A stretch of DNA of 64,000 nt from Clostridia bacterium (GTDB taxonomy: Bacteria; Bacillota; Clostridia; Christensenellales; Borkfalkiaceae): positions 1-64,000 of the forward strand of contig JAGHJS010000060.1 of assembly GCA_017886545.1 (NCBI GenBank), in the 5' to 3' direction. This document shows positions 1 through 64,000 of the stretch, piece by piece. The translations under genes were made by a program, and so were the position numbers. Each line of letters opens with the position of its first letter. Position 1 is the first letter of the stretch. Below the pieces are notes generated by a model. The model was given only the letters and a program-made list of their open reading frames with translations. It made no database searches and had not been told where the DNA came from.

Positions 1-233
1 GCGCAAAGTTCTTCGCTCCGCTCGAACACGAACCGACGCCCGATACAACGCCCTATCCTTTTCAACTTTTCGTGCGGGCGTGGTTCTCGCATAAGGCTAC
101 CAAAAAAAGGAACAGGCTTTTGCCCCACGGGGGGCTTGCGCCTTACGGCGCAAAGTTCTTCGCTCTGCTCGAACACGAACCGACGCCCGATACAACGCCC
201 TATCCTTTTCAGCTTTTCGTGCGGGCGTGGTTC
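1..233. repeat. Two near-identical 86-bp direct repeats (1-86 and 148-233), 147 bp apart
   Basis: gcgcaaagttcttcgct..cgtgcgggcgtggttc present twice with about 2 mismatches; each copy has GAACCgACGCCCG/CGGGCGTGGTTC complementary arms. Confidence 0.85.
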
Positions 234-250
234 GATTCTGTAAGAATACC

Positions 251-290
251 AAAAGACAGGCACAGGACGTTTGTCCTGTGCCTGTCTTTT
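251..290 (-). terminator. Perfect inverted repeat just 3' of tRNA-Glu, probable intrinsic terminator
   Basis: AAAAGACAGGCACAGGAC-gttt-GTCCTGTGCCTGTCTTTT. Confidence 0.8.
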
Positions 291-364
291 GGTAGCCCCA
301 CGGGGACTCGAACCCCGGTTTTCGCCGTGAGAGGGCGACGTCTTAACCGCTTGACCATGAGGCC
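290..364 (-). tRNA. tRNA-Glu (anticodon CTC), CCA encoded
   Basis: Reverse strand GGCCTCATGGTCAAGCGGTTAAGACGTCGCCCTCTCACGGCGAAAACCCCGGTTCGAGTCCCCGTGGGGCTACCA; TCGCC-CTCTCAC-GGCGA anticodon arm and GGTTCGAGTCC T-arm. Confidence 0.92.
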
Positions 365-520
365 GTTTCCGAAATTGCTAGATGATTATAGCATAAATAA
401 AGGGGCTTGGCAAGCCGTTTTCGGCTCTTTTTCCAAAAAAATCAAAAAAGTTTGCGCCCTGCAAAAGGCACGGAGACACGGGCGGAGAGCATGCCCCGCC
501 CGCGTACGTTTTGCCTGCGG

Positions 521-988
521 CTATGCCGTTTTGTTCCTTCTGCCGCGCACCGCAAAGACGATCAGCGCCGCGCCGAGCCCCGCCGCCGCCAGCCCCGCAA
601 ACAGCGCGATCAGCCAGTATTCCCCCTGCCCCGTCACGCGGATGTTTTCGACCCGCACGGAGCTCGTCGACAAACTTACTTCACTGCAATATACGCTCAG
701 CGTAAGCGGCGAATCTTCCGCGGTATACGGGCCCGACGTCGATTTGGTCTCGCGCCAGAGTTCCTCGCCCGCACTGTTCAACCCGACGACGTCGTATTCG
801 ATTTTTATCGCCGTTCCCGAAAGCAGCAACGAAAAACCGCCGCTGACCGAAGAATACCCTAAACTATCAAATTGATTGATCTCCGTTTGCAGGCTGTCTT
901 CATCCATATAATAGCCAACGCACCCTGTAAGGGAAAACAGCAGGCAGAGGAGAAGCAGCATACAACTCAAAAAGCCGCACTTTTTCAT
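521..988 (-). CDS. Small membrane-anchored lipoprotein, unknown function
   Basis: ORF with lipobox-like LLFSLTGC and C-terminal TM segment; overlaps the upstream ORF by 4 bp. Confidence 0.65.
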   Translation of the reverse strand: MKKCGFLSCMLLLLCLLFSLTGCVGYYMDEDSLQTEINQFDSLGYSSVSGGFSLLLSGTAIKIEYDVVGLNSAGEELWRETKSTSGPYTAEDSPLTLSVYCSEVSLSTSSVRVENIRVTGQGEYWLIALFAGLAAAGLGAALIVFAVRGRRNKTA

Positions 989-1533
989 ACCTGCGCCCCT
1001 CCGTTCTGTTCCGTATACCCCGCATACGGCGCGGACATGACCGCCGCAGCGTTCGCCTCCCGCCGTTTACGTCTCCCTTCGAGCACGAGCAGCGCCGTAA
1101 CGCCCGCGCTGAGCAGCACAACGGGCACCAGCACCTGCGCGAGCGTGGCGCAATACGCCGTCGCCGCCGTAAAAGCGGAGGAAGAAAGTTCCCCTTCCGC
1201 GTCAAAGGCAAGCCCCAGCACGACGTCCATGCCCACCGCGCAGAGCACGAAGAGCAGCGCCCCCGCCGCCAATGTTACGATGCGCACCGAAGACCTGCGC
1301 GACACCGCGCTCAGCACGCACCCCGCCATGAACGGGATGAGCAGCAAAAACAGCGCGAGCGACATCCACTGCGAAAATGCCGCCACCTCCGACGGACGCT
1401 CCCCCGAAACAATGTCCGTGCCGATATCGAGCGTGGCATAGTTCAGGATCAGCCCGACCCAGGCGAGGAGCAGCACGACCGCCGCCAACCCCGCGACCAC
1501 GCCGACAACGATCTTTGCAACGTTCTTTTCCAT
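985..1533 (-). CDS. Multi-pass membrane protein, unknown function
   Basis: ORF with about 4 hydrophobic segments. Confidence 0.6.
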   Translation of the reverse strand: MEKNVAKIVVGVVAGLAAVVLLLAWVGLILNYATLDIGTDIVSGERPSEVAAFSQWMSLALFLLLIPFMAGCVLSAVSRRSSVRIVTLAAGALLFVLCAVGMDVVLGLAFDAEGELSSSAFTAATAYCATLAQVLVPVVLLSAGVTALLVLEGRRKRREANAAAVMSAPYAGYTEQNGGAQV

Positions 1534-1546
1534 ATCCCCTCCATAA

Positions 1547-1577
1547 AAAAGTGCGCGGCGATCCGCCGCGCACTTTG
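1547..1577. terminator. Hairpin terminator downstream of acpP
   Basis: AAAGTGCGCGGCgatCCGCCGCGCACTTT. Confidence 0.65.
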
Positions 1578-1580
1578 CTT

Positions 1581-1808
1581 TTACTTTTGCAGCCCTTCGA
1601 GCATATTCACGATGTCCTGCACCGTTTTGACGTTGACAACGTCGTCTTCGGGAATGGACACGCCGTAATTATCCTCCAGGGAAATGAGCAGCTCCACCAC
1701 GTCCAGCGAATCCGCCCCCAAGTCCTTCACAACATCGCTTTCGGGTTTGATGACCTCAGGCTTGATGTTCAGCTGCTTCGCGAGCATTTCGCGCACTTTT
1801 TCAAACAT
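1581..1808 (-). CDS. acpP: Acyl carrier protein
   Basis: MFEKVREMLAKQLN..DLGADSLDVVELLISLED; DSL phosphopantetheine site. Confidence 0.95.
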   Translation of the reverse strand: MFEKVREMLAKQLNIKPEVIKPESDVVKDLGADSLDVVELLISLEDNYGVSIPEDDVVNVKTVQDIVNMLEGLQK

Positions 1809-1954
1809 ACCGATATTTTCCTCCTGCGTTCTGCAATCTATTTTAAGGGAAACGACCGAAAAAGTCAATACCTACGCAAAAATTTTCCGCTTCTTCCGCA
1901 AAAAGCACGGGCAGGCAACCGAACAGCCGCGCCCGCAAAGCGAACGCCGTCCGC

Positions 1955-4141
1955 TTACTGCGCCTTGGCGCGCGGCTTTTTCATCGTGAGGGCGATGCGG
2001 TTCTTTTTGACGTCCACTTCCTTGACCCAGACGGTCACGCGCTGCCCCACTTCAAGCACATCGGAAGGATGCCGCACATAGCGGTCGGTGATCTCGGAGA
2101 GATGCACGAGCCCGTCCTGATGCACGCCGATGTCGACGAACGCGCCGAAATCGACGACGTTGCGCACCGTGCCGACCAGCTCCATGCCCGGCATCAGGTC
2201 GTTGATGTCCATCACATCGCTGCGCAAAACGGGCTTGGGCAGCGAATCGCGGACATCGCGCCCCGGCTTGATAAGTTCGGCAACGACGTCTTTGAGCGTC
2301 GGGACGTCCAGCCCGACCTCTTCGGCGGCGCGCGCTTCGCCGTATTCCTTCACCTTTTTGGGCAGATCGGCGATCCTGTTCGCCCGCACGTCCTCGTCGG
2401 TATACCCGAACAGCTTCAGCAGTTTTTCCGCAGCGTCATACGATTCGGGGTGCACTGCCGTATTGTCCAAAATGTTGTCGCCGTCCGTGATGCGCAAAAA
2501 GCCCGCGCACTGGGTGAACGCCTTTTCACCCAGCTTCGGCACTTTCAGGATCTGTTTGCGGTCGGTGAATTTGCCGTTCTGCTCGCGGTAGGCGACGATG
2601 TTCTTCGCCACGCCCGCATTCAGCCCCGCCACATAGCGCAGGAGGGAGACGCTTGCGGTGTTCGCGTCCACGCCGACGCTGTTCACGCAGTCTTCGAGCA
2701 CGCCTGCGAGCACAAAATCGAGCCGCTTTTTATCCATGTCATGCTGATACTGCCCCACGCCGATGGACTTGGGGTCGATCTTGATGAGCTCGGACAGCGG
2801 GTCCTGCAGCCTGCGCGCAATGGAAACGGCGCTGCGCTCGGCGACGTCGAAGTCGGGGAACTCCTCTGCCGCGAGCGGGCTTGCGGAATATACGGACGCG
2901 CCCGCTTCGGATACGACCGCATAGGCGACTTCCCTGCCCGTCTCCTCCTTGATCTCCTTGATGAGCCCCGCGACAAAGATCTCGCTCTCCTTGGACGCGG
3001 TGCCGTTGCCGATGGACACGATCTCGACGCCGTATTTTGCGATGAGTTCTTTGAGCTTTTTCTTCGCGCCTTCCTCGTCCTGCTTGGGGCCCGGGGTGGG
3101 ATAGACGACCGTTTTATCCAGCACTTTGCCCGTGCCGTCCACAACGGCGATCTTACAGCCGGTACGGTAAGCGGGGTCCAGCCCGAGGGTGATCTTATCT
3201 TTGATCGGCGGCTGCATGAGGAGCGGACGCAGGTTCACTTCGAACATTTTGATCGCCTGCTCGCTCGCAACTTCGGTGAGCGTCGCGCGGATCTCGCGCT
3301 CGACGGAGGGGAACAGGAGGCGCGTGCAGCCGTCGTCCACCGCCTCGCGCACGAGGCGGGTGCTTTCACCGCCGTCCTTTATGTAGCCCGCGCCCGCGAT
3401 GCGCTTGGCAATATCTTCGTTGACCGCCACTTTGACTTTGAGGAAGCCCTCTTTTTCGCCGCGGTTGACGGCGAGCACGCGGTGGCTTTTGATCTCGCCG
3501 ACGGGTTCGCTGTAGTCGGCGTACATCTCGTACGTTTTGGCGCCTTCTTTTTCCGCATCGACGAGGCGGGTGACCATCTCGCCGTTCTTCAGGAAGAGAT
3601 TGCGCAGCTTTTTGCGCACGTTCGCATCGTCGGAGACGATCTCGGCGATGATGTCTTTCGCCCCCGCGAGCGCGTCGTCCGCGGTCATGACGCCCTTTTC
3701 TTCGTCGACGTATTTCGCCGCTTCGGCGTACACGTCCGCATTTTTATCCTGCGCGAGCAAAAAGTCTGCCAGCGGCTGCAGGCCGCGTTCGATGGCGACG
3801 CCCGCGCGCGTCTTTTTCTTCTGTTTGTACGGGCGGTAAATATCTTCCACCTCGGTGAGGGTGGCGGCCGCGTCGAGCGCGGCGCGGATCTCGTCCGTCA
3901 TTTTCCCCTGTTCTTCGATCGCGGCGGCGACTTCTTCCTTCCGCTTTTCAAGGTTGCGGAGATAGATGAGCCGATCGTTGAACTCGCGCAGGAGCTGGTC
4001 GTCGATGCCGCCCGTCATCTCCTTGCGGTAGCGTGCGATAAAGGGAATGGTGTTCCCGTCGTCAATGAGGTTCACGATGTTCTGCGCCCTGTCGGCGCGG
4101 ACGGAAGGGAATTCCTCCGTCAGTTTTTTCAGAATGTCCAT
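1955..4141 (-). CDS. tex: Tex family RNA-binding transcription accessory protein (C-terminal S1 domain)
   Basis: MDILKKLTEEFPSVRADRAQNIVNLIDDGNTIPFIARYRKEMTGG; S1 GMELVGTVRNVVDFGAFVDIGVHQDGLVH. Confidence 0.93.
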   Translation of the reverse strand: MDILKKLTEEFPSVRADRAQNIVNLIDDGNTIPFIARYRKEMTGGIDDQLLREFNDRLIYLRNLEKRKEEVAAAIEEQGKMTDEIRAALDAAATLTEVEDIYRPYKQKKKTRAGVAIERGLQPLADFLLAQDKNADVYAEAAKYVDEEKGVMTADDALAGAKDIIAEIVSDDANVRKKLRNLFLKNGEMVTRLVDAEKEGAKTYEMYADYSEPVGEIKSHRVLAVNRGEKEGFLKVKVAVNEDIAKRIAGAGYIKDGGESTRLVREAVDDGCTRLLFPSVEREIRATLTEVASEQAIKMFEVNLRPLLMQPPIKDKITLGLDPAYRTGCKIAVVDGTGKVLDKTVVYPTPGPKQDEEGAKKKLKELIAKYGVEIVSIGNGTASKESEIFVAGLIKEIKEETGREVAYAVVSEAGASVYSASPLAAEEFPDFDVAERSAVSIARRLQDPLSELIKIDPKSIGVGQYQHDMDKKRLDFVLAGVLEDCVNSVGVDANTASVSLLRYVAGLNAGVAKNIVAYREQNGKFTDRKQILKVPKLGEKAFTQCAGFLRITDGDNILDNTAVHPESYDAAEKLLKLFGYTDEDVRANRIADLPKKVKEYGEARAAEEVGLDVPTLKDVVAELIKPGRDVRDSLPKPVLRSDVMDINDLMPGMELVGTVRNVVDFGAFVDIGVHQDGLVHLSEITDRYVRHPSDVLEVGQRVTVWVKEVDVKKNRIALTMKKPRAKAQ

Positions 4142-4289
4142 AACTCTCCCTGCAAGTTGCTCTTCCTTCGCCCCGCGCACTGCCGCAGCGGCAGCCGCGC
4201 GCCCGCCTGCGCCCGTTCCGCCGCATACGTACCGCGCACAGCGGCACAAGGTTCAAATACTATTGTACCATAACTCTTTTGCGATTTCA

Positions 4290-5015
4290 CTACTTTTTCA
4301 AAAGTTTTAAAAAATTTTTTTGTTCGTCGGTGAGGCGGTAGCTTTCGCGCGCCTTCTGGATGGCTTTGTTGACCGTCTTTGCGTCCAGCGCCGTCGTTTG
4401 CAGGAAGGAAACGCCGCGCTCGTAGAATTTGACCAGCACTTCCGCGATGAGCCACGCCGCACCCATATGCGTATAATAGTACTGCGTATGCGCCCGCTCG
4501 AGAAGGGTAAAGATGCGCGGAAGGTATTCCTCCGCCATATAACAGCCGAGCAGCAGGATGTACCCGAACCGCTGTGAAAATTCTGTGCCGAGCGCTATGT
4601 ACGCTTCGATGTGCGGCAAAAATTCTTCGCGGTGTTTTGCGATCTCTTTAAGCGTCGAACAGAACAGATCGCACACCGCCCAGCCGTCGATGACGGGCAG
4701 GCACGCTTCGATATAGCGCACCTTTTCGGCAAAGGGCATCTTTTTATACCCGACGGCAAAACACTTTAAAAGGCGCACTTCAAACACATCGTTCGGGAAA
4801 GCGAGCAGCGCGTCAAGGTCAAACCCTTCGCCCTTTACAAGCTCCTTGCCGAACGCGCGCAAAAGAGGCGTGCGCACGCCGATGCTCGTGCCCGCAGGCA
4901 CGTTCACGATGCGCTCGTTGAACTGCCTGTACGTTTCGTCTTTTTTCTCCGCAAGCGCCGCTAACAGCTGCTCATAGGTCATCATCCGTCTTTCCTCCGA
5001 TAGTTTGTTTTGCAA
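4290..5015 (-). CDS. DNA alkylation repair (AlkD-like HEAT-repeat) protein
   Basis: GTSIGVRTPLLRAFGKEL..VRYIEACLPVIDGWAVCDLFCSTLK. Confidence 0.8.
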   Translation of the reverse strand: MQNKLSEERRMMTYEQLLAALAEKKDETYRQFNERIVNVPAGTSIGVRTPLLRAFGKELVKGEGFDLDALLAFPNDVFEVRLLKCFAVGYKKMPFAEKVRYIEACLPVIDGWAVCDLFCSTLKEIAKHREEFLPHIEAYIALGTEFSQRFGYILLLGCYMAEEYLPRIFTLLERAHTQYYYTHMGAAWLIAEVLVKFYERGVSFLQTTALDAKTVNKAIQKARESYRLTDEQKNFLKLLKK

Positions 5016-5078
5016 TAAATTAAAAAGAGGGCGGGACGAAAAAAACGCCCCGCGCCCTGCGGCGCAGGCAAGGCTGCC

Positions 5079-5576
5079 CTACCCGCGCGCGGACTCCTCC
5101 GCAAACGCTTCGGCGAGCGCGGCATGCCACACCGCTTCGCTGTACCGCGGATTGGCGGGGCTGGTGGAAGGCATGCGCCGATACGGCACGCCGATCCCCG
5201 CGTACCGCTCGTAAAAAATTTTGTACGCCGCCGCGCCGTTCAAAAGGATACAGCGGACGGCGGTGCAGGCAAGCAGCGCGGGGATATCCGCCGCGTCATA
5301 ATTTTTTATCGTTGCGTCGGAGGAACCGACGATCTCGCAGGACGCGACGACATCCCACAGCGCCACACCGTGCGCGCGCAGGAACGCGCGCTTTTCCTCC
5401 ACGCCTTCCCGCAGCGGCTCCCCGAAAAATCCGAACAGCATTTTCCAGAACCTGTTCTGTTTGTTCCCGTAATAAAAGCTCTGCTTTCTGCTCGCCACCG
5501 ACGGAAAGCTGCCGAGGATGAGCACGCGGCTCTTCGCCGTGTATTCGGGCGGAAAGCCCACGATTCTGTCACACAT
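5079..5576 (-). CDS. DNA-deoxyinosine/uracil-DNA glycosylase family protein
   Basis: RVLILGSFPSVASRKQSFYYGNKQNRFWKML. Confidence 0.85.
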   Translation of the reverse strand: MCDRIVGFPPEYTAKSRVLILGSFPSVASRKQSFYYGNKQNRFWKMLFGFFGEPLREGVEEKRAFLRAHGVALWDVVASCEIVGSSDATIKNYDAADIPALLACTAVRCILLNGAAAYKIFYERYAGIGVPYRRMPSTSPANPRYSEAVWHAALAEAFAEESARG

Positions 5577-5654
5577 AGTACTTTATTTTTGTTGATTTTT
5601 CCGATCTTCGCAAATAAGAATGGGGGTAAGGCTTTCCTTTTTTCTGTTCCATGT

Positions 5655-6911
5655 TTAAAACTGCAAGGGCGCCTTTACCTTGCCGACGAGCGCCGCAGCA
5701 CGCACGCCGCCCTTGAAGCACGCTGCGATTGCCTCGGAAACATCCTCCCTTGTGAGCGCGTCGATGCGCGCGATCCGCTCCTCGAAATCCAGCACTTCGC
5801 CGTTGAAGAGCATGCGCTTTCCGTATTGGATCATCTGCGCCGCCGTACTCTCCTGCCCCAGGATGAGCGACGATTTCAGCTGTTCCTTGCCGCGCGCAAA
5901 CTCTGCCTCCGTCGGCTTGTCCGCCGCAAATTCTCTGATCGTATCGAACACTGCCTGCTGCGCCCTGGCAACGTTTTTCGGGTTCACTCCCGCATAGACC
6001 GTGAGCACGCCGCTCTCCTCGTACGCCGTCAGATAGGAGTAGACGGTATACGCCAGCCCGAGCTGTTCGCGCACGCGCTGAAACAGGCGCGAACTCATTC
6101 CGCCGCCCAGCACGATGTTTGCGACCTGCGCCGCATCGAACAGCGAACTGTCCCGTTCGGGCGCGCCGTAGGCAAAGGCGATATGCGCTTGCTCAATATC
6201 TTTGGTGCGGAACAAGCTGCCGCCGCGCACCGCATACGAGCGCACGCGCGGCGCGAGCGCCCGCGCCGCAAGCAGGGGCGCGAAATACGTTTGCACCAGC
6301 GCTTCCGCCTCCTCCGCCGTAATGTTCCCCGCGAAAGAGATGACAAGGTTTTCGGGCGCGTAACGTTCGCGGACGTAGCCGAACAGGTCGTCGCGCGTGA
6401 AGTTTTTTACGTTTTCCGCAGGACCGAGAATGGTGCGCCCATACCCTTCCGTGCCGAAATACGCTTCGGAAAGCACGTCGAGGCACAGCTCGTCGGGCGT
6501 GTCTTCGGTCATGGCGATCTCTTCGAGCACGACCCCCTTCTCGCGCCCCATCTCCTCCTGCGGGAACACCGAGTCGAGCACGAAATCGGCAAGGATGCCG
6601 AACGCCTCCCCCGCATGGTCCGAAGTCGCCTTGGCATAGTAGCAGGTGATCTCCTTGGAGGTGAACGCGTTCACCTGCGCGCCGATGCGGTCCATCGCAT
6701 CCGAAATTTCAAAGGCGGTGCGCTTGTTCGTCCCTTTGAACATCATGTGTTCGAGGAAGTGCGAAATGCCGTTCTCCTCCGCCCGCTCAAAGGACGAGCC
6801 AGTGCCGACGAGCACGCCCATGCTGACCGACAAAAGCCCTTCCATGCGCTTTACGACCAGCCGCAGCCCGCTCGGGTATGTTTTTCCGTAAGTCTGTTCC
6901 GTTGCTTTCAT
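5655..6911 (-). CDS. M16 family metallopeptidase
   Basis: HFLEHMMFKGT (HxxEH) motif; SRLFQRVREQLGLAYTVYS. Confidence 0.92.
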   Translation of the reverse strand: MKATEQTYGKTYPSGLRLVVKRMEGLLSVSMGVLVGTGSSFERAEENGISHFLEHMMFKGTNKRTAFEISDAMDRIGAQVNAFTSKEITCYYAKATSDHAGEAFGILADFVLDSVFPQEEMGREKGVVLEEIAMTEDTPDELCLDVLSEAYFGTEGYGRTILGPAENVKNFTRDDLFGYVRERYAPENLVISFAGNITAEEAEALVQTYFAPLLAARALAPRVRSYAVRGGSLFRTKDIEQAHIAFAYGAPERDSSLFDAAQVANIVLGGGMSSRLFQRVREQLGLAYTVYSYLTAYEESGVLTVYAGVNPKNVARAQQAVFDTIREFAADKPTEAEFARGKEQLKSSLILGQESTAAQMIQYGKRMLFNGEVLDFEERIARIDALTREDVSEAIAACFKGGVRAAALVGKVKAPLQF

Positions 6912-6963
6912 GTTGTTTTTCTCCGTTTTTTGTTTCTTGTTTTGCTGCATGCGGGCAGGCGGC

Positions 6964-7677
6964 TTACGCCCTGCCTTCCGCGATGTTGGCGGATACGACG
7001 CTCTGCAAAAGCCCCATCCGCGCATAGTGTTCGAGCACGGACGGCAGCGCTTCGAGCGTCGCTTCGGTCGGATGCATCAGCACGAGGTCTCCGCCCTGCG
7101 CGTTCTGTGTAGCGCGGCGGTAGATGAGCGACGCGTCGTGGTCGCGCCAGTCGATGGTATCCTTCGACCACATTATAACACTGTAACCGAGGTCCTCGGC
7201 GGCGCGCACGGTCTGTTCGGCATACGCGCCCGAAGGCGGGGCGAAGAGGGTGACTTCCTGCCCCGTCAGCGTTTCGACGAGCTTGCCGCAGGAGGAGATC
7301 TCCTCCGCGTTCTGCTCGTACGAAAGCGCGCTCTGATCCTTATGGAAATACCCGTGGTTGCCCAGCTCGTGCCCGCGGTCCGCGATCTCTTTGACAAGTT
7401 CGGCGTTGTCGTCCGCCCAGCAGCCGCCGATAAAGAAGGTGGCGCGCACGCCGTACTGCTCCAGCACGTCCATTATGCCGCCGAGGAACTCGCCGCCCCA
7501 ATACACGTTGAACATCAGCGAGATGCGGCAGCTCTCCCTGTTCCCGTTGTAATACACCCTGTCCGCAAGCGACGCGGCGGGAATGCCCGCCGGCAGGAAG
7601 CAGACGGCGGCGACCGCCAGCACCAGCAGCGCCAGGCAGACGTTGGTGATAACAGCGAGTTTTGTCCTTCTCTTCAT
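6964..7677 (-). CDS. Polysaccharide deacetylase family protein
   Basis: NodB-like VRATFFIGG..HELGNHGYFHKD..VIMWSKDTIDW. Confidence 0.9.
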   Translation of the reverse strand: MKRRTKLAVITNVCLALLVLAVAAVCFLPAGIPAASLADRVYYNGNRESCRISLMFNVYWGGEFLGGIMDVLEQYGVRATFFIGGCWADDNAELVKEIADRGHELGNHGYFHKDQSALSYEQNAEEISSCGKLVETLTGQEVTLFAPPSGAYAEQTVRAAEDLGYSVIMWSKDTIDWRDHDASLIYRRATQNAQGGDLVLMHPTEATLEALPSVLEHYARMGLLQSVVSANIAEGRA

Positions 7678-7818
7678 AGTGTACCTCTTTGCGCGAATAC
7701 TTTGCAGGAAAGCCGAACTTTCCGCTGTATTTTATTCGCACAGAGAGGGAAATATGTAAGCGAAGCCGCCCTCCCCTTTGAGCCGAACCTCCGCCCGCTG
7801 CATTCAGAGAAGGGAGCC

Positions 7819-7955
7819 GCCGCTTATTTTACAGTGACGGCGCTCTGCCGCACTATTTTACGGTGACGGCGCCCAATCACTTATTTTACAGTGACGTCGC
7901 CCCGCCGCTTATTTTACGGTGACGTCGCCCCGCCGCTTACTTTACGGTAACGACG
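7819..7955. repeat. About five degenerate 28-bp tandem repeats spanning the mutS2 3' end
   Basis: cttattttacRgtgacgKcgccccgccg repeated, overlapping the terminal mutS2 codons and stop. Confidence 0.85.
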
Positions 7956-10315
7956 GTGACGCCGCCCTCCCCTTCGCCGTAGACGCCGCCGCGGAAAGAC
8001 GCGACGTGCGCGTGCCCGCGCAGGTGGCTGCGGATACCCTCGCGCAGCCTGCCCGTGCCCATGCCGTGGATGATGCGCACCTCTTCAAGCCCCGCAAGGG
8101 CGGCGCGGTCGAGGAAAGCGTCCACCTCCTGCACCGCCTCTGAAACGGTGCAGCCGATGACGTTCAGCTCCGTCTTTGCCTCCGCCGCGGGGGCGACGCG
8201 GCGGACGACCTGCACATTGTTTTGCCGCGCCTGCCCCTTCGACTTTTCCGCGCGCCTTTGTGCCGTCTGAAGCACCGCAAGTTTTACGTTCAGATGCACG
8301 CCGCCGCACTGCACTTCCGCCTCGCCCTTGCGGCGGTTGACGGAGAGCACCTTCCCCTCGCTGCCCATGGCGGGCACGAACACGTCGTCGCCCGCCTGCA
8401 CCGCCGCAGGATCGACGGGCCTGCGCACGGCGGGCTGCTCCTCCTCCGCCTCCAGTGCGTAAGCGGTATCGGCGAGCCTGTTTTTCAGGGTGCGGGCGCG
8501 GATGAGATCCGCCTGCGTGGGTTCGCTCAGTCTGGCAAGCCGCTCGATCTCTTCGAGCAGTTCCTCGGCGCGGGCGGCGCGCTCGTTGACGGCGCGGCGG
8601 GTCTCCGCGCGCGCGGTGCGCGCAAGTTTTTCGCGCTCCGCCGCCAGACGGCTGCGCTCGTTCTCCGCTTCGGCACGCTTCTGCTCCCATTCGCGGCGCA
8701 GTTTTTCCGCCTGCGCCTTCGCCTCGTCCGCCTCGATGCGGCTCTGTTCGGCGGCGCGGAGCACGTTTTCAAACTTTCTGCCGCCCTCGGACAGGTTGGC
8801 GACCGCGTCCTGCAAAATGCTTTCGGCAAGCCCCAGCCGCCGCGAAATGGCGATGGCGTTGCTGCTGCCGGGCACGCCGGGTTTAAGCCGATACAGCGGC
8901 TGCAGGGTGTTCATGTCGAACTCCATGCTCGCATTTTCGATGCCCTCTTCGGCGTAGGCGAACTCTTTGAGCGCCGTATAGTGCGTGGTGACGATGCCGC
9001 GGCAGCCGCGGCGCAGAAGGTACGCGAGCACCGCCTTGGCGATCGCCTGCCCCTCTTCGGGATCGGTGCCGCCGCCGAGCTCGTCGATGAGCACAAGACT
9101 GCCCTCGTCGGCGCGGTCGGTAATGGAAATGACGTTTTTGATGTGCGATGAAAAGGTGGAAAGGCTCTCCTCGATGGACTGCGCGTCGCCGATGTCGCAG
9201 AACACCTGCGAAAAGACGGAGAGCACCGTCCCTTCCGCGGCGGGGACGAACAGCCCGCACGCCGCCATCAGGCAGAACAACCCGCACATTTTGAGGGTGA
9301 CCGTCTTGCCGCCCGTATTCGGGCCCGAAACGAGCAGGAAGCGGCAGGTCTTGCCGAGCGAGAGCGAAACGGGCACTGCCGTCCTGCGGTCGAGCAGCGG
9401 GTGCCGCCCCTTTACAATGGCGATCTCGCCCTGTTTTGAAAGCTGCGGGCGGGAGCAGCCGTTCCGATACCCGTACTCCGCCTTGGCGAAGGCGATATCC
9501 AGCTGCACGAGCCGCGCGACGTCCTCTTCCAGCTCCGCACGCAGCGCGCCGACGCGGCGGGAAAGCTGCGCAAGGATGCGCTCCACCTCCTCCCGCTCTT
9601 CGGCGGCAAGTTCGCGCAGTTCGTTGTTCATTTCCAGAATGTACTCGGGTTCGATGAAGAAGGTCGCGCCGCTGGCGGAACGGTCGTGCACGAAGCCGCG
9701 AACTTTCCCCTTGTACTCCGCGCGAACGGGAAGGACGTAGCGGTTGTCGCGCACGGTGACGATGCCCTCGCGCAGGTACTTTGCCTCCTCGCCCGCAAGC
9801 GCCTCCGAAAGGCGGGAGCGGATGCGCTCGTTCAGCGCACGGATGCCCGTACGGATGCGGTACAGCTCCGCGCTCGCCGTGTCGCTCACCTCGTCTTCGG
9901 AGAGGATGCTGCTGCTGATGTCCGTTTCCAGCGCCGTATCCGACCGCAGCCCGCGCACGATGTCGGCAAGCAGCGGAAACCCCTCGCCCAACGCATGCAC
10001 CGCGTTGTACGCCGTACGCGCGGAGCGCAGCAGCGCCGCCGCGGCGAGCAGTTCGCCGCAGGTGAGCGAAGCGCCCTTTGCCGCCCGCGCAAGGCTGTCG
10101 CCCGGCTCGGGGAAGGGTTCCACCCTGCCGCACCCGAATTTGTACAACGCAAGCTCCGCCTCCGCCGTGAGCGAAAGCAGGCGCTCCGCCTCGGCAAGAT
10201 CGCAGGCTGGCTCCTCCCGCACGAGCGCGTACTTCGTCGCCCCGAGCGCCGCGCCGTTTGCGACCGCCGCAAGGATCTTATTCAGTTCCAGTTTTTCGCA
10301 GATACTGCCGTCCAT
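7937..10315 (-). CDS. mutS2: MutS2 family ATPase/endonuclease
   Basis: GPNTGGKTVTLKMCGL Walker A, LVLIDELGGGTDPEEG Walker B, C-terminal Smr domain. Confidence 0.95.
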   Translation of the reverse strand: MDGSICEKLELNKILAAVANGAALGATKYALVREEPACDLAEAERLLSLTAEAELALYKFGCGRVEPFPEPGDSLARAAKGASLTCGELLAAAALLRSARTAYNAVHALGEGFPLLADIVRGLRSDTALETDISSSILSEDEVSDTASAELYRIRTGIRALNERIRSRLSEALAGEEAKYLREGIVTVRDNRYVLPVRAEYKGKVRGFVHDRSASGATFFIEPEYILEMNNELRELAAEEREEVERILAQLSRRVGALRAELEEDVARLVQLDIAFAKAEYGYRNGCSRPQLSKQGEIAIVKGRHPLLDRRTAVPVSLSLGKTCRFLLVSGPNTGGKTVTLKMCGLFCLMAACGLFVPAAEGTVLSVFSQVFCDIGDAQSIEESLSTFSSHIKNVISITDRADEGSLVLIDELGGGTDPEEGQAIAKAVLAYLLRRGCRGIVTTHYTALKEFAYAEEGIENASMEFDMNTLQPLYRLKPGVPGSSNAIAISRRLGLAESILQDAVANLSEGGRKFENVLRAAEQSRIEADEAKAQAEKLRREWEQKRAEAENERSRLAAEREKLARTARAETRRAVNERAARAEELLEEIERLARLSEPTQADLIRARTLKNRLADTAYALEAEEEQPAVRRPVDPAAVQAGDDVFVPAMGSEGKVLSVNRRKGEAEVQCGGVHLNVKLAVLQTAQRRAEKSKGQARQNNVQVVRRVAPAAEAKTELNVIGCTVSEAVQEVDAFLDRAALAGLEEVRIIHGMGTGRLREGIRSHLRGHAHVASFRGGVYGEGEGGVTVVTVK

Positions 10316-10496
10316 ATCCTACCCATGCGGCGCAGCGCGCCGCCCGATTATTCAGAAAGCCCCTATCTTTTTCCGCCGAAAAGCAGAGCGCCGTCTAACG
10401 AGCTTCTGCATATTTTCAGCCGCGACATAGGAACACCGTTCTTTGCTGCATTATGTAAACTCTTCTATGAAACGCCCGTCGAAACGTCCGTCTACA

Positions 10497-12758
10497 TCAG
10501 TTGATCACGCGGCGGAACGCGCCCGCCGTATGCGGGAGCGAACTCCCTTCCCCAGCCAGGAAGGCGCCCTTCTCCGCATCCGCCAGCCCCGTAAAGTCGT
10601 ACAACGCGCACGCGCCCAGCCGCTCCGCCACGTCCGCGGCAAGCGGCGAAGGGTTGTAGAGCTCAAAGCGGCAGACGGACGTTTCGTAGCGCAACAGCGG
10701 AAACCGCCTGCCCGCCTCGTCGGTTAGGATGTACCGCCTGCGCTTATCGCAATCGGCACAGCTGCGCCCGAAGGGGCAATGGATCAGGTCCATGACCTTC
10801 ACCCCGCCGCCAACCAGAACGAAAGAGCCCTTCGCCCCCGCTGCGGCAAGCTCGGGCACGGACAGCTCTTTGGAGAGCGCCAGCCGCTCCGCGCCGTGCG
10901 CCCGCGCACCCTGCGCAGAGAGAGAATTGAAGAGATTGAAACCAACGCCCGCAAATAAGCGCAAGCCCTTCTCCTTACAAAACTGCGCCGCCCAGACGCC
11001 TTCCCCGTACACGCCGTAAAATTGCGGCAGGTACCCTTCGACGGCTTTCAGCTCGCTTTCGGTCATAAATACAGGAAGATACAGCCAATTATGCGACGCA
11101 TAGTACTCTGAATTCTTTAAAAAATCCTCTATCACGGCGGTGTCGCGATAGTTTTTTGGTTTAAATATAGCATGACCGATCTTCCGCGCCCGATAGCACG
11201 GCGAGGCAAAATCGTCGTCGATGACCGCAATTTCCGCTTCCGTTTCCGCCGTTTTTTCGGGTTCGCGCGGCGGAAGTGCGAGCGTGACGGGCGGGCGGAC
11301 CGCGCCCGCGAGCGCCTCCTCCACCCCGTCGAACACGGCGCGGCGGAAGGTGTTGAGCGCCGAACGCACGACAAAACAGTCGCCCGCAATGTGCACTTCC
11401 TGAAAGGAAACGTCGAAGGGCGCTTCGCCCGTGCGGGCAAAACAGCGGCGCAATTCCTCCTCCGTCAGCGGACTGCTGCGCGCAGGCTCGGCGCAAAAAT
11501 CCGCCGTAAAGCGGCATTCGCCGAACGCCCCGCGCGCCACAGCCACGGGCGGCTCCCCCGCCGCGACCGTAAGGGAGAGCGATACGGGAATAAGCCGCCT
11601 TTCCGCTGCAATGCGCGCGGCGAGCGCCGTATCTAAGGTGAGGTATACGCCGTCGCCGACCTGCCAGCCGCGCTCCGCCGCAAGGTAAAATCCGCCCGCG
11701 TCACCGCCGAAAGGCGGGCGCCAGCTGCTGCCGCCGAGCTCCTCTTTTCCGCCACGGAGCACTTTGAACCCGTCCCCTTCCTGCGGGCGGAACGACGAGC
11801 GCACATATGCGCGTTTTGCATCTTTTGTAAGGCGCGCGATCGTGCCGATCTTCTCCCCGATATGCCCCTGCACGGCGGCCGCGTGCAGCGACGCGTCCTC
11901 GCCGAAGGCATAGCCCGCAGTATAATCGCCGCGGTTGTAGGTACGCTTCAACGCCGAACGGTCGGCGGCGAGCGCCGCCCCGTCCGCACCCGCGAAAAGG
12001 TCTTTATAGTATTTTACCGCCGCGCCGACGTACGCCGCCGAGCGCATCCTTCCCTCGATCTTGAAGGATGTGACGCCCGCCGCGGCGAGCTCGCGCACGC
12101 GCGCGCCGACGCTCAGGTCTGCAAGCGAAAGCGCGTAGCTTGCCCGTTCAAAACCCTTCCTGTCCACGGTGTAGCGCTTGCGGCAGGGCTGCTTGCACAA
12201 GCCTCTGTTGCCGCTGTTGCCGCCCGCAAAGGAGGAAAGGTAGCACTGCCCCGAAAAGCAGGTGCACAGCGCGCCCTGTACGAACACCTCCGTTTCGATC
12301 TCCCGCGCGATGGCGGCGATCTCTGCAAGCGGCGTTTCCCGCGCGAGAATGACGCGCGAAAAACCGCACGACTTCGCCAGCCGCGCGCCGTACACGTTGC
12401 AGGTGCCCGCCTGCGTGGAGAGGTGCAGCACGAGCTGCGGGCACTGCCGCTTCAATTCCGCGCCGAGGAACACGTCCTGCACGATGAGCGCGTCTGCTCC
12501 CGCGTTCCACGCCTCCTGCGCGCTCGCAAAAAAGGCGGAAAGTTCCCCTTCCTTGACCAGCGTGTTCAGCGCCACATGCACGCGCGTGCCGAACAGGTGC
12601 GCGCGGCGGATGAGCTGCGCCAGCCGTTCGGGCGTAAAATTTGCGGCATTTGCGCGCGCGGAAAAACTGCGCAGACCGAGATAGATCGCGTCTGCACCCG
12701 CATCCAACGCGGCAAAAAACGCCGCTTCATCGCCCGCAGGCGCCAAGATCTCACACAT
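10497..12758 (-). CDS. U32 family peptidase
   Basis: MCEILAPAGDEAAFFAALDAGADAIYLGL; NRGLCKQPCRKRYTV. Confidence 0.9.
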   Translation of the reverse strand: MCEILAPAGDEAAFFAALDAGADAIYLGLRSFSARANAANFTPERLAQLIRRAHLFGTRVHVALNTLVKEGELSAFFASAQEAWNAGADALIVQDVFLGAELKRQCPQLVLHLSTQAGTCNVYGARLAKSCGFSRVILARETPLAEIAAIAREIETEVFVQGALCTCFSGQCYLSSFAGGNSGNRGLCKQPCRKRYTVDRKGFERASYALSLADLSVGARVRELAAAGVTSFKIEGRMRSAAYVGAAVKYYKDLFAGADGAALAADRSALKRTYNRGDYTAGYAFGEDASLHAAAVQGHIGEKIGTIARLTKDAKRAYVRSSFRPQEGDGFKVLRGGKEELGGSSWRPPFGGDAGGFYLAAERGWQVGDGVYLTLDTALAARIAAERRLIPVSLSLTVAAGEPPVAVARGAFGECRFTADFCAEPARSSPLTEEELRRCFARTGEAPFDVSFQEVHIAGDCFVVRSALNTFRRAVFDGVEEALAGAVRPPVTLALPPREPEKTAETEAEIAVIDDDFASPCYRARKIGHAIFKPKNYRDTAVIEDFLKNSEYYASHNWLYLPVFMTESELKAVEGYLPQFYGVYGEGVWAAQFCKEKGLRLFAGVGFNLFNSLSAQGARAHGAERLALSKELSVPELAAAGAKGSFVLVGGGVKVMDLIHCPFGRSCADCDKRRRYILTDEAGRRFPLLRYETSVCRFELYNPSPLAADVAERLGACALYDFTGLADAEKGAFLAGEGSSLPHTAGAFRRVIN

Positions 12759-12945
12759 ACCTCTATTTTACCACCTTTTGCGCCGTTTGAAAAGGGTTTT
12801 ATGCAGAAAAATCGCCGCGGCGCCCAAACCCCGGTTCCCAAACTGATTCGTCATGCGCCCCGCGTGCAAACGGGCGCCCGGCGATGCACAGCCGCCCAAT
12901 GTGCCGCCGTACCATCGCTCTGCACTTACGGCAAGAAAAAGGGCG

Positions 12946-12985
12946 GCCGCGGCAAATGCCGCAGCCGCCCGCTTCCTTTTTCTTT
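12946..12985 (-). terminator. Hairpin terminator after pheT
   Basis: GGGCGGCcGCGGCaaatGCCGCaGCCGCCC with flanking A/T tracts. Confidence 0.7.
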
Positions 12986-15373
12986 TCAGCGCTGCGAAAG
13001 CCCCAGCTTTTCGCCGAGCGCCTTCACGATACGGCGGATATAGCCGTCCGCGTCCTCGGGCGCGATCGCCTTTTCGCGCGGGGTGAACGTGACGGAGAAC
13101 GCCATGCTCTTTTTCCCCTCCCCGACCTGCGCGCCGCGGTATACGTCGAACAGGCGCACGTTCGTAACAAACTTGCAGCTTTCGCGGATGACCGCTTCCG
13201 CCTCGGCGCAGGTCACACCCTCGTCCGCAAGCAGCGCGAGGTCGCGCTTCACCTCGGGGAATTTCGGCAGCGGCGTGTAATGCACTGCCGCGTCCGCCTG
13301 CGCCGCCACGGCGGCGTAATCCAGCTCGCCGAGGTAGACGGGCACTTCAACGGAGAGTTCCTCCGCAAGGTCGGGCGCAAGCTCGCCGAGCACGCCGACA
13401 GGCTGCCCGCCCAGGAGCACGGCGGCGCATTTGCCGGGGTGCAGGTACGGGCGTTCGGCGGCGGTATACGCAAACTGCACGCCCAGCTCCGCCGCAAGCG
13501 CTTCAAACGCGCCCTTGGCGGTATAGAAATCTTCCGCGCCGCCCCAGACGGCGATGCCGAGCGTTCTGCGCTCTTCGGGCAGTTCGGTGATCGGCTGCTG
13601 TTTGGCAAGGTAAATATTTGCCAGCTCGTACAGCCTGCCCTGCTCGTTCCCGCGGCGCACGTTGCGCACGGCGGCGTCCAGCATGGACGGCATGAGCGTG
13701 GTGCGCATCAGGCTCATATCCTCGCCGATGGGGTTGACGATCTTGATCGCACGCTGCGCCTCGTCCGCAATGCGCAGGAGCGCATAATCTTTGGGTGAGA
13801 TGAAAGAATAGGTGATCGCCTCGCTGTACCCCTGCTCGCGCAGCGCGTTCCCCGCGCGCGCTTCGAGCTTCTGCGCGTCGGTCAGCCCGCCCATCGTGTT
13901 GGAGGCGTTTTTGAGGAAGGTACCTTCGATGCGGTCATAGCCGTACATGCGGATGACCTCTTCGGCGATGTCGGGATACCCTTCGATGTCCTCGCGGTAG
14001 GCGGGGGCGGTAACGGTCAGCTCGTCTTTATTGCTCGTCACGCTGAAATTGAGGGCGGTGAGGATGCGCTTGATCTCCTCTTTCGGCACCTCGATGCCGA
14101 GCAGCGCGTTGATGGCGGAGACCGTCGTCTTTACGACCGCGGGCTCTGTCACCTCTGCCATCACGTCAAAGCGGTCGCGCGCGATCTTGCCGCAGCCCAG
14201 CTCCTCCACAAGGTGCAGCGCGCGGTTGATGGCGATCCCCGTGGTATATGCGTCCACACCCTTTTCGTAGCGCGCGGAAGAATCGCTCTTCTGCCCGAGC
14301 GCGCGCGAGGTGCGGCGCACGTTGGCGCGCTCGAATTTGGCGCATTCAAAGAGCACGGCGGGGGTATCCGCCTCGATCTCGCTGTTCAGCCCGCCCATGA
14401 TCCCAGCGAGCGCAACGGGCTTTTCCGCGTCGCAGATGACGAGGTTTTCGGGCGAAAGTTTGAATTCTTTTTCGTCGAGGGTGACGATCTTCTCGCCCTC
14501 CCTTGCCCTGCGCACGACGATCTGTTTGCCCGCGAGGTGCGAAATATCGAACGCGTGCATGGGCTGCCCCATTTCGAGCAGGACGAAGTTCGTGATGTCG
14601 ACGACGTTGCGGATAGAGCGCAGCCCGCACAGCGCGAGGCGGCGCCGCATCCACAGCGGCGTAGGCGCGTCGTTCAGGTCGGAAACGTAGTGCGCGATGT
14701 AGCGCGGGCACAGGTCGGGCGCCTCGACGGTGACCGTCACCTGCTGCGCCGTCGAAACGTCTGCGGGCGTGTAGTCGAGCGCGAGCGGACGGAGCGGTTT
14801 GCCGAGCAGCGCCGCGACTTCGCGCGCGATGCCGTACACGCTCTGGCAGTCGGGGCGGTTCGCCGTGACCGCGATATCCAGCACATAGTCGTCCAGCCCC
14901 ACGACGGGACGGATATCCGTGCCCGGGGCGGGGTCGCCGTGCAGGAGCAGGATGCCGTTCACGTCCGCACCCTCGTACCAATCCTCGTTGATGCCCAGCT
15001 CTTCGCCCGAGCAGAGCATGCCGTTCGACTCGACGCCGCGCAGCTTGCCCTTTTTGATCTTTACCCCGCCCGCGAGCGACGAACCGTCCAGCGCGACGGG
15101 CACCAGATCTTTTTCACGGATGTTGTGCGCGCCCGTCACGATCTGGATCGCCTCGCCGTACGAACCGCAGTTCAGCGTGCAGATCTGCAGGTGGTCGGAA
15201 TCGGGGTGCGGCACGATCGTTTCGATCCTGCCGACGACGCAGCGCTCGATCTCCTGCCCGACGTAGACGATCTCCTCCACTTCCAGCCCGCAGGAAAAGA
15301 GCTTTTGCGCAAGTTCTTCGACGGGGATATCCACGTCGACGTAATCTTTCAGCCAACTCAAAGGCACTTTCAT
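12986..15373 (-). CDS. pheT: Phenylalanine-tRNA ligase beta subunit
   Basis: MKVPLSWLKDYVDVDIPVEEL..; tRNA-binding, B3/B4 and FDX-ACB regions. Confidence 0.97.
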   Translation of the reverse strand: MKVPLSWLKDYVDVDIPVEELAQKLFSCGLEVEEIVYVGQEIERCVVGRIETIVPHPDSDHLQICTLNCGSYGEAIQIVTGAHNIREKDLVPVALDGSSLAGGVKIKKGKLRGVESNGMLCSGEELGINEDWYEGADVNGILLLHGDPAPGTDIRPVVGLDDYVLDIAVTANRPDCQSVYGIAREVAALLGKPLRPLALDYTPADVSTAQQVTVTVEAPDLCPRYIAHYVSDLNDAPTPLWMRRRLALCGLRSIRNVVDITNFVLLEMGQPMHAFDISHLAGKQIVVRRAREGEKIVTLDEKEFKLSPENLVICDAEKPVALAGIMGGLNSEIEADTPAVLFECAKFERANVRRTSRALGQKSDSSARYEKGVDAYTTGIAINRALHLVEELGCGKIARDRFDVMAEVTEPAVVKTTVSAINALLGIEVPKEEIKRILTALNFSVTSNKDELTVTAPAYREDIEGYPDIAEEVIRMYGYDRIEGTFLKNASNTMGGLTDAQKLEARAGNALREQGYSEAITYSFISPKDYALLRIADEAQRAIKIVNPIGEDMSLMRTTLMPSMLDAAVRNVRRGNEQGRLYELANIYLAKQQPITELPEERRTLGIAVWGGAEDFYTAKGAFEALAAELGVQFAYTAAERPYLHPGKCAAVLLGGQPVGVLGELAPDLAEELSVEVPVYLGELDYAAVAAQADAAVHYTPLPKFPEVKRDLALLADEGVTCAEAEAVIRESCKFVTNVRLFDVYRGAQVGEGKKSMAFSVTFTPREKAIAPEDADGYIRRIVKALGEKLGLSQR

Positions 15374-15387
15374 GGTCTGTTCCCTCC

Positions 15388-16416
15388 TCAATCCTTGAAC
15401 TGCCGCAGAAAACGCACGTCGTTTTCAAACAGCAGGCGGATGTCGCCGATGCCGTACTTGATCATCGCGATGCGCTCCAGCCCGATGCCGAACGCAAAGC
15501 CCGTGTACACGTCGGGGTCGATGCCGCAGTTTTCGAGCACGCGGCGGTTCACCATGCCCGCGCCGAGCACTTCGATCCAGCCCGTCCCCTTGCAGATGCG
15601 GCAGCCCTTGCCCCCGCAGTTCTTGCAGGAGAGGTCGACCTCCACACTCGGTTCGGTGAACGGGAAGTACGACGGGCGGAAGCGCGTCTTTGTTTCGGCG
15701 GTGAACATCCTGCGCGCAAACTCGTCGAGGATGCCCTTTAAGTCGCACAGCGTGATGCCCTTATCGACGACCAGCCCCTCCATCTGATGGAACATGGGCG
15801 AATGCGTCGCGTCCGAATCGGAGCGGTACACCCTGCCCGGGCTGAGCACCTTGATGGGCGGCGCCTGCTTTTCCATGACGCGGATCTGCCCGCTCGACGT
15901 CTGCGAGCGCAAAAGGTACTCCCCGCCCACGAAAAAGGTATCCTGCATGTCCCGCGCGGGATGGTCGGCGGGGATGTTCAGCGCCTGGAAGTTATAATAG
16001 TCGCGCTCGATCTCGGGGCCTTCAAAGATGTTGAAGCCCATACCCGAAAAGATCTCTTCGAGCTCTCTGCGCACGAGCGTGACGGGGTGCACCGACCCGC
16101 CCGCATGGAATTTGGCGGGCATGGTCACGTCGATGCGCTCGCCCGCGACCTTTGCCGCAAGTTCGCGGCGCTTGAGCTCTTTTTCGCGCGCGTCGAACTG
16201 CTCCTCCGCCCAGGCACGCAGCTCGCCCAGGAGCCTGCCCGCCTCGGGGCGCTCTTCGGCGGGCACGTCGCGCATGCCCTTGGAGAGAGCGGAAATTTTG
16301 CCGCCCTTGCCGAGGTATTCCATTTTCAGCTCGATCAGTTCCTTGCTCGTCGCGCATTCGCCCGCCGCAAGCCGCTGTTCGATCTCTTCACGGATCGCCT
16401 GTGTCTTCTGCTTCAT
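15388..16416 (-). CDS. pheS: Phenylalanine-tRNA ligase alpha subunit
   Basis: [53 protein letters not shown]. Confidence 0.97.
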
Positions 16417-16440
16417 GGTCTTTTCTCCTCATACAAAACA

Positions 16441-16690
16441 AAACGCCCTGCGGCAAACTGCCGCAGGGCGCAAAAAGCGCGGTACCACCTGCATTCGCGG
16501 AACAAAAAAACAGCGTTCCGCCTCCTTCTCCGCTTAACGCGCGGCGCACGCCCGCCCCTACTCTCGCTCTGGTTTCGGCGCGGAAGCTCGAAAGGGAATA
16601 CCGGAACATCCCTCGGGGCGGCCTTTCAGCCCGTGAGCAGCCCTCTCTTGCAAGGAACGGCGTTCCGTCTGTCTTTCTCGTCGCTTTCTA
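16441..16690 (-). ncRNA. T-box leader (predicted Phe) upstream of pheS
   Basis: AGGTGGTACCGCG T-box sequence at 16478-16490 followed by terminator CGCCCTGCGGCagtttGCCGCAGGGCG; located directly 5' of pheST. Confidence 0.9.
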
Positions 16691-16842
16691 TTGCGATAAT
16701 CATACCGCAAACCCGCAAAAAAGTCAACAAAATGAGGGGCGCGGGAACAAAATTCCCGCGCCCGCCCTTGCCTTTACCCGCCGCCGCGCAACGCCCCACA
16801 GGCGCGCGGCAGCGCATTCGCGCAATGCGCGCGCCCGCCCCT

Positions 16843-17535
16843 TCACTGTACGCCGATGCCGCCGAACAGGTTGCCGCCAAGGTAAGCGTCCGGCACCTTC
16901 CCCACGATGACGCGCTCGCATAGAAGGATCTGCGCGTCCGCCGAGATCTCCTGCGTGCCCGAGGGCATGACCACGCTCACCGTGGCGGTGAGCAGGATGG
17001 AAACGGAATGCAGCGTCTGGTTGACGCCCGCCTGCTCGAAATCGGAGAGGAATTTGCAGGTGACGGTGCTCACGGGGATGATGCGGAAGGTGACGCTCGG
17101 GCCGAAGCCCGCCAGCCATTCGATGCCCGTGAACGCGCCGATTGGCACCTGCACGCCGCCCGAACAGTTCTCGTTGAGGTTCGCCGACGTCAGCGTGACT
17201 GCCTGCCGTGCGATGAGGTTGGCGTTGGCGGCGTTGGCGGAGATGCTGAGCACGTTCCCCTCGCCGTCGCTGGTTACGGTCACGAGGTCGTCGTACGCCG
17301 CCCTGTTCCACGTCAGCGTCTCCGCGACCGCGTCGTTGACGGCGGCGGCGGTCGCAGAGCGCACCGTCGCGCAGCTGAGCGAATACAGGATGCCCGAAAC
17401 GTTGCTCTGCAGCCACACGATGAGCAGGATGAGCGCCAGCAAAACGGCGGCGGCGATGATGTACTTTTTACGCACCCGATGCTTTTTGTACCGCTTGTAG
17501 CGGTAACCCGAGTCGTAATAGCGATAGCGCGGCAT
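16843..17535 (-). CDS. yunB: Sporulation protein YunB
   Basis: MPRYRYYDSGYRYKR..; VQVPIGAFTGIEWLAGFGPSVTFRIIPVSTV. Confidence 0.88.
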   Translation of the reverse strand: MPRYRYYDSGYRYKRYKKHRVRKKYIIAAAVLLALILLIVWLQSNVSGILYSLSCATVRSATAAAVNDAVAETLTWNRAAYDDLVTVTSDGEGNVLSISANAANANLIARQAVTLTSANLNENCSGGVQVPIGAFTGIEWLAGFGPSVTFRIIPVSTVTCKFLSDFEQAGVNQTLHSVSILLTATVSVVMPSGTQEISADAQILLCERVIVGKVPDAYLGGNLFGGIGVQ

Positions 17536-17584
17536 GGTCTTATATCCTATGCCGCACGGATGCGTTTCATGCCCGGACCGTGAA

Positions 17585-17618
17585 AAGCGGCTCCGCCGAG
17601 GATCGGCGGAGCCGCTTG
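17585..17618 (-). terminator. Hairpin terminator after GH51 gene
   Basis: AGCGGCTCCGCCgaggatCGGCGGAGCCGCT. Confidence 0.6.
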
Positions 17619-17659
17619 TTCTGCTTATTCCATGCCGCAGCGGGCGCGGAACATTCGTT

Positions 17660-20251
17660 TTATTCGATGACGAAGATGGTAACGCTGTTTTTGTCCAGCG
17701 AATATTCGAGCACGTTGTCATGGAGCGCCGCTTCCGACTCTACGGGTACAATGTTGTGCTCGCAGCCGTAGTTCGTGCCGATGGTGTTGATGACGTTCTC
17801 GTCCTCGTCGGAGAGGGTGATGACGTGCGCCTTCTTCTTTTTGCCGAAGTTTACAAGATCCGCGCGCAGCTTCTGCGGTTCGCCGCTCGCATTGACGACC
17901 TTGAGGTACACCTTTTCGCCGTCCACCGTTGCGGACTGGAAGATGCGTTCGTTGACGCGCCAGGTGTTTTTATCGAACAGGAAGTGCCACTGCCCGTCTT
18001 TGAGGAAATGGCAGACGAGTTTGTCCTGCGTGTAGCGCAGGCGCAGCGTGTTGCCCTCGGGCGAATAGCCGACGAACTTATCCTTGCCCATCAGCTCGCA
18101 CGCCGTGCGCATGAAGTCGACGCGCTTGTCGAAGGAGACGTCGTACCCCTTGTGGTGTTTGCCGTACTGGCAGCTGATGGAGAAGCCGTTGCAGTCCATT
18201 GTGCCGCGGTCCTCCACGTCCTTGACGCCTACGCCCGCGATAAAGCTGTACGCACCGCCGAGGCGCTTCATGTCCACTTCCACTTCGCAGTTTGAAAAAT
18301 CGCCGTCGAGGTAGTAGCCGTTGAAGGCGTCCGCAACGCCGATGTACAGCGCGCCGCCACGCAGCTCGCCGCCCACGCAGCGCGGGTACAGCTTCCAGCC
18401 GCCCATGCCGTCCTTGAAGTTGTGCTTGTAGACGAGCTTGCCCGTGGCGATGTCTTTGACGCGCACCTCGTATACTTCGACCGCCGTGGCATGCGCGCCG
18501 ACGAGCAGCCCGCCCGCGTTGGTGCGGTCGATGGTCTCTACGTCATTGAGGATATATCTGCCCGTATTGCCCGCAAACATCTGCTGCACAAAGTAGTTGG
18601 GGGTGTACATCACGTCGCGCGGATTGAACCAGATGAGGTTGGGCGTCCACTTGTAGTTCGCCGTGGAGGCGAACAGCGGCGCATAGCAGGTGAGCTTTAC
18701 GACGTCGCTGTTGCGCTCGCAGCCCGTGAGGAACGCCGCCTCCGCGATCGCCGAACGCAGGTTGTTTTCGCCGTTGAGCCGCCCCCTGCCGTCGCTCATC
18801 GTGTGCATGGCGTACTCGCCCATGAACACCTTGGCGCCGCTGCGGTCATAGCTGTCGTAGCGGCGGGTGTTGTCGATGAACCACTGATAGGAATTGTAGA
18901 CGTGCTCGTCGACGATGGTGTCGCGGTACTTGTCGTTGATGACTTTCCAGTTGTCGTTGGAATCCTGCGGGCGGATGTCCACGCCCGCGGTGGTGACGAT
19001 GGTCACGCCGAACTGTTTGATGAGGTCGACCTGCTTGCCCGCGTACTCATACTGGCGCAGCCCCATCAGGCAGGCTGCAAAGTTCTCAAAATACACGTCG
19101 CCCCAGTTCTCGTTGCCGATGCCGACGTATTCGAGCTCGAAGGGAGCGGGGTGCCCCATCTCCGCGCGCACATTCGCCCAATACGCTTCGTTCGGGTCGG
19201 CGGAACCGACGCTGCCCTTTGCAAAGAACAGCAGGTCGGCGACGTTGTCGATGACCTCCTCTTTGAACATGCGCGTGCCGGGCATGATGCGGCGGTAGTT
19301 TTCGCCGCGCTGGGTGCCGACGCGGATCTGGCACAAAAGCCCGCAGTGCAGCACGGGCAGCGGCGCCATTTTCAGATCCTCGCACAGGCAGAAGTATTCA
19401 TAAAAGCCCACGCCGTAGGACTGCAGGTACCCCCATGTGTTCGCGATCTGCCTGCGCTTTTCGAGCGGGCCGACCGTGTTGCGCCAGCGGTACTGGTTTT
19501 CAAACACTTCGTCCCCTTCGACGACGCACCCGCCGGGGAAGCGCAGGAAGGAGGGATTGCACTCTTTGAGCGCGCGCACGATGCGCGGAGAGAGCTTGCC
19601 GTTGCGGTATTTGTCGGGGTCGCCCCATACCGTTGCGGGGAGCAGCGAGATATAGTCCACGCCGATGTGCCCGTTCCCTTTGAAGAGCATGACCAGCCGC
19701 CCCAGCTCCGTTTCCTGCGCTTTGAAGGAGCCGCTGACCTTGACCCATTCGCCGTCGTCGCCCGAAAGTTCGATCACCGCCTTGGTGGTGAGGACTTTGC
19801 GCGCGCCGCGGACGTACACTTCCGCCCTGCCCGTGAAGCCGAGCTTTTTCACCCACATGCTGAAATTGTACGTTTCGCCCTTTTCCAGCGCCATGCCGTA
19901 ATAGTTCCAGGCGCCGACCGCGTAACCCGGGTTTTCGACGCGGTAAATGCCGCCCACGCACATGACGAGGTAAGAGGGATTGGAGGGCGCGATGCCCCCT
20001 TCCGTACTGATGTAATGCGGGCCCGCCCCGGAAATATCCCAATAAGCGAGCTTTTGCTGCCGCAGCGCAACGGGCGCAGAAGCATTGAAGGCGTCGTATG
20101 CGAAATACTCGAATTCAAACGAATTGTTGATGACCATTTCCGCATTCAGCCCGCCGTCCGCTGACTGGTTGATGTCCTCGAAAAACAGCCCGTACAAATG
20201 CTTGCTGACTTCGATGCCCTGCTTGCTTTTGTCAAGCGTGTACCTGACCAT
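17660..20251 (-). CDS. GH51-type alpha-L-arabinofuranosidase
   Basis: HLYGLFFEDINQSADGGLNAEMVINNSFE; LRFPGGCVVEG; VGIGNENWGD. Confidence 0.9.
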   Translation of the reverse strand: MVRYTLDKSKQGIEVSKHLYGLFFEDINQSADGGLNAEMVINNSFEFEYFAYDAFNASAPVALRQQKLAYWDISGAGPHYISTEGGIAPSNPSYLVMCVGGIYRVENPGYAVGAWNYYGMALEKGETYNFSMWVKKLGFTGRAEVYVRGARKVLTTKAVIELSGDDGEWVKVSGSFKAQETELGRLVMLFKGNGHIGVDYISLLPATVWGDPDKYRNGKLSPRIVRALKECNPSFLRFPGGCVVEGDEVFENQYRWRNTVGPLEKRRQIANTWGYLQSYGVGFYEYFCLCEDLKMAPLPVLHCGLLCQIRVGTQRGENYRRIMPGTRMFKEEVIDNVADLLFFAKGSVGSADPNEAYWANVRAEMGHPAPFELEYVGIGNENWGDVYFENFAACLMGLRQYEYAGKQVDLIKQFGVTIVTTAGVDIRPQDSNDNWKVINDKYRDTIVDEHVYNSYQWFIDNTRRYDSYDRSGAKVFMGEYAMHTMSDGRGRLNGENNLRSAIAEAAFLTGCERNSDVVKLTCYAPLFASTANYKWTPNLIWFNPRDVMYTPNYFVQQMFAGNTGRYILNDVETIDRTNAGGLLVGAHATAVEVYEVRVKDIATGKLVYKHNFKDGMGGWKLYPRCVGGELRGGALYIGVADAFNGYYLDGDFSNCEVEVDMKRLGGAYSFIAGVGVKDVEDRGTMDCNGFSISCQYGKHHKGYDVSFDKRVDFMRTACELMGKDKFVGYSPEGNTLRLRYTQDKLVCHFLKDGQWHFLFDKNTWRVNERIFQSATVDGEKVYLKVVNASGEPQKLRADLVNFGKKKKAHVITLSDEDENVINTIGTNYGCEHNIVPVESEAALHDNVLEYSLDKNSVTIFVIE

Positions 20252-20447
20252 ACCCTTTCTCTCCTTGTTATTTTTTACTGCCGATTGTATTCTAACATAC
20301 GGTCGCGCGATAGTCAATGAACAAACGAAAAAAATTTTTTCCGTGAACGTTTCGACTTTTCATAAGACGAAAAAAAGCACGCCGTGCGTGCCTTTCTCCG
20401 CATGAAATTATGCCCTTCCCTGACGGAGCCGCCTGCCCTGCGGCCCG

Positions 20448-21347
20448 TCACGCGCGCTTTAAAAGAGCTTCGATCTCCGCGCGGGTCGCAAGCCCTGCCT
20501 TGAAGGAAGTCGCGCAGCCCGCCGCGACCCCGCGGCGCAGCGCCTCTACGTCCGTGCGCCCCATCTCCTTTGCGGCAAGGAAGGCGGCGACGAGCGCGTC
20601 GCCTGCACCGACGGTATCTACCACGTCGCCGATATAGGCGGGAACGGACATCTCCTCCCCCTTTTCGTTGATCATCATGGCGCCGTACCCGCCGAGGCTG
20701 ACGATGACGTTACGCGCGCCCATTTCGCAGAGACGGTGCGCATAGCGCTCGACCTGATCGCGCGCGGTGAAGCGGACGCCGAAGATCTCGCCCAGCTCTT
20801 CAAGGTTGGGCTTGATGAGCCAGGGACGGTATTGCAGCACGTTCACGAGCAGCGCACCCGACGCGTCCACCGTCACGCGCAGGTCCCTCCTGTTCACCAG
20901 CCCCAGCAGGCGGGCGTAAAAATCGCCCGACAGCCCGTTCGGCACGCTGCCCGCCAGAACGACGCAGGCGTTTTCGGGCAGCGCCGCAAGTTTTTTTGCC
21001 AGCTCTTCCGTCACGGACTCCTGCAAAACGGGACCGCTGCCGTTGATCTCCGACTCTCTGCCCGTCTTGATCTTCACGTTGATGCGCGTGAATCCGTCGG
21101 CACGGATGAAATCGGCGGGAACGCCGCGCTCTTCCAGCATGCCGAGCAGCACGTCGCCCGTGAACCCCGCGGCAATGCCCATCGCAAGCGTGGGAATGCC
21201 GAGGTTTTTCAGCACGAGCGAAACATTGATGCCCTTGCCGCCCGGCGCTATGCTCTCCCCGTAGGAGCGGTTGGTCGCGCCTTCTTTGAATTTATCCATC
21301 CGCACCACATAGTCGAGCGCGGGGTTGCAGGTCAATGTATAGATCAT
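20448..21347 (-). CDS. pfkB: 1-phosphofructokinase (PfkB family)
   Basis: MIYTLTCNPALDYVVRMDKFKEGATNRS..GGKGINVS; VDTVGAGDALVAAF. Confidence 0.93.
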   Translation of the reverse strand: MIYTLTCNPALDYVVRMDKFKEGATNRSYGESIAPGGKGINVSLVLKNLGIPTLAMGIAAGFTGDVLLGMLEERGVPADFIRADGFTRINVKIKTGRESEINGSGPVLQESVTEELAKKLAALPENACVVLAGSVPNGLSGDFYARLLGLVNRRDLRVTVDASGALLVNVLQYRPWLIKPNLEELGEIFGVRFTARDQVERYAHRLCEMGARNVIVSLGGYGAMMINEKGEEMSVPAYIGDVVDTVGAGDALVAAFLAAKEMGRTDVEALRRGVAAGCATSFKAGLATRAEIEALLKRA

Positions 21348-21388
21348 ACGCTCCTCCCGTTCTTAAACAGCCGCATTATCCTGTGCGG

Positions 21389-21445
21389 CGCTTTCGGCGC
21401 GCTGCGATCCGGCGCTTTCGGCGCACTGCGATCCGGCGCCCTTTG
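21389..21445. repeat. 24-bp tandem repeat (2 copies plus a partial)
   Basis: cggcgctttcggcgcRctgcgatc repeated. Confidence 0.7.
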
Positions 21446-21467
21446 CGCACTTTGAACGCGCCCGGCG

Positions 21468-21965
21468 CTACGCGTCAATGCCCTGTTCGCGCAGATACTC
21501 CGCCAGAATGCCCGCCGCCGCGGCGCACAGTTCGGGGCAGGGACGCTTTTTATAGTACTCCTGCGTGCGCGCCTCCGCCTGCGGCGCATCCGTCGCGCCC
21601 GTGCCCGCAAGCAGGTCGCGGCAGACGATGCAGCCGAACTTTTCGCGGAAACGCGCCGCGACTTCCTGCTCGCGCGCGTAGAGCGCGGACTTTTCCTCCA
21701 GCGTAACGTGATCCGCGTCGTAGAACAGCAGCCCTATCACCATGCACATGCCCGAGACCGCGCCGCACACTTCGCGCATCCTGCCCAAGCCCCCGCCGAG
21801 GGGCGCCGAAGCGCGCAAAAGCTGCTTTTCGCTCAGATCGACGAGGTCGGAAAAGGCGAGCACCACTGACTGCGAACAATTGTATCCTTTAAAAAAATTC
21901 TGCCTCGCGCGTTCTTCCCTGTCCATCGGGTTCTCCTTTCCGCTATTTTTGAAATATGCTTGCAT
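21468..21965 (-). CDS. C_GCAxxG_C_C family protein
   Basis: GYNCSQSVVLAF..LGGGLGRMREVCGAVSGMCMVIG..CIVCRDLL. Confidence 0.88.
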   Translation of the reverse strand: MQAYFKNSGKENPMDREERARQNFFKGYNCSQSVVLAFSDLVDLSEKQLLRASAPLGGGLGRMREVCGAVSGMCMVIGLLFYDADHVTLEEKSALYAREQEVAARFREKFGCIVCRDLLAGTGATDAPQAEARTQEYYKKRPCPELCAAAAGILAEYLREQGIDA

Positions 21966-21993
21966 TCCCGTAAAATCGTGGTATAATGAAGGT

Positions 21994-22500
21994 ATGTTAG
22001 AGATATTTTACACAAAAAAGCCTGTGTTATCGGAAGCCTTCATTAAAAACATCTTGACCGCCTATTATAATATACCAAATCCGACGATTTGTAAAACGAT
22101 TCACGGCAAGCCATACCTTATAAAAAGCAAAATTTGCTTTAACCTCACGCACAGCAAGGGGCTGACGGCGCTCGCCGTCGGAAAGCATCAGATAGGATTC
22201 GATTGCGAAAGCCTTTCCGGCAAGCCGCGCCCCGCCGTACTCAGCAAATTCACCGAGCGGGAGAAGGGCGAAATTTTGACCGTGCAGGACTTTTACAGGC
22301 ACTGGACGGCGCGGGAGAGCTACATCAAATATCTCGGCGAACAGCTTGCCGCGCTTTGGCGGAAAGTCGAATTTTACCGCGGCAGGATCTATCTGCGCGG
22401 CGAAGATGCGGGCGTGCACATCCTGCAATTTGAAACGGAGAACTGCGCGTTCAGCATCTGCGGCGACTATACAAAATTCAGCATCAAATGCGTGGACTGA
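21994..22500 (+). CDS. 4'-phosphopantetheinyl transferase superfamily protein (compact, 168 aa)
   Basis: MLEIFYTKK..FNLTHSKGLTALAVGKHQIGFDCE..FYRHWTARESYIKYLG. Confidence 0.82.
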   Translation: MLEIFYTKKPVLSEAFIKNILTAYYNIPNPTICKTIHGKPYLIKSKICFNLTHSKGLTALAVGKHQIGFDCESLSGKPRPAVLSKFTEREKGEILTVQDFYRHWTARESYIKYLGEQLAALWRKVEFYRGRIYLRGEDAGVHILQFETENCAFSICGDYTKFSIKCVD

Positions 22501-22579
22501 CGCCGAAGGCTATACCACGACAAAAACGGATACGGCTGCAAAAAACAGGACAGTGAGCGCTCAGGCAGCAGGAAAAGAC

Positions 22580-22621
22580 GCGCCCTGCGGGCAATGCCCG
22601 CAGGGCGCAGTGTTTTTTTGT
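22580..22621 (+). terminator. Intrinsic terminator of the PPTase gene
   Basis: GCGCCCTGCGGGCaatGCCCGCAGGGCGC then T-rich tract. Confidence 0.75.
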
Positions 22622-22630
22622 TCTTACGCC

Positions 22631-24262
22631 TTATGCCGAAAGTTTGACGTCCTCATGCGGCACGTTCTGCTTGATCAGACGAATGAACGTTTCAGGATTT
22701 ACGACGACCACGTCTTCATCCAGGAGCCCGACCATCTCGACGACGTCGTTATAATCCATCGACCAGACATGCAGGTTCACATAGGTGTACCCTTCGATCG
22801 AGGTGGCGTCCGCGGGATAGGCGTTGATCTGATTGGCAATGCCCTGCGCCGTCGCGTTCCACATCGTGGCGCGGCATGTTACAAACGGTTTGCCGTTTTC
22901 AGACCAATAGACCGAACCGTGTTCACCGACATAGCTGTCCGCATAGGTGCAGAACAGGAACCCTTCAGCGTTCTCCATTTCGGAATAATACTTGATCGTA
23001 TTTTGCGAAAGACCGCTGTCAAGGATCTTCACGACGGAAAGATCGGTCTTGCCGAGATAGCCGTCCAGAACCGTGCAATACCGCTTGAGCGCCTCCACCG
23101 AATACGACTGCGGATAGGTATACCCCACCCCCGAAACGCTGCAGACAAAGGTATCCCCTGCCTTTGCATTCTTGTAAGTGTGCGCAAGGATGTTCGGCGC
23201 AACGCTGTACAGAGCGGGGCTGACGGACCAGCCGAATTCAAAATCGCCGCGCTGCGCTCCCATGTACTGCGATTGCTCGAACGTGCCGCCGTACCAGCAC
23301 TGCAGGTTGTCGCCGTCGCTGTTTACGATCGTAATATAGTGCTTATCCGTCGGATATGCGGAAAGATCGGTATCCGTTTCGTTCGGCTGCGTGAACTGCT
23401 CTTCCCCGTAGAACTCCGTGCAGGAGAAAACAGACATATTGTAGCAATAGTCGGAAGCCAGCGTAAAGCTGCCGTAATTGGAACTGAACCCGACGTCCGT
23501 CCCTTCATCCAACGGGCACCAGCCGTACACCGCACAGCCCGCGCACCACTCCTGTACCTTACCGCGGAAAGTCAGGCTCGGTACGTTGTTGCTCGTGATA
23601 AAATAGCAATAATACTTGTTCGCGATCGCCCAGTCGGTCAGCTGTACAAGACTGCCGTTCTGCTGTACGAGCCCGGAAGGCTCGAGCTTATCCTTGTATG
23701 TATCAAAACAGTCTTCCGCCGTCATCTCGGTAGCGTCGACCTTCTGCTCAAGCCCGTTCTCGTCCGCCCAGTTTTTGAGGGATTCGTCCACCATCGCGAT
23801 GCCTTCCGCCCCCGCGACCGTGCGGGCGCAGTTGGTCGATTCGCCGTCCGTCGAATCATAAAGAACATACCCCGTACCGATGTTCGCCTTATAGTCGGCA
23901 AGCATTTGGGCGACGGTAACGTCGGTATTCCCCTTGCCGTATTCCAATTCGGTCTCATTCAGCCAGGTTTCGTAGGCGTCCGGCCTGTAATGATAATATT
24001 TGGATTCGCCCTTCTGCGCAAACAAGCCCTGTACGGACTCCGCAAAGAATTCCTGCGCTTTGTTCAGGTTTTCGGTCCGCCCGTAGACGAGCAGGTCACC
24101 GTCCGTGATCGTAAAGGACTTGAAATATCCTTCCGCCTCCGGTTCATCGTCGCCGCCGTTATCGGACGGACTGCCTTCACAGGCAGCCATACCGAACAAA
24201 CTTGCAAAAGCCAGCAGCAATGCGAGCAGCAGCGATCCGACTTTGGCAAAACGTACTTTCAT
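22631..24262 (-). CDS. GxGYxYP domain lipoprotein, putative glycoside hydrolase (paralog 1)
   Basis: LFGMAAC lipobox; exact GVGYTYP; SDGDN; NGKPF; NLHVWSMDY. Confidence 0.85.
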   Translation of the reverse strand: MKVRFAKVGSLLLALLLAFASLFGMAACEGSPSDNGGDDEPEAEGYFKSFTITDGDLLVYGRTENLNKAQEFFAESVQGLFAQKGESKYYHYRPDAYETWLNETELEYGKGNTDVTVAQMLADYKANIGTGYVLYDSTDGESTNCARTVAGAEGIAMVDESLKNWADENGLEQKVDATEMTAEDCFDTYKDKLEPSGLVQQNGSLVQLTDWAIANKYYCYFITSNNVPSLTFRGKVQEWCAGCAVYGWCPLDEGTDVGFSSNYGSFTLASDYCYNMSVFSCTEFYGEEQFTQPNETDTDLSAYPTDKHYITIVNSDGDNLQCWYGGTFEQSQYMGAQRGDFEFGWSVSPALYSVAPNILAHTYKNAKAGDTFVCSVSGVGYTYPQSYSVEALKRYCTVLDGYLGKTDLSVVKILDSGLSQNTIKYYSEMENAEGFLFCTYADSYVGEHGSVYWSENGKPFVTCRATMWNATAQGIANQINAYPADATSIEGYTYVNLHVWSMDYNDVVEMVGLLDEDVVVVNPETFIRLIKQNVPHEDVKLSA

Positions 24263-24353
24263 GCGTCTGTCTCCTTATCGTTATGATCATGCCGCCGTAT
24301 CCGCGGCGGCAAAAGCAGCGCGCGCCCCGCGCGCGCTGCCCTTTAGCAACTGT

Positions 24354-27350
24354 TTATGCGGTTTCTTTGCCCGCCCAGTTAATGCGGAAGTAAGAGAGGT
24401 TGTAATCCTGCCCTACGCCGTTATCGCCCGAAGCGTTGTCGCGCACCTCGTACACAAAGGTGACCTGCTTGCCCGCGAGGCTGGCCGTGTCGTCGCCGAC
24501 GGCTTCGCGGTATGCCTGCGTCAGGCTGACTTCCTTTGCGCCGAGCGTGCTCGAAGTCGCCCAATCCTGCAGGACAATGTAGTACCCGTCCACATACATG
24601 GCAAGTTTGCACTTTGCGCCGCCGCCGATCTCCGTGGCGAGCGTCAGTTCATCCTGCGTATCGGGCATTGCGACGCACTTTGCGAACCATACGTTCGTAT
24701 TGCCGTTGCGCTTTTCATCGCCGCCGCCGTCGGAAGCATCGACCTGCAACTGACCTTTCGCCGTACCCGATTCACGGTCGATCGCCGACCAATGATAGTA
24801 CTGGCTGGTCTGCCACTGATCGCCGAGCATCCAGTCTTCCGTGCGTCCCTCTTCAAATTCGTTGGAATACGGATCTTCGCACAGGGTATCGTCGCCTTCA
24901 ACGATATAACGGTCGGTCACCCGGAACATATCCAGCTTGATGCCGATGCTGCCCGTCACTTCAAGTTTGACGGTCGCCTGTTTCCCTTTGTACTCGGGGA
25001 AATATTGCGCCAGCGGGAACGCGAACGCCTGCCAGCCGTCGCCCGTAACAGTCGCCGTATTCGTTCCTGCAACACCTTTCAGCGTTGCCGAAGCGATCAC
25101 CGTTTTTTCCACACCGTCTACCGTCATGGTCATCTTAAACGTTGTCGATTCGGACGCATTCGTGCTGTTGGCGCGCGCATAGAAGCTGATCCACACGTCG
25201 TCCACGTTGGGCAGTGTGAATGCCGCTTTGTTCGCCGTGCCATTGCCGGAAATGCCGATGTTCGTTTTGAAGGTAGGGTACACGTCGCTGGTCGCGTCGT
25301 CTCCAGAGTAATAGGTAACATCGCCGCTCCAATCCTCTTCCCAGAGCAGGAAGTCGTTTTCCAGCGGATCGGTCGGGATGACGGAAGGATCCTCTTTCAG
25401 ATCGTCCTCGGTGATGGTCTGCCCCGAACCGCTTGCGGGAATTTCAAACTCAGTGGAATCCGCCTGATCGGTCACGTTTTCGCGCATCATGTTCACGATG
25501 CAATCCAGCGAAACGACTTCAACGTTGTCATTGAGCATGCCGACGATCGTGCGGATATCCTCATAATTGTGCGACCAGGGGTGCACGTTGATGACGGAAT
25601 ACGCGTCGATGTTCGTGGGGTCGTGACCCGTAGCCGTAGCGGAATACATGTTGATCCTCGCCGCGATGTAGGCAGGCGTGGTGCTCCACAGCGAATCGCG
25701 GGGAACAATGAACGGCTTTCCGTTCTTCCAGTATACGCCGCCCGAATAAGCGCCGCCAAAGTACTTGTTGCCGTGGAGCACGAGTCCGCCCTCAAGCGAC
25801 TCGACCCCTGCGTACGCATTCAGCGTGCCGTAAATGCCGCCGCTGTAGTTTTCGGCGCCGATGATGGTCGTCACGCTCAGGTCAGAGCGTTTCAGATAGG
25901 TATCAAGGTTACCGAGGAAGGTGTTCATATACTCCGCACCGGCATTGTAGAAGTTACCGGCGTCGATGTACCCCTGCCCCGAAACAGGCGCACAGAAATA
26001 ATCGTTTTCCGTCGTGATGTTGCCATTGTACGCCGTATCCATGACCAGCGGCATGAGTTCGGCGATCGAAGGCGAAATGGACCAGGTAACGGCAAAATCA
26101 TCGTTCTCACGGCCCGTTGCGTTCATATAGCTCGTGGAGAAGATCGCCGTGTTCTGCCAGTACTGCGCATTGTCGCCGTCGGAAACGACGAACGCAACGT
26201 AATGTTTGCCCTGCTCCGCCTGCTTGGTGGTATCGTCGTTCGGCTGGGTGAAGCCGTCAGCCTGACGGAAATCTTCCGCAAGATGGAACGTGACGTTCAT
26301 GGAATAGTCGGTCGGAACAAGGAACTGCCCGTACTGGCTGAACAGCGCCACATCCTGCGTTTCATTGAAGGCATACCCGAGGATGGGGATGTTTTTATCG
26401 AGGAAGCTGTGGATCTGCTTGCGCAGCGACTGCGGCGCATTGATGTCGCTGTCATAATACACGTACATGTATTTGTTCATGACGCCGATATCGCGCACAT
26501 AGTAGTTGGTCAGCCCGTTCTGCACATAATTCTGATGGATCAGCCCACCCGAAGAAAGTTCCGTCATGCAGGCATTGAACAACCAGTAGTAATCAAACAG
26601 CCCGCTGGTCACATCCATCTTTTTGACCAGCCCCATCTCGTCGTATTTTTCGGTATCGTCTTCCGAGACCGGCAAAAAGCCCGTGATGCCCGCAAGGGTG
26701 CTGGCGACGTTTACCGAAACCTGCCCGGAACGATAGACGATATAGCCGGGGGAATTGTACCCCGCTTCTGCGGAATCCTGATCCTCTTCCTGATATGCGT
26801 TATACGCGCCGGAATCGTCTTTGAATCCCTCTTTCAGATCGATCTGGCTGCCCCATGTGCCGTCGGCTACCATCTCGTCCCAGCTGTCGATATACATCTG
26901 TACCGCTTCCTGAAGGGTAGACTCTTCGGCGGTAATACCGTATTTCTCCTCCGCCTCGGTCATGTAATACTGGTCCGCGTTGGTGCCGTTGGTGAGGTAT
27001 TTGCCGTCGATGTAGAAGGTGACTTCCTTACGGGCAAACAACCCCTGGATAGCGGATGCGGTATTGAGGTCGTCGTTGCTCATCTCACCGCCGTAGTTCA
27101 GCGTATAGACTTTTTTGTCCTCGCGCAGCGCGGTCGTCGCATAGTACGAAAAATCATCGTCGCCGGTGATGTCGCCGCCGCCCGGGTTATAGTTCGGATC
27201 CGCCTCGCCGCAAATGGTACAATATCCGTTTTCGTAATGGTGGGTATGTTCGCCGTCGCCCGTTTCCTTCGGAGCGCACGCGGCGGCAAACGAGAACAGC
27301 ATCGCAAAAACAAGCAGAATGCTTACGATTTTTGCAAGATGTTTTTTCAT
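24354..27350 (-). CDS. GxGYxYP-like lipoprotein with C-terminal carbohydrate-binding-like region (paralog 2, 998 aa)
   Basis: FSFAAAC lipobox; YVAFVVSDGDNAQYW; VSGQGYIDAGNFY; WKNGKPF; INVHPWSHNYEDI. Confidence 0.78.
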   Translation of the reverse strand: MKKHLAKIVSILLVFAMLFSFAAACAPKETGDGEHTHHYENGYCTICGEADPNYNPGGGDITGDDDFSYYATTALREDKKVYTLNYGGEMSNDDLNTASAIQGLFARKEVTFYIDGKYLTNGTNADQYYMTEAEEKYGITAEESTLQEAVQMYIDSWDEMVADGTWGSQIDLKEGFKDDSGAYNAYQEEDQDSAEAGYNSPGYIVYRSGQVSVNVASTLAGITGFLPVSEDDTEKYDEMGLVKKMDVTSGLFDYYWLFNACMTELSSGGLIHQNYVQNGLTNYYVRDIGVMNKYMYVYYDSDINAPQSLRKQIHSFLDKNIPILGYAFNETQDVALFSQYGQFLVPTDYSMNVTFHLAEDFRQADGFTQPNDDTTKQAEQGKHYVAFVVSDGDNAQYWQNTAIFSTSYMNATGRENDDFAVTWSISPSIAELMPLVMDTAYNGNITTENDYFCAPVSGQGYIDAGNFYNAGAEYMNTFLGNLDTYLKRSDLSVTTIIGAENYSGGIYGTLNAYAGVESLEGGLVLHGNKYFGGAYSGGVYWKNGKPFIVPRDSLWSTTPAYIAARINMYSATATGHDPTNIDAYSVINVHPWSHNYEDIRTIVGMLNDNVEVVSLDCIVNMMRENVTDQADSTEFEIPASGSGQTITEDDLKEDPSVIPTDPLENDFLLWEEDWSGDVTYYSGDDATSDVYPTFKTNIGISGNGTANKAAFTLPNVDDVWISFYARANSTNASESTTFKMTMTVDGVEKTVIASATLKGVAGTNTATVTGDGWQAFAFPLAQYFPEYKGKQATVKLEVTGSIGIKLDMFRVTDRYIVEGDDTLCEDPYSNEFEEGRTEDWMLGDQWQTSQYYHWSAIDRESGTAKGQLQVDASDGGGDEKRNGNTNVWFAKCVAMPDTQDELTLATEIGGGAKCKLAMYVDGYYIVLQDWATSSTLGAKEVSLTQAYREAVGDDTASLAGKQVTFVYEVRDNASGDNGVGQDYNLSYFRINWAGKETA

Positions 27351-27374
27351 CTGGTCTGTTTTCCTCCTTGCTTT

Positions 27375-28286
27375 TTACTTCAACCCGGCTATGTTGCTTT
27401 GGTTGAGGATATATTTCTGGAATACAAGATACATGATGATGATCGGGATCGTGATCAGGATCATGCCGGCAGAACGGACATACGTATCCGCATTGCCGCC
27501 GAAATTGGGGTAAAAACTCTGCATCGCAAGCTGTAAGGTATACAGCGAGTCGGAACCGGAGGTGGAATACAGCACCATCGGGAAAAGATACTCGTTCCAC
27601 GTTCCGATAAAGGTAATGATGACATACGTCATGATGATGGGCACCGACATGGGTACCACGATCGTGACGATTTTTTTCAGTTCGCCGCAGCCGTCGATGT
27701 CGGCGGCTTCAAGCACACTGTCCGGCACGGACGCCATGTATTGTTTGACGAGGAAGATGCCGAACACATTGACGATACCCGGCAGGATAATACCGAGGAT
27801 GTTGCTGTTGATACCGAAAAAGATCGTGATCTGATAGTTTGCGGCGAGCAGCACTTCACCGGGGATCATGAGCGTCGTCAGAAGCAACATGCTTACGATC
27901 CCTTTTCCGCGGAAATTGATCTTTGCAAGAACGTAGCCAACGACCATCACCACACAGAGGCTGAGGAACGTAAATCCACAGGTATGCGCAAGGCTGACGC
28001 CGAGCGCAAGATACAGGCGCGCCGACTCGATGACCGTCCAAAAATTTTCAAGGGTAAACGCCTCGAACCAGATGTAGACCTTCCCCACTTCCGGAAGAAA
28101 ATCCGGGCTGTGCGTCGCGTCTACCAGTTTTAGCCAGAAAGGAAGCAGCTGAATGACCGCAACGATCGTAAGGAAGACGATACTGATCACGTTGAACTGT
28201 ATCTCCTGCCGCCGCTGGCTTGCGCGCGTTTTTACTTTTTTTACCGAAACCGCGTCATTCAATGTTCGATTCCTCCTTCCCTGCAA
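27375..28286 (-). CDS. Carbohydrate ABC transporter permease (MalG-like)
   Basis: EAADIDGCGELKKIVTIVVPMSVPIIMT EAA loop; Q-rich C-term QKYILNQSNIAGLK. Confidence 0.92.
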   Translation of the reverse strand: MQGRRNRTLNDAVSVKKVKTRASQRRQEIQFNVISIVFLTIVAVIQLLPFWLKLVDATHSPDFLPEVGKVYIWFEAFTLENFWTVIESARLYLALGVSLAHTCGFTFLSLCVVMVVGYVLAKINFRGKGIVSMLLLTTLMIPGEVLLAANYQITIFFGINSNILGIILPGIVNVFGIFLVKQYMASVPDSVLEAADIDGCGELKKIVTIVVPMSVPIIMTYVIITFIGTWNEYLFPMVLYSTSGSDSLYTLQLAMQSFYPNFGGNADTYVRSAGMILITIPIIIMYLVFQKYILNQSNIAGLK

Positions 28287-29280
28287 TGACCTTTTGGATG
28301 ATGGACACGATCAGGATAAAGATGAACAGCACAAAGGCATAGGCGCAGCCCTGCCCGATGCGGGCGGGTGCATTGAACACCGATTTGTAGATGAGGAGCA
28401 TTGCCGACTGCGTGCTGTTGGCAGGTCCGCCGTCGGTGACCAGCTGCATGGGACCGAGCACTTTGAAGCCGTCGATGATGGAGAGCAGCGTGTTCAGCAC
28501 GAGCGCGTTCTTCATAAGCGGAAAGATCACACGGATGAAGATGCGGACGCGGCTCGACGTTTCGAGGCTCGCCGCCTCTTCATATGTATCGGGAATGGAT
28601 ACGAGCGTCGAATAGTAAATGAGCATCTTCTGGCAGAACCCGAAAAAGAACGGAATGACCATCAGCGCCCAGATCGCCGTGTTCGGATCTTCGAACCACG
28701 CGACGGGCGACCCGCCGCAGGCAATGATGATCTGATTCACAACGCCCGTATTATCCGACTGGAAAAGCGTCGACGTGATATCCGCGCCGACGACCGCCGA
28801 AACGAGCGACGGCCAGAATAGCAGAGCGAGGAACACTTTTCCCCCGCGCTTGATCGCTTTGATGAGGAACGCGCACAGGATGCCCATGAAGTTGTTGCCG
28901 ATCATCATGACGACCGTCCAGATGACGGTCACTTTCATGCCGTTCCAGAACGCTTCCGCCTGCGCCGACCCTGCCGTAAAGATGTTGATGTAATTATCAA
29001 ACGAAATGTTGTTGACAAAATCAAAACCGTAGCCGCCGCGCATATCGGTAAAGCTCGTGCAAAAAGCCCAAACGAGCGCGACGACAAAGAATACGCACCA
29101 CCAGACGAGCGGAATGCCGATCAGCGAATACGCAAGGATCTCCTTCTTAAAGCGCTGACGGAACGGCTTCTTTTTCGGCTTGCCTGCAGAGCCGGGCGCC
29201 AGCGGAACTTTTACAAGCTCTTCCGACACCTCTGCCCCCTCGGCGGCGAGCCTCTGCGCTTCAATGCTTTCGTTTTGCAT
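28255..29280 (-). CDS. Sugar ABC transporter permease (MalF/UgpA-like)
   Basis: IPDTYEEAASLETSSRVRIFIRVIFPLMKNALVLNTLLSIIDGFKVLGPMQLVTDGGP. Confidence 0.92.
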   Translation of the reverse strand: MQNESIEAQRLAAEGAEVSEELVKVPLAPGSAGKPKKKPFRQRFKKEILAYSLIGIPLVWWCVFFVVALVWAFCTSFTDMRGGYGFDFVNNISFDNYINIFTAGSAQAEAFWNGMKVTVIWTVVMMIGNNFMGILCAFLIKAIKRGGKVFLALLFWPSLVSAVVGADITSTLFQSDNTGVVNQIIIACGGSPVAWFEDPNTAIWALMVIPFFFGFCQKMLIYYSTLVSIPDTYEEAASLETSSRVRIFIRVIFPLMKNALVLNTLLSIIDGFKVLGPMQLVTDGGPANSTQSAMLLIYKSVFNAPARIGQGCAYAFVLFIFILIVSIIQKVIAGKEESNIE

Positions 29281-29343
29281 TATCCCCTCTCCTTTTCTCC
29301 CCTTCTTCCGCGGCGCGGGAAGCGCCGCGGAGACAAGTGATCA

Positions 29344-30642
29344 TCAATAAATTTCATTGATCGCACGCTGCACACGCGTATTCAGTGCCGTGCATTCCAT
29401 TTCGATATCTTCAGCAGTCTTGTACTTTTGCTGCACAAGATTGGTGAGGAAGGTATGCAGCTCCGTTTCAATATCCGTCCAGACGGGCGAACCGGGGCGC
29501 ACGACGGCGTTGTCGAGCTGATCGATGTACACCTGCCAGATATCGCCCGAATAGTGAGAGTCTTCCAACGCAGAGACCGTGGTGGGGATCAGGTTCTGCG
29601 GCGTTGCGAAAGCGAGCTGATATTTATCGTTGGAGGTAAGGAACGCCGCGAAGTCTGCCGCGATCTCAGAGTCGGCGTTCTTGGTCACGACCAGGCTGTA
29701 CAGACCGATCGTGCTGCCCGCATTGCCGCCTTCTGTAAAAGGAATGGACGTTGAATAGCCGACTTCCCATTCATACTGCTCGGAATACTTTTCGTAGTCC
29801 TCGATCTTCCAGGAGCCCATTTCGATGAAGCCGACTTTGCCGCTTTCAAACTTCGCTTCGGCAAAGGTGTTCGGCGCGTACTTGCCGAGTTCCGCAAGTT
29901 TTTTCGCCGCGTCCTTGCTGGCGTCGGTCGCAAGCTGCGCCGTTTTGAGATCGGCGGAGAGGATGCCGTCGCCGCCGCAGCGGTCGACAAACGCGAGATA
30001 CGACATCGCCGCCATGGACGTATTGCCCGTGCCCGAAGGAAGCGTAATGCCGTAATACGGGTCGTTTGTCGTCGTTTCGTCGTTCAGCGCATAGATGTCC
30101 TCGCACAGAGCGAGCAGTTCATCGTAGTCCGTCGGCAGCTTGATGTTGTCGACCGTGGTACCCTGCGCCTCGGCAATCAGCGTTTTGTTGTAGACCGTAG
30201 CCAGCACGTTTGCACTCATGGGCAGACCGTACAGCCCTCCCTCGTACAGGTTCGGCTCCCACAGCGAAGGAACATACTTGCTTTCCAGATCGTCGCAGCC
30301 ATACTCCGTAAGATCGGCGATGTAACCGTAATAGGCGAGCGTCTGCACATACACGTGATCGACGTACGCAATATCGGGAGCAGACGTACCGGACATCGCC
30401 AGAAGGTAAGCATTGAAGAAATCCGGCGTGGACTGCCCGATGATCTTGATCTCTACACCGGGGTTTTCCGCCTCATAGTCCTCTTTTGCCTGCTCGATCG
30501 CCTGCATCTCCACGCTGGAGCCAGGCCACCAGATCGTAATTTCGCCGTCACCGCCTTTTCCTCCTCCGCCGCAGCCGGCAAGAGCGAGCGCCGCCGTAAG
30601 CGAAAGAACGAGCGCACACAGCACGGAAAGTGCCTTTTTCAT
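29344..30642 (-). CDS. Extracellular solute-binding lipoprotein
   Basis: AALALAGCGGG lipobox; ITIWWPGSSVEMQAIEQAKEDYEAENPGVEIKI. Confidence 0.93.
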   Translation of the reverse strand: MKKALSVLCALVLSLTAALALAGCGGGGKGGDGEITIWWPGSSVEMQAIEQAKEDYEAENPGVEIKIIGQSTPDFFNAYLLAMSGTSAPDIAYVDHVYVQTLAYYGYIADLTEYGCDDLESKYVPSLWEPNLYEGGLYGLPMSANVLATVYNKTLIAEAQGTTVDNIKLPTDYDELLALCEDIYALNDETTTNDPYYGITLPSGTGNTSMAAMSYLAFVDRCGGDGILSADLKTAQLATDASKDAAKKLAELGKYAPNTFAEAKFESGKVGFIEMGSWKIEDYEKYSEQYEWEVGYSTSIPFTEGGNAGSTIGLYSLVVTKNADSEIAADFAAFLTSNDKYQLAFATPQNLIPTTVSALEDSHYSGDIWQVYIDQLDNAVVRPGSPVWTDIETELHTFLTNLVQQKYKTAEDIEMECTALNTRVQRAINEIY

Positions 30643-30779
30643 GAAATGAATCCTCCGATAAAAGTTTTTATGCCGAGAACGGCTTATTTTTTCTGTCTGA
30701 TCGGCTCACGCCGCCCGCAGGCATTCCGCCCGCGGGCAACGCGGCCATAAGAAGGAAAAAGAATGAAGCTGTCTGTTTT

Positions 30780-33700
30780 TTACGAGAGCGCTACGTCCGT
30801 AATGACGCAGTGCGTACCCTGGTCGATGCCGATACGGATCTCGACCGTCTGCCCTGCATACGCAGAGAGATCGTACACGAATTCGTTGCGGGCATCAAAT
30901 TTTGCGTCGTCAAACGTCATCGTAATCTCATCATCGTAACCATTTGCGTTAATACGAGTTTCTTCCCCATCTACGACAACGGATACATACATCACGGCAG
31001 GTGTTTCTTTTGCGGCATCATCCGGATTTGAGCGATAGAACACCCTTGCGCCGAGCGTGAGCGTATTCAAATCCGTCAGAGTGACCGTTTTGGAGAGATA
31101 GGTATCTATGCCCTGATGCACCAGGTCTGCGCCTTCATTGATCGAATCGCACCGACCCGTAACGCCCCAGCCGATATAATCGTCGAGGATGTCCTCTTTA
31201 TCTTCCCACTTCGTCACATTGTCGACCGTTACCGTAACGGTGCCGCTGACGCTCGGATCGTCCTGCAGGGCGACCGTGATCACATAATCGCCGAGCACGG
31301 CGTTCGCCGCAGGCGTGAACTTGCCGTCTGCAAGCGTGAACATATCATCCGTAGCCCCATCGGGCTTCTGCGTGACCGTCATGGTGACTTCCGCAGCGCC
31401 GGGAACGGTTTCATAGCTGAGCGTATAGCTGTCGCCGCGTTCGATGGTTCGGGATGCCTCTTTGATCGTGACGGACTTATCGACCGCCGCGATAACGACC
31501 TTCACTTCAAAGGTGACCGACTCGCCGTTCTGCGCCGCCGCTTCTACATACAGGGTGCCCGTTCCGTTCGCAACAGGCGTGATCACGCCGTTTTCGATGG
31601 TGAAATAGCCCTCATCGGACGCAGTGTACATGAGCGTGGGAGCATCGCTTGCCGCACTGTTGTTCAATGCGGGGAATACACCCCAAGGATACAGCGAGGA
31701 AGCAACCGACGCGCTGTAGAACGACGTCGTGGTGAGCGCGAGCGTGGTAGCCTCACTCAAAGACCCTGCATAAGTAAGGGTGAGCGGCTGATACACCTTC
31801 TCCGTATTATAAGAACCCGTGCTTCCGTTGGCGCTGACCGTCCAGCCTGCCGCCGCAAGCGAAGCGTTTGCATACATACGCAGCTCTTCGACCTGTCCGC
31901 CCGTCGCCGTCAGCGCGCCTGCAGGAGCTTCCGCAAGCAGACGGATGTTGCCGAGGTACAGATACGCGCCCGCAGAAGAGTCGGACCCCTTCGGGTATGT
32001 GCCAGTCCCGTTCTGGAAGCCGCCCGTCATCTCAAAGAGAATGACGATATTCTTCCCCTGGTAAGCGGAGACATCCAACGCGATCGTGAACCACTCGTCG
32101 CCCTGCTTCCAGCGGCTGGCAACGGTCGTCCAGTTGAGAAGCGTCGCCGTCGTCCAACCGTCGTCGTTCGTAAGCACGCGTACGCGGAAGTTGCTGCTTT
32201 CCAGGATACGGTCGTCGCTGTGCCCATGGACGTTGAAAACGAGGTAGTTCACATCGCTGCCGACGCTCACATAGTTGTAGCCGACGTTGACGGGGTTCGT
32301 GTTGTTCGTTACGACCGTATGGCTTTCAAACTGCATCACATCGCCGTCGTAATTGTACTTGGCATTGCCATGGCTCTTATCAACGGTGTTGTAGTAGAAG
32401 TTATGCATCTGCGCGTTGTTCGCCCACAGGGTGCTCGTATCCGCCGACATCAGCCCCACAGAGGTCGACGTAATGTGCGTTCCAGCGACAAGCTGATACT
32501 CGACCACGTTCACGGTAAAGCTGATCGCAAGGTCTTCGTTGTCCGTCGGGGTGATCGTGATTTCGCTGGTGCCCACCGCGTTGAAGGTGAACGTGTTATT
32601 GTCTGCATTCCATGCCACGCCCGTGCCGTTTACGGCAACGCTGTACGTCACAACGGAAGCGTTCTCGTTGAACTGTGCCGCAAAGGTGAGCGCGGGGTCG
32701 GTGTAAATGCCGTTCGCGTCATAGGACGCCGTAAGCGCAGCACCGTCAAGCTGCCCTGCCGTGCCGTAGTTCACTTCTCTGCCGCCGAGGGAGAGCGTGC
32801 CGTTGAATTCGGTAACGGCAACGTACTCCGTAACGGTGAGGGTGAAGGTATCCGTCGCCTCAGCATTGTCGTTGGACGTGATGGTGATCGTGTACGCACC
32901 GGGCACCGCGTCAGGCGATACGGAGATGACCCCGTTGCTGTTCACGGTGATGTCCGTAGTATAGCCGGTTTCGGGCGCTGTCGTTACTGCATAGGTAAGG
33001 CTCTTATCCGTAGCGTTGGCAGGAGCGACCGTCGTCTGGACGGTGTACTGCCCGCCCTGCCCGACGGAAGCCGCGTCAGGGTTCGCCGTTACGCTTTCAA
33101 CGGGCGTATACGTCGCGATCTGAATGTCTTTGACGATCGCCTCGATGTTATCGTTGGCTTTGCTCAGCGCGTACTCGATGACGAGCGCGCCCTCTTTACC
33201 CTTGGCGGATTCGGGGATGGTGTACGTTGCGTTCGTACCCGTGCCGTCCTCTTCCTTGGCGATCCAGCCGCCCGAAATATCCGAAACGCTGCCGTCGCCC
33301 GCCACAAACACGACGCGGTAATTCAGGAAGTCCTTATTGCCCGTATTTGTGCCGATCTTGATCGTGAACGTCGTCGCCTGTGCGGGCATGTTAACCTTCG
33401 CCCACATCAGTGCGATGGTATTGTCCGTATTGGCGTTCAGCCCCGTAGAGCTGTCGACGCGCAGTTCCATATCGACGCCGTACACGCGGTCCGGATCGCC
33501 GGCATAGAAGATCTTCTGCCCGCCGTCGCCGCCTTCGGCTGTGCTGCCTGCGTCGCTTGTCGTCTTGTTCATGACGAGGTTCCAGTCGGAATACAGAGCC
33601 ATCGCCTTTTCGGCATCGCCCTCGCCCCAAGGATCGGGGAATCCGTCAAAGTTCCAGCCCGTCTTGTCGCTCGTCGTTTCCGCCGCGTACGCTGAAGAGA

Positions 33701-34832
33701 GGATGCCCGTGTACAGCGTATCCTCTACGGTCACCTTGATGGTGATCGAAGCCTCTTCAGGAACGTTCGTAACGGTAACGATCGTTTCGCCCGCCGCGTC
33801 TGCCGACCAGGTGCCGCTGTTGGGATCCAGCGTGAAGATGCCTTCCTTCGAATAGCTTGCCACCCACGTCGTGGACGACGCTTCTGCGGGAACAGGCGTA
33901 AAGGTCATGGCATACAGCGAAGCAAAGTAGGTCAGGTTCTCTTCAAGCGGAATCTGGTACTGCGTTTTGCCCGCACCGCCAGCAAGGATGGTCTCGCCCC
34001 TGTTGGACATGCCGTTCGTCATATCCCACGAAGTGCCCTTCGCCGTAACGAGTACATAGTCGTATTCGTCGGTGCTGTCCTCCGTCAGGTTCGCCTCAAT
34101 ACCCGTAAGCTTTGTGTACTCGGTAACGGTGACCTGCAGATACACCGTAAAGCCGCCCGCCTGTGCCGTACCGCGCAGAGCATAAGTGCCGATCTGCTCC
34201 GTCGACGTGATCGTGAGCTTCGTACCGTCCTGCGTTGCGGAGATCGCATCGCCGCCTGCGGTGAAGGTACCGTTTTCAATGGCGCCGACTTCCCATGTGA
34301 ATGTATTGTCCGCACCGTTCGGGCGTACAACGAGCGTATGTTCGGAGGAATTGCTCTCCGCCATCGAAACGGTATACGGGTCAGCGATGGTGCCCGTTCC
34401 GCCCCTCGTGTTTGAAATGCTTACGCCCGTTACGTCTTCATCCGCACCGGGATCTTCCGACGCCGTTACCGTAACGTTGATAACAAGGTCGTTCGCCTTT
34501 TCGGAAGCCTCCGAAACAGTAAGTTTTGCACTGCCTTCTGCAAGTGCTCTGACAGTGAGCTGCGTTCCGCTGACGCTACCCGTCGCCACTTCGGACGCAG
34601 AGCTTGTGACGGAGAAAGAATAGTCGGTAAGTGTGCCGACGATAAGGGTGTATGCACCGCTCTTCCCCTCCTCCAGCGTCAGGGAATACTCCCCGTCCGC
34701 ATCCGCCGTCTGCCCGCCGATGCCGATCGTCGCCTTCGTGTCGTCTGTAGACGGCTCGCAGGCGGCAAACGTGAAGCATACGCCGAGCAACAGCGCGAAA
34801 ACGATACAAAGCAATGCTTTTACTCGTTTCAT
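30780..34832 (-). CDS. 1350-aa secreted lipoprotein with multiple bacterial Ig-like domains
   Basis: LLLGVCFTFAAC lipobox; repeated Ig-like strands such as VESVTANPDAASVGQGGQYTVQTTVAPANATDKSLTYAV. Confidence 0.85.
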   Translation of the reverse strand: MKRVKALLCIVFALLLGVCFTFAACEPSTDDTKATIGIGGQTADADGEYSLTLEEGKSGAYTLIVGTLTDYSFSVTSSASEVATGSVSGTQLTVRALAEGSAKLTVSEASEKANDLVINVTVTASEDPGADEDVTGVSISNTRGGTGTIADPYTVSMAESNSSEHTLVVRPNGADNTFTWEVGAIENGTFTAGGDAISATQDGTKLTITSTEQIGTYALRGTAQAGGFTVYLQVTVTEYTKLTGIEANLTEDSTDEYDYVLVTAKGTSWDMTNGMSNRGETILAGGAGKTQYQIPLEENLTYFASLYAMTFTPVPAEASSTTWVASYSKEGIFTLDPNSGTWSADAAGETIVTVTNVPEEASITIKVTVEDTLYTGILSSAYAAETTSDKTGWNFDGFPDPWGEGDAEKAMALYSDWNLVMNKTTSDAGSTAEGGDGGQKIFYAGDPDRVYGVDMELRVDSSTGLNANTDNTIALMWAKVNMPAQATTFTIKIGTNTGNKDFLNYRVVFVAGDGSVSDISGGWIAKEEDGTGTNATYTIPESAKGKEGALVIEYALSKANDNIEAIVKDIQIATYTPVESVTANPDAASVGQGGQYTVQTTVAPANATDKSLTYAVTTAPETGYTTDITVNSNGVISVSPDAVPGAYTITITSNDNAEATDTFTLTVTEYVAVTEFNGTLSLGGREVNYGTAGQLDGAALTASYDANGIYTDPALTFAAQFNENASVVTYSVAVNGTGVAWNADNNTFTFNAVGTSEITITPTDNEDLAISFTVNVVEYQLVAGTHITSTSVGLMSADTSTLWANNAQMHNFYYNTVDKSHGNAKYNYDGDVMQFESHTVVTNNTNPVNVGYNYVSVGSDVNYLVFNVHGHSDDRILESSNFRVRVLTNDDGWTTATLLNWTTVASRWKQGDEWFTIALDVSAYQGKNIVILFEMTGGFQNGTGTYPKGSDSSAGAYLYLGNIRLLAEAPAGALTATGGQVEELRMYANASLAAAGWTVSANGSTGSYNTEKVYQPLTLTYAGSLSEATTLALTTTSFYSASVASSLYPWGVFPALNNSAASDAPTLMYTASDEGYFTIENGVITPVANGTGTLYVEAAAQNGESVTFEVKVVIAAVDKSVTIKEASRTIERGDSYTLSYETVPGAAEVTMTVTQKPDGATDDMFTLADGKFTPAANAVLGDYVITVALQDDPSVSGTVTVTVDNVTKWEDKEDILDDYIGWGVTGRCDSINEGADLVHQGIDTYLSKTVTLTDLNTLTLGARVFYRSNPDDAAKETPAVMYVSVVVDGEETRINANGYDDEITMTFDDAKFDARNEFVYDLSAYAGQTVEIRIGIDQGTHCVITDVALS

Positions 34833-34901
34833 GTCTGCTCTTTTTCCTCCTTAAATTTTTAATAAAGAACTGCAAAATGCAGGACTTTTTGGCTTAAATA
34901 T

Positions 34902-34917
34902 GCAAAAACGGTTTTCT
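34902..34917. promoter_or_regulatory. Second CG-centred operator-like site upstream of the Ig-like gene
   Basis: GCAAAAAC|GGTTTTCT. Confidence 0.5.
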
Positions 34918-35042
34918 GCCGAACAAAGGAAAGCGGAGCATTTTTATTGTATTTTTGTACAACGCTCGGCGAGCTATGCACGCCTCGCTTCCATCTGCTC
35001 CGTTTTCCTCTATTTTTGCCGCTCTTTTTCTGTCAAACACCT

Positions 35043-35082
35043 GCCTCTTTCGGTTATAACCGAAAGAGGCGACTAGTCGCCT
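35043..35082. promoter_or_regulatory. Two overlapping perfect palindromes in the leader of the Ig-like/transporter operon
   Basis: GCCTCTTTCGGTTA|TAACCGAAAGAGGC (35043-35070) and AGGCGACTAGTCGCCT (35067-35082). Confidence 0.85.
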
Positions 35083-35122
35083 GCCAAAATTTTGCGTCTT
35101 TTTCCGATTTCCTCTATTTTTT

Positions 35123-35173
35123 AGAAAATCGTTTTTCTGCCTTTATTGTATCACCAAACGTTCTGTTTGTCAA
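35123..35173 (-). promoter_or_regulatory. Sigma-A-type promoter (TTGACA-17-TACAAT) with LacI-type operator at the start site
   Basis: Reverse strand -35 at 35168-35173, -10 at 35145-35150; AGAAAATC|GTTTTTCT at 35123-35138. Confidence 0.7.
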
Positions 35174-35214
35174 TACCTTTTTTGAAAAAATTTTTTATCT
35201 TTTCATTTTTTGTT

Positions 35215-35246
35215 AAAAAGCCCCGCCGCGGACGCGGCGGGGAGCC
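35215..35246 (-). terminator. Terminator after lacI-family gene
   Basis: AAGCCCCGCCGCGgaCGCGGCGGGG. Confidence 0.65.
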
Positions 35247-35259
35247 GGCTCTGTATCGC

Positions 35260-36219
35260 TCAGACGACAAAGCAATCCGTACAGATCTGTTTCACTTCCG
35301 TATCGCCGTTGATCTCGCCGATAAGGATCTCCGTTGCGATCTCGCCGAGTTTACGGTAATCCTGCCGCGCGAATTTCCAGGGGATGCCGATGCCCGCGTT
35401 GTCTTCGCCCAGGGAATAGATGATGATGTCGCGCAGCGGATCGAGCCCCGCCGCCTCGGCTGCTTTGTAGATCCCGCGCGCGACCGTACCGTCCGAAGCG
35501 ATAAACGCCATCCCCACCTCGAGGAATGCCGCGGCGGCGCGCCGCCCTTCTTCTTCGGTGCTGTCTGCCGTATAAACGACCTCCGTACGCACGCCGCTCA
35601 AATCTTCAAACGCCTCACGGAACCCTTCTGCACGGTCGGCGGAGATCGTCTTGTTCTCTTCGCTGTTGACAAGGCAGAACTTGCGCACGCCCTGCAAATA
35701 CAGGCGGCGTGCCGCCTCTTTGACCAACTGCACGTTGTTCACGTCCACATAACTGATGTTGACCCCGTCTGCAGGTCTGCCGATGATGACGCAGGGAATG
35801 CGCTGCTGTTCGAGCTGCGAGATGCGGGCGTCTTCGGTGAGCGGCGTCATGACGATGGCTCCGTCGATCGGCGCTTTGTCGCGTTTGAGCATGGTAATGA
35901 CCGAATCTTTATCGATGCCGCTGTACACGAGCAGGTGCCGCCCGTACCGCGCCGCCGTACGCAGGCAGGCGACGATAAGATCGCTGTAAAAGCCGCGGAA
36001 TTTTACGTTGCTGTCCTCTTCGAGCACGAGCGCGATGATGTTCGTATTCCCGCGCGCGAGCGTCGACGCGTAAAAATTCGGCTGAAAGTCCAGCTCCTTG
36101 CAGGCGTCCAGGATTTTTTGTTTGAGCTCGGGACTGACATATTTTTTACCAGTCAGGGCGTTGGATACGGTCGATTTTACCACCCCGCACCGTTTTGCCA
36201 CGTCGTTGATCGTTACCAT
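35260..36219 (-). CDS. LacI family transcriptional regulator
   Basis: MVTINDVAKRCGVVKSTVSNALTGKKYVSPELKQKILDACKELDFQPNFYAS. Confidence 0.96.
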   Translation of the reverse strand: MVTINDVAKRCGVVKSTVSNALTGKKYVSPELKQKILDACKELDFQPNFYASTLARGNTNIIALVLEEDSNVKFRGFYSDLIVACLRTAARYGRHLLVYSGIDKDSVITMLKRDKAPIDGAIVMTPLTEDARISQLEQQRIPCVIIGRPADGVNISYVDVNNVQLVKEAARRLYLQGVRKFCLVNSEENKTISADRAEGFREAFEDLSGVRTEVVYTADSTEEEGRRAAAAFLEVGMAFIASDGTVARGIYKAAEAAGLDPLRDIIIYSLGEDNAGIGIPWKFARQDYRKLGEIATEILIGEINGDTEVKQICTDCFVV

Positions 36220-36231
36220 ACCATTCCCTCC

Positions 36232-37743
36232 TTATACCGCATGCGGTACGTTTTCCCGTATCAGAGCGAGCAGTTCTTCCGCGTATACGACTTCGATATG
36301 CGGCGCCAGGCGTGACAGCACATAGTCTACCCTGCGCATATCCATCGTCCACGGATGCACGTTCAGGAATGTATAGCCGCATTCGGAATGAATGTCTGCC
36401 TGCCGCGCATTGAGCTGCCGCACGATGCCGTCCAGCCATTCGTCCGTGACCTTGGCGGGGTCGCAGGACGGGTGCCACAGCGAAACGCCCACACTCACGA
36501 ACGGTTTGCCGTTCGACCAGAAGATCTTCCCCTTCCCGCTCTCGTAGCGGTCGGGGTCGAGCTGCCAGATGCCGCCCTCGATCTGTTCCTGCGCGGAAAA
36601 ATACGCGAGCCTGCGCTCTGCGTTGCCGCCGCCCGTATGGGCAACGTTATCCAACAGCGCGAGCACATGCAGGTCCGCCTCACGCATCGCCTGCGCCGTT
36701 TGTTCGGCATAGTGCGGAAGCAGCTCTTCGGGATAGGTCATGCAATTTGTGTACCCTATTCCCGAAACGCCGCAGACGAACGTGTCGTTCTTTGCCGCGG
36801 CATACGCCTTCCCGAGCGCGGGCGGGCAGATGCGCGCCAACAAGGGCGGCGCGGTCCAACTCATTTTACGGGAACACGCTCCCGCCGTGCGCTGCCCGAA
36901 CAGCCCGTCACCCAAAAAATTGCGTTCCAGCCACTGCACGTTGTCCCCGTCGCTGACGACAACGGCAAGGTAATGCTTCCGCGGGTCGGCTTTTATTTTG
37001 GCAGGCACACAATGCTGCCGCTGCCGTACGGGTGCCTCGCCGCCGAAAAAACTGTGGTTGCAGGACCAGTCGCTCGGCACCACATAGTCGCCGAAGCGCG
37101 AAAGAGTACGGACGAACGCGATTTCGTTGTCCGTCCAGCCGTATACGGGGATGCCGCGCTCCGCCCAGCCGAGCACTTCTTCCAAAAAGGCGTTATCCTC
37201 GCCCGTCTTTGCAAAAAAGGTGAATGCGCCGCAGGCGATCGCCGCGTCGCGCAGATGCGGGCGGTACGCCTCGCCCTCCGTGACCTGATGGAACAGGCAG
37301 TCGCGTCGGAGTTTGCCGCGGCAGCGAAGCCAGACGGTACGCTGGCGTTCCGCATCGCCGCCGCGCACATCTGCCGCATCGAACGCAACGGGAAGTCCGT
37401 ACTTTCCGAGCGACGGCAGCTGCAAACGAGGCACGCCGAGATACCCTTCCGCCGCGCAGACGGCTGCGGCAAGGTTGATAGAAACGTCGCCTTCCGCGTA
37501 GTCAAACACCGCAAGCGCAGGCAGGTCGGGCGCAAAAGCGTCCAGCGCCTCCGCAAGGCGCATGCGCCTGTACGGAAGAGTGAGATAGTCTGTATATCGG
37601 TCAATGTCCAGGCAGATCTTTTTTCCGCCGCGGTTGACGGCGCCCTGTAAAAATACCGCGAGGGCAAGCTCTTCGGGTGAGAGCGTTTCCGTTCCGATCA
37701 GGCAGACGGGCGCCGCGCCGGAAAGAACGCCTTCCCCGCTCAC
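36232..37743 (-). CDS. GxGYxYP-like protein without signal peptide (paralog 3)
   Basis: YLAVVVSDGDNVQW; CGVSGIGYTNCMTYP; FWSNGKPFVSVGVSLW; TFLNVHPWTMDM. Confidence 0.8.
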   Translation of the reverse strand: MSGEGVLSGAAPVCLIGTETLSPEELALAVFLQGAVNRGGKKICLDIDRYTDYLTLPYRRMRLAEALDAFAPDLPALAVFDYAEGDVSINLAAAVCAAEGYLGVPRLQLPSLGKYGLPVAFDAADVRGGDAERQRTVWLRCRGKLRRDCLFHQVTEGEAYRPHLRDAAIACGAFTFFAKTGEDNAFLEEVLGWAERGIPVYGWTDNEIAFVRTLSRFGDYVVPSDWSCNHSFFGGEAPVRQRQHCVPAKIKADPRKHYLAVVVSDGDNVQWLERNFLGDGLFGQRTAGACSRKMSWTAPPLLARICPPALGKAYAAAKNDTFVCGVSGIGYTNCMTYPEELLPHYAEQTAQAMREADLHVLALLDNVAHTGGGNAERRLAYFSAQEQIEGGIWQLDPDRYESGKGKIFWSNGKPFVSVGVSLWHPSCDPAKVTDEWLDGIVRQLNARQADIHSECGYTFLNVHPWTMDMRRVDYVLSRLAPHIEVVYAEELLALIRENVPHAV

Positions 37744-39788
37744 TTTTTCCGCACCATTGCGGCAAAGTCGCCGCCCTGCATCAGTTCGGCATAGCCGATC
37801 TTATTCTTCATTGCCGCGGGATCGAGCTTGTCGCGCTCGATGACGAGCGTTTTGCCGTTCGCCAACCGCACGGTGATCTTTTTGAAAAGGGGCAGGCTGA
37901 GCGTGAAATCCGCGCGCGAAGGGCTCATCTGGTACAATCCGAGCGCCGTGAGCACGAACCACGAAGCGAGCGAGCCGTTGTCTTCGTCGCCCGGATAGCC
38001 GTCGGGCGTATTGCGGAACGCCTCCGCCAGCCGCCCTGTAAGCTGCGCCGTCTTTGCAACGTCGCCCAATTCCGCATAGATATACGGGATATGGAAGGAA
38101 GGCTGGTTGGAAATAGCGCACTGTCCGAACTTTGCGTCCGCCATTTCACTCATTTCATGGATCTCGCCGCCGTAGCCGCCGATCGTGAAATAGCGCGGCG
38201 AAGCGACGAGCTCGTCGATCTTTTCGGCGAGTTTCCCGCCGTACAGCTTGTTCAGCCCTTCCATATCGTGATAGACGGCAAAGGAGCTCTGCCAGGCGGA
38301 ACCTTCGGTATAATCCCTGCCCCAGGCGTAACAGTCAAACGCTTCGTCGCGGAAGTTCCCCTTTTCGTCCTTACCGCGCATAAAGCCGACGGACGGGTCG
38401 AACAGGTGCCGGTAGTTATGCGTATAGCCGTCGTAACGCGCGGCGATCTCTTTGTTGCCGAGCTTGTGCGCCGCCTGCGCGATGCAGTAGTCGCCGTAAC
38501 AGTTATCCAGCGTTTCGTTCACGCTCTCTTTTGCGGCGGTGTACGGGATATAGCCGAGCGCACGGTATTCGCGCACCGCTTCGCGCCCGACCCCGGGCTC
38601 GTCGCAGGCGCAGTCGCCGTCGTGCACAAGCGCTTCGAGCATCTTTTCGCCCAGCGCCTGCGGCACGATGTCCTTTACGATCGCGTCGGCGAGCACCGCC
38701 TCGACCAGCATGCCCGGCATGCAGTTGAAATTGTTCGGGCACAGCCATTTCGGCAGCCAGCCGCTATCCTTATAATAATTATAACAGCTCTCCGCGACCT
38801 TTGCATACAGGTCCGTATCCATGAAAGAAAGATACGGGTATAAGGTGCGGTATGTATCCCAGAAGCCGTTGTCCACATACATGTAGCCGTCTACGATCTC
38901 GCCCGTTTCCAGGTTGAGGTGGCGGACGCGCCCCTCGGCGTCCTCCTCCCAGAACCTGCGCGGCCACAGATACGCGCGGTACATGCTCGTGTAAAACACG
39001 GCTTTGCGCTCTTCGTTTTCGTCCTCGACCTCGATCCCGGAAAGGTAGCGCTCCCATTCGTCGCGCGCCGCGGCGGAGAGCGATTCAAGCGTTTTCCCCT
39101 CGAGCTCACGGCGATAATTGAGAATCGCCTGCCCGGCGGAGAGGAAGGACGTTGCAAAGCGGCATTCCGCCTGCCGCGCCGTCGTAACGAGGGAGACTGC
39201 ATTTTTGCCGTACTCCGCCGTGAACGGCACGTTCAGCGTAAAGACAAAATATTCTTTGAGCTCGCCGTATGCCACGGGATGCGCGGCAGCCGTCGTATAG
39301 CCCGAGACCATGCCGCTCGCTTCGTCATAGGTAAACACCGTGCGCTCGTCGCCGATGATGTTGACACGGTTGCACGTTTCGTCCGAAAAGGTGAACCGGA
39401 TCGCCGCGCCGCTGTTGGTCGGCGCAAGCTCAAAGGTATAACGGTCGCGGTAGACATACCCCTTCATATAAGCGGGTTCGAGAACGCAGCCCTCGTTGTC
39501 AAAAGACGACCATCTCTTCTCTTCCTCAAAAAAGAGTTTCCCGCGCTGCCCCGTGATGATGAGCTGCCCGTAATCCTGCAGCCAGGGCGACGGCTGATGC
39601 GTGAGGCGTATCCCTTCAAAACTCTTTGACCGCGGAGAATAGAACCAGGGTGAAGCCGCCTTTTCGTTCTGTAAAGTGAACGACGCCATGCCGTGCGGCA
39701 CCGCCGTGAGCGGCAGAACGTTGCCGCTCGAAAACCGCCTTACATTTTCAGTCCCCAATTTAACGTTAACATAGCGATAGTTTTTCAT
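37740..39788 (-). CDS. GH92 family glycoside hydrolase (alpha-mannosidase-type)
   Basis: VNVKLGTENVRRFSSGNVLPLTAVPHGM; GGYGGEIHEMSEMA..PDGYPGDEDNGSLASWFVLTALGLYQMSP. Confidence 0.88.
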   Translation of the reverse strand: MKNYRYVNVKLGTENVRRFSSGNVLPLTAVPHGMASFTLQNEKAASPWFYSPRSKSFEGIRLTHQPSPWLQDYGQLIITGQRGKLFFEEEKRWSSFDNEGCVLEPAYMKGYVYRDRYTFELAPTNSGAAIRFTFSDETCNRVNIIGDERTVFTYDEASGMVSGYTTAAAHPVAYGELKEYFVFTLNVPFTAEYGKNAVSLVTTARQAECRFATSFLSAGQAILNYRRELEGKTLESLSAAARDEWERYLSGIEVEDENEERKAVFYTSMYRAYLWPRRFWEEDAEGRVRHLNLETGEIVDGYMYVDNGFWDTYRTLYPYLSFMDTDLYAKVAESCYNYYKDSGWLPKWLCPNNFNCMPGMLVEAVLADAIVKDIVPQALGEKMLEALVHDGDCACDEPGVGREAVREYRALGYIPYTAAKESVNETLDNCYGDYCIAQAAHKLGNKEIAARYDGYTHNYRHLFDPSVGFMRGKDEKGNFRDEAFDCYAWGRDYTEGSAWQSSFAVYHDMEGLNKLYGGKLAEKIDELVASPRYFTIGGYGGEIHEMSEMADAKFGQCAISNQPSFHIPYIYAELGDVAKTAQLTGRLAEAFRNTPDGYPGDEDNGSLASWFVLTALGLYQMSPSRADFTLSLPLFKKITVRLANGKTLVIERDKLDPAAMKNKIGYAELMQGGDFAAMVRKK

Positions 39789-39873
39789 GTTCTGCTCCGC
39801 AAAAAATAAATTCTTTCCGCACCGTCCGTTCTCCTTCCCTTCCTCAGGCGGGAACGGCGATGTTTCTATATTT

Positions 39874-39921
39874 ATTATAAAATAAGAAAAACGGTTTGTC
39901 AATACAAAAAACCGTTTTTTC
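39874..39921 (-). promoter_or_regulatory. Consensus promoter TTGACA-17-TATAAT with two flanking LacI-type operator sites
   Basis: Reverse strand -35 at 39897-39902, -10 at 39874-39879; AGAAAAAC|GGTTTGTC (39885-39900) and AAAAAACC|GTTTTTTC (39906-39921). Confidence 0.72.
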
Positions 39922-40007
39922 TCTATCAAAATTCACATTTTTTTTGAAAATCAAACTTTTTCAGGCGAGCCGCCGTTCAAAACGGCGATTCGCCCGCATT
40001 TGTCCGC

Positions 40008-40967
40008 TCATTTCCTGCACATCGCCAGGCGCGCGGCGCCGCAGAGCCCCGCGTCGTTGCCGAGGCTTGCCGCGACGATCGCAACGGGCGCGTAGTCCGC
40101 GCCGCCGAACAGCCAGGGCGAAACTTTTTCGCGCAGGGGCGCAAGCAGCGTTTCCCCTTCCGCGCATACGCCGCCGCCGAGCACGATCGCTTCGGGGCGG
40201 AAGATGTTCACAAGGTTTATAACGCCTTCCGCAAGGTAGGAGATGTACTCGTCCACGACCTGTTTTGCCGCAGCGTCGCCCGCGCGCATGCCGTCGAACG
40301 CCGTCTTCCCGTCCACGTTCTCCAAGCTGCCCGCGATCTTCCACATGGCGCTCTCTTTATGCGCCACCATGCTCTCGCGGGTGCGGCGGATCAGCCCCGT
40401 CGCAGACGCGTACGCTTCAAAACAGCCCTTGCGCCCGCAGGTGCAGTCCCAGCCGCCGCGTTCGATGACCATATGCCCGATCTCGCCGCCTGCGGAACGG
40501 AACCCTTCAAACAGTTCGCCGTTGAGGATGACGCCGCCGCCCACGCCCGTACCGAGCGTGATAAAGACCATGGAGCCGAACTGCTTGCCAGCGCCGCAGA
40601 AGTGTTCGCCCAGCGCCGCGGCGTTCGCGTCGTTCGTGATGCACACGGGCAGCCCCAGCCGCTCCTGCACCGCGCCGCACAGCGGCACGTTTTCCCAGCG
40701 GATGTTGTTGCTGTACACGATGACGCCGTGTTCCGCGTCGATCAGCCCGGGCGACCCGATGCCGACGCCCGCGACCTGCCCTTCCTGCAGCCCCGCGCGC
40801 GAAGCAAGGTCTTTGACCAACTGCGCCATATCCGCCGCGATCGCGCCGTAAGGGCGTTCGCGCCCCGTCGGGATCTTATCTTTGATGACGATACGCCCCT
40901 GCTCGTCTACAATGCCGCCCTTTACAAAGGTGCCGCCGAGGTCCAGCCCCGCATAATACTTTTTCAT
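40008..40967 (-). CDS. ROK family sugar kinase
   Basis: YAGLDLGGTFVKGGIVDEQG; GTGVGGGVILNGELFEG; HMVIERGGWDCTCGRKGCFEAYAS. Confidence 0.95.
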   Translation of the reverse strand: MKKYYAGLDLGGTFVKGGIVDEQGRIVIKDKIPTGRERPYGAIAADMAQLVKDLASRAGLQEGQVAGVGIGSPGLIDAEHGVIVYSNNIRWENVPLCGAVQERLGLPVCITNDANAAALGEHFCGAGKQFGSMVFITLGTGVGGGVILNGELFEGFRSAGGEIGHMVIERGGWDCTCGRKGCFEAYASATGLIRRTRESMVAHKESAMWKIAGSLENVDGKTAFDGMRAGDAAAKQVVDEYISYLAEGVINLVNIFRPEAIVLGGGVCAEGETLLAPLREKVSPWLFGGADYAPVAIVAASLGNDAGLCGAARLAMCRK

Positions 40968-41887
40968 TCTTTTTCTCCTTCGCCCGTCAGAATGATGCGC
41001 GCGTTCCCCTCAAGGGTGAACGCCTCGCCGCAGGGAACAAAAAAGCTGTCGCCCGCGCGGAAGGGCACGCCGTCCGCCCTGCCCTCGCCCGAAAGCACGT
41101 TCACTGCCGTGAAAGAACGCTCGTTCTGCTCGCTATACGTCCCCGCAAGGCTCAGTTCACGGCAGGAAAAATACCTGCATTCGGTCAGCTTGCGCAGCGA
41201 ACCGCCCGCAACGCTCTGCGGCGCGCCGCTGCCCGTTTCGTCTTTGAACGCCGAAAAGTTGATGACCTGCACCGCCTTTTCCACATGCAGCTGGCGCGGC
41301 TTGCCGTCCGCGCCGCGGCGGTTGTAGTCGTACACGCGGTAGGTGACGTTGCTGCTCTGCTGCACTTCGCAGATGACGCATCCCGCGCCGATCGCATGCA
41401 CCGTGCCCGCTTTGATGAGGTAGCAGTCCCCTGCTTTGACGGGGATAAAGTTCAGAAGCTCCTCCACCGTGCCGTCCGCAACGCGCTGCAGAAATTCCTC
41501 TTTGCCCGTATCGCGGCGGAAGCCGCAGTAAATGCCCGCGCCCTCGTCCGCCTGCACGATGTACCACATCTCCGTCTTGCCGTTGTCGTTTTCCTCGCGG
41601 CGCGCGAACGCGTCGTCGGGGTGCACCTGCACGGAGAGGTTCTGCGCCGCGTCTATGTATTTGATAAGGACGGGGAAGGCGCTCCCCTCGCGGTCCACGG
41701 CGTTCGGATGCGCGCGCAGATAATCGGCGAACGTGCCGCCGCCTTCACACACGCTCTGCCCGTCGGGGTGGACGGAAACTTCCCAGCTTTCGCTCATCTT
41801 TTTGCCGCCGTTGTCCCTTCCGAACAGCGGACCCAGCTTCATGCCTCCCCAAATGTAATCTTTGAGGACAGGATGCAAACGGATCAT
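40964..41887 (-). CDS. manA: Type I mannose-6-phosphate isomerase
   Basis: PVLKDYIWGGMKLGPLFGRD; SVQVHPDDAFARREENDNGKTEMWYIV. Confidence 0.93.
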   Translation of the reverse strand: MIRLHPVLKDYIWGGMKLGPLFGRDNGGKKMSESWEVSVHPDGQSVCEGGGTFADYLRAHPNAVDREGSAFPVLIKYIDAAQNLSVQVHPDDAFARREENDNGKTEMWYIVQADEGAGIYCGFRRDTGKEEFLQRVADGTVEELLNFIPVKAGDCYLIKAGTVHAIGAGCVICEVQQSSNVTYRVYDYNRRGADGKPRQLHVEKAVQVINFSAFKDETGSGAPQSVAGGSLRKLTECRYFSCRELSLAGTYSEQNERSFTAVNVLSGEGRADGVPFRAGDSFFVPCGEAFTLEGNARIILTGEGEKE

Positions 41888-41914
41888 AGATACCTCCTCA
41901 TAAAACCGCTTTTT

Positions 41915-41943
41915 ATTATAACAAATCGTTTCGCCTTTTGCAA
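41915..41943 (-). promoter_or_regulatory. Promoter TTGCAA-17-TATAAT upstream of manA/ROK
   Basis: attata 41915-41920, ttgcaa 41938-41943 on + strand. Confidence 0.6.
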
Positions 41944-41968
41944 CCGCGCGAACGCTTTTTTTCGGCAC

Positions 41969-41998
41969 GGCATAAAAAAACGCCCGTACGGGCGTTTT
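41969..41998. terminator. Bidirectional terminator
   Basis: AAAAAAACGCCCGTACGGGCGTTTTT. Confidence 0.8.
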
Positions 41999-42904
41999 TC
42001 AGAATTTAAAAGGCGTGACCTGATAGACGTAGTAGTTGAGCCAGTTGGTATAGAACAGGTTCGCCGCGCTCGTCCACGTCACCCTCACTTTGGTGCAGGA
42101 ACTGTCGGTAAAGTAATGCGCGGGCGGGTCGATGGGCAGCCCTTTGGCGACGTCGCGCTCGAACTCCGTTTTGAGCGTATCACGGTCGTACTCCATGTGC
42201 CCCGTCAGAAAGATCTTTTTGTTGTCGTGCGATTTGGCGATGGAAAGCCCCGCTTCGTCGGAAACGCTCAGGATCTGCAGCCGCGGCTCGCGCGCGACGT
42301 CCTCCACGTTCACCGTCGTATGGCGGGAATGCGGGATGTAGAACACGTCGTCGATGCCCTTTAAAAGCGGGTCGTGCAGGTCAATGTTTTTCCGATGCGG
42401 GAAGATGCCGAACAGTTTTTTGGGCAGCAGGTGTTTTTCGATGCCGTAGTGATAGTACAGCGCCGCCTGCGCGCCCCAGCAGATATAGATGGTGCTGGTG
42501 ACGTTGCTGTCCGCAAAGTCAAAGATCTTCGTCAGTTCCTTCCAATAGGCGACCTCTTCAAAAGGCATGACCTCGACGGGCGCGCCGGTGATGATCATGC
42601 CGTCGAAGTGCTTTTCCTTGATGTCGTCGAACTTCTTGTAAAAGCGCTCGAGGTGCGCCGCGGCGGTGTTCTTGCTCTTGTACGATTCGGTGTACACGAG
42701 CGTGATGTTCACCTGCAGCGGCGAATTGGAGAGAAGGCGCAGAAGCTGCGTCTCCGTTTCGATCTTGGTCGGCATGAGGTTGAGGATCGCGATCTCCAGC
42801 GGGCGGATGTCCTGCGTGAAGGCACGCTCGGAATTCATGACGAAGATGTTTTCGGACTGCAATGCCGAATAGGCGGGTATTTCTTTTGAGATGACGATTG
42901 GCAT
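41999..42904 (-). CDS. metA: Homoserine O-acyltransferase (MetA family)
   Basis: MPIVISKEIPAYSALQSENIFVMNSERAFTQDIRPLEIAILNLMPTKIETETQLLRLLSNSPLQVNITL. Confidence 0.96.
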   Translation of the reverse strand: MPIVISKEIPAYSALQSENIFVMNSERAFTQDIRPLEIAILNLMPTKIETETQLLRLLSNSPLQVNITLVYTESYKSKNTAAAHLERFYKKFDDIKEKHFDGMIITGAPVEVMPFEEVAYWKELTKIFDFADSNVTSTIYICWGAQAALYYHYGIEKHLLPKKLFGIFPHRKNIDLHDPLLKGIDDVFYIPHSRHTTVNVEDVAREPRLQILSVSDEAGLSIAKSHDNKKIFLTGHMEYDRDTLKTEFERDVAKGLPIDPPAHYFTDSSCTKVRVTWTSAANLFYTNWLNYYVYQVTPFKF

Positions 42905-42920
42905 AAGCAAACCTCTGTCT

Positions 42921-43310
42921 CGTAAAAATCTCGGCAGGCTGCTGCCTGCGATTTTTACGATTTTAGGACAACCGCCGCTACCTCGTCGGAGCAGTCGGCT
43001 GCACTCTCGCATTGCCCAAAAGGGCAAAGCTCGCATGCGCGCTCCGCTCCTCCTCTTCCCAAAAATCTCACTCCGTTGCGATTTTTGGGAGCCCTGTTTA
43101 TTGGTCGGGATAGCGAAGGTTTTCCTCGCCGCACGATAATTCAGGGCACACCATTATAAAAATCGTGCGGCTTCACCTTTCCTGCATAAGCCGTAAGCAT
43201 ACGGCAAATTGGGGGCGCTTTTCCAAAGGCGTGGCTTTGGAACGCGCAATTTGGTTTATTGAAATGGTTCCCGAAAATCACAATGAAATGAGGTTTTCGG
43301 GAAGCGGAAA
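42921..43310. repeat. Structured intergenic element, copy E1 (multiple hairpins)
   Basis: CGTAAAAATC/GATTTTTACG, CCCAAAAATC/GATTTTTGGG, GCCGCACGAT/ATCGTGCGGC with loop TTCAGGGCACACCATTATA, GCCGT/ACGGC, CAAATTG..CAATTTG, TTCCCGAAAA/TTTTCGGGAA. Confidence 0.85.
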
Positions 43311-43315
43311 ACACC

Positions 43316-43732
43316 TCACCCCGCGGGCACGAACGAAAGGACGAGCCCGCTCCATGCGCCCGTAACGGCAAGCATTTCCGTGCCGTTTGCCTGCCGCGAA
43401 ACGCCGCAGTTCCAGTACGCCGTTTCCCCGTTCATGACAAGGGCGAGCTGCAGCGAGCCCTCCCCCGCCGCCTGCACGGTATACCTTCCCGAACAGACAA
43501 CGGTTTCGTTTTGCCGCAGGATGTACTGCGCGCCGTCAAACGAGCAGGTGTAAAACCGTTCGGTGACTTCGCTGCCTTCGTACTCGTCGCCCACGGCGTA
43601 GTTCTACGCCCCGTCCCCGAAAAAGGAAAGCTCCCACTCCCCTTGTTCGGAAACGCCGCCTCCGCACGCCGCGAAGGCAAACAGCGCGGCCGCGCACAGG
43701 AACATGGCAAAAACGGCGAGGCTCTTTTTCAT
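43316..43732 (-). pseudogene. Small lipoprotein gene interrupted by one in-frame TAG
   Basis: MKKSLAVFAMFLCAAALFAFAACGGGVSEQGEWELSFFGDGA*NYAVGDEYEGSEVTERFYTCSF.. same frame on both sides of the stop at 43604-43606. Confidence 0.7.
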
Positions 43733-43733
43733 G

Positions 43734-45005
43734 TTACACCTTTTCGAGCGCCTGTTCGAGGTCGGCGAGGATGTCCTCGGGGGCTTCGATGCCGACGGAG
43801 AGGCGCACGAGGTTTTCGGGCACGCCCGCCTCTTCCAGCTCCTCTTTGGAGAGCTGGCGGTGCGTCGTGGAAGCGGGATGCAGCACGCAGCTGCGCACAT
43901 CGGCGACGTGCGTCTCCTGCGTGATGAGCTTGAGCGCCTCCATGAACTTCGCCGCCCGCTTCACGTCGCCCTTGATGCCGAAGCTGAGCATGCCGCCCGT
44001 GCCCTTCGGCAGATACTTCTGCGCGATCGCATGGTACTTGTTATCGGGCAGGGACGCATGCCAGACCCAGTCGATCTTCGGGTGCCCCGCAAGGTACGCC
44101 GCGACCTTTGCCGCGTTCGAAGAATGCCGCTCCATGCGAAGAGCGAGCGTATCGCAGCCCAGCCACGCGAGGAAGGCATTCTGCGGCGCCATCATCGCGC
44201 CGATGTCGCGCATCATCTGCGCGCGGCACTTGGTCGCGAACTGCGCCGCGGGCAGGTCCGCATACACCAGCCCGTGATAGCTTTCATCGGGCACGTTGAA
44301 GGAGGGATAGCGCGGGTTCCCCTTGAAATTGAAGTTGCCTCCGTCCACGATCATGCCGCCGAGCGCCGCCGCGTGCCCGTCGAGGTACTTGGTCGTCGAA
44401 TGGATGATGAGGTTCGCGCCCCATTCGAAGGGACGGCATAGGACAGGCGTGGCGAGGGTATTATCCACGGCGAACAGCACCTGATGCTTTTTCGCGATCG
44501 CGGCGATCTTATCGAAATCCAGGATTTTGATGGCGGGGTTGGCGACCGTTTCGGTGAAGATGAGCCTCGTCTTATCGTCGATGAGTTTTTCGATCTCCTC
44601 GGCGGGAGCGTCGGGGTCAAAAAAGCGCGTTTCGATGCCGAGTTTGGGCAGCGTGACCGAAAAGAGATTGAACGTGCCGCCGTAGATCGCGGAGGAGGAA
44701 ACGATGTTATCCCCCGCCCCGCACACGGTGAACACCGCGAGCGTGGAAGCCGCCATGCCCGACGAGCAGCCGATGCCCGCTACGCCGCCCTCCAGCTCCG
44801 TCACTTTCCCTTCAAACGCCGCGACGGTCGGGTTGGCAAGACGGGTATAGAAATAGCCGTCCGCTTTGAGGTCGAACAGGTCCGCCATGCCCTGCGTGCT
44901 TTCATAATAAAAGGTCGTGCTCTGCGCGATGGGCGGGATGCGGCTTTCGCCGTTCTTCGGGCGGTAGCCCCCCTGCACACAGATGGTATCGGGTTTGTAA
45001 GCCAT
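43734..45005 (-). CDS. O-acetylhomoserine (thiol)-lyase, PLP-dependent
   Basis: DTICVQGGYRPKNGESRIPPIAQSTTFYYES; IIHSTTKYLDGHAAALGGMIVDGGNF. Confidence 0.95.
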   Translation of the reverse strand: MAYKPDTICVQGGYRPKNGESRIPPIAQSTTFYYESTQGMADLFDLKADGYFYTRLANPTVAAFEGKVTELEGGVAGIGCSSGMAASTLAVFTVCGAGDNIVSSSAIYGGTFNLFSVTLPKLGIETRFFDPDAPAEEIEKLIDDKTRLIFTETVANPAIKILDFDKIAAIAKKHQVLFAVDNTLATPVLCRPFEWGANLIIHSTTKYLDGHAAALGGMIVDGGNFNFKGNPRYPSFNVPDESYHGLVYADLPAAQFATKCRAQMMRDIGAMMAPQNAFLAWLGCDTLALRMERHSSNAAKVAAYLAGHPKIDWVWHASLPDNKYHAIAQKYLPKGTGGMLSFGIKGDVKRAAKFMEALKLITQETHVADVRSCVLHPASTTHRQLSKEELEEAGVPENLVRLSVGIEAPEDILADLEQALEKV

Positions 45006-45099
45006 GGTTTTGTATCTCCTTGTAAAAGATTTTAAGCGAATTGCTGCGCGCACAGGCAAAAACGCCTTTTCGCCGGCGCGAAACAACAGGCGCAAATAA

Positions 45100-45549
45100 T
45101 TATAGAAATTCTTTTATTCTTCTGTCCGCGTCGCGTTTGAGGTCCTTTTCTTTCAGGCTCTGCTTTTTGTCGTAGGTGTGCTTGCCGCGGCAGAGCGCCA
45201 CTTCGACTTTGACGAGCGACCCCGCAAAATACACTTTGAGCGGCACGAGGGTGTAGCCCTTCTGGTTGACTTTGCCCGCGATCTTGGCGATTTCCGCCTT
45301 ATGCAGCAAGAGCCTGCGGTCCCTGCGGGAATCGCGCGTGTTGAACGCGCCGCTCTTGTCGTACACGGCGATGTGCATGTTTTTGAGCGTGACCTCGCCG
45401 GCACGGACAAAACAGAAGCTGTCCGCCAGGTTGCAGTTGTTCTTGCGGATGGACTTGACTTCGCTGCCCTCCAGCACGATGCCCGCCTCGAATTTTTCCT
45501 CGATGAAATATTCAAAGGACGCGGATTTGTTCACCGCAACAACTTTCAT
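45100..45549 (-). CDS. smpB: SsrA-binding protein
   Basis: FIEEKFEAGIVLEGSEVKSIRKNNCNLADSF; CRGKHTYDKKQSLKEKD. Confidence 0.97.
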   Translation of the reverse strand: MKVVAVNKSASFEYFIEEKFEAGIVLEGSEVKSIRKNNCNLADSFCFVRAGEVTLKNMHIAVYDKSGAFNTRDSRRDRRLLLHKAEIAKIAGKVNQKGYTLVPLKVYFAGSLVKVEVALCRGKHTYDKKQSLKEKDLKRDADRRIKEFL

Positions 45550-45558
45550 AAAACACCT

Positions 45559-46065
45559 TTATTCTTTGATGAGCGCGTACAGCCGCGCGTCGTGGAACGC
45601 GCCGCTCTTCCACACGCTTTTGCGGAGCGTGCCTTCGAGGGAAAAGCCGCACTTTTCGAGCACGCGGCAGGAAGCCGCGTTGTCCGCAAACGGCTCGGCG
45701 AAGATGCGCACGAGGTCGCTTTCCGCAAACACCTGCGCGCACAGCCGCCCGACCGCCTCCGTCATGACGCCCTTCCCCCAATACGCGGGAGCGAGCCAGT
45801 AGCCCAGCTCGCCGCTGCGCTTTGCCACGTCCTGCCCGCGCGTGACGGCGACGCCGCCGACCGCTCTGCCTTCCGCCACGATCGCGCGGTACCATTCGCC
45901 GCGCGCGTTTTCCGCCGATGCAAAGGCGATGAACGCGTCCGCGTCCTCCCGCACATACGGGTGCGGGAACACGTCGCGCAGCCACTTTGCGATGCGAAGA
46001 TCGTCCGCCGTCTCCGCAAGCGAGGGCGCAAGATCCGCGCTCCACTCCTTCAATACAAATTGCAT
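45559..46065 (-). CDS. GNAT family N-acetyltransferase
   Basis: ELGYWLAPAYWGKGVMTEAV..ASCRVLEKCGFSLEGTLRKSVW. Confidence 0.9.
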   Translation of the reverse strand: MQFVLKEWSADLAPSLAETADDLRIAKWLRDVFPHPYVREDADAFIAFASAENARGEWYRAIVAEGRAVGGVAVTRGQDVAKRSGELGYWLAPAYWGKGVMTEAVGRLCAQVFAESDLVRIFAEPFADNAASCRVLEKCGFSLEGTLRKSVWKSGAFHDARLYALIKE

Positions 46066-46129
46066 ACCGCGCTCCTTCCGCGCGCTTTCTACCATTATAG
46101 CACAAACGCGCGCGATTGCATACAGATTT

Positions 46130-48205
46130 TTATTTGTCCGCGAGCAAAAATTCGCACTTTCTTGCGCCGAGGTCGCACCCCGCGACGGTGATGCGCACCG
46201 CGTCGCCGAGGCGGAAGGTATGCGCCCCGTTGGAAAGGGTGAGCCGCTCTTCGGCGAACACATACCCGTCGCCCGGCAGATTTTCGGTGCGGACCAGCCC
46301 TTCGACGGTGTTTTCCAGCTGCACGAACACGCCGAACGCGGTCACGCCCGAGACGACGCCCGCAAACTCCTCGCCCAGGTGCCCGCGCATGTACCAGACC
46401 TTGTACAGCTCGTCCACATTGCGCTCCGCCTCGTCCGCGCGGCGCTCGCGCGCCGAGCAGTGCGCCGCCGCGTTCGGAACGAAGGAGCCGAACAGCTTTT
46501 CCGCTTCCGCCGCCCTGCCGTCCAGCACGGCGCACACCACGCGGTGCACGATGAGGTCGGGATAGCGGCGGATGGGCGAAGTAAAGTGGCAGTAGCACTT
46601 GGACGCCAGCCCGAAGTGCCCGCAGTTTTCGGGACTGTACTTCGCCTTCGCCATCGAACGGAGCATCACATTGTTCACGACCCCGCGCAGCGGCCTGCCC
46701 TCCAGCCCGTCCAAAATTTTCGCATAGTCGGCGGGGCGCACGTTTTCGGGGGAAAACCGCGCGTTGACGCCCACCTCACGCAGGTACGCTTTGAACGCCG
46801 CCGCCCGCTCCTCGGTCGGCTGTTCGTGGATGCGGTACACGAAGGGCAGCTCGTACCCCGCCGCAAATTCGGCGACCGCCTCGTTGGCGAGGATCATGAA
46901 CTCTTCGATGATGCGCTCCGAAACGCCGCGCTCGCGCGCGTCGACATGCACCTCGCCGCCTTCGCCGAGCGTGATGTGCGCCTCCTTCACGTCGAGGTCG
47001 ACGCCGCCGCGCGCCTGCCGCCGCGCCGTAAGTTTTTCCGCAAGCTCCCGCATCAGCTCGAACATGGGCACGAGGGGCGCGTACTGCTCCCGCAGCGCCG
47101 CATCGCCCGCGAGGATGGCGTTCACTTTGTTGTAGGTCATGCGCGCGCACGAGCAGATGACGCCGCGCACGAGTTCGGAACCGAGCACCCTGCCCTGCCC
47201 GTCCAGACGGATGAGGCAGGAGAGCGTGTAACGGTCCTCCCCTTCGTTCAGCGAACACGCGCCGTTGGAGAGGGATTCGGGCAGCATGGGCAGCACGCGG
47301 TCGGGGAAGTATACGCTCGTGCCGCGCTCGTACGCCTCCTTGTCCGTATCCCCGCCCCGCCGCACATAGTGCGAAACATCCGCGATGTGCACGCCGAGGA
47401 AGTACCCCTCTTCGGTGCGGGAAAGGGTCACGGCGTCGTCGAAGTCGCGCGAGTCGTCGCCGTCGATGGTAACGATCGGCTCGTTCCTAAAATCGCGGCG
47501 CATACCCAAGATGACGCGCTCCGCAGCCGCCTTTTCCGCCTCCGCGAGCGCGCGGGGCGGGAAGGATTCGGGGAGCCCCGCCGAGGCAATGAGCGCGTCC
47601 TCCTCCGTTCTGAGGTCGCCGCTCCGCCCGAGCACGCGCACGATCTCCCCTTCGGGCGGCCTGCCGTCGGGGTAGGCGGTGAGGCGCACCAGCACCTTTT
47701 CGCCCGTAACGGCGCGCACCCCGCCCGTGATACGAACCTTATCGCCGAACCTGCGTTCGTCCGGCTCGATGAAGCCGCCCTTCTTCTCGCGGTAATAAGT
47801 GCCCGCAAGCTCCTTCATGCCGCGGGCGACGATGGTATGCACGCGCGCCTCGTCGCCGCGTTCGCCGCCGACGAGCACCGCGTACACCGTATCGCCGTGC
47901 AGCGCGCCGTGCATGCCGTGGCGGGGCAGGAACAGGTCCTCCCCTCCGTCCTCGCGCAGCAGGAAGCCGAACCCGCGCTCGTTGCCCTGCACGGTGCCCT
48001 TGATGAGCCCGAGTTTATCGGGGGTGACGAGCCGACCGCGCGCGTCGCGCACGAGCGCACCCGCCCCTTCCAGCGTTTTCAGCGCGCGGCTGAGCGCGTC
48101 GCGCTCGCCGCGGTGCGAAATGCCGAGCAGGCGCGCGATCTCGTTCGCCTTTTTGTATTGCAGCTGCCCGCTTTCAAAGCGGGATAACAGTTCTTCCGTC
48201 AACAT
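46130..48205 (-). CDS. rnr: Ribonuclease R
   Basis: VTIDGDDSRDFDDAVTLSRTEEGYFLGVHIADVSHYVRRGGDTDKEAYERGTSVYFPDRVLPMLPESLSNGACSLNEGEDR. Confidence 0.97.
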   Translation of the reverse strand: MLTEELLSRFESGQLQYKKANEIARLLGISHRGERDALSRALKTLEGAGALVRDARGRLVTPDKLGLIKGTVQGNERGFGFLLREDGGEDLFLPRHGMHGALHGDTVYAVLVGGERGDEARVHTIVARGMKELAGTYYREKKGGFIEPDERRFGDKVRITGGVRAVTGEKVLVRLTAYPDGRPPEGEIVRVLGRSGDLRTEEDALIASAGLPESFPPRALAEAEKAAAERVILGMRRDFRNEPIVTIDGDDSRDFDDAVTLSRTEEGYFLGVHIADVSHYVRRGGDTDKEAYERGTSVYFPDRVLPMLPESLSNGACSLNEGEDRYTLSCLIRLDGQGRVLGSELVRGVICSCARMTYNKVNAILAGDAALREQYAPLVPMFELMRELAEKLTARRQARGGVDLDVKEAHITLGEGGEVHVDARERGVSERIIEEFMILANEAVAEFAAGYELPFVYRIHEQPTEERAAAFKAYLREVGVNARFSPENVRPADYAKILDGLEGRPLRGVVNNVMLRSMAKAKYSPENCGHFGLASKCYCHFTSPIRRYPDLIVHRVVCAVLDGRAAEAEKLFGSFVPNAAAHCSARERRADEAERNVDELYKVWYMRGHLGEEFAGVVSGVTAFGVFVQLENTVEGLVRTENLPGDGYVFAEERLTLSNGAHTFRLGDAVRITVAGCDLGARKCEFLLADK

Positions 48206-48338
48206 GATGTCCTGTTTCCTTTCCCGCCGCCCGCGCTCTCTGCGGAACGGCTGTATTGTAGTATGGCGCGCTTTTTATAAATAAAAAACGGCGGCAACCT
48301 CTTACGAAGTCAGCCGCCGAAAACATCCTACAAACCTG

Positions 48339-48644
48339 TTAAGGTCTCTCGTAGCCAATCCACCAAATCGTGTCGAACTGCAGGATAAAGAACACGAGCG
48401 CAAGCACTGCAAGAATGACGAGGACGATGATCGTCCACTTTTTCATCTTGCTCTCCATCGAGCGCCCTTTGTTCTTGCCGAAAAAGGTTTCGCTCGAACC
48501 GCCGAGCGCGTCGATACCCTGCGAATTGCCCGGCTGGAACAGCACGAGGATGATCGCGGCGATCGCGCACAGCATCATCAGAACGAGCAGAACGATGATG
48601 ACGACGTCATGCACCGTCTGGATTGTAAGGTTAGGGAAAACCAT
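48339..48644 (-). CDS. secG: Preprotein translocase subunit SecG
   Basis: ILVLFQPGNSQGIDALGGSSETFFGKNKGRSMESKMKKWT. Confidence 0.92.
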   Translation of the reverse strand: MVFPNLTIQTVHDVVIIVLLVLMMLCAIAAIILVLFQPGNSQGIDALGGSSETFFGKNKGRSMESKMKKWTIIVLVILAVLALVFFILQFDTIWWIGYERP

Positions 48645-48757
48645 TGCAACGACTCCCGTAAAAGTTTATTCAAACGCAAATGCTTGTATAGTATAGCATA
48701 CAAAACGCGATTTATCAACCGTTTTTACGCCGCATTTGCGAAAAAATTTCGGCTTTT

Positions 48758-50296
48758 TCAGCGCACGATGAGCGACTTGCCCGTCATCTCTGCCGGAACG
48801 GGGATGCCCATCATGTCGAGCAGCGTGGGCGCAAGGTCGGCGAGCACGCCGCCTTCGCGCAGCTTCACGTTTTTGAGCGCGTCGCACACGAGCACGACGG
48901 GCACGGGGTTGGTGGTGTGCGCGGTGAAGGGCGAACCGTCCTCGGCGATCATCTTGTCCGCATTGCCGTGATCCGCCGTCAGCAGCGCGCCGCCGCCCAT
49001 CGAAAGGATCTTTTTAAGCACCTTGTCCACGCAGTCGTCCACGGCGGCGACCGCCTTTTCCGCCGCTTCCAGAACGCCCGTATGCCCTACCATGTCGCAG
49101 TTTGCAAAGTTCAGGATCATCGCGTCGTACTCCCCCGTCGAGAGCTGTTCGAGCACTTTTTCGGTCACTTCGTAGGCGCTCATTTCGGGCTTTAAGTCGT
49201 ACGTCGCCACCTTCGGCGAAGGCACGAGCACGCGCACCTCGTTCGGGTTAGGCGCCTCGACGCCGCCGTTGAAGAAGAAGGTGACGTGCGCGTACTTCTC
49301 CGTTTCGGCGATGCGCAGCTGTTTTTTGCCGAGCGAGGCGAGGTATTCGCCCAGCGTGTTTTTCAGGCTCTGCGGCTTGAACGCAACGTGCACATGCGAA
49401 AACGTCGCGTCATACTGCGTGAAGCAGACATAGTACGGCGCAAGATACCCCGTTTTGCGCTCGAAGCCGGAAAACTCCGGCTCGGTGAACGCGCGGGTGA
49501 TCTCCCTTGCGCGGTCGGGGCGGAAATTGAAGAAGATGATGCTGTCGCCCGCTTCGACGAGCGCGACGGGCTTGCCGTCCTTCACGACGTTTGTGGGGAG
49601 GATAAATTCGTCGGTCACGTCCTTTTTATAGGACTCTTCGATCGCGGCGGCGGCGTCTTCCGCGGGAATGCCGTTGCCGAGGGTGAGCATCTCATACGCT
49701 TTGACGACGCGCTCCCAGCGGTTGTCGCGGTCCATCGCGTAGTACCTGCCGCACACCGAGGCGACAGTGCCGAACCCGAGCGCATCCATCTCTTTTTGCA
49801 GGTCGCGCACGAAGCCCGCGCCCGAGGTGGGCGATACGTCGCGCCCGTCCATAAAGCAATGCACATAGGCGTTTTCAAGCCCCTGTTCCTTGCACATTTT
49901 CAGAAGCGCGTACAGGTGCGTGTTGTGGCTGTGCACGCCGCCGTCGGACAAAAGCCCCCAGATGTGCAGCTTTTTGCCGTTCTTTTTCGCGCTCTCCATC
50001 GCGCCCGAAAGCGCCTCGTTCCGGAAAAATTCCCCGTCCTGTATCTCCTTGGTGATCTTTGTAAGTTCCTGGTACACGATGCGCCCCGCGCCCATGTTCA
50101 GGTGCCCGACCTCGGAGTTGCCCATCTGCCCGTCGGGGAGCCCGACGCTCATCCCGCTCGCGCCCAGCTGCGACGAAGGATATTCGCGCTCGTACTTTTT
50201 TACGTTGGGGCTGCCCTCCAGCTCAATGGCGTTCCCCTCTTTGTTTTTATTGATCCCGTATCCGTCCATAATGATGATCGCGTAAGGTTTTTTCAT
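48758..50296 (-). CDS. gpmI: 2,3-bisphosphoglycerate-independent phosphoglycerate mutase
   Basis: MKKPYAIIIMDGYGINKNKEGNAI..MGNSEVGHLNMGAGRIVYQ; TADHGNADKM. Confidence 0.97.
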   Translation of the reverse strand: MKKPYAIIIMDGYGINKNKEGNAIELEGSPNVKKYEREYPSSQLGASGMSVGLPDGQMGNSEVGHLNMGAGRIVYQELTKITKEIQDGEFFRNEALSGAMESAKKNGKKLHIWGLLSDGGVHSHNTHLYALLKMCKEQGLENAYVHCFMDGRDVSPTSGAGFVRDLQKEMDALGFGTVASVCGRYYAMDRDNRWERVVKAYEMLTLGNGIPAEDAAAAIEESYKKDVTDEFILPTNVVKDGKPVALVEAGDSIIFFNFRPDRAREITRAFTEPEFSGFERKTGYLAPYYVCFTQYDATFSHVHVAFKPQSLKNTLGEYLASLGKKQLRIAETEKYAHVTFFFNGGVEAPNPNEVRVLVPSPKVATYDLKPEMSAYEVTEKVLEQLSTGEYDAMILNFANCDMVGHTGVLEAAEKAVAAVDDCVDKVLKKILSMGGGALLTADHGNADKMIAEDGSPFTAHTTNPVPVVLVCDALKNVKLREGGVLADLAPTLLDMMGIPVPAEMTGKSLIVR

Positions 50297-50710
50297 GGAA
50301 GTTACCTCGTTTTCTGAAATTTCAGATAATATTATATACCATTTTCCGTCTTTTTGCAAGCAGGGCGCGGGCACGAATCAGAAAAACCTGCGCGCAGACC
50401 GCGCCGATTGCGGCGCGGCGCCCCCGAAAACAGCGCACTTTTTATTCCGAAAAAAGAGCCGAAATGACCCGAAAAATAAATACGTTTTCTTTTCTTTTGT
50501 AAAAAAACAGTCTGGTTATTTGCTTGACAAACAGGAATGAAAATGCTATTATTACTTTAAAGTGGGGTACCGTTATACGGAAAAACAGGATTTTTTGTGC
50601 AATATTTCCGCACGCTTCCCCATCGTTTCGCTGTCACTAAAGAAATTTTTGGCGTTTTACCGACGGAACATTTTCCGCTTTAAAATTTATGACGCCGATC
50701 GAGGTACATT

Positions 50711-51037
50711 ATGTTTGCAAAAATACTAAAGTCCTTGCGCAAGTCGAACGGCACTACGCAGTGTGAACTTGCCGAAAAGCTTGGCGTGAAGCAGTCTACC
50801 GTCAGCAGCTGGGAGATCGGCAGATCCCGCCCCACCTTTGAACAGGTGATCGAGATCTCGAACATTTTCTCCTGTTCGACCGACTACCTGCTCGGCAAAG
50901 CGGATAACGACAATAATTACGTCTATACCGACAACAAAACGATGCAAAACTTCTACGTCGATTTTTCGCAGCTTTCCAAAGCGGAACAGACTTTTCTCGT
51001 AAAAGCCGTAAAAGCATACGTAGAAAGTTCAAAATAA
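50711..51037 (+). CDS. XRE family HTH transcriptional regulator
   Basis: LRKSNGTTQCELAEKLGVKQSTVSSWEIGRSRPTFEQVIEISNIFSCSTDYLLG. Confidence 0.93.
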   Translation: MFAKILKSLRKSNGTTQCELAEKLGVKQSTVSSWEIGRSRPTFEQVIEISNIFSCSTDYLLGKADNDNNYVYTDNKTMQNFYVDFSQLSKAEQTFLVKAVKAYVESSK

Positions 51038-51123
51038 TTTTATCGGGTTTTCTTGAACAGGAGAGCTTATGAAAGGGCACGGGTTTTTTCGTGCCTTTTT
51101 TTAACACTGCGAACTATTAACCA

Positions 51124-51160
51124 TAAAAAAGCAGCCGACCGGGTCGGCTGCTTTTTTGTT
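51124..51160. terminator. Bidirectional terminator between XRE gene and ferritin gene
   Basis: AAAAAAGCAGCCGACCgggtCGGCTGCTTTTTT. Confidence 0.8.
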
Positions 51161-51174
51161 TTGCCCTGCCGCCT

Positions 51175-51696
51175 TCAGTTCGCCGCGTCGCCCGCAACGA
51201 ACGGCGTATACACGCGCGCCGCAAGGTCTTTGTCCAAAAGATACAGGCTGCGGGGATCGCTGCCGAACAGTTTCATCTTCTTGATGAGGTCTTCGGCGTT
51301 CTTTTCCTCTTCGCCCTGCTCTTTGACAAAGGCGTCCAAAAACTGCATGGTCTTGAAATCCTTTGCTTCGGCGGCAACGGCGTACACCTCGTTGATGCTC
51401 GCGCTCACATAGCGCTCGTGCGCAAGCCCCGCTTCCAGCACGGCGGCGGCTTCGTCGAACACTTTATCGGGACGCGCGACGGCGTCCAGTCGCACACGGC
51501 AGCCGCTGTCGCACAGATAGGTACGGATGGCGAGCGCGTGGTCGAGCTCCTCCTTTGCCTGCACCTCATACCAATGCGCAAATCCCGTGAGCCCTGCGTC
51601 CTCGAACCAGTTCGCAAAATCCAGATACAGATACGCCGAATAAAACTCTTTGTTCAGCTGCTCGTTGAGCAGGCTTGCAACTTTCTTGTCCAGCAT
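51175..51696 (-). CDS. Ferritin
   Basis: LNEQLNKEFYSAYLYLDFANWFEDAGLTGFAHWYEVQAKEELDHA. Confidence 0.94.
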   Translation of the reverse strand: MLDKKVASLLNEQLNKEFYSAYLYLDFANWFEDAGLTGFAHWYEVQAKEELDHALAIRTYLCDSGCRVRLDAVARPDKVFDEAAAVLEAGLAHERYVSASINEVYAVAAEAKDFKTMQFLDAFVKEQGEEEKNAEDLIKKMKLFGSDPRSLYLLDKDLAARVYTPFVAGDAAN

Positions 51697-51880
51697 CGAA
51701 AAATACCTCCTGCAAATTTCGTTTTCAGTATACCCTCTTTTCCGGAAAAAGGCAACTGTTTGAAGGCGCGCCCCGCACGAAAAGGGGGCGGAAATCGGCG
51801 CCCGCCGAAACGGAAACGCCGCCGCGCAAGAACGAAACGCCGCCCGCCGGACGGCGGGCGGCGCAACAGCTGCCTTGTTC

Positions 51881-53164
51881 TCAGCCCTCGACCCGGATCA
51901 GGCTGTCCACGGAAAACACGTCGGGCAGCTGACGGATCTTTTCGACGGCGCGGCGCACGGCAAACTCGTGCGTTTCATGCGTGATGAGGATGACGGGCGT
52001 ACCGCTCTCGTCGTTGTCCCCTTTCTGCAACAGGTCGGCAATGCTGATGTTGCTCTTTGCAAAAATGCCTGCGACCTTTGCCAGCACGCCCGCCCTGTCC
52101 TTGACGGTGAAGCGGATGTAATAGCGGCTCTTGAAGTCGTTCACGAACCTCACGCCCTTTTCGGGGAGAAGCGTATTTTTGAACGTCGCGTACTTGTGAT
52201 CGGCGTGCGTTGCGGCATAGATGACGTCCGAAACGATCGCGCTTCCCGTGGGGAGCGCGCCCGCGCCCCTGCCGTACAGCATCACGTCGCCGACGCTGTC
52301 GCCCTGCAAAAAGACGGCGTTGAAGCTGTCGCTGACCGACGCGAGCGGGTGATCTTTACGGATAAACGCGGGGTGCACGCGCACCTCCACGCCGTTTTCG
52401 TTGTTCTTGCCGATGGCAAGGAGTTTGAGCACATAGCCGAGGTCCTTGCCGTGCGCGATGTCTACGGCGGATACGTTCGCAATGCCTTCGCGGTACACTT
52501 TTTCAAGCGGAACGCGCGTATGGAACGCCAGGCTTGACAAAATGGAGAGCTTGTACGCAGCATCGAACCCTTCCACGTCCGCGGTCGGGTCCTTTTCGGC
52601 ATAGCCGAGTTTCTGCGCGTCCTTCAATACGCTTGCGTAGTCCGCCCCTTCGCGGGTCATGCGGGTAAGGATGTAGTTGGTCGTGCCGTTGATGATGCCC
52701 GTAAGGCGGGTGATGACGTTGGACTGCACGCCGTCGGTGAGGGTGCGGATGATCGGCACGCCGCCGACGCAGCTCGCCTCGAAGTACAGCCCCGCGTTCG
52801 TGCGCTTCGCCGCCTTTTCGAGTTCGTACCAGTGCTTGCAGAACAGCTCTTTGTTCGAGGTGACGACGGTCTTTCCGCTGTGCAGCGCCGCCAGAACGAA
52901 GCTGCGGGCGGGTTCGACGCCGCCGATGACTTCGACCACGATGTCCACTGCGGGATTGGAAACGATCTCGGCGATGTTGTCCGCAATGCGGTTTTCTTCG
53001 ACGCCGAGTTCGAGCGCGCGCTGCCTGTTCAGCTCAAGCACGCTTTCGACAACGATGTCGACGCCCTGCGTGCGGCGATAGAAATCCCTGTGATCGCGCA
53101 AAATTTTATAGGTCCCGCTCCCGACGACCCCCAGCCCGAGGATCGCGACGCCCACCGTTTTCAT
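51881..53164 (-). CDS. hom: Homoserine dehydrogenase
   Basis: VAILGLGVVGSGTYKIL; GIINGTTNYILTRM; C-terminal ACT-like region. Confidence 0.96.
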   Translation of the reverse strand: MKTVGVAILGLGVVGSGTYKILRDHRDFYRRTQGVDIVVESVLELNRQRALELGVEENRIADNIAEIVSNPAVDIVVEVIGGVEPARSFVLAALHSGKTVVTSNKELFCKHWYELEKAAKRTNAGLYFEASCVGGVPIIRTLTDGVQSNVITRLTGIINGTTNYILTRMTREGADYASVLKDAQKLGYAEKDPTADVEGFDAAYKLSILSSLAFHTRVPLEKVYREGIANVSAVDIAHGKDLGYVLKLLAIGKNNENGVEVRVHPAFIRKDHPLASVSDSFNAVFLQGDSVGDVMLYGRGAGALPTGSAIVSDVIYAATHADHKYATFKNTLLPEKGVRFVNDFKSRYYIRFTVKDRAGVLAKVAGIFAKSNISIADLLQKGDNDESGTPVILITHETHEFAVRRAVEKIRQLPDVFSVDSLIRVEG

Positions 53165-53940
53165 TTTTTACCCTCCGCATTCAAATCATACAAATACTTC
53201 AGCCCCTGCAGCGTGAGCAGTTTGTCCACCACGTTGATGCAGGAGATCTCTTTGGCGATGATCTCGCTGAACCCGCCCGTTGCCACGACGGGCATATCCG
53301 GCCGCTTCATTTCGCGGCGGATCTTTTTTACGATGTAATCGACCAGCCCGGCAAAGCCGAATACCAGCCCCGCCTGCATGTTCGTGATCGTGTTTTTCCC
53401 GATCGCGCTCTTCGGCGTTTCGATCTCCACGCGCGGCAGTTTCGCCGTGCCGGACACGAGCGAATCCATCGAACCGCGGATCCCCGGCGCGATGACGCCG
53501 CCGATGAATTCCCGCTGTTCGTTGATCACGTTGAAGGTCGTCGCCGTCCCGAAGTCGATGACGATGACGGGCGCGCCGTACTTACGGATCGCCGCAACGT
53601 CGTTGACGATGCGGTCCGCCCCGACTTCGCGCGCGTTGTCCACGCGCAGGTCATGCCCCGTCTTCAGCCCCGCACCGACAAGCAGCGGTTCGACGCCGAG
53701 ATACGCCGAACACATGTGCGAAACGGTATAGTTGAGCGAAGGGACGACGGACGAGATGATCGCGCCGGCAATGTCGGTCGCGTAGATCCCCTTCACGGCG
53801 AGCATGTCGATGATCGCCGTGCCGTACTGGTCGCTCGTCCTGTTCAGGTCGGTCGCGACGCGGAAGCTGACTTTCAGCTCGTCGCCTTCGAACAGCCCGT
53901 ACTTGATGTTGGTGTTGCCGATGTCGATGCAAAGTATCAT
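53161..53940 (-). CDS. coaX: Type III pantothenate kinase
   Basis: MILCIDIGNTNIKYGLFEGDEL; VIDFGTATTFNVI; GVIAPGIRGSMDSL. Confidence 0.95.
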   Translation of the reverse strand: MILCIDIGNTNIKYGLFEGDELKVSFRVATDLNRTSDQYGTAIIDMLAVKGIYATDIAGAIISSVVPSLNYTVSHMCSAYLGVEPLLVGAGLKTGHDLRVDNAREVGADRIVNDVAAIRKYGAPVIVIDFGTATTFNVINEQREFIGGVIAPGIRGSMDSLVSGTAKLPRVEIETPKSAIGKNTITNMQAGLVFGFAGLVDYIVKKIRREMKRPDMPVVATGGFSEIIAKEISCINVVDKLLTLQGLKYLYDLNAEGKK

Positions 53941-53944
53941 GGTT

Positions 53945-54703
53945 TCAGTTCCCGTTTTTCTGCGCGGCGGGTTTTCCGGGCGCGGGCGCGTCCTCTGCCT
54001 GTGCGTCCTCCGCGGGCGCTCCTTCGGCAAGCCCGCCGTTTTTGCTGACGCCGCACGCATCGGCTTCCGCCGCCTGCCGCTGCGCCGGCTGCTGTTTCTT
54101 CCTGACCGATCTGCCCACGACGCGCACCACCGTATAGATCGCGGGCGACGCCACTGCGTTGATGGCGAATTCAACGAGGAAATTCACTCCCGCGCAGCCG
54201 ATGATCAGAAAATAAATGACCGTCGACCCGTCCGCCACGAAATTCGCCTCGAGCGTGCCGCTCATCAGCAGTCCGCCGAGGATGAAAAGCCCCGTGTTCA
54301 CGATCGGCGCCGACACGGAGGCGACGAAGATCGCCGCGTAGGCGTTCTTTTTGGAAATAAGTTTAAACAGCAGCCCCGCGACCAACCCCGCAGCAGTGCC
54401 CTTGACAAGGCACAGCGCGCTCGTAAGCACGGGATGATCGACGAACAGGATGTTCGTAAACGCGTCGACGCCCGTAATGCCGTAGATGAGCACGATCAGC
54501 CCGAACACAAAGCCGAGAAACGCGCCGGCAAGCGGACCCAAAAGCACCGCGCCGAGCACGATGGGCACGAGCACGAACGAAAGGCTCGTCGCGCCGATGC
54601 GGATGTACCCGCCCCAGATCTGCAGCACGACGACAAGCGCCACCAGAACCGCCAGAAAGGCGATGTTCTTCGCCGTAAAAAACGGCTTCCTCTTTGCTTC
54701 CAT
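53945..54703 (-). CDS. ECF transporter S component, candidate pantothenate transporter
   Basis: Hydrophobic ECF-S fold (IRIGATSLSFVLVPIVLGAVLLGPLAGAFLGFVFGLI); 4 bp upstream of coaX. Confidence 0.8.
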   Translation of the reverse strand: MEAKRKPFFTAKNIAFLAVLVALVVVLQIWGGYIRIGATSLSFVLVPIVLGAVLLGPLAGAFLGFVFGLIVLIYGITGVDAFTNILFVDHPVLTSALCLVKGTAAGLVAGLLFKLISKKNAYAAIFVASVSAPIVNTGLFILGGLLMSGTLEANFVADGSTVIYFLIIGCAGVNFLVEFAINAVASPAIYTVVRVVGRSVRKKQQPAQRQAAEADACGVSKNGGLAEGAPAEDAQAEDAPAPGKPAAQKNGN

Positions 54704-55225
54704 AAGAAGACCTCCTCGGATTTCCCTCCAACAGGAATATCCGTGAAAAAAATATATTTATGCGTTTTGTATAAGGTAAAGCCCGCAGAGCGGTGCCCTC
54801 CTCGCGCATATCATGACTGCGGCGCCCCGCAAAACGCGGCGCGCGGGCTGCGGAATACCTCCGCAGCGCATAATATTATACCAAATTCCGCACAGTATGG
54901 CAAGCAAATCGCAGTCAGAAAAGTTTTGTGAAAGCGCGCCGCCGACGGCGCGCGGGCAAAACGGCGCGGCATCCGCACCCCGTACGGGCAACGGCGCCCG
55001 TTCCCTGCGCGGGCTGTACGGCACGGCGCGGCGCACACTTCCCGCGCATACAGTACGGCACGGCAACGTTCCCCGCGCGGGCGTAACATTTTGCGCACCC
55101 GCCGCGTAAAATGAAGTATGGGCAGCCGAAATAACCGGCCGCGGCGCGCGGCTTCGGCGCCCGAACGCCCGGCGGCAGAAACGCCAATACATATCATCCT
55201 GCCGCCAAACAGGAGGAAATCATCA

Positions 55226-55429
55226 ATGAATCTTTTCGGAAATCTCTGCGGCGATAACGGATGCCTCTGGATCCTCATCCTTTTGCTCATCGTCTGCTGC
55301 TCGCAGAGCGGCATCCTGAGCAATATACTCGACAGCTGCTACCTGCCTCTCATTCTCGCGGTGGCGTATTGCGCCTGCAAAAAGGGCGGACTCTGCAACC
55401 TGTTCCGCTCCGGCTGCGGCTGCAAGTGA
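55226..55429 (+). CDS. Cysteine-rich small membrane peptide (67 aa, 10 Cys)
   Basis: RBS aggagg; MNLFGNLCGDNGCLWILILLLIVCCSQSGILSNILDSCYLPLILAVAYCACKKGGLCNLFRSGCGCK. Confidence 0.75.
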   Translation: MNLFGNLCGDNGCLWILILLLIVCCSQSGILSNILDSCYLPLILAVAYCACKKGGLCNLFRSGCGCK

Positions 55430-55457
55430 TCCTTCGCCTTTCTGCCCCTTGTTCCGA

Positions 55458-55492
55458 AAAAAAGCACGGTGTGAACCGTGCTTTTTTGCTTG
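55458..55492. terminator. Bidirectional terminator
   Basis: AAAAAAAGCACGGTgtgaACCGTGCTTTTTT. Confidence 0.8.
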
Positions 55493-55496
55493 CGTT

Positions 55497-56039
55497 TTAT
55501 CGTTCCCCTTCCGCCTTATCCAGCAAATAACGCTGCACCGCGGCGATGGTCTTTGCGTCGCGGATCCGCCCGTCGGCGATCATCGCGGAAACGTCTGCAA
55601 GCGGGATGCGGACGACGCTGACGAATTCATCGTCGTCGGGGTGGACATGCCCCATATGTACGCCGTGCGCCAGAAAAACGTGCAGTTTTTCATTCGTGTA
55701 GCCGGGCGTCGGATAGAGGGTGAACAGCTTTTCCACGCGTTCCGCGACGCGTCCCGTCTCCTCTTCCAGTTCGCGTGCGGCGGCGTGCGCGGGATCTTCG
55801 CCCTTGTCGAGCTTGCCCGCGGGGATCTCCAAAAGTTCTTCGCCGTAAGCGTAACGGAACTGCCGCACGAGCAGCACCTTCCCCTCCTCCACGCAGAGCA
55901 CGGCGGCGCCGCCCGGATGCTCGACCATTTCGCGCTTGCACGGTCTGCCGTCGGGCAAAAGCGCGTCGTCCACGCGCAGATTGATGATAAACCCTTTATA
56001 GAGGGTATGCTTTTCGACTGTTTTTTCGGTCAGGTTCAT
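55497..56039 (-). CDS. NUDIX hydrolase (ADP-ribose pyrophosphatase-like)
   Basis: GKLDKGEDPAHAAARELEEETG Nudix box. Confidence 0.93.
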   Translation of the reverse strand: MNLTEKTVEKHTLYKGFIINLRVDDALLPDGRPCKREMVEHPGGAAVLCVEEGKVLLVRQFRYAYGEELLEIPAGKLDKGEDPAHAAARELEEETGRVAERVEKLFTLYPTPGYTNEKLHVFLAHGVHMGHVHPDDDEFVSVVRIPLADVSAMIADGRIRDAKTIAAVQRYLLDKAEGER

Positions 56040-56746
56040 AACGTCTCCTTGATCTGATCGAGCGCCTGCGAAAATTTGGAAACGGTGTCGACGCCGAATC
56101 CCGCGCCGCGCGCGAAGGCGAGGTAGCCCACGAGCACGCCCGCAAGCGTTTCGGGGTCGCTCACGCTGCTTTCCGCCGCGTTGAGAAGAAGCAGCGCGTC
56201 CACTTTCACCGCGTCCGGGATACGCGCGGTATACACGCGTTTGCGTTCCGCCCCGATGACGGGAGCGAGTGCGGAAGCGGCGCGCACCGCGCCGAGCTTT
56301 TCCGCCTCCGCCGCCGCCCCGCCGCGGAACATCGTTTTGACCGCGTTGCGGAACGGTTTGATGACCTGGTTGCAGAAGGCGTAAAAACTGCCGTGCAGGC
56401 TGCCGTCCGCATAAAAATATTCCTGCAGGAAGGCGGACAGATCGATGGACTTCGCGTCGATCTCCGCGAGGATGAAGAACGTGAACGCCAGGCGTTCGGC
56501 GGGGTCCTCGGGAAAGAGCAGCACCCGCCGCGAAGAGCCGGGCGGCGTATAGTTCATATACCTGCGTTTCGCCGCTTCGTAGTCGTATCCGTTCGTCGCA
56601 TCCTTGAAAAAGGCATACAACGCGTCGGAGGAAACGATCGACTTCAGCAAATCGGATATGCGCGTATCCGCAATGATGAAACCGGACCGGATCACATCGT
56701 CGCACCGCTTCAGAAACAACTCAACCTGTTCTCTTGCTCCCGCCAT
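56036..56746 (-). CDS. Conserved hypothetical protein, translationally coupled to NUDIX gene
   Basis: 237-aa ORF with 4-bp overlap (ATGA). Confidence 0.7.
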   Translation of the reverse strand: MAGAREQVELFLKRCDDVIRSGFIIADTRISDLLKSIVSSDALYAFFKDATNGYDYEAAKRRYMNYTPPGSSRRVLLFPEDPAERLAFTFFILAEIDAKSIDLSAFLQEYFYADGSLHGSFYAFCNQVIKPFRNAVKTMFRGGAAAEAEKLGAVRAASALAPVIGAERKRVYTARIPDAVKVDALLLLNAAESSVSDPETLAGVLVGYLAFARGAGFGVDTVSKFSQALDQIKETL

Positions 56747-56900
56747 ATTGCCTCCTCTTCTGTGCACTTTTTACATGCCTTGCCCTTTGGATATCATTAT
56801 AGCACAAAAATTTTATTTTATTAACTTATTTTTCGGAAATATCTTGATTTTCAAAAAATTTTTGGGTATAATATAGAAAATGCTTTTTGGAGGTTCTTTT

Positions 56901-57125
56901 ATGAAATCCGTCAAAATTTCTCTCGAAATGGCACAAAAGGTAAAAGACTTCGTGAAGATCGTGCAGGACTACCCGTACGAGATCCTTCTCAAGAGCGACA
57001 AATACGTCGTCGATGCGAAATCCATCCTCGGCATTTTCAGCCTCGACCTCTCCAAGCCGCTCACCGTTGAGATCTATTCGGACGACTGCGCCGATCTTTT
57101 GAAATCGCTCGAAGCATTCGCATAA
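56901..57125 (+). CDS. HPr-family (Crh-like) protein lacking His15
   Basis: KSVKISLEMAQKVKDFVKIVQDYPYEILLKSDKYVVDAKSILGIFSLDLSKPLTVEIY; RBS ggagg. Confidence 0.85.
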   Translation: MKSVKISLEMAQKVKDFVKIVQDYPYEILLKSDKYVVDAKSILGIFSLDLSKPLTVEIYSDDCADLLKSLEAFA

Positions 57126-57171
57126 GGGCACGCGGCGCGGCTTGCCGCGCGGAACACGGATGACACAAGAT

Positions 57172-57203
57172 CCGCTTTTTCCTCAAAAAGCGGATTTTTT
57201 GTC
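57172..57203 (+). terminator. Terminator of HPr-like gene
   Basis: ATCCGCTTTTTcctcAAAAAGCGGATTTTTT. Confidence 0.8.
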
Positions 57204-57235
57204 CGCACTTCTATTTTTGACACAGGATATCCCCC

Positions 57236-57760
57236 ATGCAGATCCAGGGCGAAACTTTCGTTAACAAACTCATAGTATTGTTCGTGTTCGACAAAATGGA
57301 GAGCGCCCTTTCCGAAAGGACGATCGTCGACATGTGCTCTACGAGCAACGACTGGATCAACTACATGGATTGCGTGATGATCATTTCGCAGCTTCTGGAG
57401 GACGGGTTCATCTGTACCGTGGACGTGAACGACGACACGCTGTACAGCATCACGCCCGACGGGCGCGGATGCCTTGCGAATTTTTACATCAACATTCCCA
57501 AGAGCACGCGCGAAGAGATCTCCGTCTTCGTCAAAAACAACAGCGCGCGCTACCGCAACAGGCAGGAGTGCAAATCCGACTATTATCAGAACAAAGACGG
57601 GACTTATACGGTGTTTTTGCGCATCCTCGCCCCTGCGCAGCCCTTGCTGGAACTGAAATTTGTTGTGCCCGACAGAAAAACGGCACAGAATATCTATAAA
57701 AAATGGGAGCTGAAGGCGGCGGACGTTTACGCCGTCATCTATGAAAATCTGGTCGACTGA
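57236..57760 (+). CDS. DUF4364 family protein
   Basis: NKLIVLFVFDKMESALSERTIVDMCSTSNDWINYMDCVMIISQLLEDGFI. Confidence 0.85.
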   Translation: MQIQGETFVNKLIVLFVFDKMESALSERTIVDMCSTSNDWINYMDCVMIISQLLEDGFICTVDVNDDTLYSITPDGRGCLANFYINIPKSTREEISVFVKNNSARYRNRQECKSDYYQNKDGTYTVFLRILAPAQPLLELKFVVPDRKTAQNIYKKWELKAADVYAVIYENLVD

Positions 57761-57795
57761 GCGCGGGCGCGCGCCGGCGGCCGTCTGAGGGAGCA

Positions 57796-58068
57796 ATGTT
57801 TACTTATACTACCAGAGGCACTTGTTCGCGTCAGATCTTGTTCGACGTGGACGAAGAGAACCGTCTGCACAACGTGAAATTCATCGGCGGGTGCAGCGGG
57901 AATTTGCAGGGCATAGCAAAACTCGTGGAAGGCAGGGACCTCGACGAGGTGCAGCGGACGCTCAAAGGCATCAAATGCAAGGGCAACACCTCCTGCCCCG
58001 ACCAGCTTTCGCGCGCGATCGCTCAGTACAAAGAGCGGATGAACGCACGCGCGGAACAGACAACGTAA
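57796..58068 (+). CDS. TSCPD domain-containing protein (TIGR03905-like)
   Basis: TYTTRGTCSRQILFDVDEENRLHNVKFIGGCSGNLQGIAKLVEGRD..KGNTSCPDQLSRAI. Confidence 0.9.
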   Translation: MFTYTTRGTCSRQILFDVDEENRLHNVKFIGGCSGNLQGIAKLVEGRDLDEVQRTLKGIKCKGNTSCPDQLSRAIAQYKERMNARAEQTT

Positions 58069-58081
58069 ATACGGAACAGAC

Positions 58082-58113
58082 GCCGCCGCGGATCGATTTG
58101 ATCCGCGGCGGCA
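58082..58113 (+). terminator. Terminator of TSCPD gene
   Basis: GCCGCCGCGGATCgatttGATCCGCGGCGGC. Confidence 0.75.
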
Positions 58114-58181
58114 TTTCTTTTCCTCATTATATGGAGAGCTTTCCGACGCATCCGCTCACGCGGGCGGAAGAAAGCCCCCTT

Positions 58182-59270
58182 TTACGGCTTCGACGCAATG
58201 ACCTTGTTGTTGCGGGCGATCATATTGAGATACCCGTCGATGGTGCGCAGGTACGCGTCGCATTCGCCCTGCCGCTGCGAAAAGGAGCGGTAGCGCGCAA
58301 GGTAGGTCTTGATCTGCGCGACGATGTTCACGAGGGAACGGAACAGCTCGAACACCGTGAACTTGTAGAACTTGTCGTCGCGGATGGCGACCACCCAGGC
58401 GGACGGATGCAGGATCTTGCTCGCGCTCGCGTACGCGGCGTGCCGCGCCGTCTGCCCCGCTGCCTTTTGCAGGCCGTCTTTGAAGTTCAGGCGGTACTCC
58501 TTGCCGTACCCTTCGCAAAAGCCGTCCAGATGCACCAGCCAGCCGTAATTGACGTAAGCGTTGCGCTCCTTGATGCCGTACTTTTTGCACTCCTCCGAAA
58601 GGCGCGCCTGCACCGCTTCGGCGTCGGGGTTGTGTTCGAGGTCGAAAAACTCCATGTGCCGCACGTATTCGAAGAACATCTCGTCCCCTTTCGTATTCAG
58701 CACGATGAGCACGCATTCGAGTTCGTGCAGATGCCGCCAGAGGATGACCGCGTCGCAGCTGTTGCCCGCCGCGAGCAAAGCGGCGATGCTCTTCGCCGTA
58801 ACGAGCGACTTTTTGAAAAGGTTGTTGATGCCGAGCATGCGCCTGTCCTCCCCGCGGAAGGAACCGAGCACGAACAGCGAATAGCTGCACGCCATGTTGT
58901 AGGCGGCGATCTCGGGGGAGTACGGCGAAGTGTTCGAACGCTTTTCAACGTTCAGGTGCTCGTTGATGACGATGTACACGGCGACGTCGCGCACGAGCAC
59001 GGCGCGGTAGTTTTCGTCCGCCTCGAGCTTTTCCACCGTTTCGGGCGGCAGGTGCGAGGTATGAAAGCGATGGTAGTAGAACACATAACTGACCACTTCG
59101 TCCAGCCGAGCGCCGTCCAGCGGGTGCAGGCGGATCTTGCGCCGCTTCAGCTCTTCGATATACTGTTTGCGCACGAGCGCGTACATCTCGCGCAGAAATT
59201 CCGCATGCGGCTGCGTGCCCGTGACGCGCGCCAACCTTGCGAGCTGGGCGTCAAACAGGTTTTCTTCCAT
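58182..59270 (-). CDS. Hypothetical protein, possibly DUF5677-like; GTG start at 59291 also possible
   Basis: Long ORF; helical SLVTAKSIAALLAAGNSCDAVILWRHLHELECVLIVLN. Confidence 0.65.
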   Translation of the reverse strand: MEENLFDAQLARLARVTGTQPHAEFLREMYALVRKQYIEELKRRKIRLHPLDGARLDEVVSYVFYYHRFHTSHLPPETVEKLEADENYRAVLVRDVAVYIVINEHLNVEKRSNTSPYSPEIAAYNMACSYSLFVLGSFRGEDRRMLGINNLFKKSLVTAKSIAALLAAGNSCDAVILWRHLHELECVLIVLNTKGDEMFFEYVRHMEFFDLEHNPDAEAVQARLSEECKKYGIKERNAYVNYGWLVHLDGFCEGYGKEYRLNFKDGLQKAAGQTARHAAYASASKILHPSAWVVAIRDDKFYKFTVFELFRSLVNIVAQIKTYLARYRSFSQRQGECDAYLRTIDGYLNMIARNNKVIASKP

Positions 59271-59460
59271 GCGGTCTAAAATGCTTGGCACGGAAAACGC
59301 CTCCTTTTTTCCGCAGTTTGCCCTATTATAACGCAAAAGCGCGGAAAAAGCAAGAGAACGAAGCCCCGCGCCGCCGCGCACGGGTCTTGACATTGCCGCG
59401 CCTTCGGAGTATAATACAGACAGACACAAAAAGCCGCTTTTATGCGGCAAGGAGAATACT

Positions 59461-60435
59461 ATGCAATACAGGAATCTCGGCAAGTGGGGACTGAAAGTGA
59501 GCGAGATCGCGCTCGGCAGCTGGATGACGGACCTGAACGGCGCGGGCGCGGCGGAGACCGCGCGGCAGTGCATCCGCGCAGCCTACGACGCGGGCGTGAA
59601 CTTTTTCGACTGCGCGGACGCGTACAGCGGCGGCGAGGCGGAAAAATTCCTCGGCACGGCGCTGCGCGATTACAGGCGCTCTTCGTACGTCGTCTCTTCC
59701 AAGGTGTTCTTCCCCATGGGGCGGGGCGCGAACGATTGGGGGCTTTCGCGCAAACATATCATCGAACAGCTGGACAACACGCTGAAAAACATGCGGCTGG
59801 ACTACCTCGACCTCTACTTCTGCCACCGCTACGACCCGACCACGCCCGTCGAAGAGACGCTGCAGACCCTTTCGGACATGGTCGCCGCGGGCAAGATCCT
59901 CTACTACGGCGTGAGCGAATGGTCGCCCGTGCAGCTGTGCAAAGCGTTTTCGACGGTCAAAGAACTGCACCTGCGCCCGCTCTCCGTCATTCCGCCGCAG
60001 TACAACATGGTCGACCGCTACATCGAGGACGAGATCGTAGCGATCTGCGCCGAAAACGGGGCAGGCATCGTGCCCTTCTCGCCGCTGGCGCAGGGGCTAC
60101 TGACGGGCAAGTACCGCAAGGGGCAGCCCCTGCCCGCAGGCTCGCGCGCGACGCACCAGGCGGACAGGCAGATCAACAACCTGCTCACCGACGAAAACCT
60201 GACCAAGGTGGACGAACTCTCCAAAATCGCGGACGGGCTGGGCGTGAGCCTTTCGGTGCTGGCGCTCGGCTGGATCCTGCGCCTGCCGCAGATCTCCTCC
60301 GTCATCACGGGCGCTTCCCGCCCCGAACAGCTGGAGGCGAACATCGCCGCGAGCGGGCTGCACATCCCGCAGGAAGCGCTGGACGAGATCGAACGCATCC
60401 TCAACTACCATCCGTTTGTGAGGAAGATCGGGTGA
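59461..60435 (+). CDS. Aldo/keto reductase
   Basis: YRNLGKWGLKVSEIALGSWM..GVNFFDCADAYSGGEAEKFLG..LDYLDLYFCHR. Confidence 0.96.
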   Translation: MQYRNLGKWGLKVSEIALGSWMTDLNGAGAAETARQCIRAAYDAGVNFFDCADAYSGGEAEKFLGTALRDYRRSSYVVSSKVFFPMGRGANDWGLSRKHIIEQLDNTLKNMRLDYLDLYFCHRYDPTTPVEETLQTLSDMVAAGKILYYGVSEWSPVQLCKAFSTVKELHLRPLSVIPPQYNMVDRYIEDEIVAICAENGAGIVPFSPLAQGLLTGKYRKGQPLPAGSRATHQADRQINNLLTDENLTKVDELSKIADGLGVSLSVLALGWILRLPQISSVITGASRPEQLEANIAASGLHIPQEALDEIERILNYHPFVRKIG

Positions 60436-60441
60436 TAGATT

Positions 60442-60765
60442 CACGCATTCCTCGCGCAAAGGCGCTGCGGAATGCCGTGAGTTTAAGGGGCAACCGCCGC
60501 TCTTACGAGACAGCGGTTTCTCCCTCTTTCGGGCACTTTTCAGGGCACACCGTTATAGAAGTGCCCGAAATTCACCCTCTTCCGTCACGCTTTCCGCAAA
60601 GCGCAATGGGCAAAAGCAAAAAGCGTGGGTTTTTGCTTTTGCAAAAAATTATTTAAGTGCGGCGCATTCACCTTTCCCCAATAAGCCGAAAGTTTTCGGC
60701 AAATTGAGTGCGCTTGCAAAAAGTGTGATTTTTGCAAGCGCAATTTGATTATTGGAAAGGAAGTA
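60442..60765. repeat. Structured intergenic element, copy E2 (3' module internally duplicated)
   Basis: TTTCGGGCACTT/AAGTGCCCGAAA with loop CAGGGCACACCGTTATA; 13-bp perfect stems 60610-60642 and 60710-60741. Confidence 0.85.
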
Positions 60766-60771
60766 CCTTAC

Positions 60772-60989
60772 GTCATCCTGAGCGGAGCGGCGGGCTTCCT
60801 TCCCGTCATCCTGAGCGGAGCGGCGGGCTTCCTTCCCGTCATCCTGAGCGGAGCGAAGCGGAGTCGAAGGATCTCTATGATAATAATGACGATATTCGTA
60901 TAGAGATCCCTCGACAAGCTCGGGATGACAAGGGGAGAGGCTGCCACTCCGTGTCACCCTGAGCGGAGCGGCGGCTCCGCTCGAAATGA
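60772..60989. repeat. GTCATCCTGAGCGGAGCG-type dispersed repeat cluster: 33-bp tandem units plus inverted pair
   Basis: gtcatcctgagcggagcggcgggcttccttccc twice, then GTCATCCTGAGC..GGATCTCTA/TAGAGATCC..GCTCGGGATGAC, then GTCACCCTGAGCGGAG..CTCCGCTCGAAATGAC. Confidence 0.88.
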
Positions 60990-61059
60990 CGCCGAGGGAG
61001 AACACGCCTTCGAAATGGCACGGGCATGCAGCAAATGCAGACGTATGCCCACCGCAAAG

Positions 61060-61106
61060 CGACCGCCCGCCGCAGGGTTTCCCTGCGGCGGGCGGTTTTG
61101 TTTCAC
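61060..61106. terminator. Strong GC-rich terminator downstream of asnA
   Basis: ACCGCCCGCCGCAGGGtttCCCTGCGGCGGGCGGTTTTGTTT. Confidence 0.75.
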
Positions 61107-61163
61107 ATCAAATAAGCAGCCTGCCCGTTCCCGTCCTTTGTACCGGTACGCGCAGCACACCGC

Positions 61164-62147
61164 TCACATCAGCGGGATGTTGTGCAGTTTGCAGTCGTCT
61201 TCGTTCGCCTTATCCCAGACGGATACCTGCACTTCGCCGATGTGCTGTTTGTTCAGAAGGAACATGCACAGGCGCGACTGCCCGATGCCGCCGCCCATCG
61301 TGAGCGGCAGCTCCCCCGCCGCGAGCGCCTTGTGGAAAGGTAGGCGCAGGCGCTCCGTGCAATGCTCCGCCTCGAGCTGGCGGACGAGGCTCTTTTCGTC
61401 CACGCGGATGCCCATAGAGGAGAGTTCGAACGCGCAGTCCAAAACGGGATAATACAGCATGATGTCGCCGTTCAGCTCCCAGTCGTCGTAGTCGGGCGCC
61501 CTGCCGTCGTGCTTTTCGCCCGAATTGAGCTTTCCGCCGATCTGCATGATAAAGGTCGCGCCGTGTTCGCGCACATACGCCGTTTCGCGCTCCTTCGGCG
61601 TACGGTCGGGGTACATGTCCTCCAGCTGCTGCGTGGTGACAAAGCCGATCTCCTCGTCGAGGAAGTTATCGAGCGCGGGATACAGGCGGCAGATCTTTTC
61701 CGCCGTTTCACGCAGCGCCGCATAGATCTTTTTCACCGTCTCGCACAAAAACGCGCGCGTACGGTCGCCGCGGGTGATAACGACCTCCCAGTCCCACTGG
61801 TCGACGTACAGCGAATGCAGGCGATCCGGCGTTTCGTCACGGCGGATGGCGTTCATGTCGCAGTACAGCCCGAACCGCGGCCCGAAACGGTACTTCGCCA
61901 AAGCATAGCGCTTCCACTTTGCAAGCGAATGCACGACCTCCGCAGTCTCGCCCGTCGCGCCGATGTCGAAGGCGACGGGGCGCTCCACGCCGTTCAGATC
62001 GTCGTTCAGCCCGCTCGACTTCAACACGAAGAGCGGCGCGCTGATGCGCGTCAGGTTGAGCGCCGCCGAAAGCTGCGCTTCGAACTCGCGCTTGATCTGC
62101 GTGATGGCATGTTCTGTTTCAATGAGATTGAGTTTCGGTGTGTACAT
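61164..62147 (-). CDS. asnA: Aspartate-ammonia ligase
   Basis: IKREFEAQLSAALNLTRISAPLFVLKSSGLNDDLNGVERPVAFD; YVDQWDWEVVI; MGGGIGQSRLCMFLLNKQHIGEVQVSVW. Confidence 0.97.
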   Translation of the reverse strand: MYTPKLNLIETEHAITQIKREFEAQLSAALNLTRISAPLFVLKSSGLNDDLNGVERPVAFDIGATGETAEVVHSLAKWKRYALAKYRFGPRFGLYCDMNAIRRDETPDRLHSLYVDQWDWEVVITRGDRTRAFLCETVKKIYAALRETAEKICRLYPALDNFLDEEIGFVTTQQLEDMYPDRTPKERETAYVREHGATFIMQIGGKLNSGEKHDGRAPDYDDWELNGDIMLYYPVLDCAFELSSMGIRVDEKSLVRQLEAEHCTERLRLPFHKALAAGELPLTMGGGIGQSRLCMFLLNKQHIGEVQVSVWDKANEDDCKLHNIPLM

Positions 62148-62844
62148 ATGCTTCCCTCTGCGCCCGTTCGCCGAACAGGCGATAGTTTTCAAGTTCGGAA
62201 AAAGTACGGACGAACACGTCCGCCTCCGCCATGAGCTGCGGCGCCGTATCGCGCGCGGCTTCGTCGAACACCCCCACCGTGAACATACCCGCGCGCTTTG
62301 CGGCGCGAAGAGCGGTGAGGTTATCCTCGAACACGGCGCACTGCGCAGGCTCTGCGCCCAGTTTTTGCGCGCTCAGGAAAAAGATGTCCGTACAGCCCTT
62401 GTGCGCGCCCGCCTCGTCCACCGTGGTGAATGCGGAAAACAGCTCCCGTATGCCGCCCGCTTCCAGAACGGGCAAAAACAGCTCGGGCGCGGACGCCGTG
62501 GCAACGCCCAGCCGCACCCCCGCCGCATGCAGCGCGCGCACATACGCCTGTGCGCCTGCTTTGAAGTAGCGTTCCGCGTCCGCCGAAGCGTATTTTCCCG
62601 CGACCTGCGCGCGCCACTCCTCCAATACGGCGGGCACGCTCTCCTGCGGGAGATACTTCGCCACCGTGAATTCCGCGCTCGCGCGGAACCCGAGGTGCGC
62701 GATCTCTGCCTGGTAATGTTCGGGGACGGGCATATTGCGGCGAGCGAAGAACTCTTCGTCCACCTCCTGCCAGATGCGCATGCTGTCGATCAGCGTGCCG
62801 TCGAGGTCAAAGACCGCCGCCGTGAGCGTACCGCGTTTATTCAT
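62119..62844 (-). CDS. HAD family hydrolase (beta-phosphoglucomutase-like)
   Basis: AAVFDLDGTLIDSMRIWQEVDEEFF; LGVATASAPELF; CAVFEDNLTALRAAKRAGM. Confidence 0.93.
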   Translation of the reverse strand: MNKRGTLTAAVFDLDGTLIDSMRIWQEVDEEFFARRNMPVPEHYQAEIAHLGFRASAEFTVAKYLPQESVPAVLEEWRAQVAGKYASADAERYFKAGAQAYVRALHAAGVRLGVATASAPELFLPVLEAGGIRELFSAFTTVDEAGAHKGCTDIFFLSAQKLGAEPAQCAVFEDNLTALRAAKRAGMFTVGVFDEAARDTAPQLMAEADVFVRTFSELENYRLFGERAQREAYVHTETQSH

Positions 62845-62990
62845 ACTGTCGATTATAGCACACATTCCGTAAAATGGCAACCGCGCGCGGGGAAAAATTC
62901 CCCGCGCGCGGAAGAATGGCGCATTTTCCTGTTGTCCTTACCCCGTTCAGCGGGCGGCGAGCCGTTCCAAACAGGAATGTTCCATCGCGT

Positions 62991-63572
62991 TCAGTCCTCT
63001 ACCGCGATGAGCACGCCCGTGCACTTCCCGCCGTTGCACGCGCTTTCGGATACGCTGCATGCCGCAACGCCCAGCCGCACGTCCGCCTCCGCCAGCAAAA
63101 CGACCGTATCGCCCGCTTTGGACAGGGGCGCGGCGACCTTGCACGAGCCGTCCGCCGCGACCTGCGTGTTCATGAACAGGTTGACGGGGTGGATGATAGG
63201 CCTGCGGCTTTTCAGGCAGGCGTTGATGGTATCATGGCAATTCGGATGCCCCGCGCCGTTCCCGTAAAAAAAGTCGTACATCTCGGGGCGGCAGCACGGA
63301 TGCAGCAGATCGTGCACGCCCACGTCGTCGGACAGGACGCGGAACATCGGCGTGTACCGATTGGAATAGATGCGGTCCCCGACCCGCAGGCGCAGCGAAT
63401 CGTTGCAGTCGATCGTAACGCCCGTGGAGAGAAATTCATCCGGGTCGCCCGCCATCTCCGCAAAAAAGTCGACGACCTGCCCGCCCTCCGTATCCGTAAC
63501 GGCGATCTTCTGCCCCCTGCGCACTTCGATCGCCCGCCCGCTGCAGGGCGGGATCTCATATTCCAGACGCAT
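62991..63572 (-). CDS. DUF1989 (urea carboxylase-associated) family protein
   Basis: VTDTEGGQVVDFFAEMAGDPDEFLSTGVT; HDLLHPCCRPEMYDFFYGNGAGHPNCHDTINACL; PVNLFMNTQ. Confidence 0.88.
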   Translation of the reverse strand: MRLEYEIPPCSGRAIEVRRGQKIAVTDTEGGQVVDFFAEMAGDPDEFLSTGVTIDCNDSLRLRVGDRIYSNRYTPMFRVLSDDVGVHDLLHPCCRPEMYDFFYGNGAGHPNCHDTINACLKSRRPIIHPVNLFMNTQVAADGSCKVAAPLSKAGDTVVLLAEADVRLGVAACSVSESACNGGKCTGVLIAVED

Positions 63573-63619
63573 ATCTTTTTTCTCCGTTTCCTCTTTTTCG
63601 CCCGCGCCGCTTCTCCCGT

Positions 63620-64000
63620 TCACTCCACCGATTTGAGCGCTTCGGTCATGTTGACGCGGAGGATCTTGGGCAACAGCAGAAGGTCGACCGCCGCCACGAA
63701 CACGAGCACGAGCGCCGCGCTCAGAAGATACGAATACCACGCCACGTCCGACAGCGCGCCGAATTCGAGATAGGCGACCACGAACTGCACCAGCCCCACG
63801 CCGAGCGGGATGCCGATGCAGATGCCCATCACCGCCATGATGAGCACTTCGCGGTAGATGTACCCCGCCGCCTCCCTGCCGCGGTACCCGAGCACGCGCA
63901 GCGTGGCGATCTCGCGCACGCGCTCGCTGATGTCCATGTTCGTGAGGTTGTACACCACGAAGGCGCACAACAGCAGCGCGAACACGATGACAAGAAGGGA
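63620..64000 (-). CDS. FtsX-like permease, C-terminal part, truncated by window edge
   Basis: NMDISERVREIATLRVLGYRGREAAGYIYREVLIMAVMGICIGIPLG. Confidence 0.88.
   Translation of the reverse strand, partial: SLLVIVFALLLCAFVVYNLTNMDISERVREIATLRVLGYRGREAAGYIYREVLIMAVMGICIGIPLGVGLVQFVVAYLEFGALSDVAWYSYLLSAALVLVFVAAVDLLLLPKILRVNMTEALKSVE

Follow-up and report, generated by a model that had tools for sequence, protein, structure and literature searches.

The association of GxGYxYP proteins with GH92 glycosidases and ROK kinases was published in 2014 by Rigden et al. (PMC4071793), who predicted a hydrolase activity for the family. Attempts to detect activity with proteins of a mannan PUL failed, and the family was found strongly over-represented in gut metagenomes (PMC4071793). 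No measured hydrolysis of a glycosidic bond by any member was described among the papers retrieved on the family (PMC4071793). Neighborhoods with GH92, GH38 and ROK genes were described in Caldithrix abyssi, at B. thetaiotaomicron PUL69 and around BT2200 (PMC4071793). PUL69 (BT3853-BT3862) is a mannan-responsive, Gram-negative polysaccharide utilization locus for alpha-mannan, which contains two GxGYxYP genes together with GH92 and GH99 and for which a cytosolic GxGYxYP protein is not described (PMC4071793). Another close system is the N-glycan locus of S. pneumoniae (EndoD, ABC_NG; PMC5215778), with its GH92, its ROK kinase and its ABC importer for mannose-rich glycans.

The locus analyzed here lies in a 64,000-nucleotide stretch of DNA from a Clostridia bacterium (hereafter, the window). 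It shares domains, fold and a putative Glu/Asp/Asp site with BT2193 (structure 3SGG) and the GxGYxYP family, and GH92, GH38 and ROK partners with the published neighborhoods (PMC4071793). Unlike these systems, it is a Gram-positive ABC/LacI locus in which three ancient paralogs, one of them predicted to be cytosolic, appear to belong to one regulon, and GH38 was the partner seen most often across the sampled genomes. It has in common with the S. pneumoniae locus GH92, the ROK kinase and the ABC importer, while counterparts of the pneumococcal GH38 and GH125 are located elsewhere in the present genome. In contrast to S. pneumoniae, the LacI regulator adjoins the enzymes, and EndoD (GH85), which the genome search did not recover, gives way to GxGYxYP proteins along with a large lipoprotein of Ig-like type. 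We consider it likely that this locus is a Gram-positive (Clostridia) mannoside-utilization regulon in which the GxGYxYP proteins act as enzymes. The analysis establishes that the proteins belong to the family, which of their residues are invariant, their signal peptides and fold, the synteny and the conservation of operator sites; LacI binding, catalysis, the substrate and the direction of flow are inferred.

Organization of the locus

A Pfam search of the genome (2.06 Mb, 91 contigs, 85% complete) returned three GxGYxYP members, all within the window locus. They were present where the first-pass annotation had placed them and all lie on the minus strand, which it had not specified; every gene and promoter described below is on the same strand. 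GxG1 (22631..24262) is a 543-aa lipoprotein with the exact motif GVGYTYP (PF14323, 3.2e-55; match to 3SGG, 1.4e-42), GxG2 (24354..27350) is a 998-aa lipoprotein (PF14323, 1.2e-33), and GxG3 (36232..37743) is a 503-aa protein (PF14323, 3.4e-44). Next to GxG2 are the permeases B (27375..28286; BPD_transp_1, 2.4e-15) and A (28255..29280; BPD_transp_1, 1.3e-6) of an ABC importer and its solute-binding lipoprotein, SBP (29344..30642; SBP_bac_8, 3.6e-33); most of the solved chains closest to SBP bind sugars. They are followed by BigLP (30780..34832), a lipoprotein of 1350 aa whose type is Ig-like or beta-sandwich and which has a single weak Big_2 match (0.0088). BigLP had no NCBIfam match, no enzyme domain was recognized in it by Pfam or NCBIfam, and its PDB sequence matches were only Ig-like, so that an unrecognized enzyme was rejected; its orthologs occupy the same gene order in other loci, and it is a probable surface glycan binder.

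On the other side of the locus, a LacI-family repressor with a sugar-binding domain (35260..36219; LacI, 7.8e-14) comes, in coordinate order, before GxG3 and a GH92 alpha-mannosidase (37740..39788; PF07971, 1.9e-115; PF17678, 6.8e-20), the ORFs of the latter two overlapping by 4 bp. Both GH92 domains are present, and solved GH92 relatives were found, the closest being Alpha-1,2-mannosidase 6dwo (6.6e-142), along with 5swi. Because the start of the longer GH92 ORF, 39929, lies upstream of a perfect promoter match, translation probably begins at 39788, and the protein read from there has no signal peptide. Beyond GH92 are a ROK-family sugar kinase (40008..40967; ROK, 5.4e-80), whose sugar was left unassigned because its score is just below the NCBIfam ROK glucokinase cut-off, and ManA, a class I mannose-6-phosphate isomerase (40964..41887; TIGR00218, 142.7 bits for a cut-off of 116.2). 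Pfam and TIGR00218 thus bore out the importer, Ig-like lipoprotein, LacI, GH92, ROK and ManA assignments made from the sequence at first reading, and the best ManA start coincides with the locus end proposed then, 41887. GxG3 had also been grouped with GH92, ROK and ManA; the genes do adjoin, but ROK-ManA looks like a transcription unit of its own, and in G021, the closest syntenic locus, no such pair turned up at the side of GH92.

Family membership and putative active site

The family assignment of GxG2 and GxG3, for which the first-pass annotation had called for a Pfam search, proved significant. Indeed, the GxGYxYP_C domain (PF14323, gathering cut-off of 27 bits) scored 188 bits in GxG1, 117 in GxG2 and 152 in GxG3. 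As for the N-terminal subdomains (PF16216/PF20957/PF20958), GxG1 has all three above cut-off, GxG2 two of them and GxG3 the third (by sequence). The SDGDN, NGKPF and N[LV]H[PV]W[ST] motifs follow one another in this order in the three ORFs, as had been noticed, and the exact GxGYxYP is kept only in GxG1, the corresponding regions reading GQGYIDA in GxG2 and GIGYTNCMTYP in GxG3. Departures of this kind are ordinary in the family: of 113 member sequences, 72 retain the second Tyr and 87 the Pro. As BT2193 itself reads GSSYIFP (PMC4071793), the exact motif is not strictly family-defining, and the sequences compared indicate that its loss is common within the family.

The putative catalytic residues of BT2193, Glu272/Asp331/Asp333 (PMC4071793), are conserved in GxG1 (E253/D316/D318), GxG2 and GxG3, where the putative site comprises E207, D265, D267 and N268. 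Across the 113 sequences, the Glu and the second Asp are invariant (113/113 each) and the first Asp is D in 109 and E in 4. A loss of function through motif degeneracy was rejected on these grounds, the putative active-site residues being invariant while the motif varies family-wide. In the structure prediction that had been suggested as a check, the AF2 model of GxG3 (pLDDT 92.9) has a TM of 0.82 to 3SGG and covers the whole 3SGG fold; Foldseek matches to CE4/NDST deacetylase barrels were weak. In addition, the C-terminal residues of GxG2, about 655-998, are modeled as a tandem, CBM-like jelly-roll (AF2, pLDDT 77), with a CBM22 tandem as best PDB match.

GxG1 and GxG2 carry a lipobox signal and GxG3 has no signal peptide, and its orthologs in loci L032, L079, L145 and L090 likewise have none. 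In the tree, the three paralogs fall into three deep, separately conserved clades, and a tandem duplication inside the locus was rejected on this ground. The two surface proteins and one cytosolic protein proposed at first are thus backed by the signal peptides, the orthologs and the shared operator described below, and the GxG3 clade is predicted to be a cytosolic GxGYxYP subfamily, new here. These features bear on the view that GxGYxYP proteins are binders or scaffolds, like surface glycan-binding proteins, cleavage being left to GH92 alone. Such a role would be consistent with the lack of any reported activity among family members (PMC4071793), with the extra CBM-like jelly rolls of GxG2, and with the two surface copies adjoining a binding-type lipoprotein. 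We nevertheless regard it as improbable: a surface binder would have no need of a single-domain cytosolic clade, and the strict retention of the Glu and the second Asp in proteins about 30% identical is the pattern of a catalytic center. Moreover, GxG3 lacks a signal and is apparently co-transcribed with GH92 and LacI, which argues against a purely surface-binding role.

Promoters and putative LacI operators

The BigLP-SBP-permA-permB-GxG2-GxG1 operon is preceded by a promoter, TTGACA-17-TACAAT (35145..35173; 11/12 match). Just 3' of its -10 box is the main putative LacI-type operator, the palindrome AGAAAAACGATTTTCT (35123..35138, minus strand), which is identical in L032 and L034. Sites of this type with at most three mismatches occur five times in the window for 0.38 expected. 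A second operator-like site, GCAAAAACGGTTTTCT on the plus strand, is located in the BigLP leader (34902..34917), with a counterpart at L032:4221. The GH92-GxG3-LacI promoter, TTGACA-17-TATAAT (39874..39902), is a 12/12 match and is accompanied by two CG-centered operator-like sites (39885..39920), one within its spacer (39885-39897) and one upstream of the -35 box (39906-39920); the same pair is present at L032:9238 and 9259. As for ManA-ROK, a promoter-like site, TTGCAA-17-TATAAT, was found at 41915..41943 (10/12 match).

The shared palindrome is therefore present at the promoters of both putatively LacI-regulated operons, and similar sites were found again in distant GxGYxYP loci. The palindrome at the surface/transport operon, the related sites at the GH92 promoter and the distant recurrence suggest that the two operons form one LacI regulon. 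The BigLP-GxG2-GxG1 block is retained in L071, L073, L074 and L094, where the operator search gave no clear matching site, the sole exception being a near-match inside the ManA gene (L074:15979); hence, regulation may differ in these four loci.

Mannoside enzymes in GxGYxYP neighborhoods

As anticipated from the window, both related and distant genomes show the gene association again. The BigLP-SBP-permA-permB-GxG2-GxG1 block was seen again in L069, L071, L073, L074 and L094, with ManA and/or GH38 in L073 and L074, and the GxG3-LacI-ABC arrangement in L079, L090 and L145. When Pfam matches around GxG genes were tallied in 20 loci, with no choice of families by function, the glycosidases were almost all mannoside enzymes: 14 GH38 proteins, two GH92 and two GH130, other families having at most one match each among the matches listed, except for weak GH57 matches. 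Within the genus, GH38 or GH92 lies within about 10 kb in 9 of 13 GxG contigs, for 0.65 expected. In Paenibacillaceae, this is the case within 10 kb in at least 40 of 88 GxGYxYP loci for 0.93 expected under uniform placement, a comparison which overstates the enrichment because carbohydrate genes cluster and loci share descent. A Paenibacillus GxG-GH38-GH92 locus also contains GH125.

Mannoside use, as first proposed, is thus strongly supported; its N-glycan part is not specifically so. The narrower explanation would be a pneumococcal-type locus for host or dietary N-glycans, in which GxGYxYP stands in for EndoD-like steps. It is in line with the proximity of GH92 to 6dwo and 5swi, with the GH38, GH125 and GH130 genes found outside the locus in the same genome (GH38 and GH125 on other contigs), and with the S. 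pneumoniae CPL, where an ABC importer co-occurs with GH92, GH38, GH125 and ROK (PMC5215778). Yet GH85 (PF03644) had no match in the 85% complete genome, GH20, GH29 and GH18 had none among the locus genes (Pfam), and the same genes would suit fungal or plant mannans, which leaves N-glycans a real but doubtful candidate.

The target could also be other than a plain alpha-mannoside, e.g., a mannosyl conjugate with phosphate, inositol or methyl, GxGYxYP acting on the non-mannose part. Two observations that weigh against the favored reading also point this way. In a Clostridium sensu stricto clade, no mannosidases accompany GxGYxYP, which occurs by itself or as a fusion with a PTP-like phytase domain, so the family as a whole cannot be tied to mannose only; and about half of the Paenibacillaceae loci have no nearby mannosidase among the matches listed. 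In addition, URO-D-like genes recur beside GxG-GH38 loci (seven proteins). We find such a target unlikely for the window, where the assigned enzymes (GH92, ManA) all fit plain mannose metabolism and where phytase-like or URO-D genes were not found among the genes scanned.

Proposed pathway and significance

In the mannoside-utilization regulon that we favor, the lipoproteins BigLP, GxG1 and GxG2 would hold a mannose-containing extracellular glycan at the surface and trim it there, and the ABC transporter would bring its fragments into the cell. Cytosolic GH92 and GxG3 would complete their breakdown, and the freed mannose would enter glycolysis through the ROK kinase and ManA. LacI, whose gene follows GxG3, would most likely repress the surface/transport and GH92-GxG3-LacI operons via the CG-centered operator. 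More tentatively, and with somewhat less than an even chance, GxGYxYP could be a new family of glycoside hydrolases, or of cleaving enzymes related to them, whose target is a mannose-containing linkage untouched by GH92, GH38 and GH125. In that case, a single mannoside repressor would govern dedicated subfamilies at the surface and in the cytosol, GxG3 acting on the ABC-imported fragment.

What is new here is the predicted cytosolic subfamily, the footprinted regulon and the quantified GH38 link. The latter, together with the co-location of GH92, GH125 and GH130, restricts the substrates of this part of the family to the mannoside class, the Clostridium phytase fusions marking the limit of that inference. 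Since the signal-less GxG3 is apparently co-transcribed with GH92 and LacI, its candidate substrates would be limited to the cargo of the ABC importer. As a soluble, single-domain protein suited to assay, GxG3 makes the function of the family easier to test.

Organization of the GxGYxYP locus

The whole locus is encoded on the minus strand. In transcription order, it comprises the mannose-6-phosphate isomerase ManA (41887-40964; equivalog-level assignment), a ROK sugar kinase (40967-40008), GH92 (39788-37740), the GxGYxYP-family protein GxG3 (37743-36232), the LacI repressor (36219-35260), the Ig-like lipoprotein BigLP (34832-30780), the solute-binding lipoprotein SBP (30642-29344), two ABC permeases (29280-28255 and 28286-27375), GxG2 (27350-24354) and GxG1 (24262-22631). 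ManA and ROK overlap by 4 bp, as do GH92 and GxG3, and LacI starts 12 bp past GxG3. The three ORFs assigned to the GxGYxYP family by the first-pass annotation all gave significant Pfam matches, and are the sole members in this 85% complete genome. The solved structures nearest to GH92 are the alpha-1,2-mannosidase 6dwo, from Enterococcus faecalis, and 5swi, from S. pneumoniae. Genes adjoining the locus (17660-21965) encode a GH51 arabinofuranosidase, a 1-phosphofructokinase that scores above the TIGR03828 cut-off, and a C_GCAxxG_C_C redox protein, an order also kept in L033.

Surface and cytosolic copies and their putative active site

Lipobox signals were present in GxG1 and GxG2, while a simple scan, rather than SignalP, detected no signal peptide in GxG3 or its orthologues of loci L032, L079, L145 and L090, in agreement with the earlier proposal of two surface proteins and a cytosolic one. 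In a quick tree of 73 GxGYxYP domains, supported by SH-aLRT only, the three paralogues represent three deep clades, each with orthologues from other genomes. LacI directly follows GxG3 in the window and in L032, L034, L079, L090 and L145. The C-terminal third of GxG2 (24357-25388, minus strand) consists of tandem jelly rolls and is strongly conserved, with an unusual DGGGxEKRNxNTN block kept in seven loci.

The site proposed for the solved relative BT2193 (3SGG) consists of Glu272, Asp331 and Asp333, with Asn334 and Tyr394, the choice between the two Asp being left undecided (Rigden et al., 2014; PMC4071793). The 3SGG alignment places these residues at E253, D316, D318, N319 and Y381 in GxG1. 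Among 113 aligned family sequences, the Glu is invariant (113/113), and Asn and Tyr are kept in 108 and 109. Because the second Asp is absolutely conserved (113/113) and the first is Asp in 109 and Glu in 4, conservation favours the second (Asp333) as the putative essential residue. Since the name motif is looser (second Tyr 72/113, Pro 87/113), the degenerate motifs flagged earlier in the window appear ordinary for the family. The AlphaFold2 model of GxG3 was confident (pLDDT 92.9), with 3SGG as its only strong PDB match (E 3.5e-34, TM 0.82).

Promoters and putative operator sites

The region's three best promoter matches belong to GH92-GxG3-LacI (12/12), BigLP-...-GxG1 (11/12) and ManA-ROK (10/12). 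At the BigLP promoter, a CG-centred palindrome, AGAAAAACGATTTTCT, lies just 3' of the -10 box; it is identical in L032 and L034 though the intergenic regions have otherwise diverged. Similar sites occur in the BigLP leader and on either side of the GH92 -35 box, with counterparts in L032. Elsewhere, L079 has close variants before both GxG3 and SBP, L145 has them between its divergent GH38 and GxG3 genes, L090, L095 and L098 have them 5' of SBP and/or GxGYxYP genes, and L039 and L041 have them near LacI and SBP; in the compared loci they were mostly well over shuffled expectation. We infer that LacI binds these sites, as repressor of a single putative regulon. The 167-bp intergenic region of L145 (9102-9269), between GH38 and the cytosolic GxGYxYP gene, holds two operator-like sites.

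Association with mannosidases in other genomes

In the same genus, 8 of 36 other genomes carry GxGYxYP. Among 23 genus genomes searched for GxGYxYP, GH38 and GH92, GH38 was present in 6/6 genomes with GxGYxYP vs 3/17 without (one-sided p 0.0008, the genomes not being independent), and GH38 or GH92 lay within ~10 kb on 9 of the 13 GxGYxYP contigs of those six genomes (0.65 expected under uniform placement). The family occurs in 94/250 Paenibacillaceae genomes; across 88 loci drawn from 50 of these 94, GH38 lay within 10 kb of at least 40 (a lower bound) vs 0.93 expected, three of them also having GH92. These enrichments are inflated by general carbohydrate-gene clustering and shared descent. 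A Pfam tally of 139 ORFs neighbouring 20 loci, taken without selection by function, gave 14 GH38, 2 GH92 and 2 GH130 proteins, together with ABC permeases, SBPs, LacI, ROK and phosphomannose isomerase. No other glycosidase family had two or more members among the 25 families listed in each part of the tally, except for weak GH57 matches, which are probably GH38 proteins. GH125 adjoins a Paenibacillus GxG-GH38-GH92 locus, and four loci have GH130 close to GxGYxYP.

URO-D-like genes, of the uroporphyrinogen decarboxylase family, are found repeatedly next to same-genus GxGYxYP loci, mostly with GH38 (L039:5495-6514, L041:15705-16733, L043:18247-19320, L047:853-1833 and 11224-12255). Seven such proteins appear in the neighbour tally and none was seen among the scanned window genes; they may act on the glycan by methyl-group or corrinoid chemistry. 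An RCC1-repeat protein with a hydrophobic N-terminus, probably a signal sequence, adjoins a divergent GxGYxYP gene (L047:12252-13832).

Substrate and proposed function

The association with mannosidases is not general. Clostridium sensu stricto genomes carry a GxGYxYP gene near which mannosidases were not detected, nor, as a rule, an ABC set, and for many Paenibacillaceae loci no mannosidase is among the matches listed. In one tested case, at L083:8246-10723, GxGYxYP is fused to a PTP-like phytase domain, an arrangement that related Clostridium loci may share; in another, L096 (Clostridium sensu stricto), it is not. In G021, the genome with the closest syntenic locus, neither ROK nor ManA was detected next to GH92. 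Because GH85 was not found in the window's own genome (85% complete) but GH38, GH125 and GH130 are carried outside the locus, N-glycan, fungal mannan and other mannosides are all possible substrates.

Both the clustering of GxGYxYP with GH92 and ROK and the prediction of a hydrolase were already published, and a search for GxGYxYP activity was reported without success (PMC4071793). The family was seldom named in the literature searched, which left out most subscription papers. The new elements are a conserved cytosolic subfamily encoded beside LacI, a footprinted putative operator common to the surface and cytosolic copies, and a quantified association with GH38. The most likely route starts with a mannose-containing glycan that the surface lipoproteins would bind and trim; its fragments would pass through the ABC importer, GH92 and GxG3 would complete their breakdown inside the cell, and mannose would enter glycolysis via ROK and ManA.
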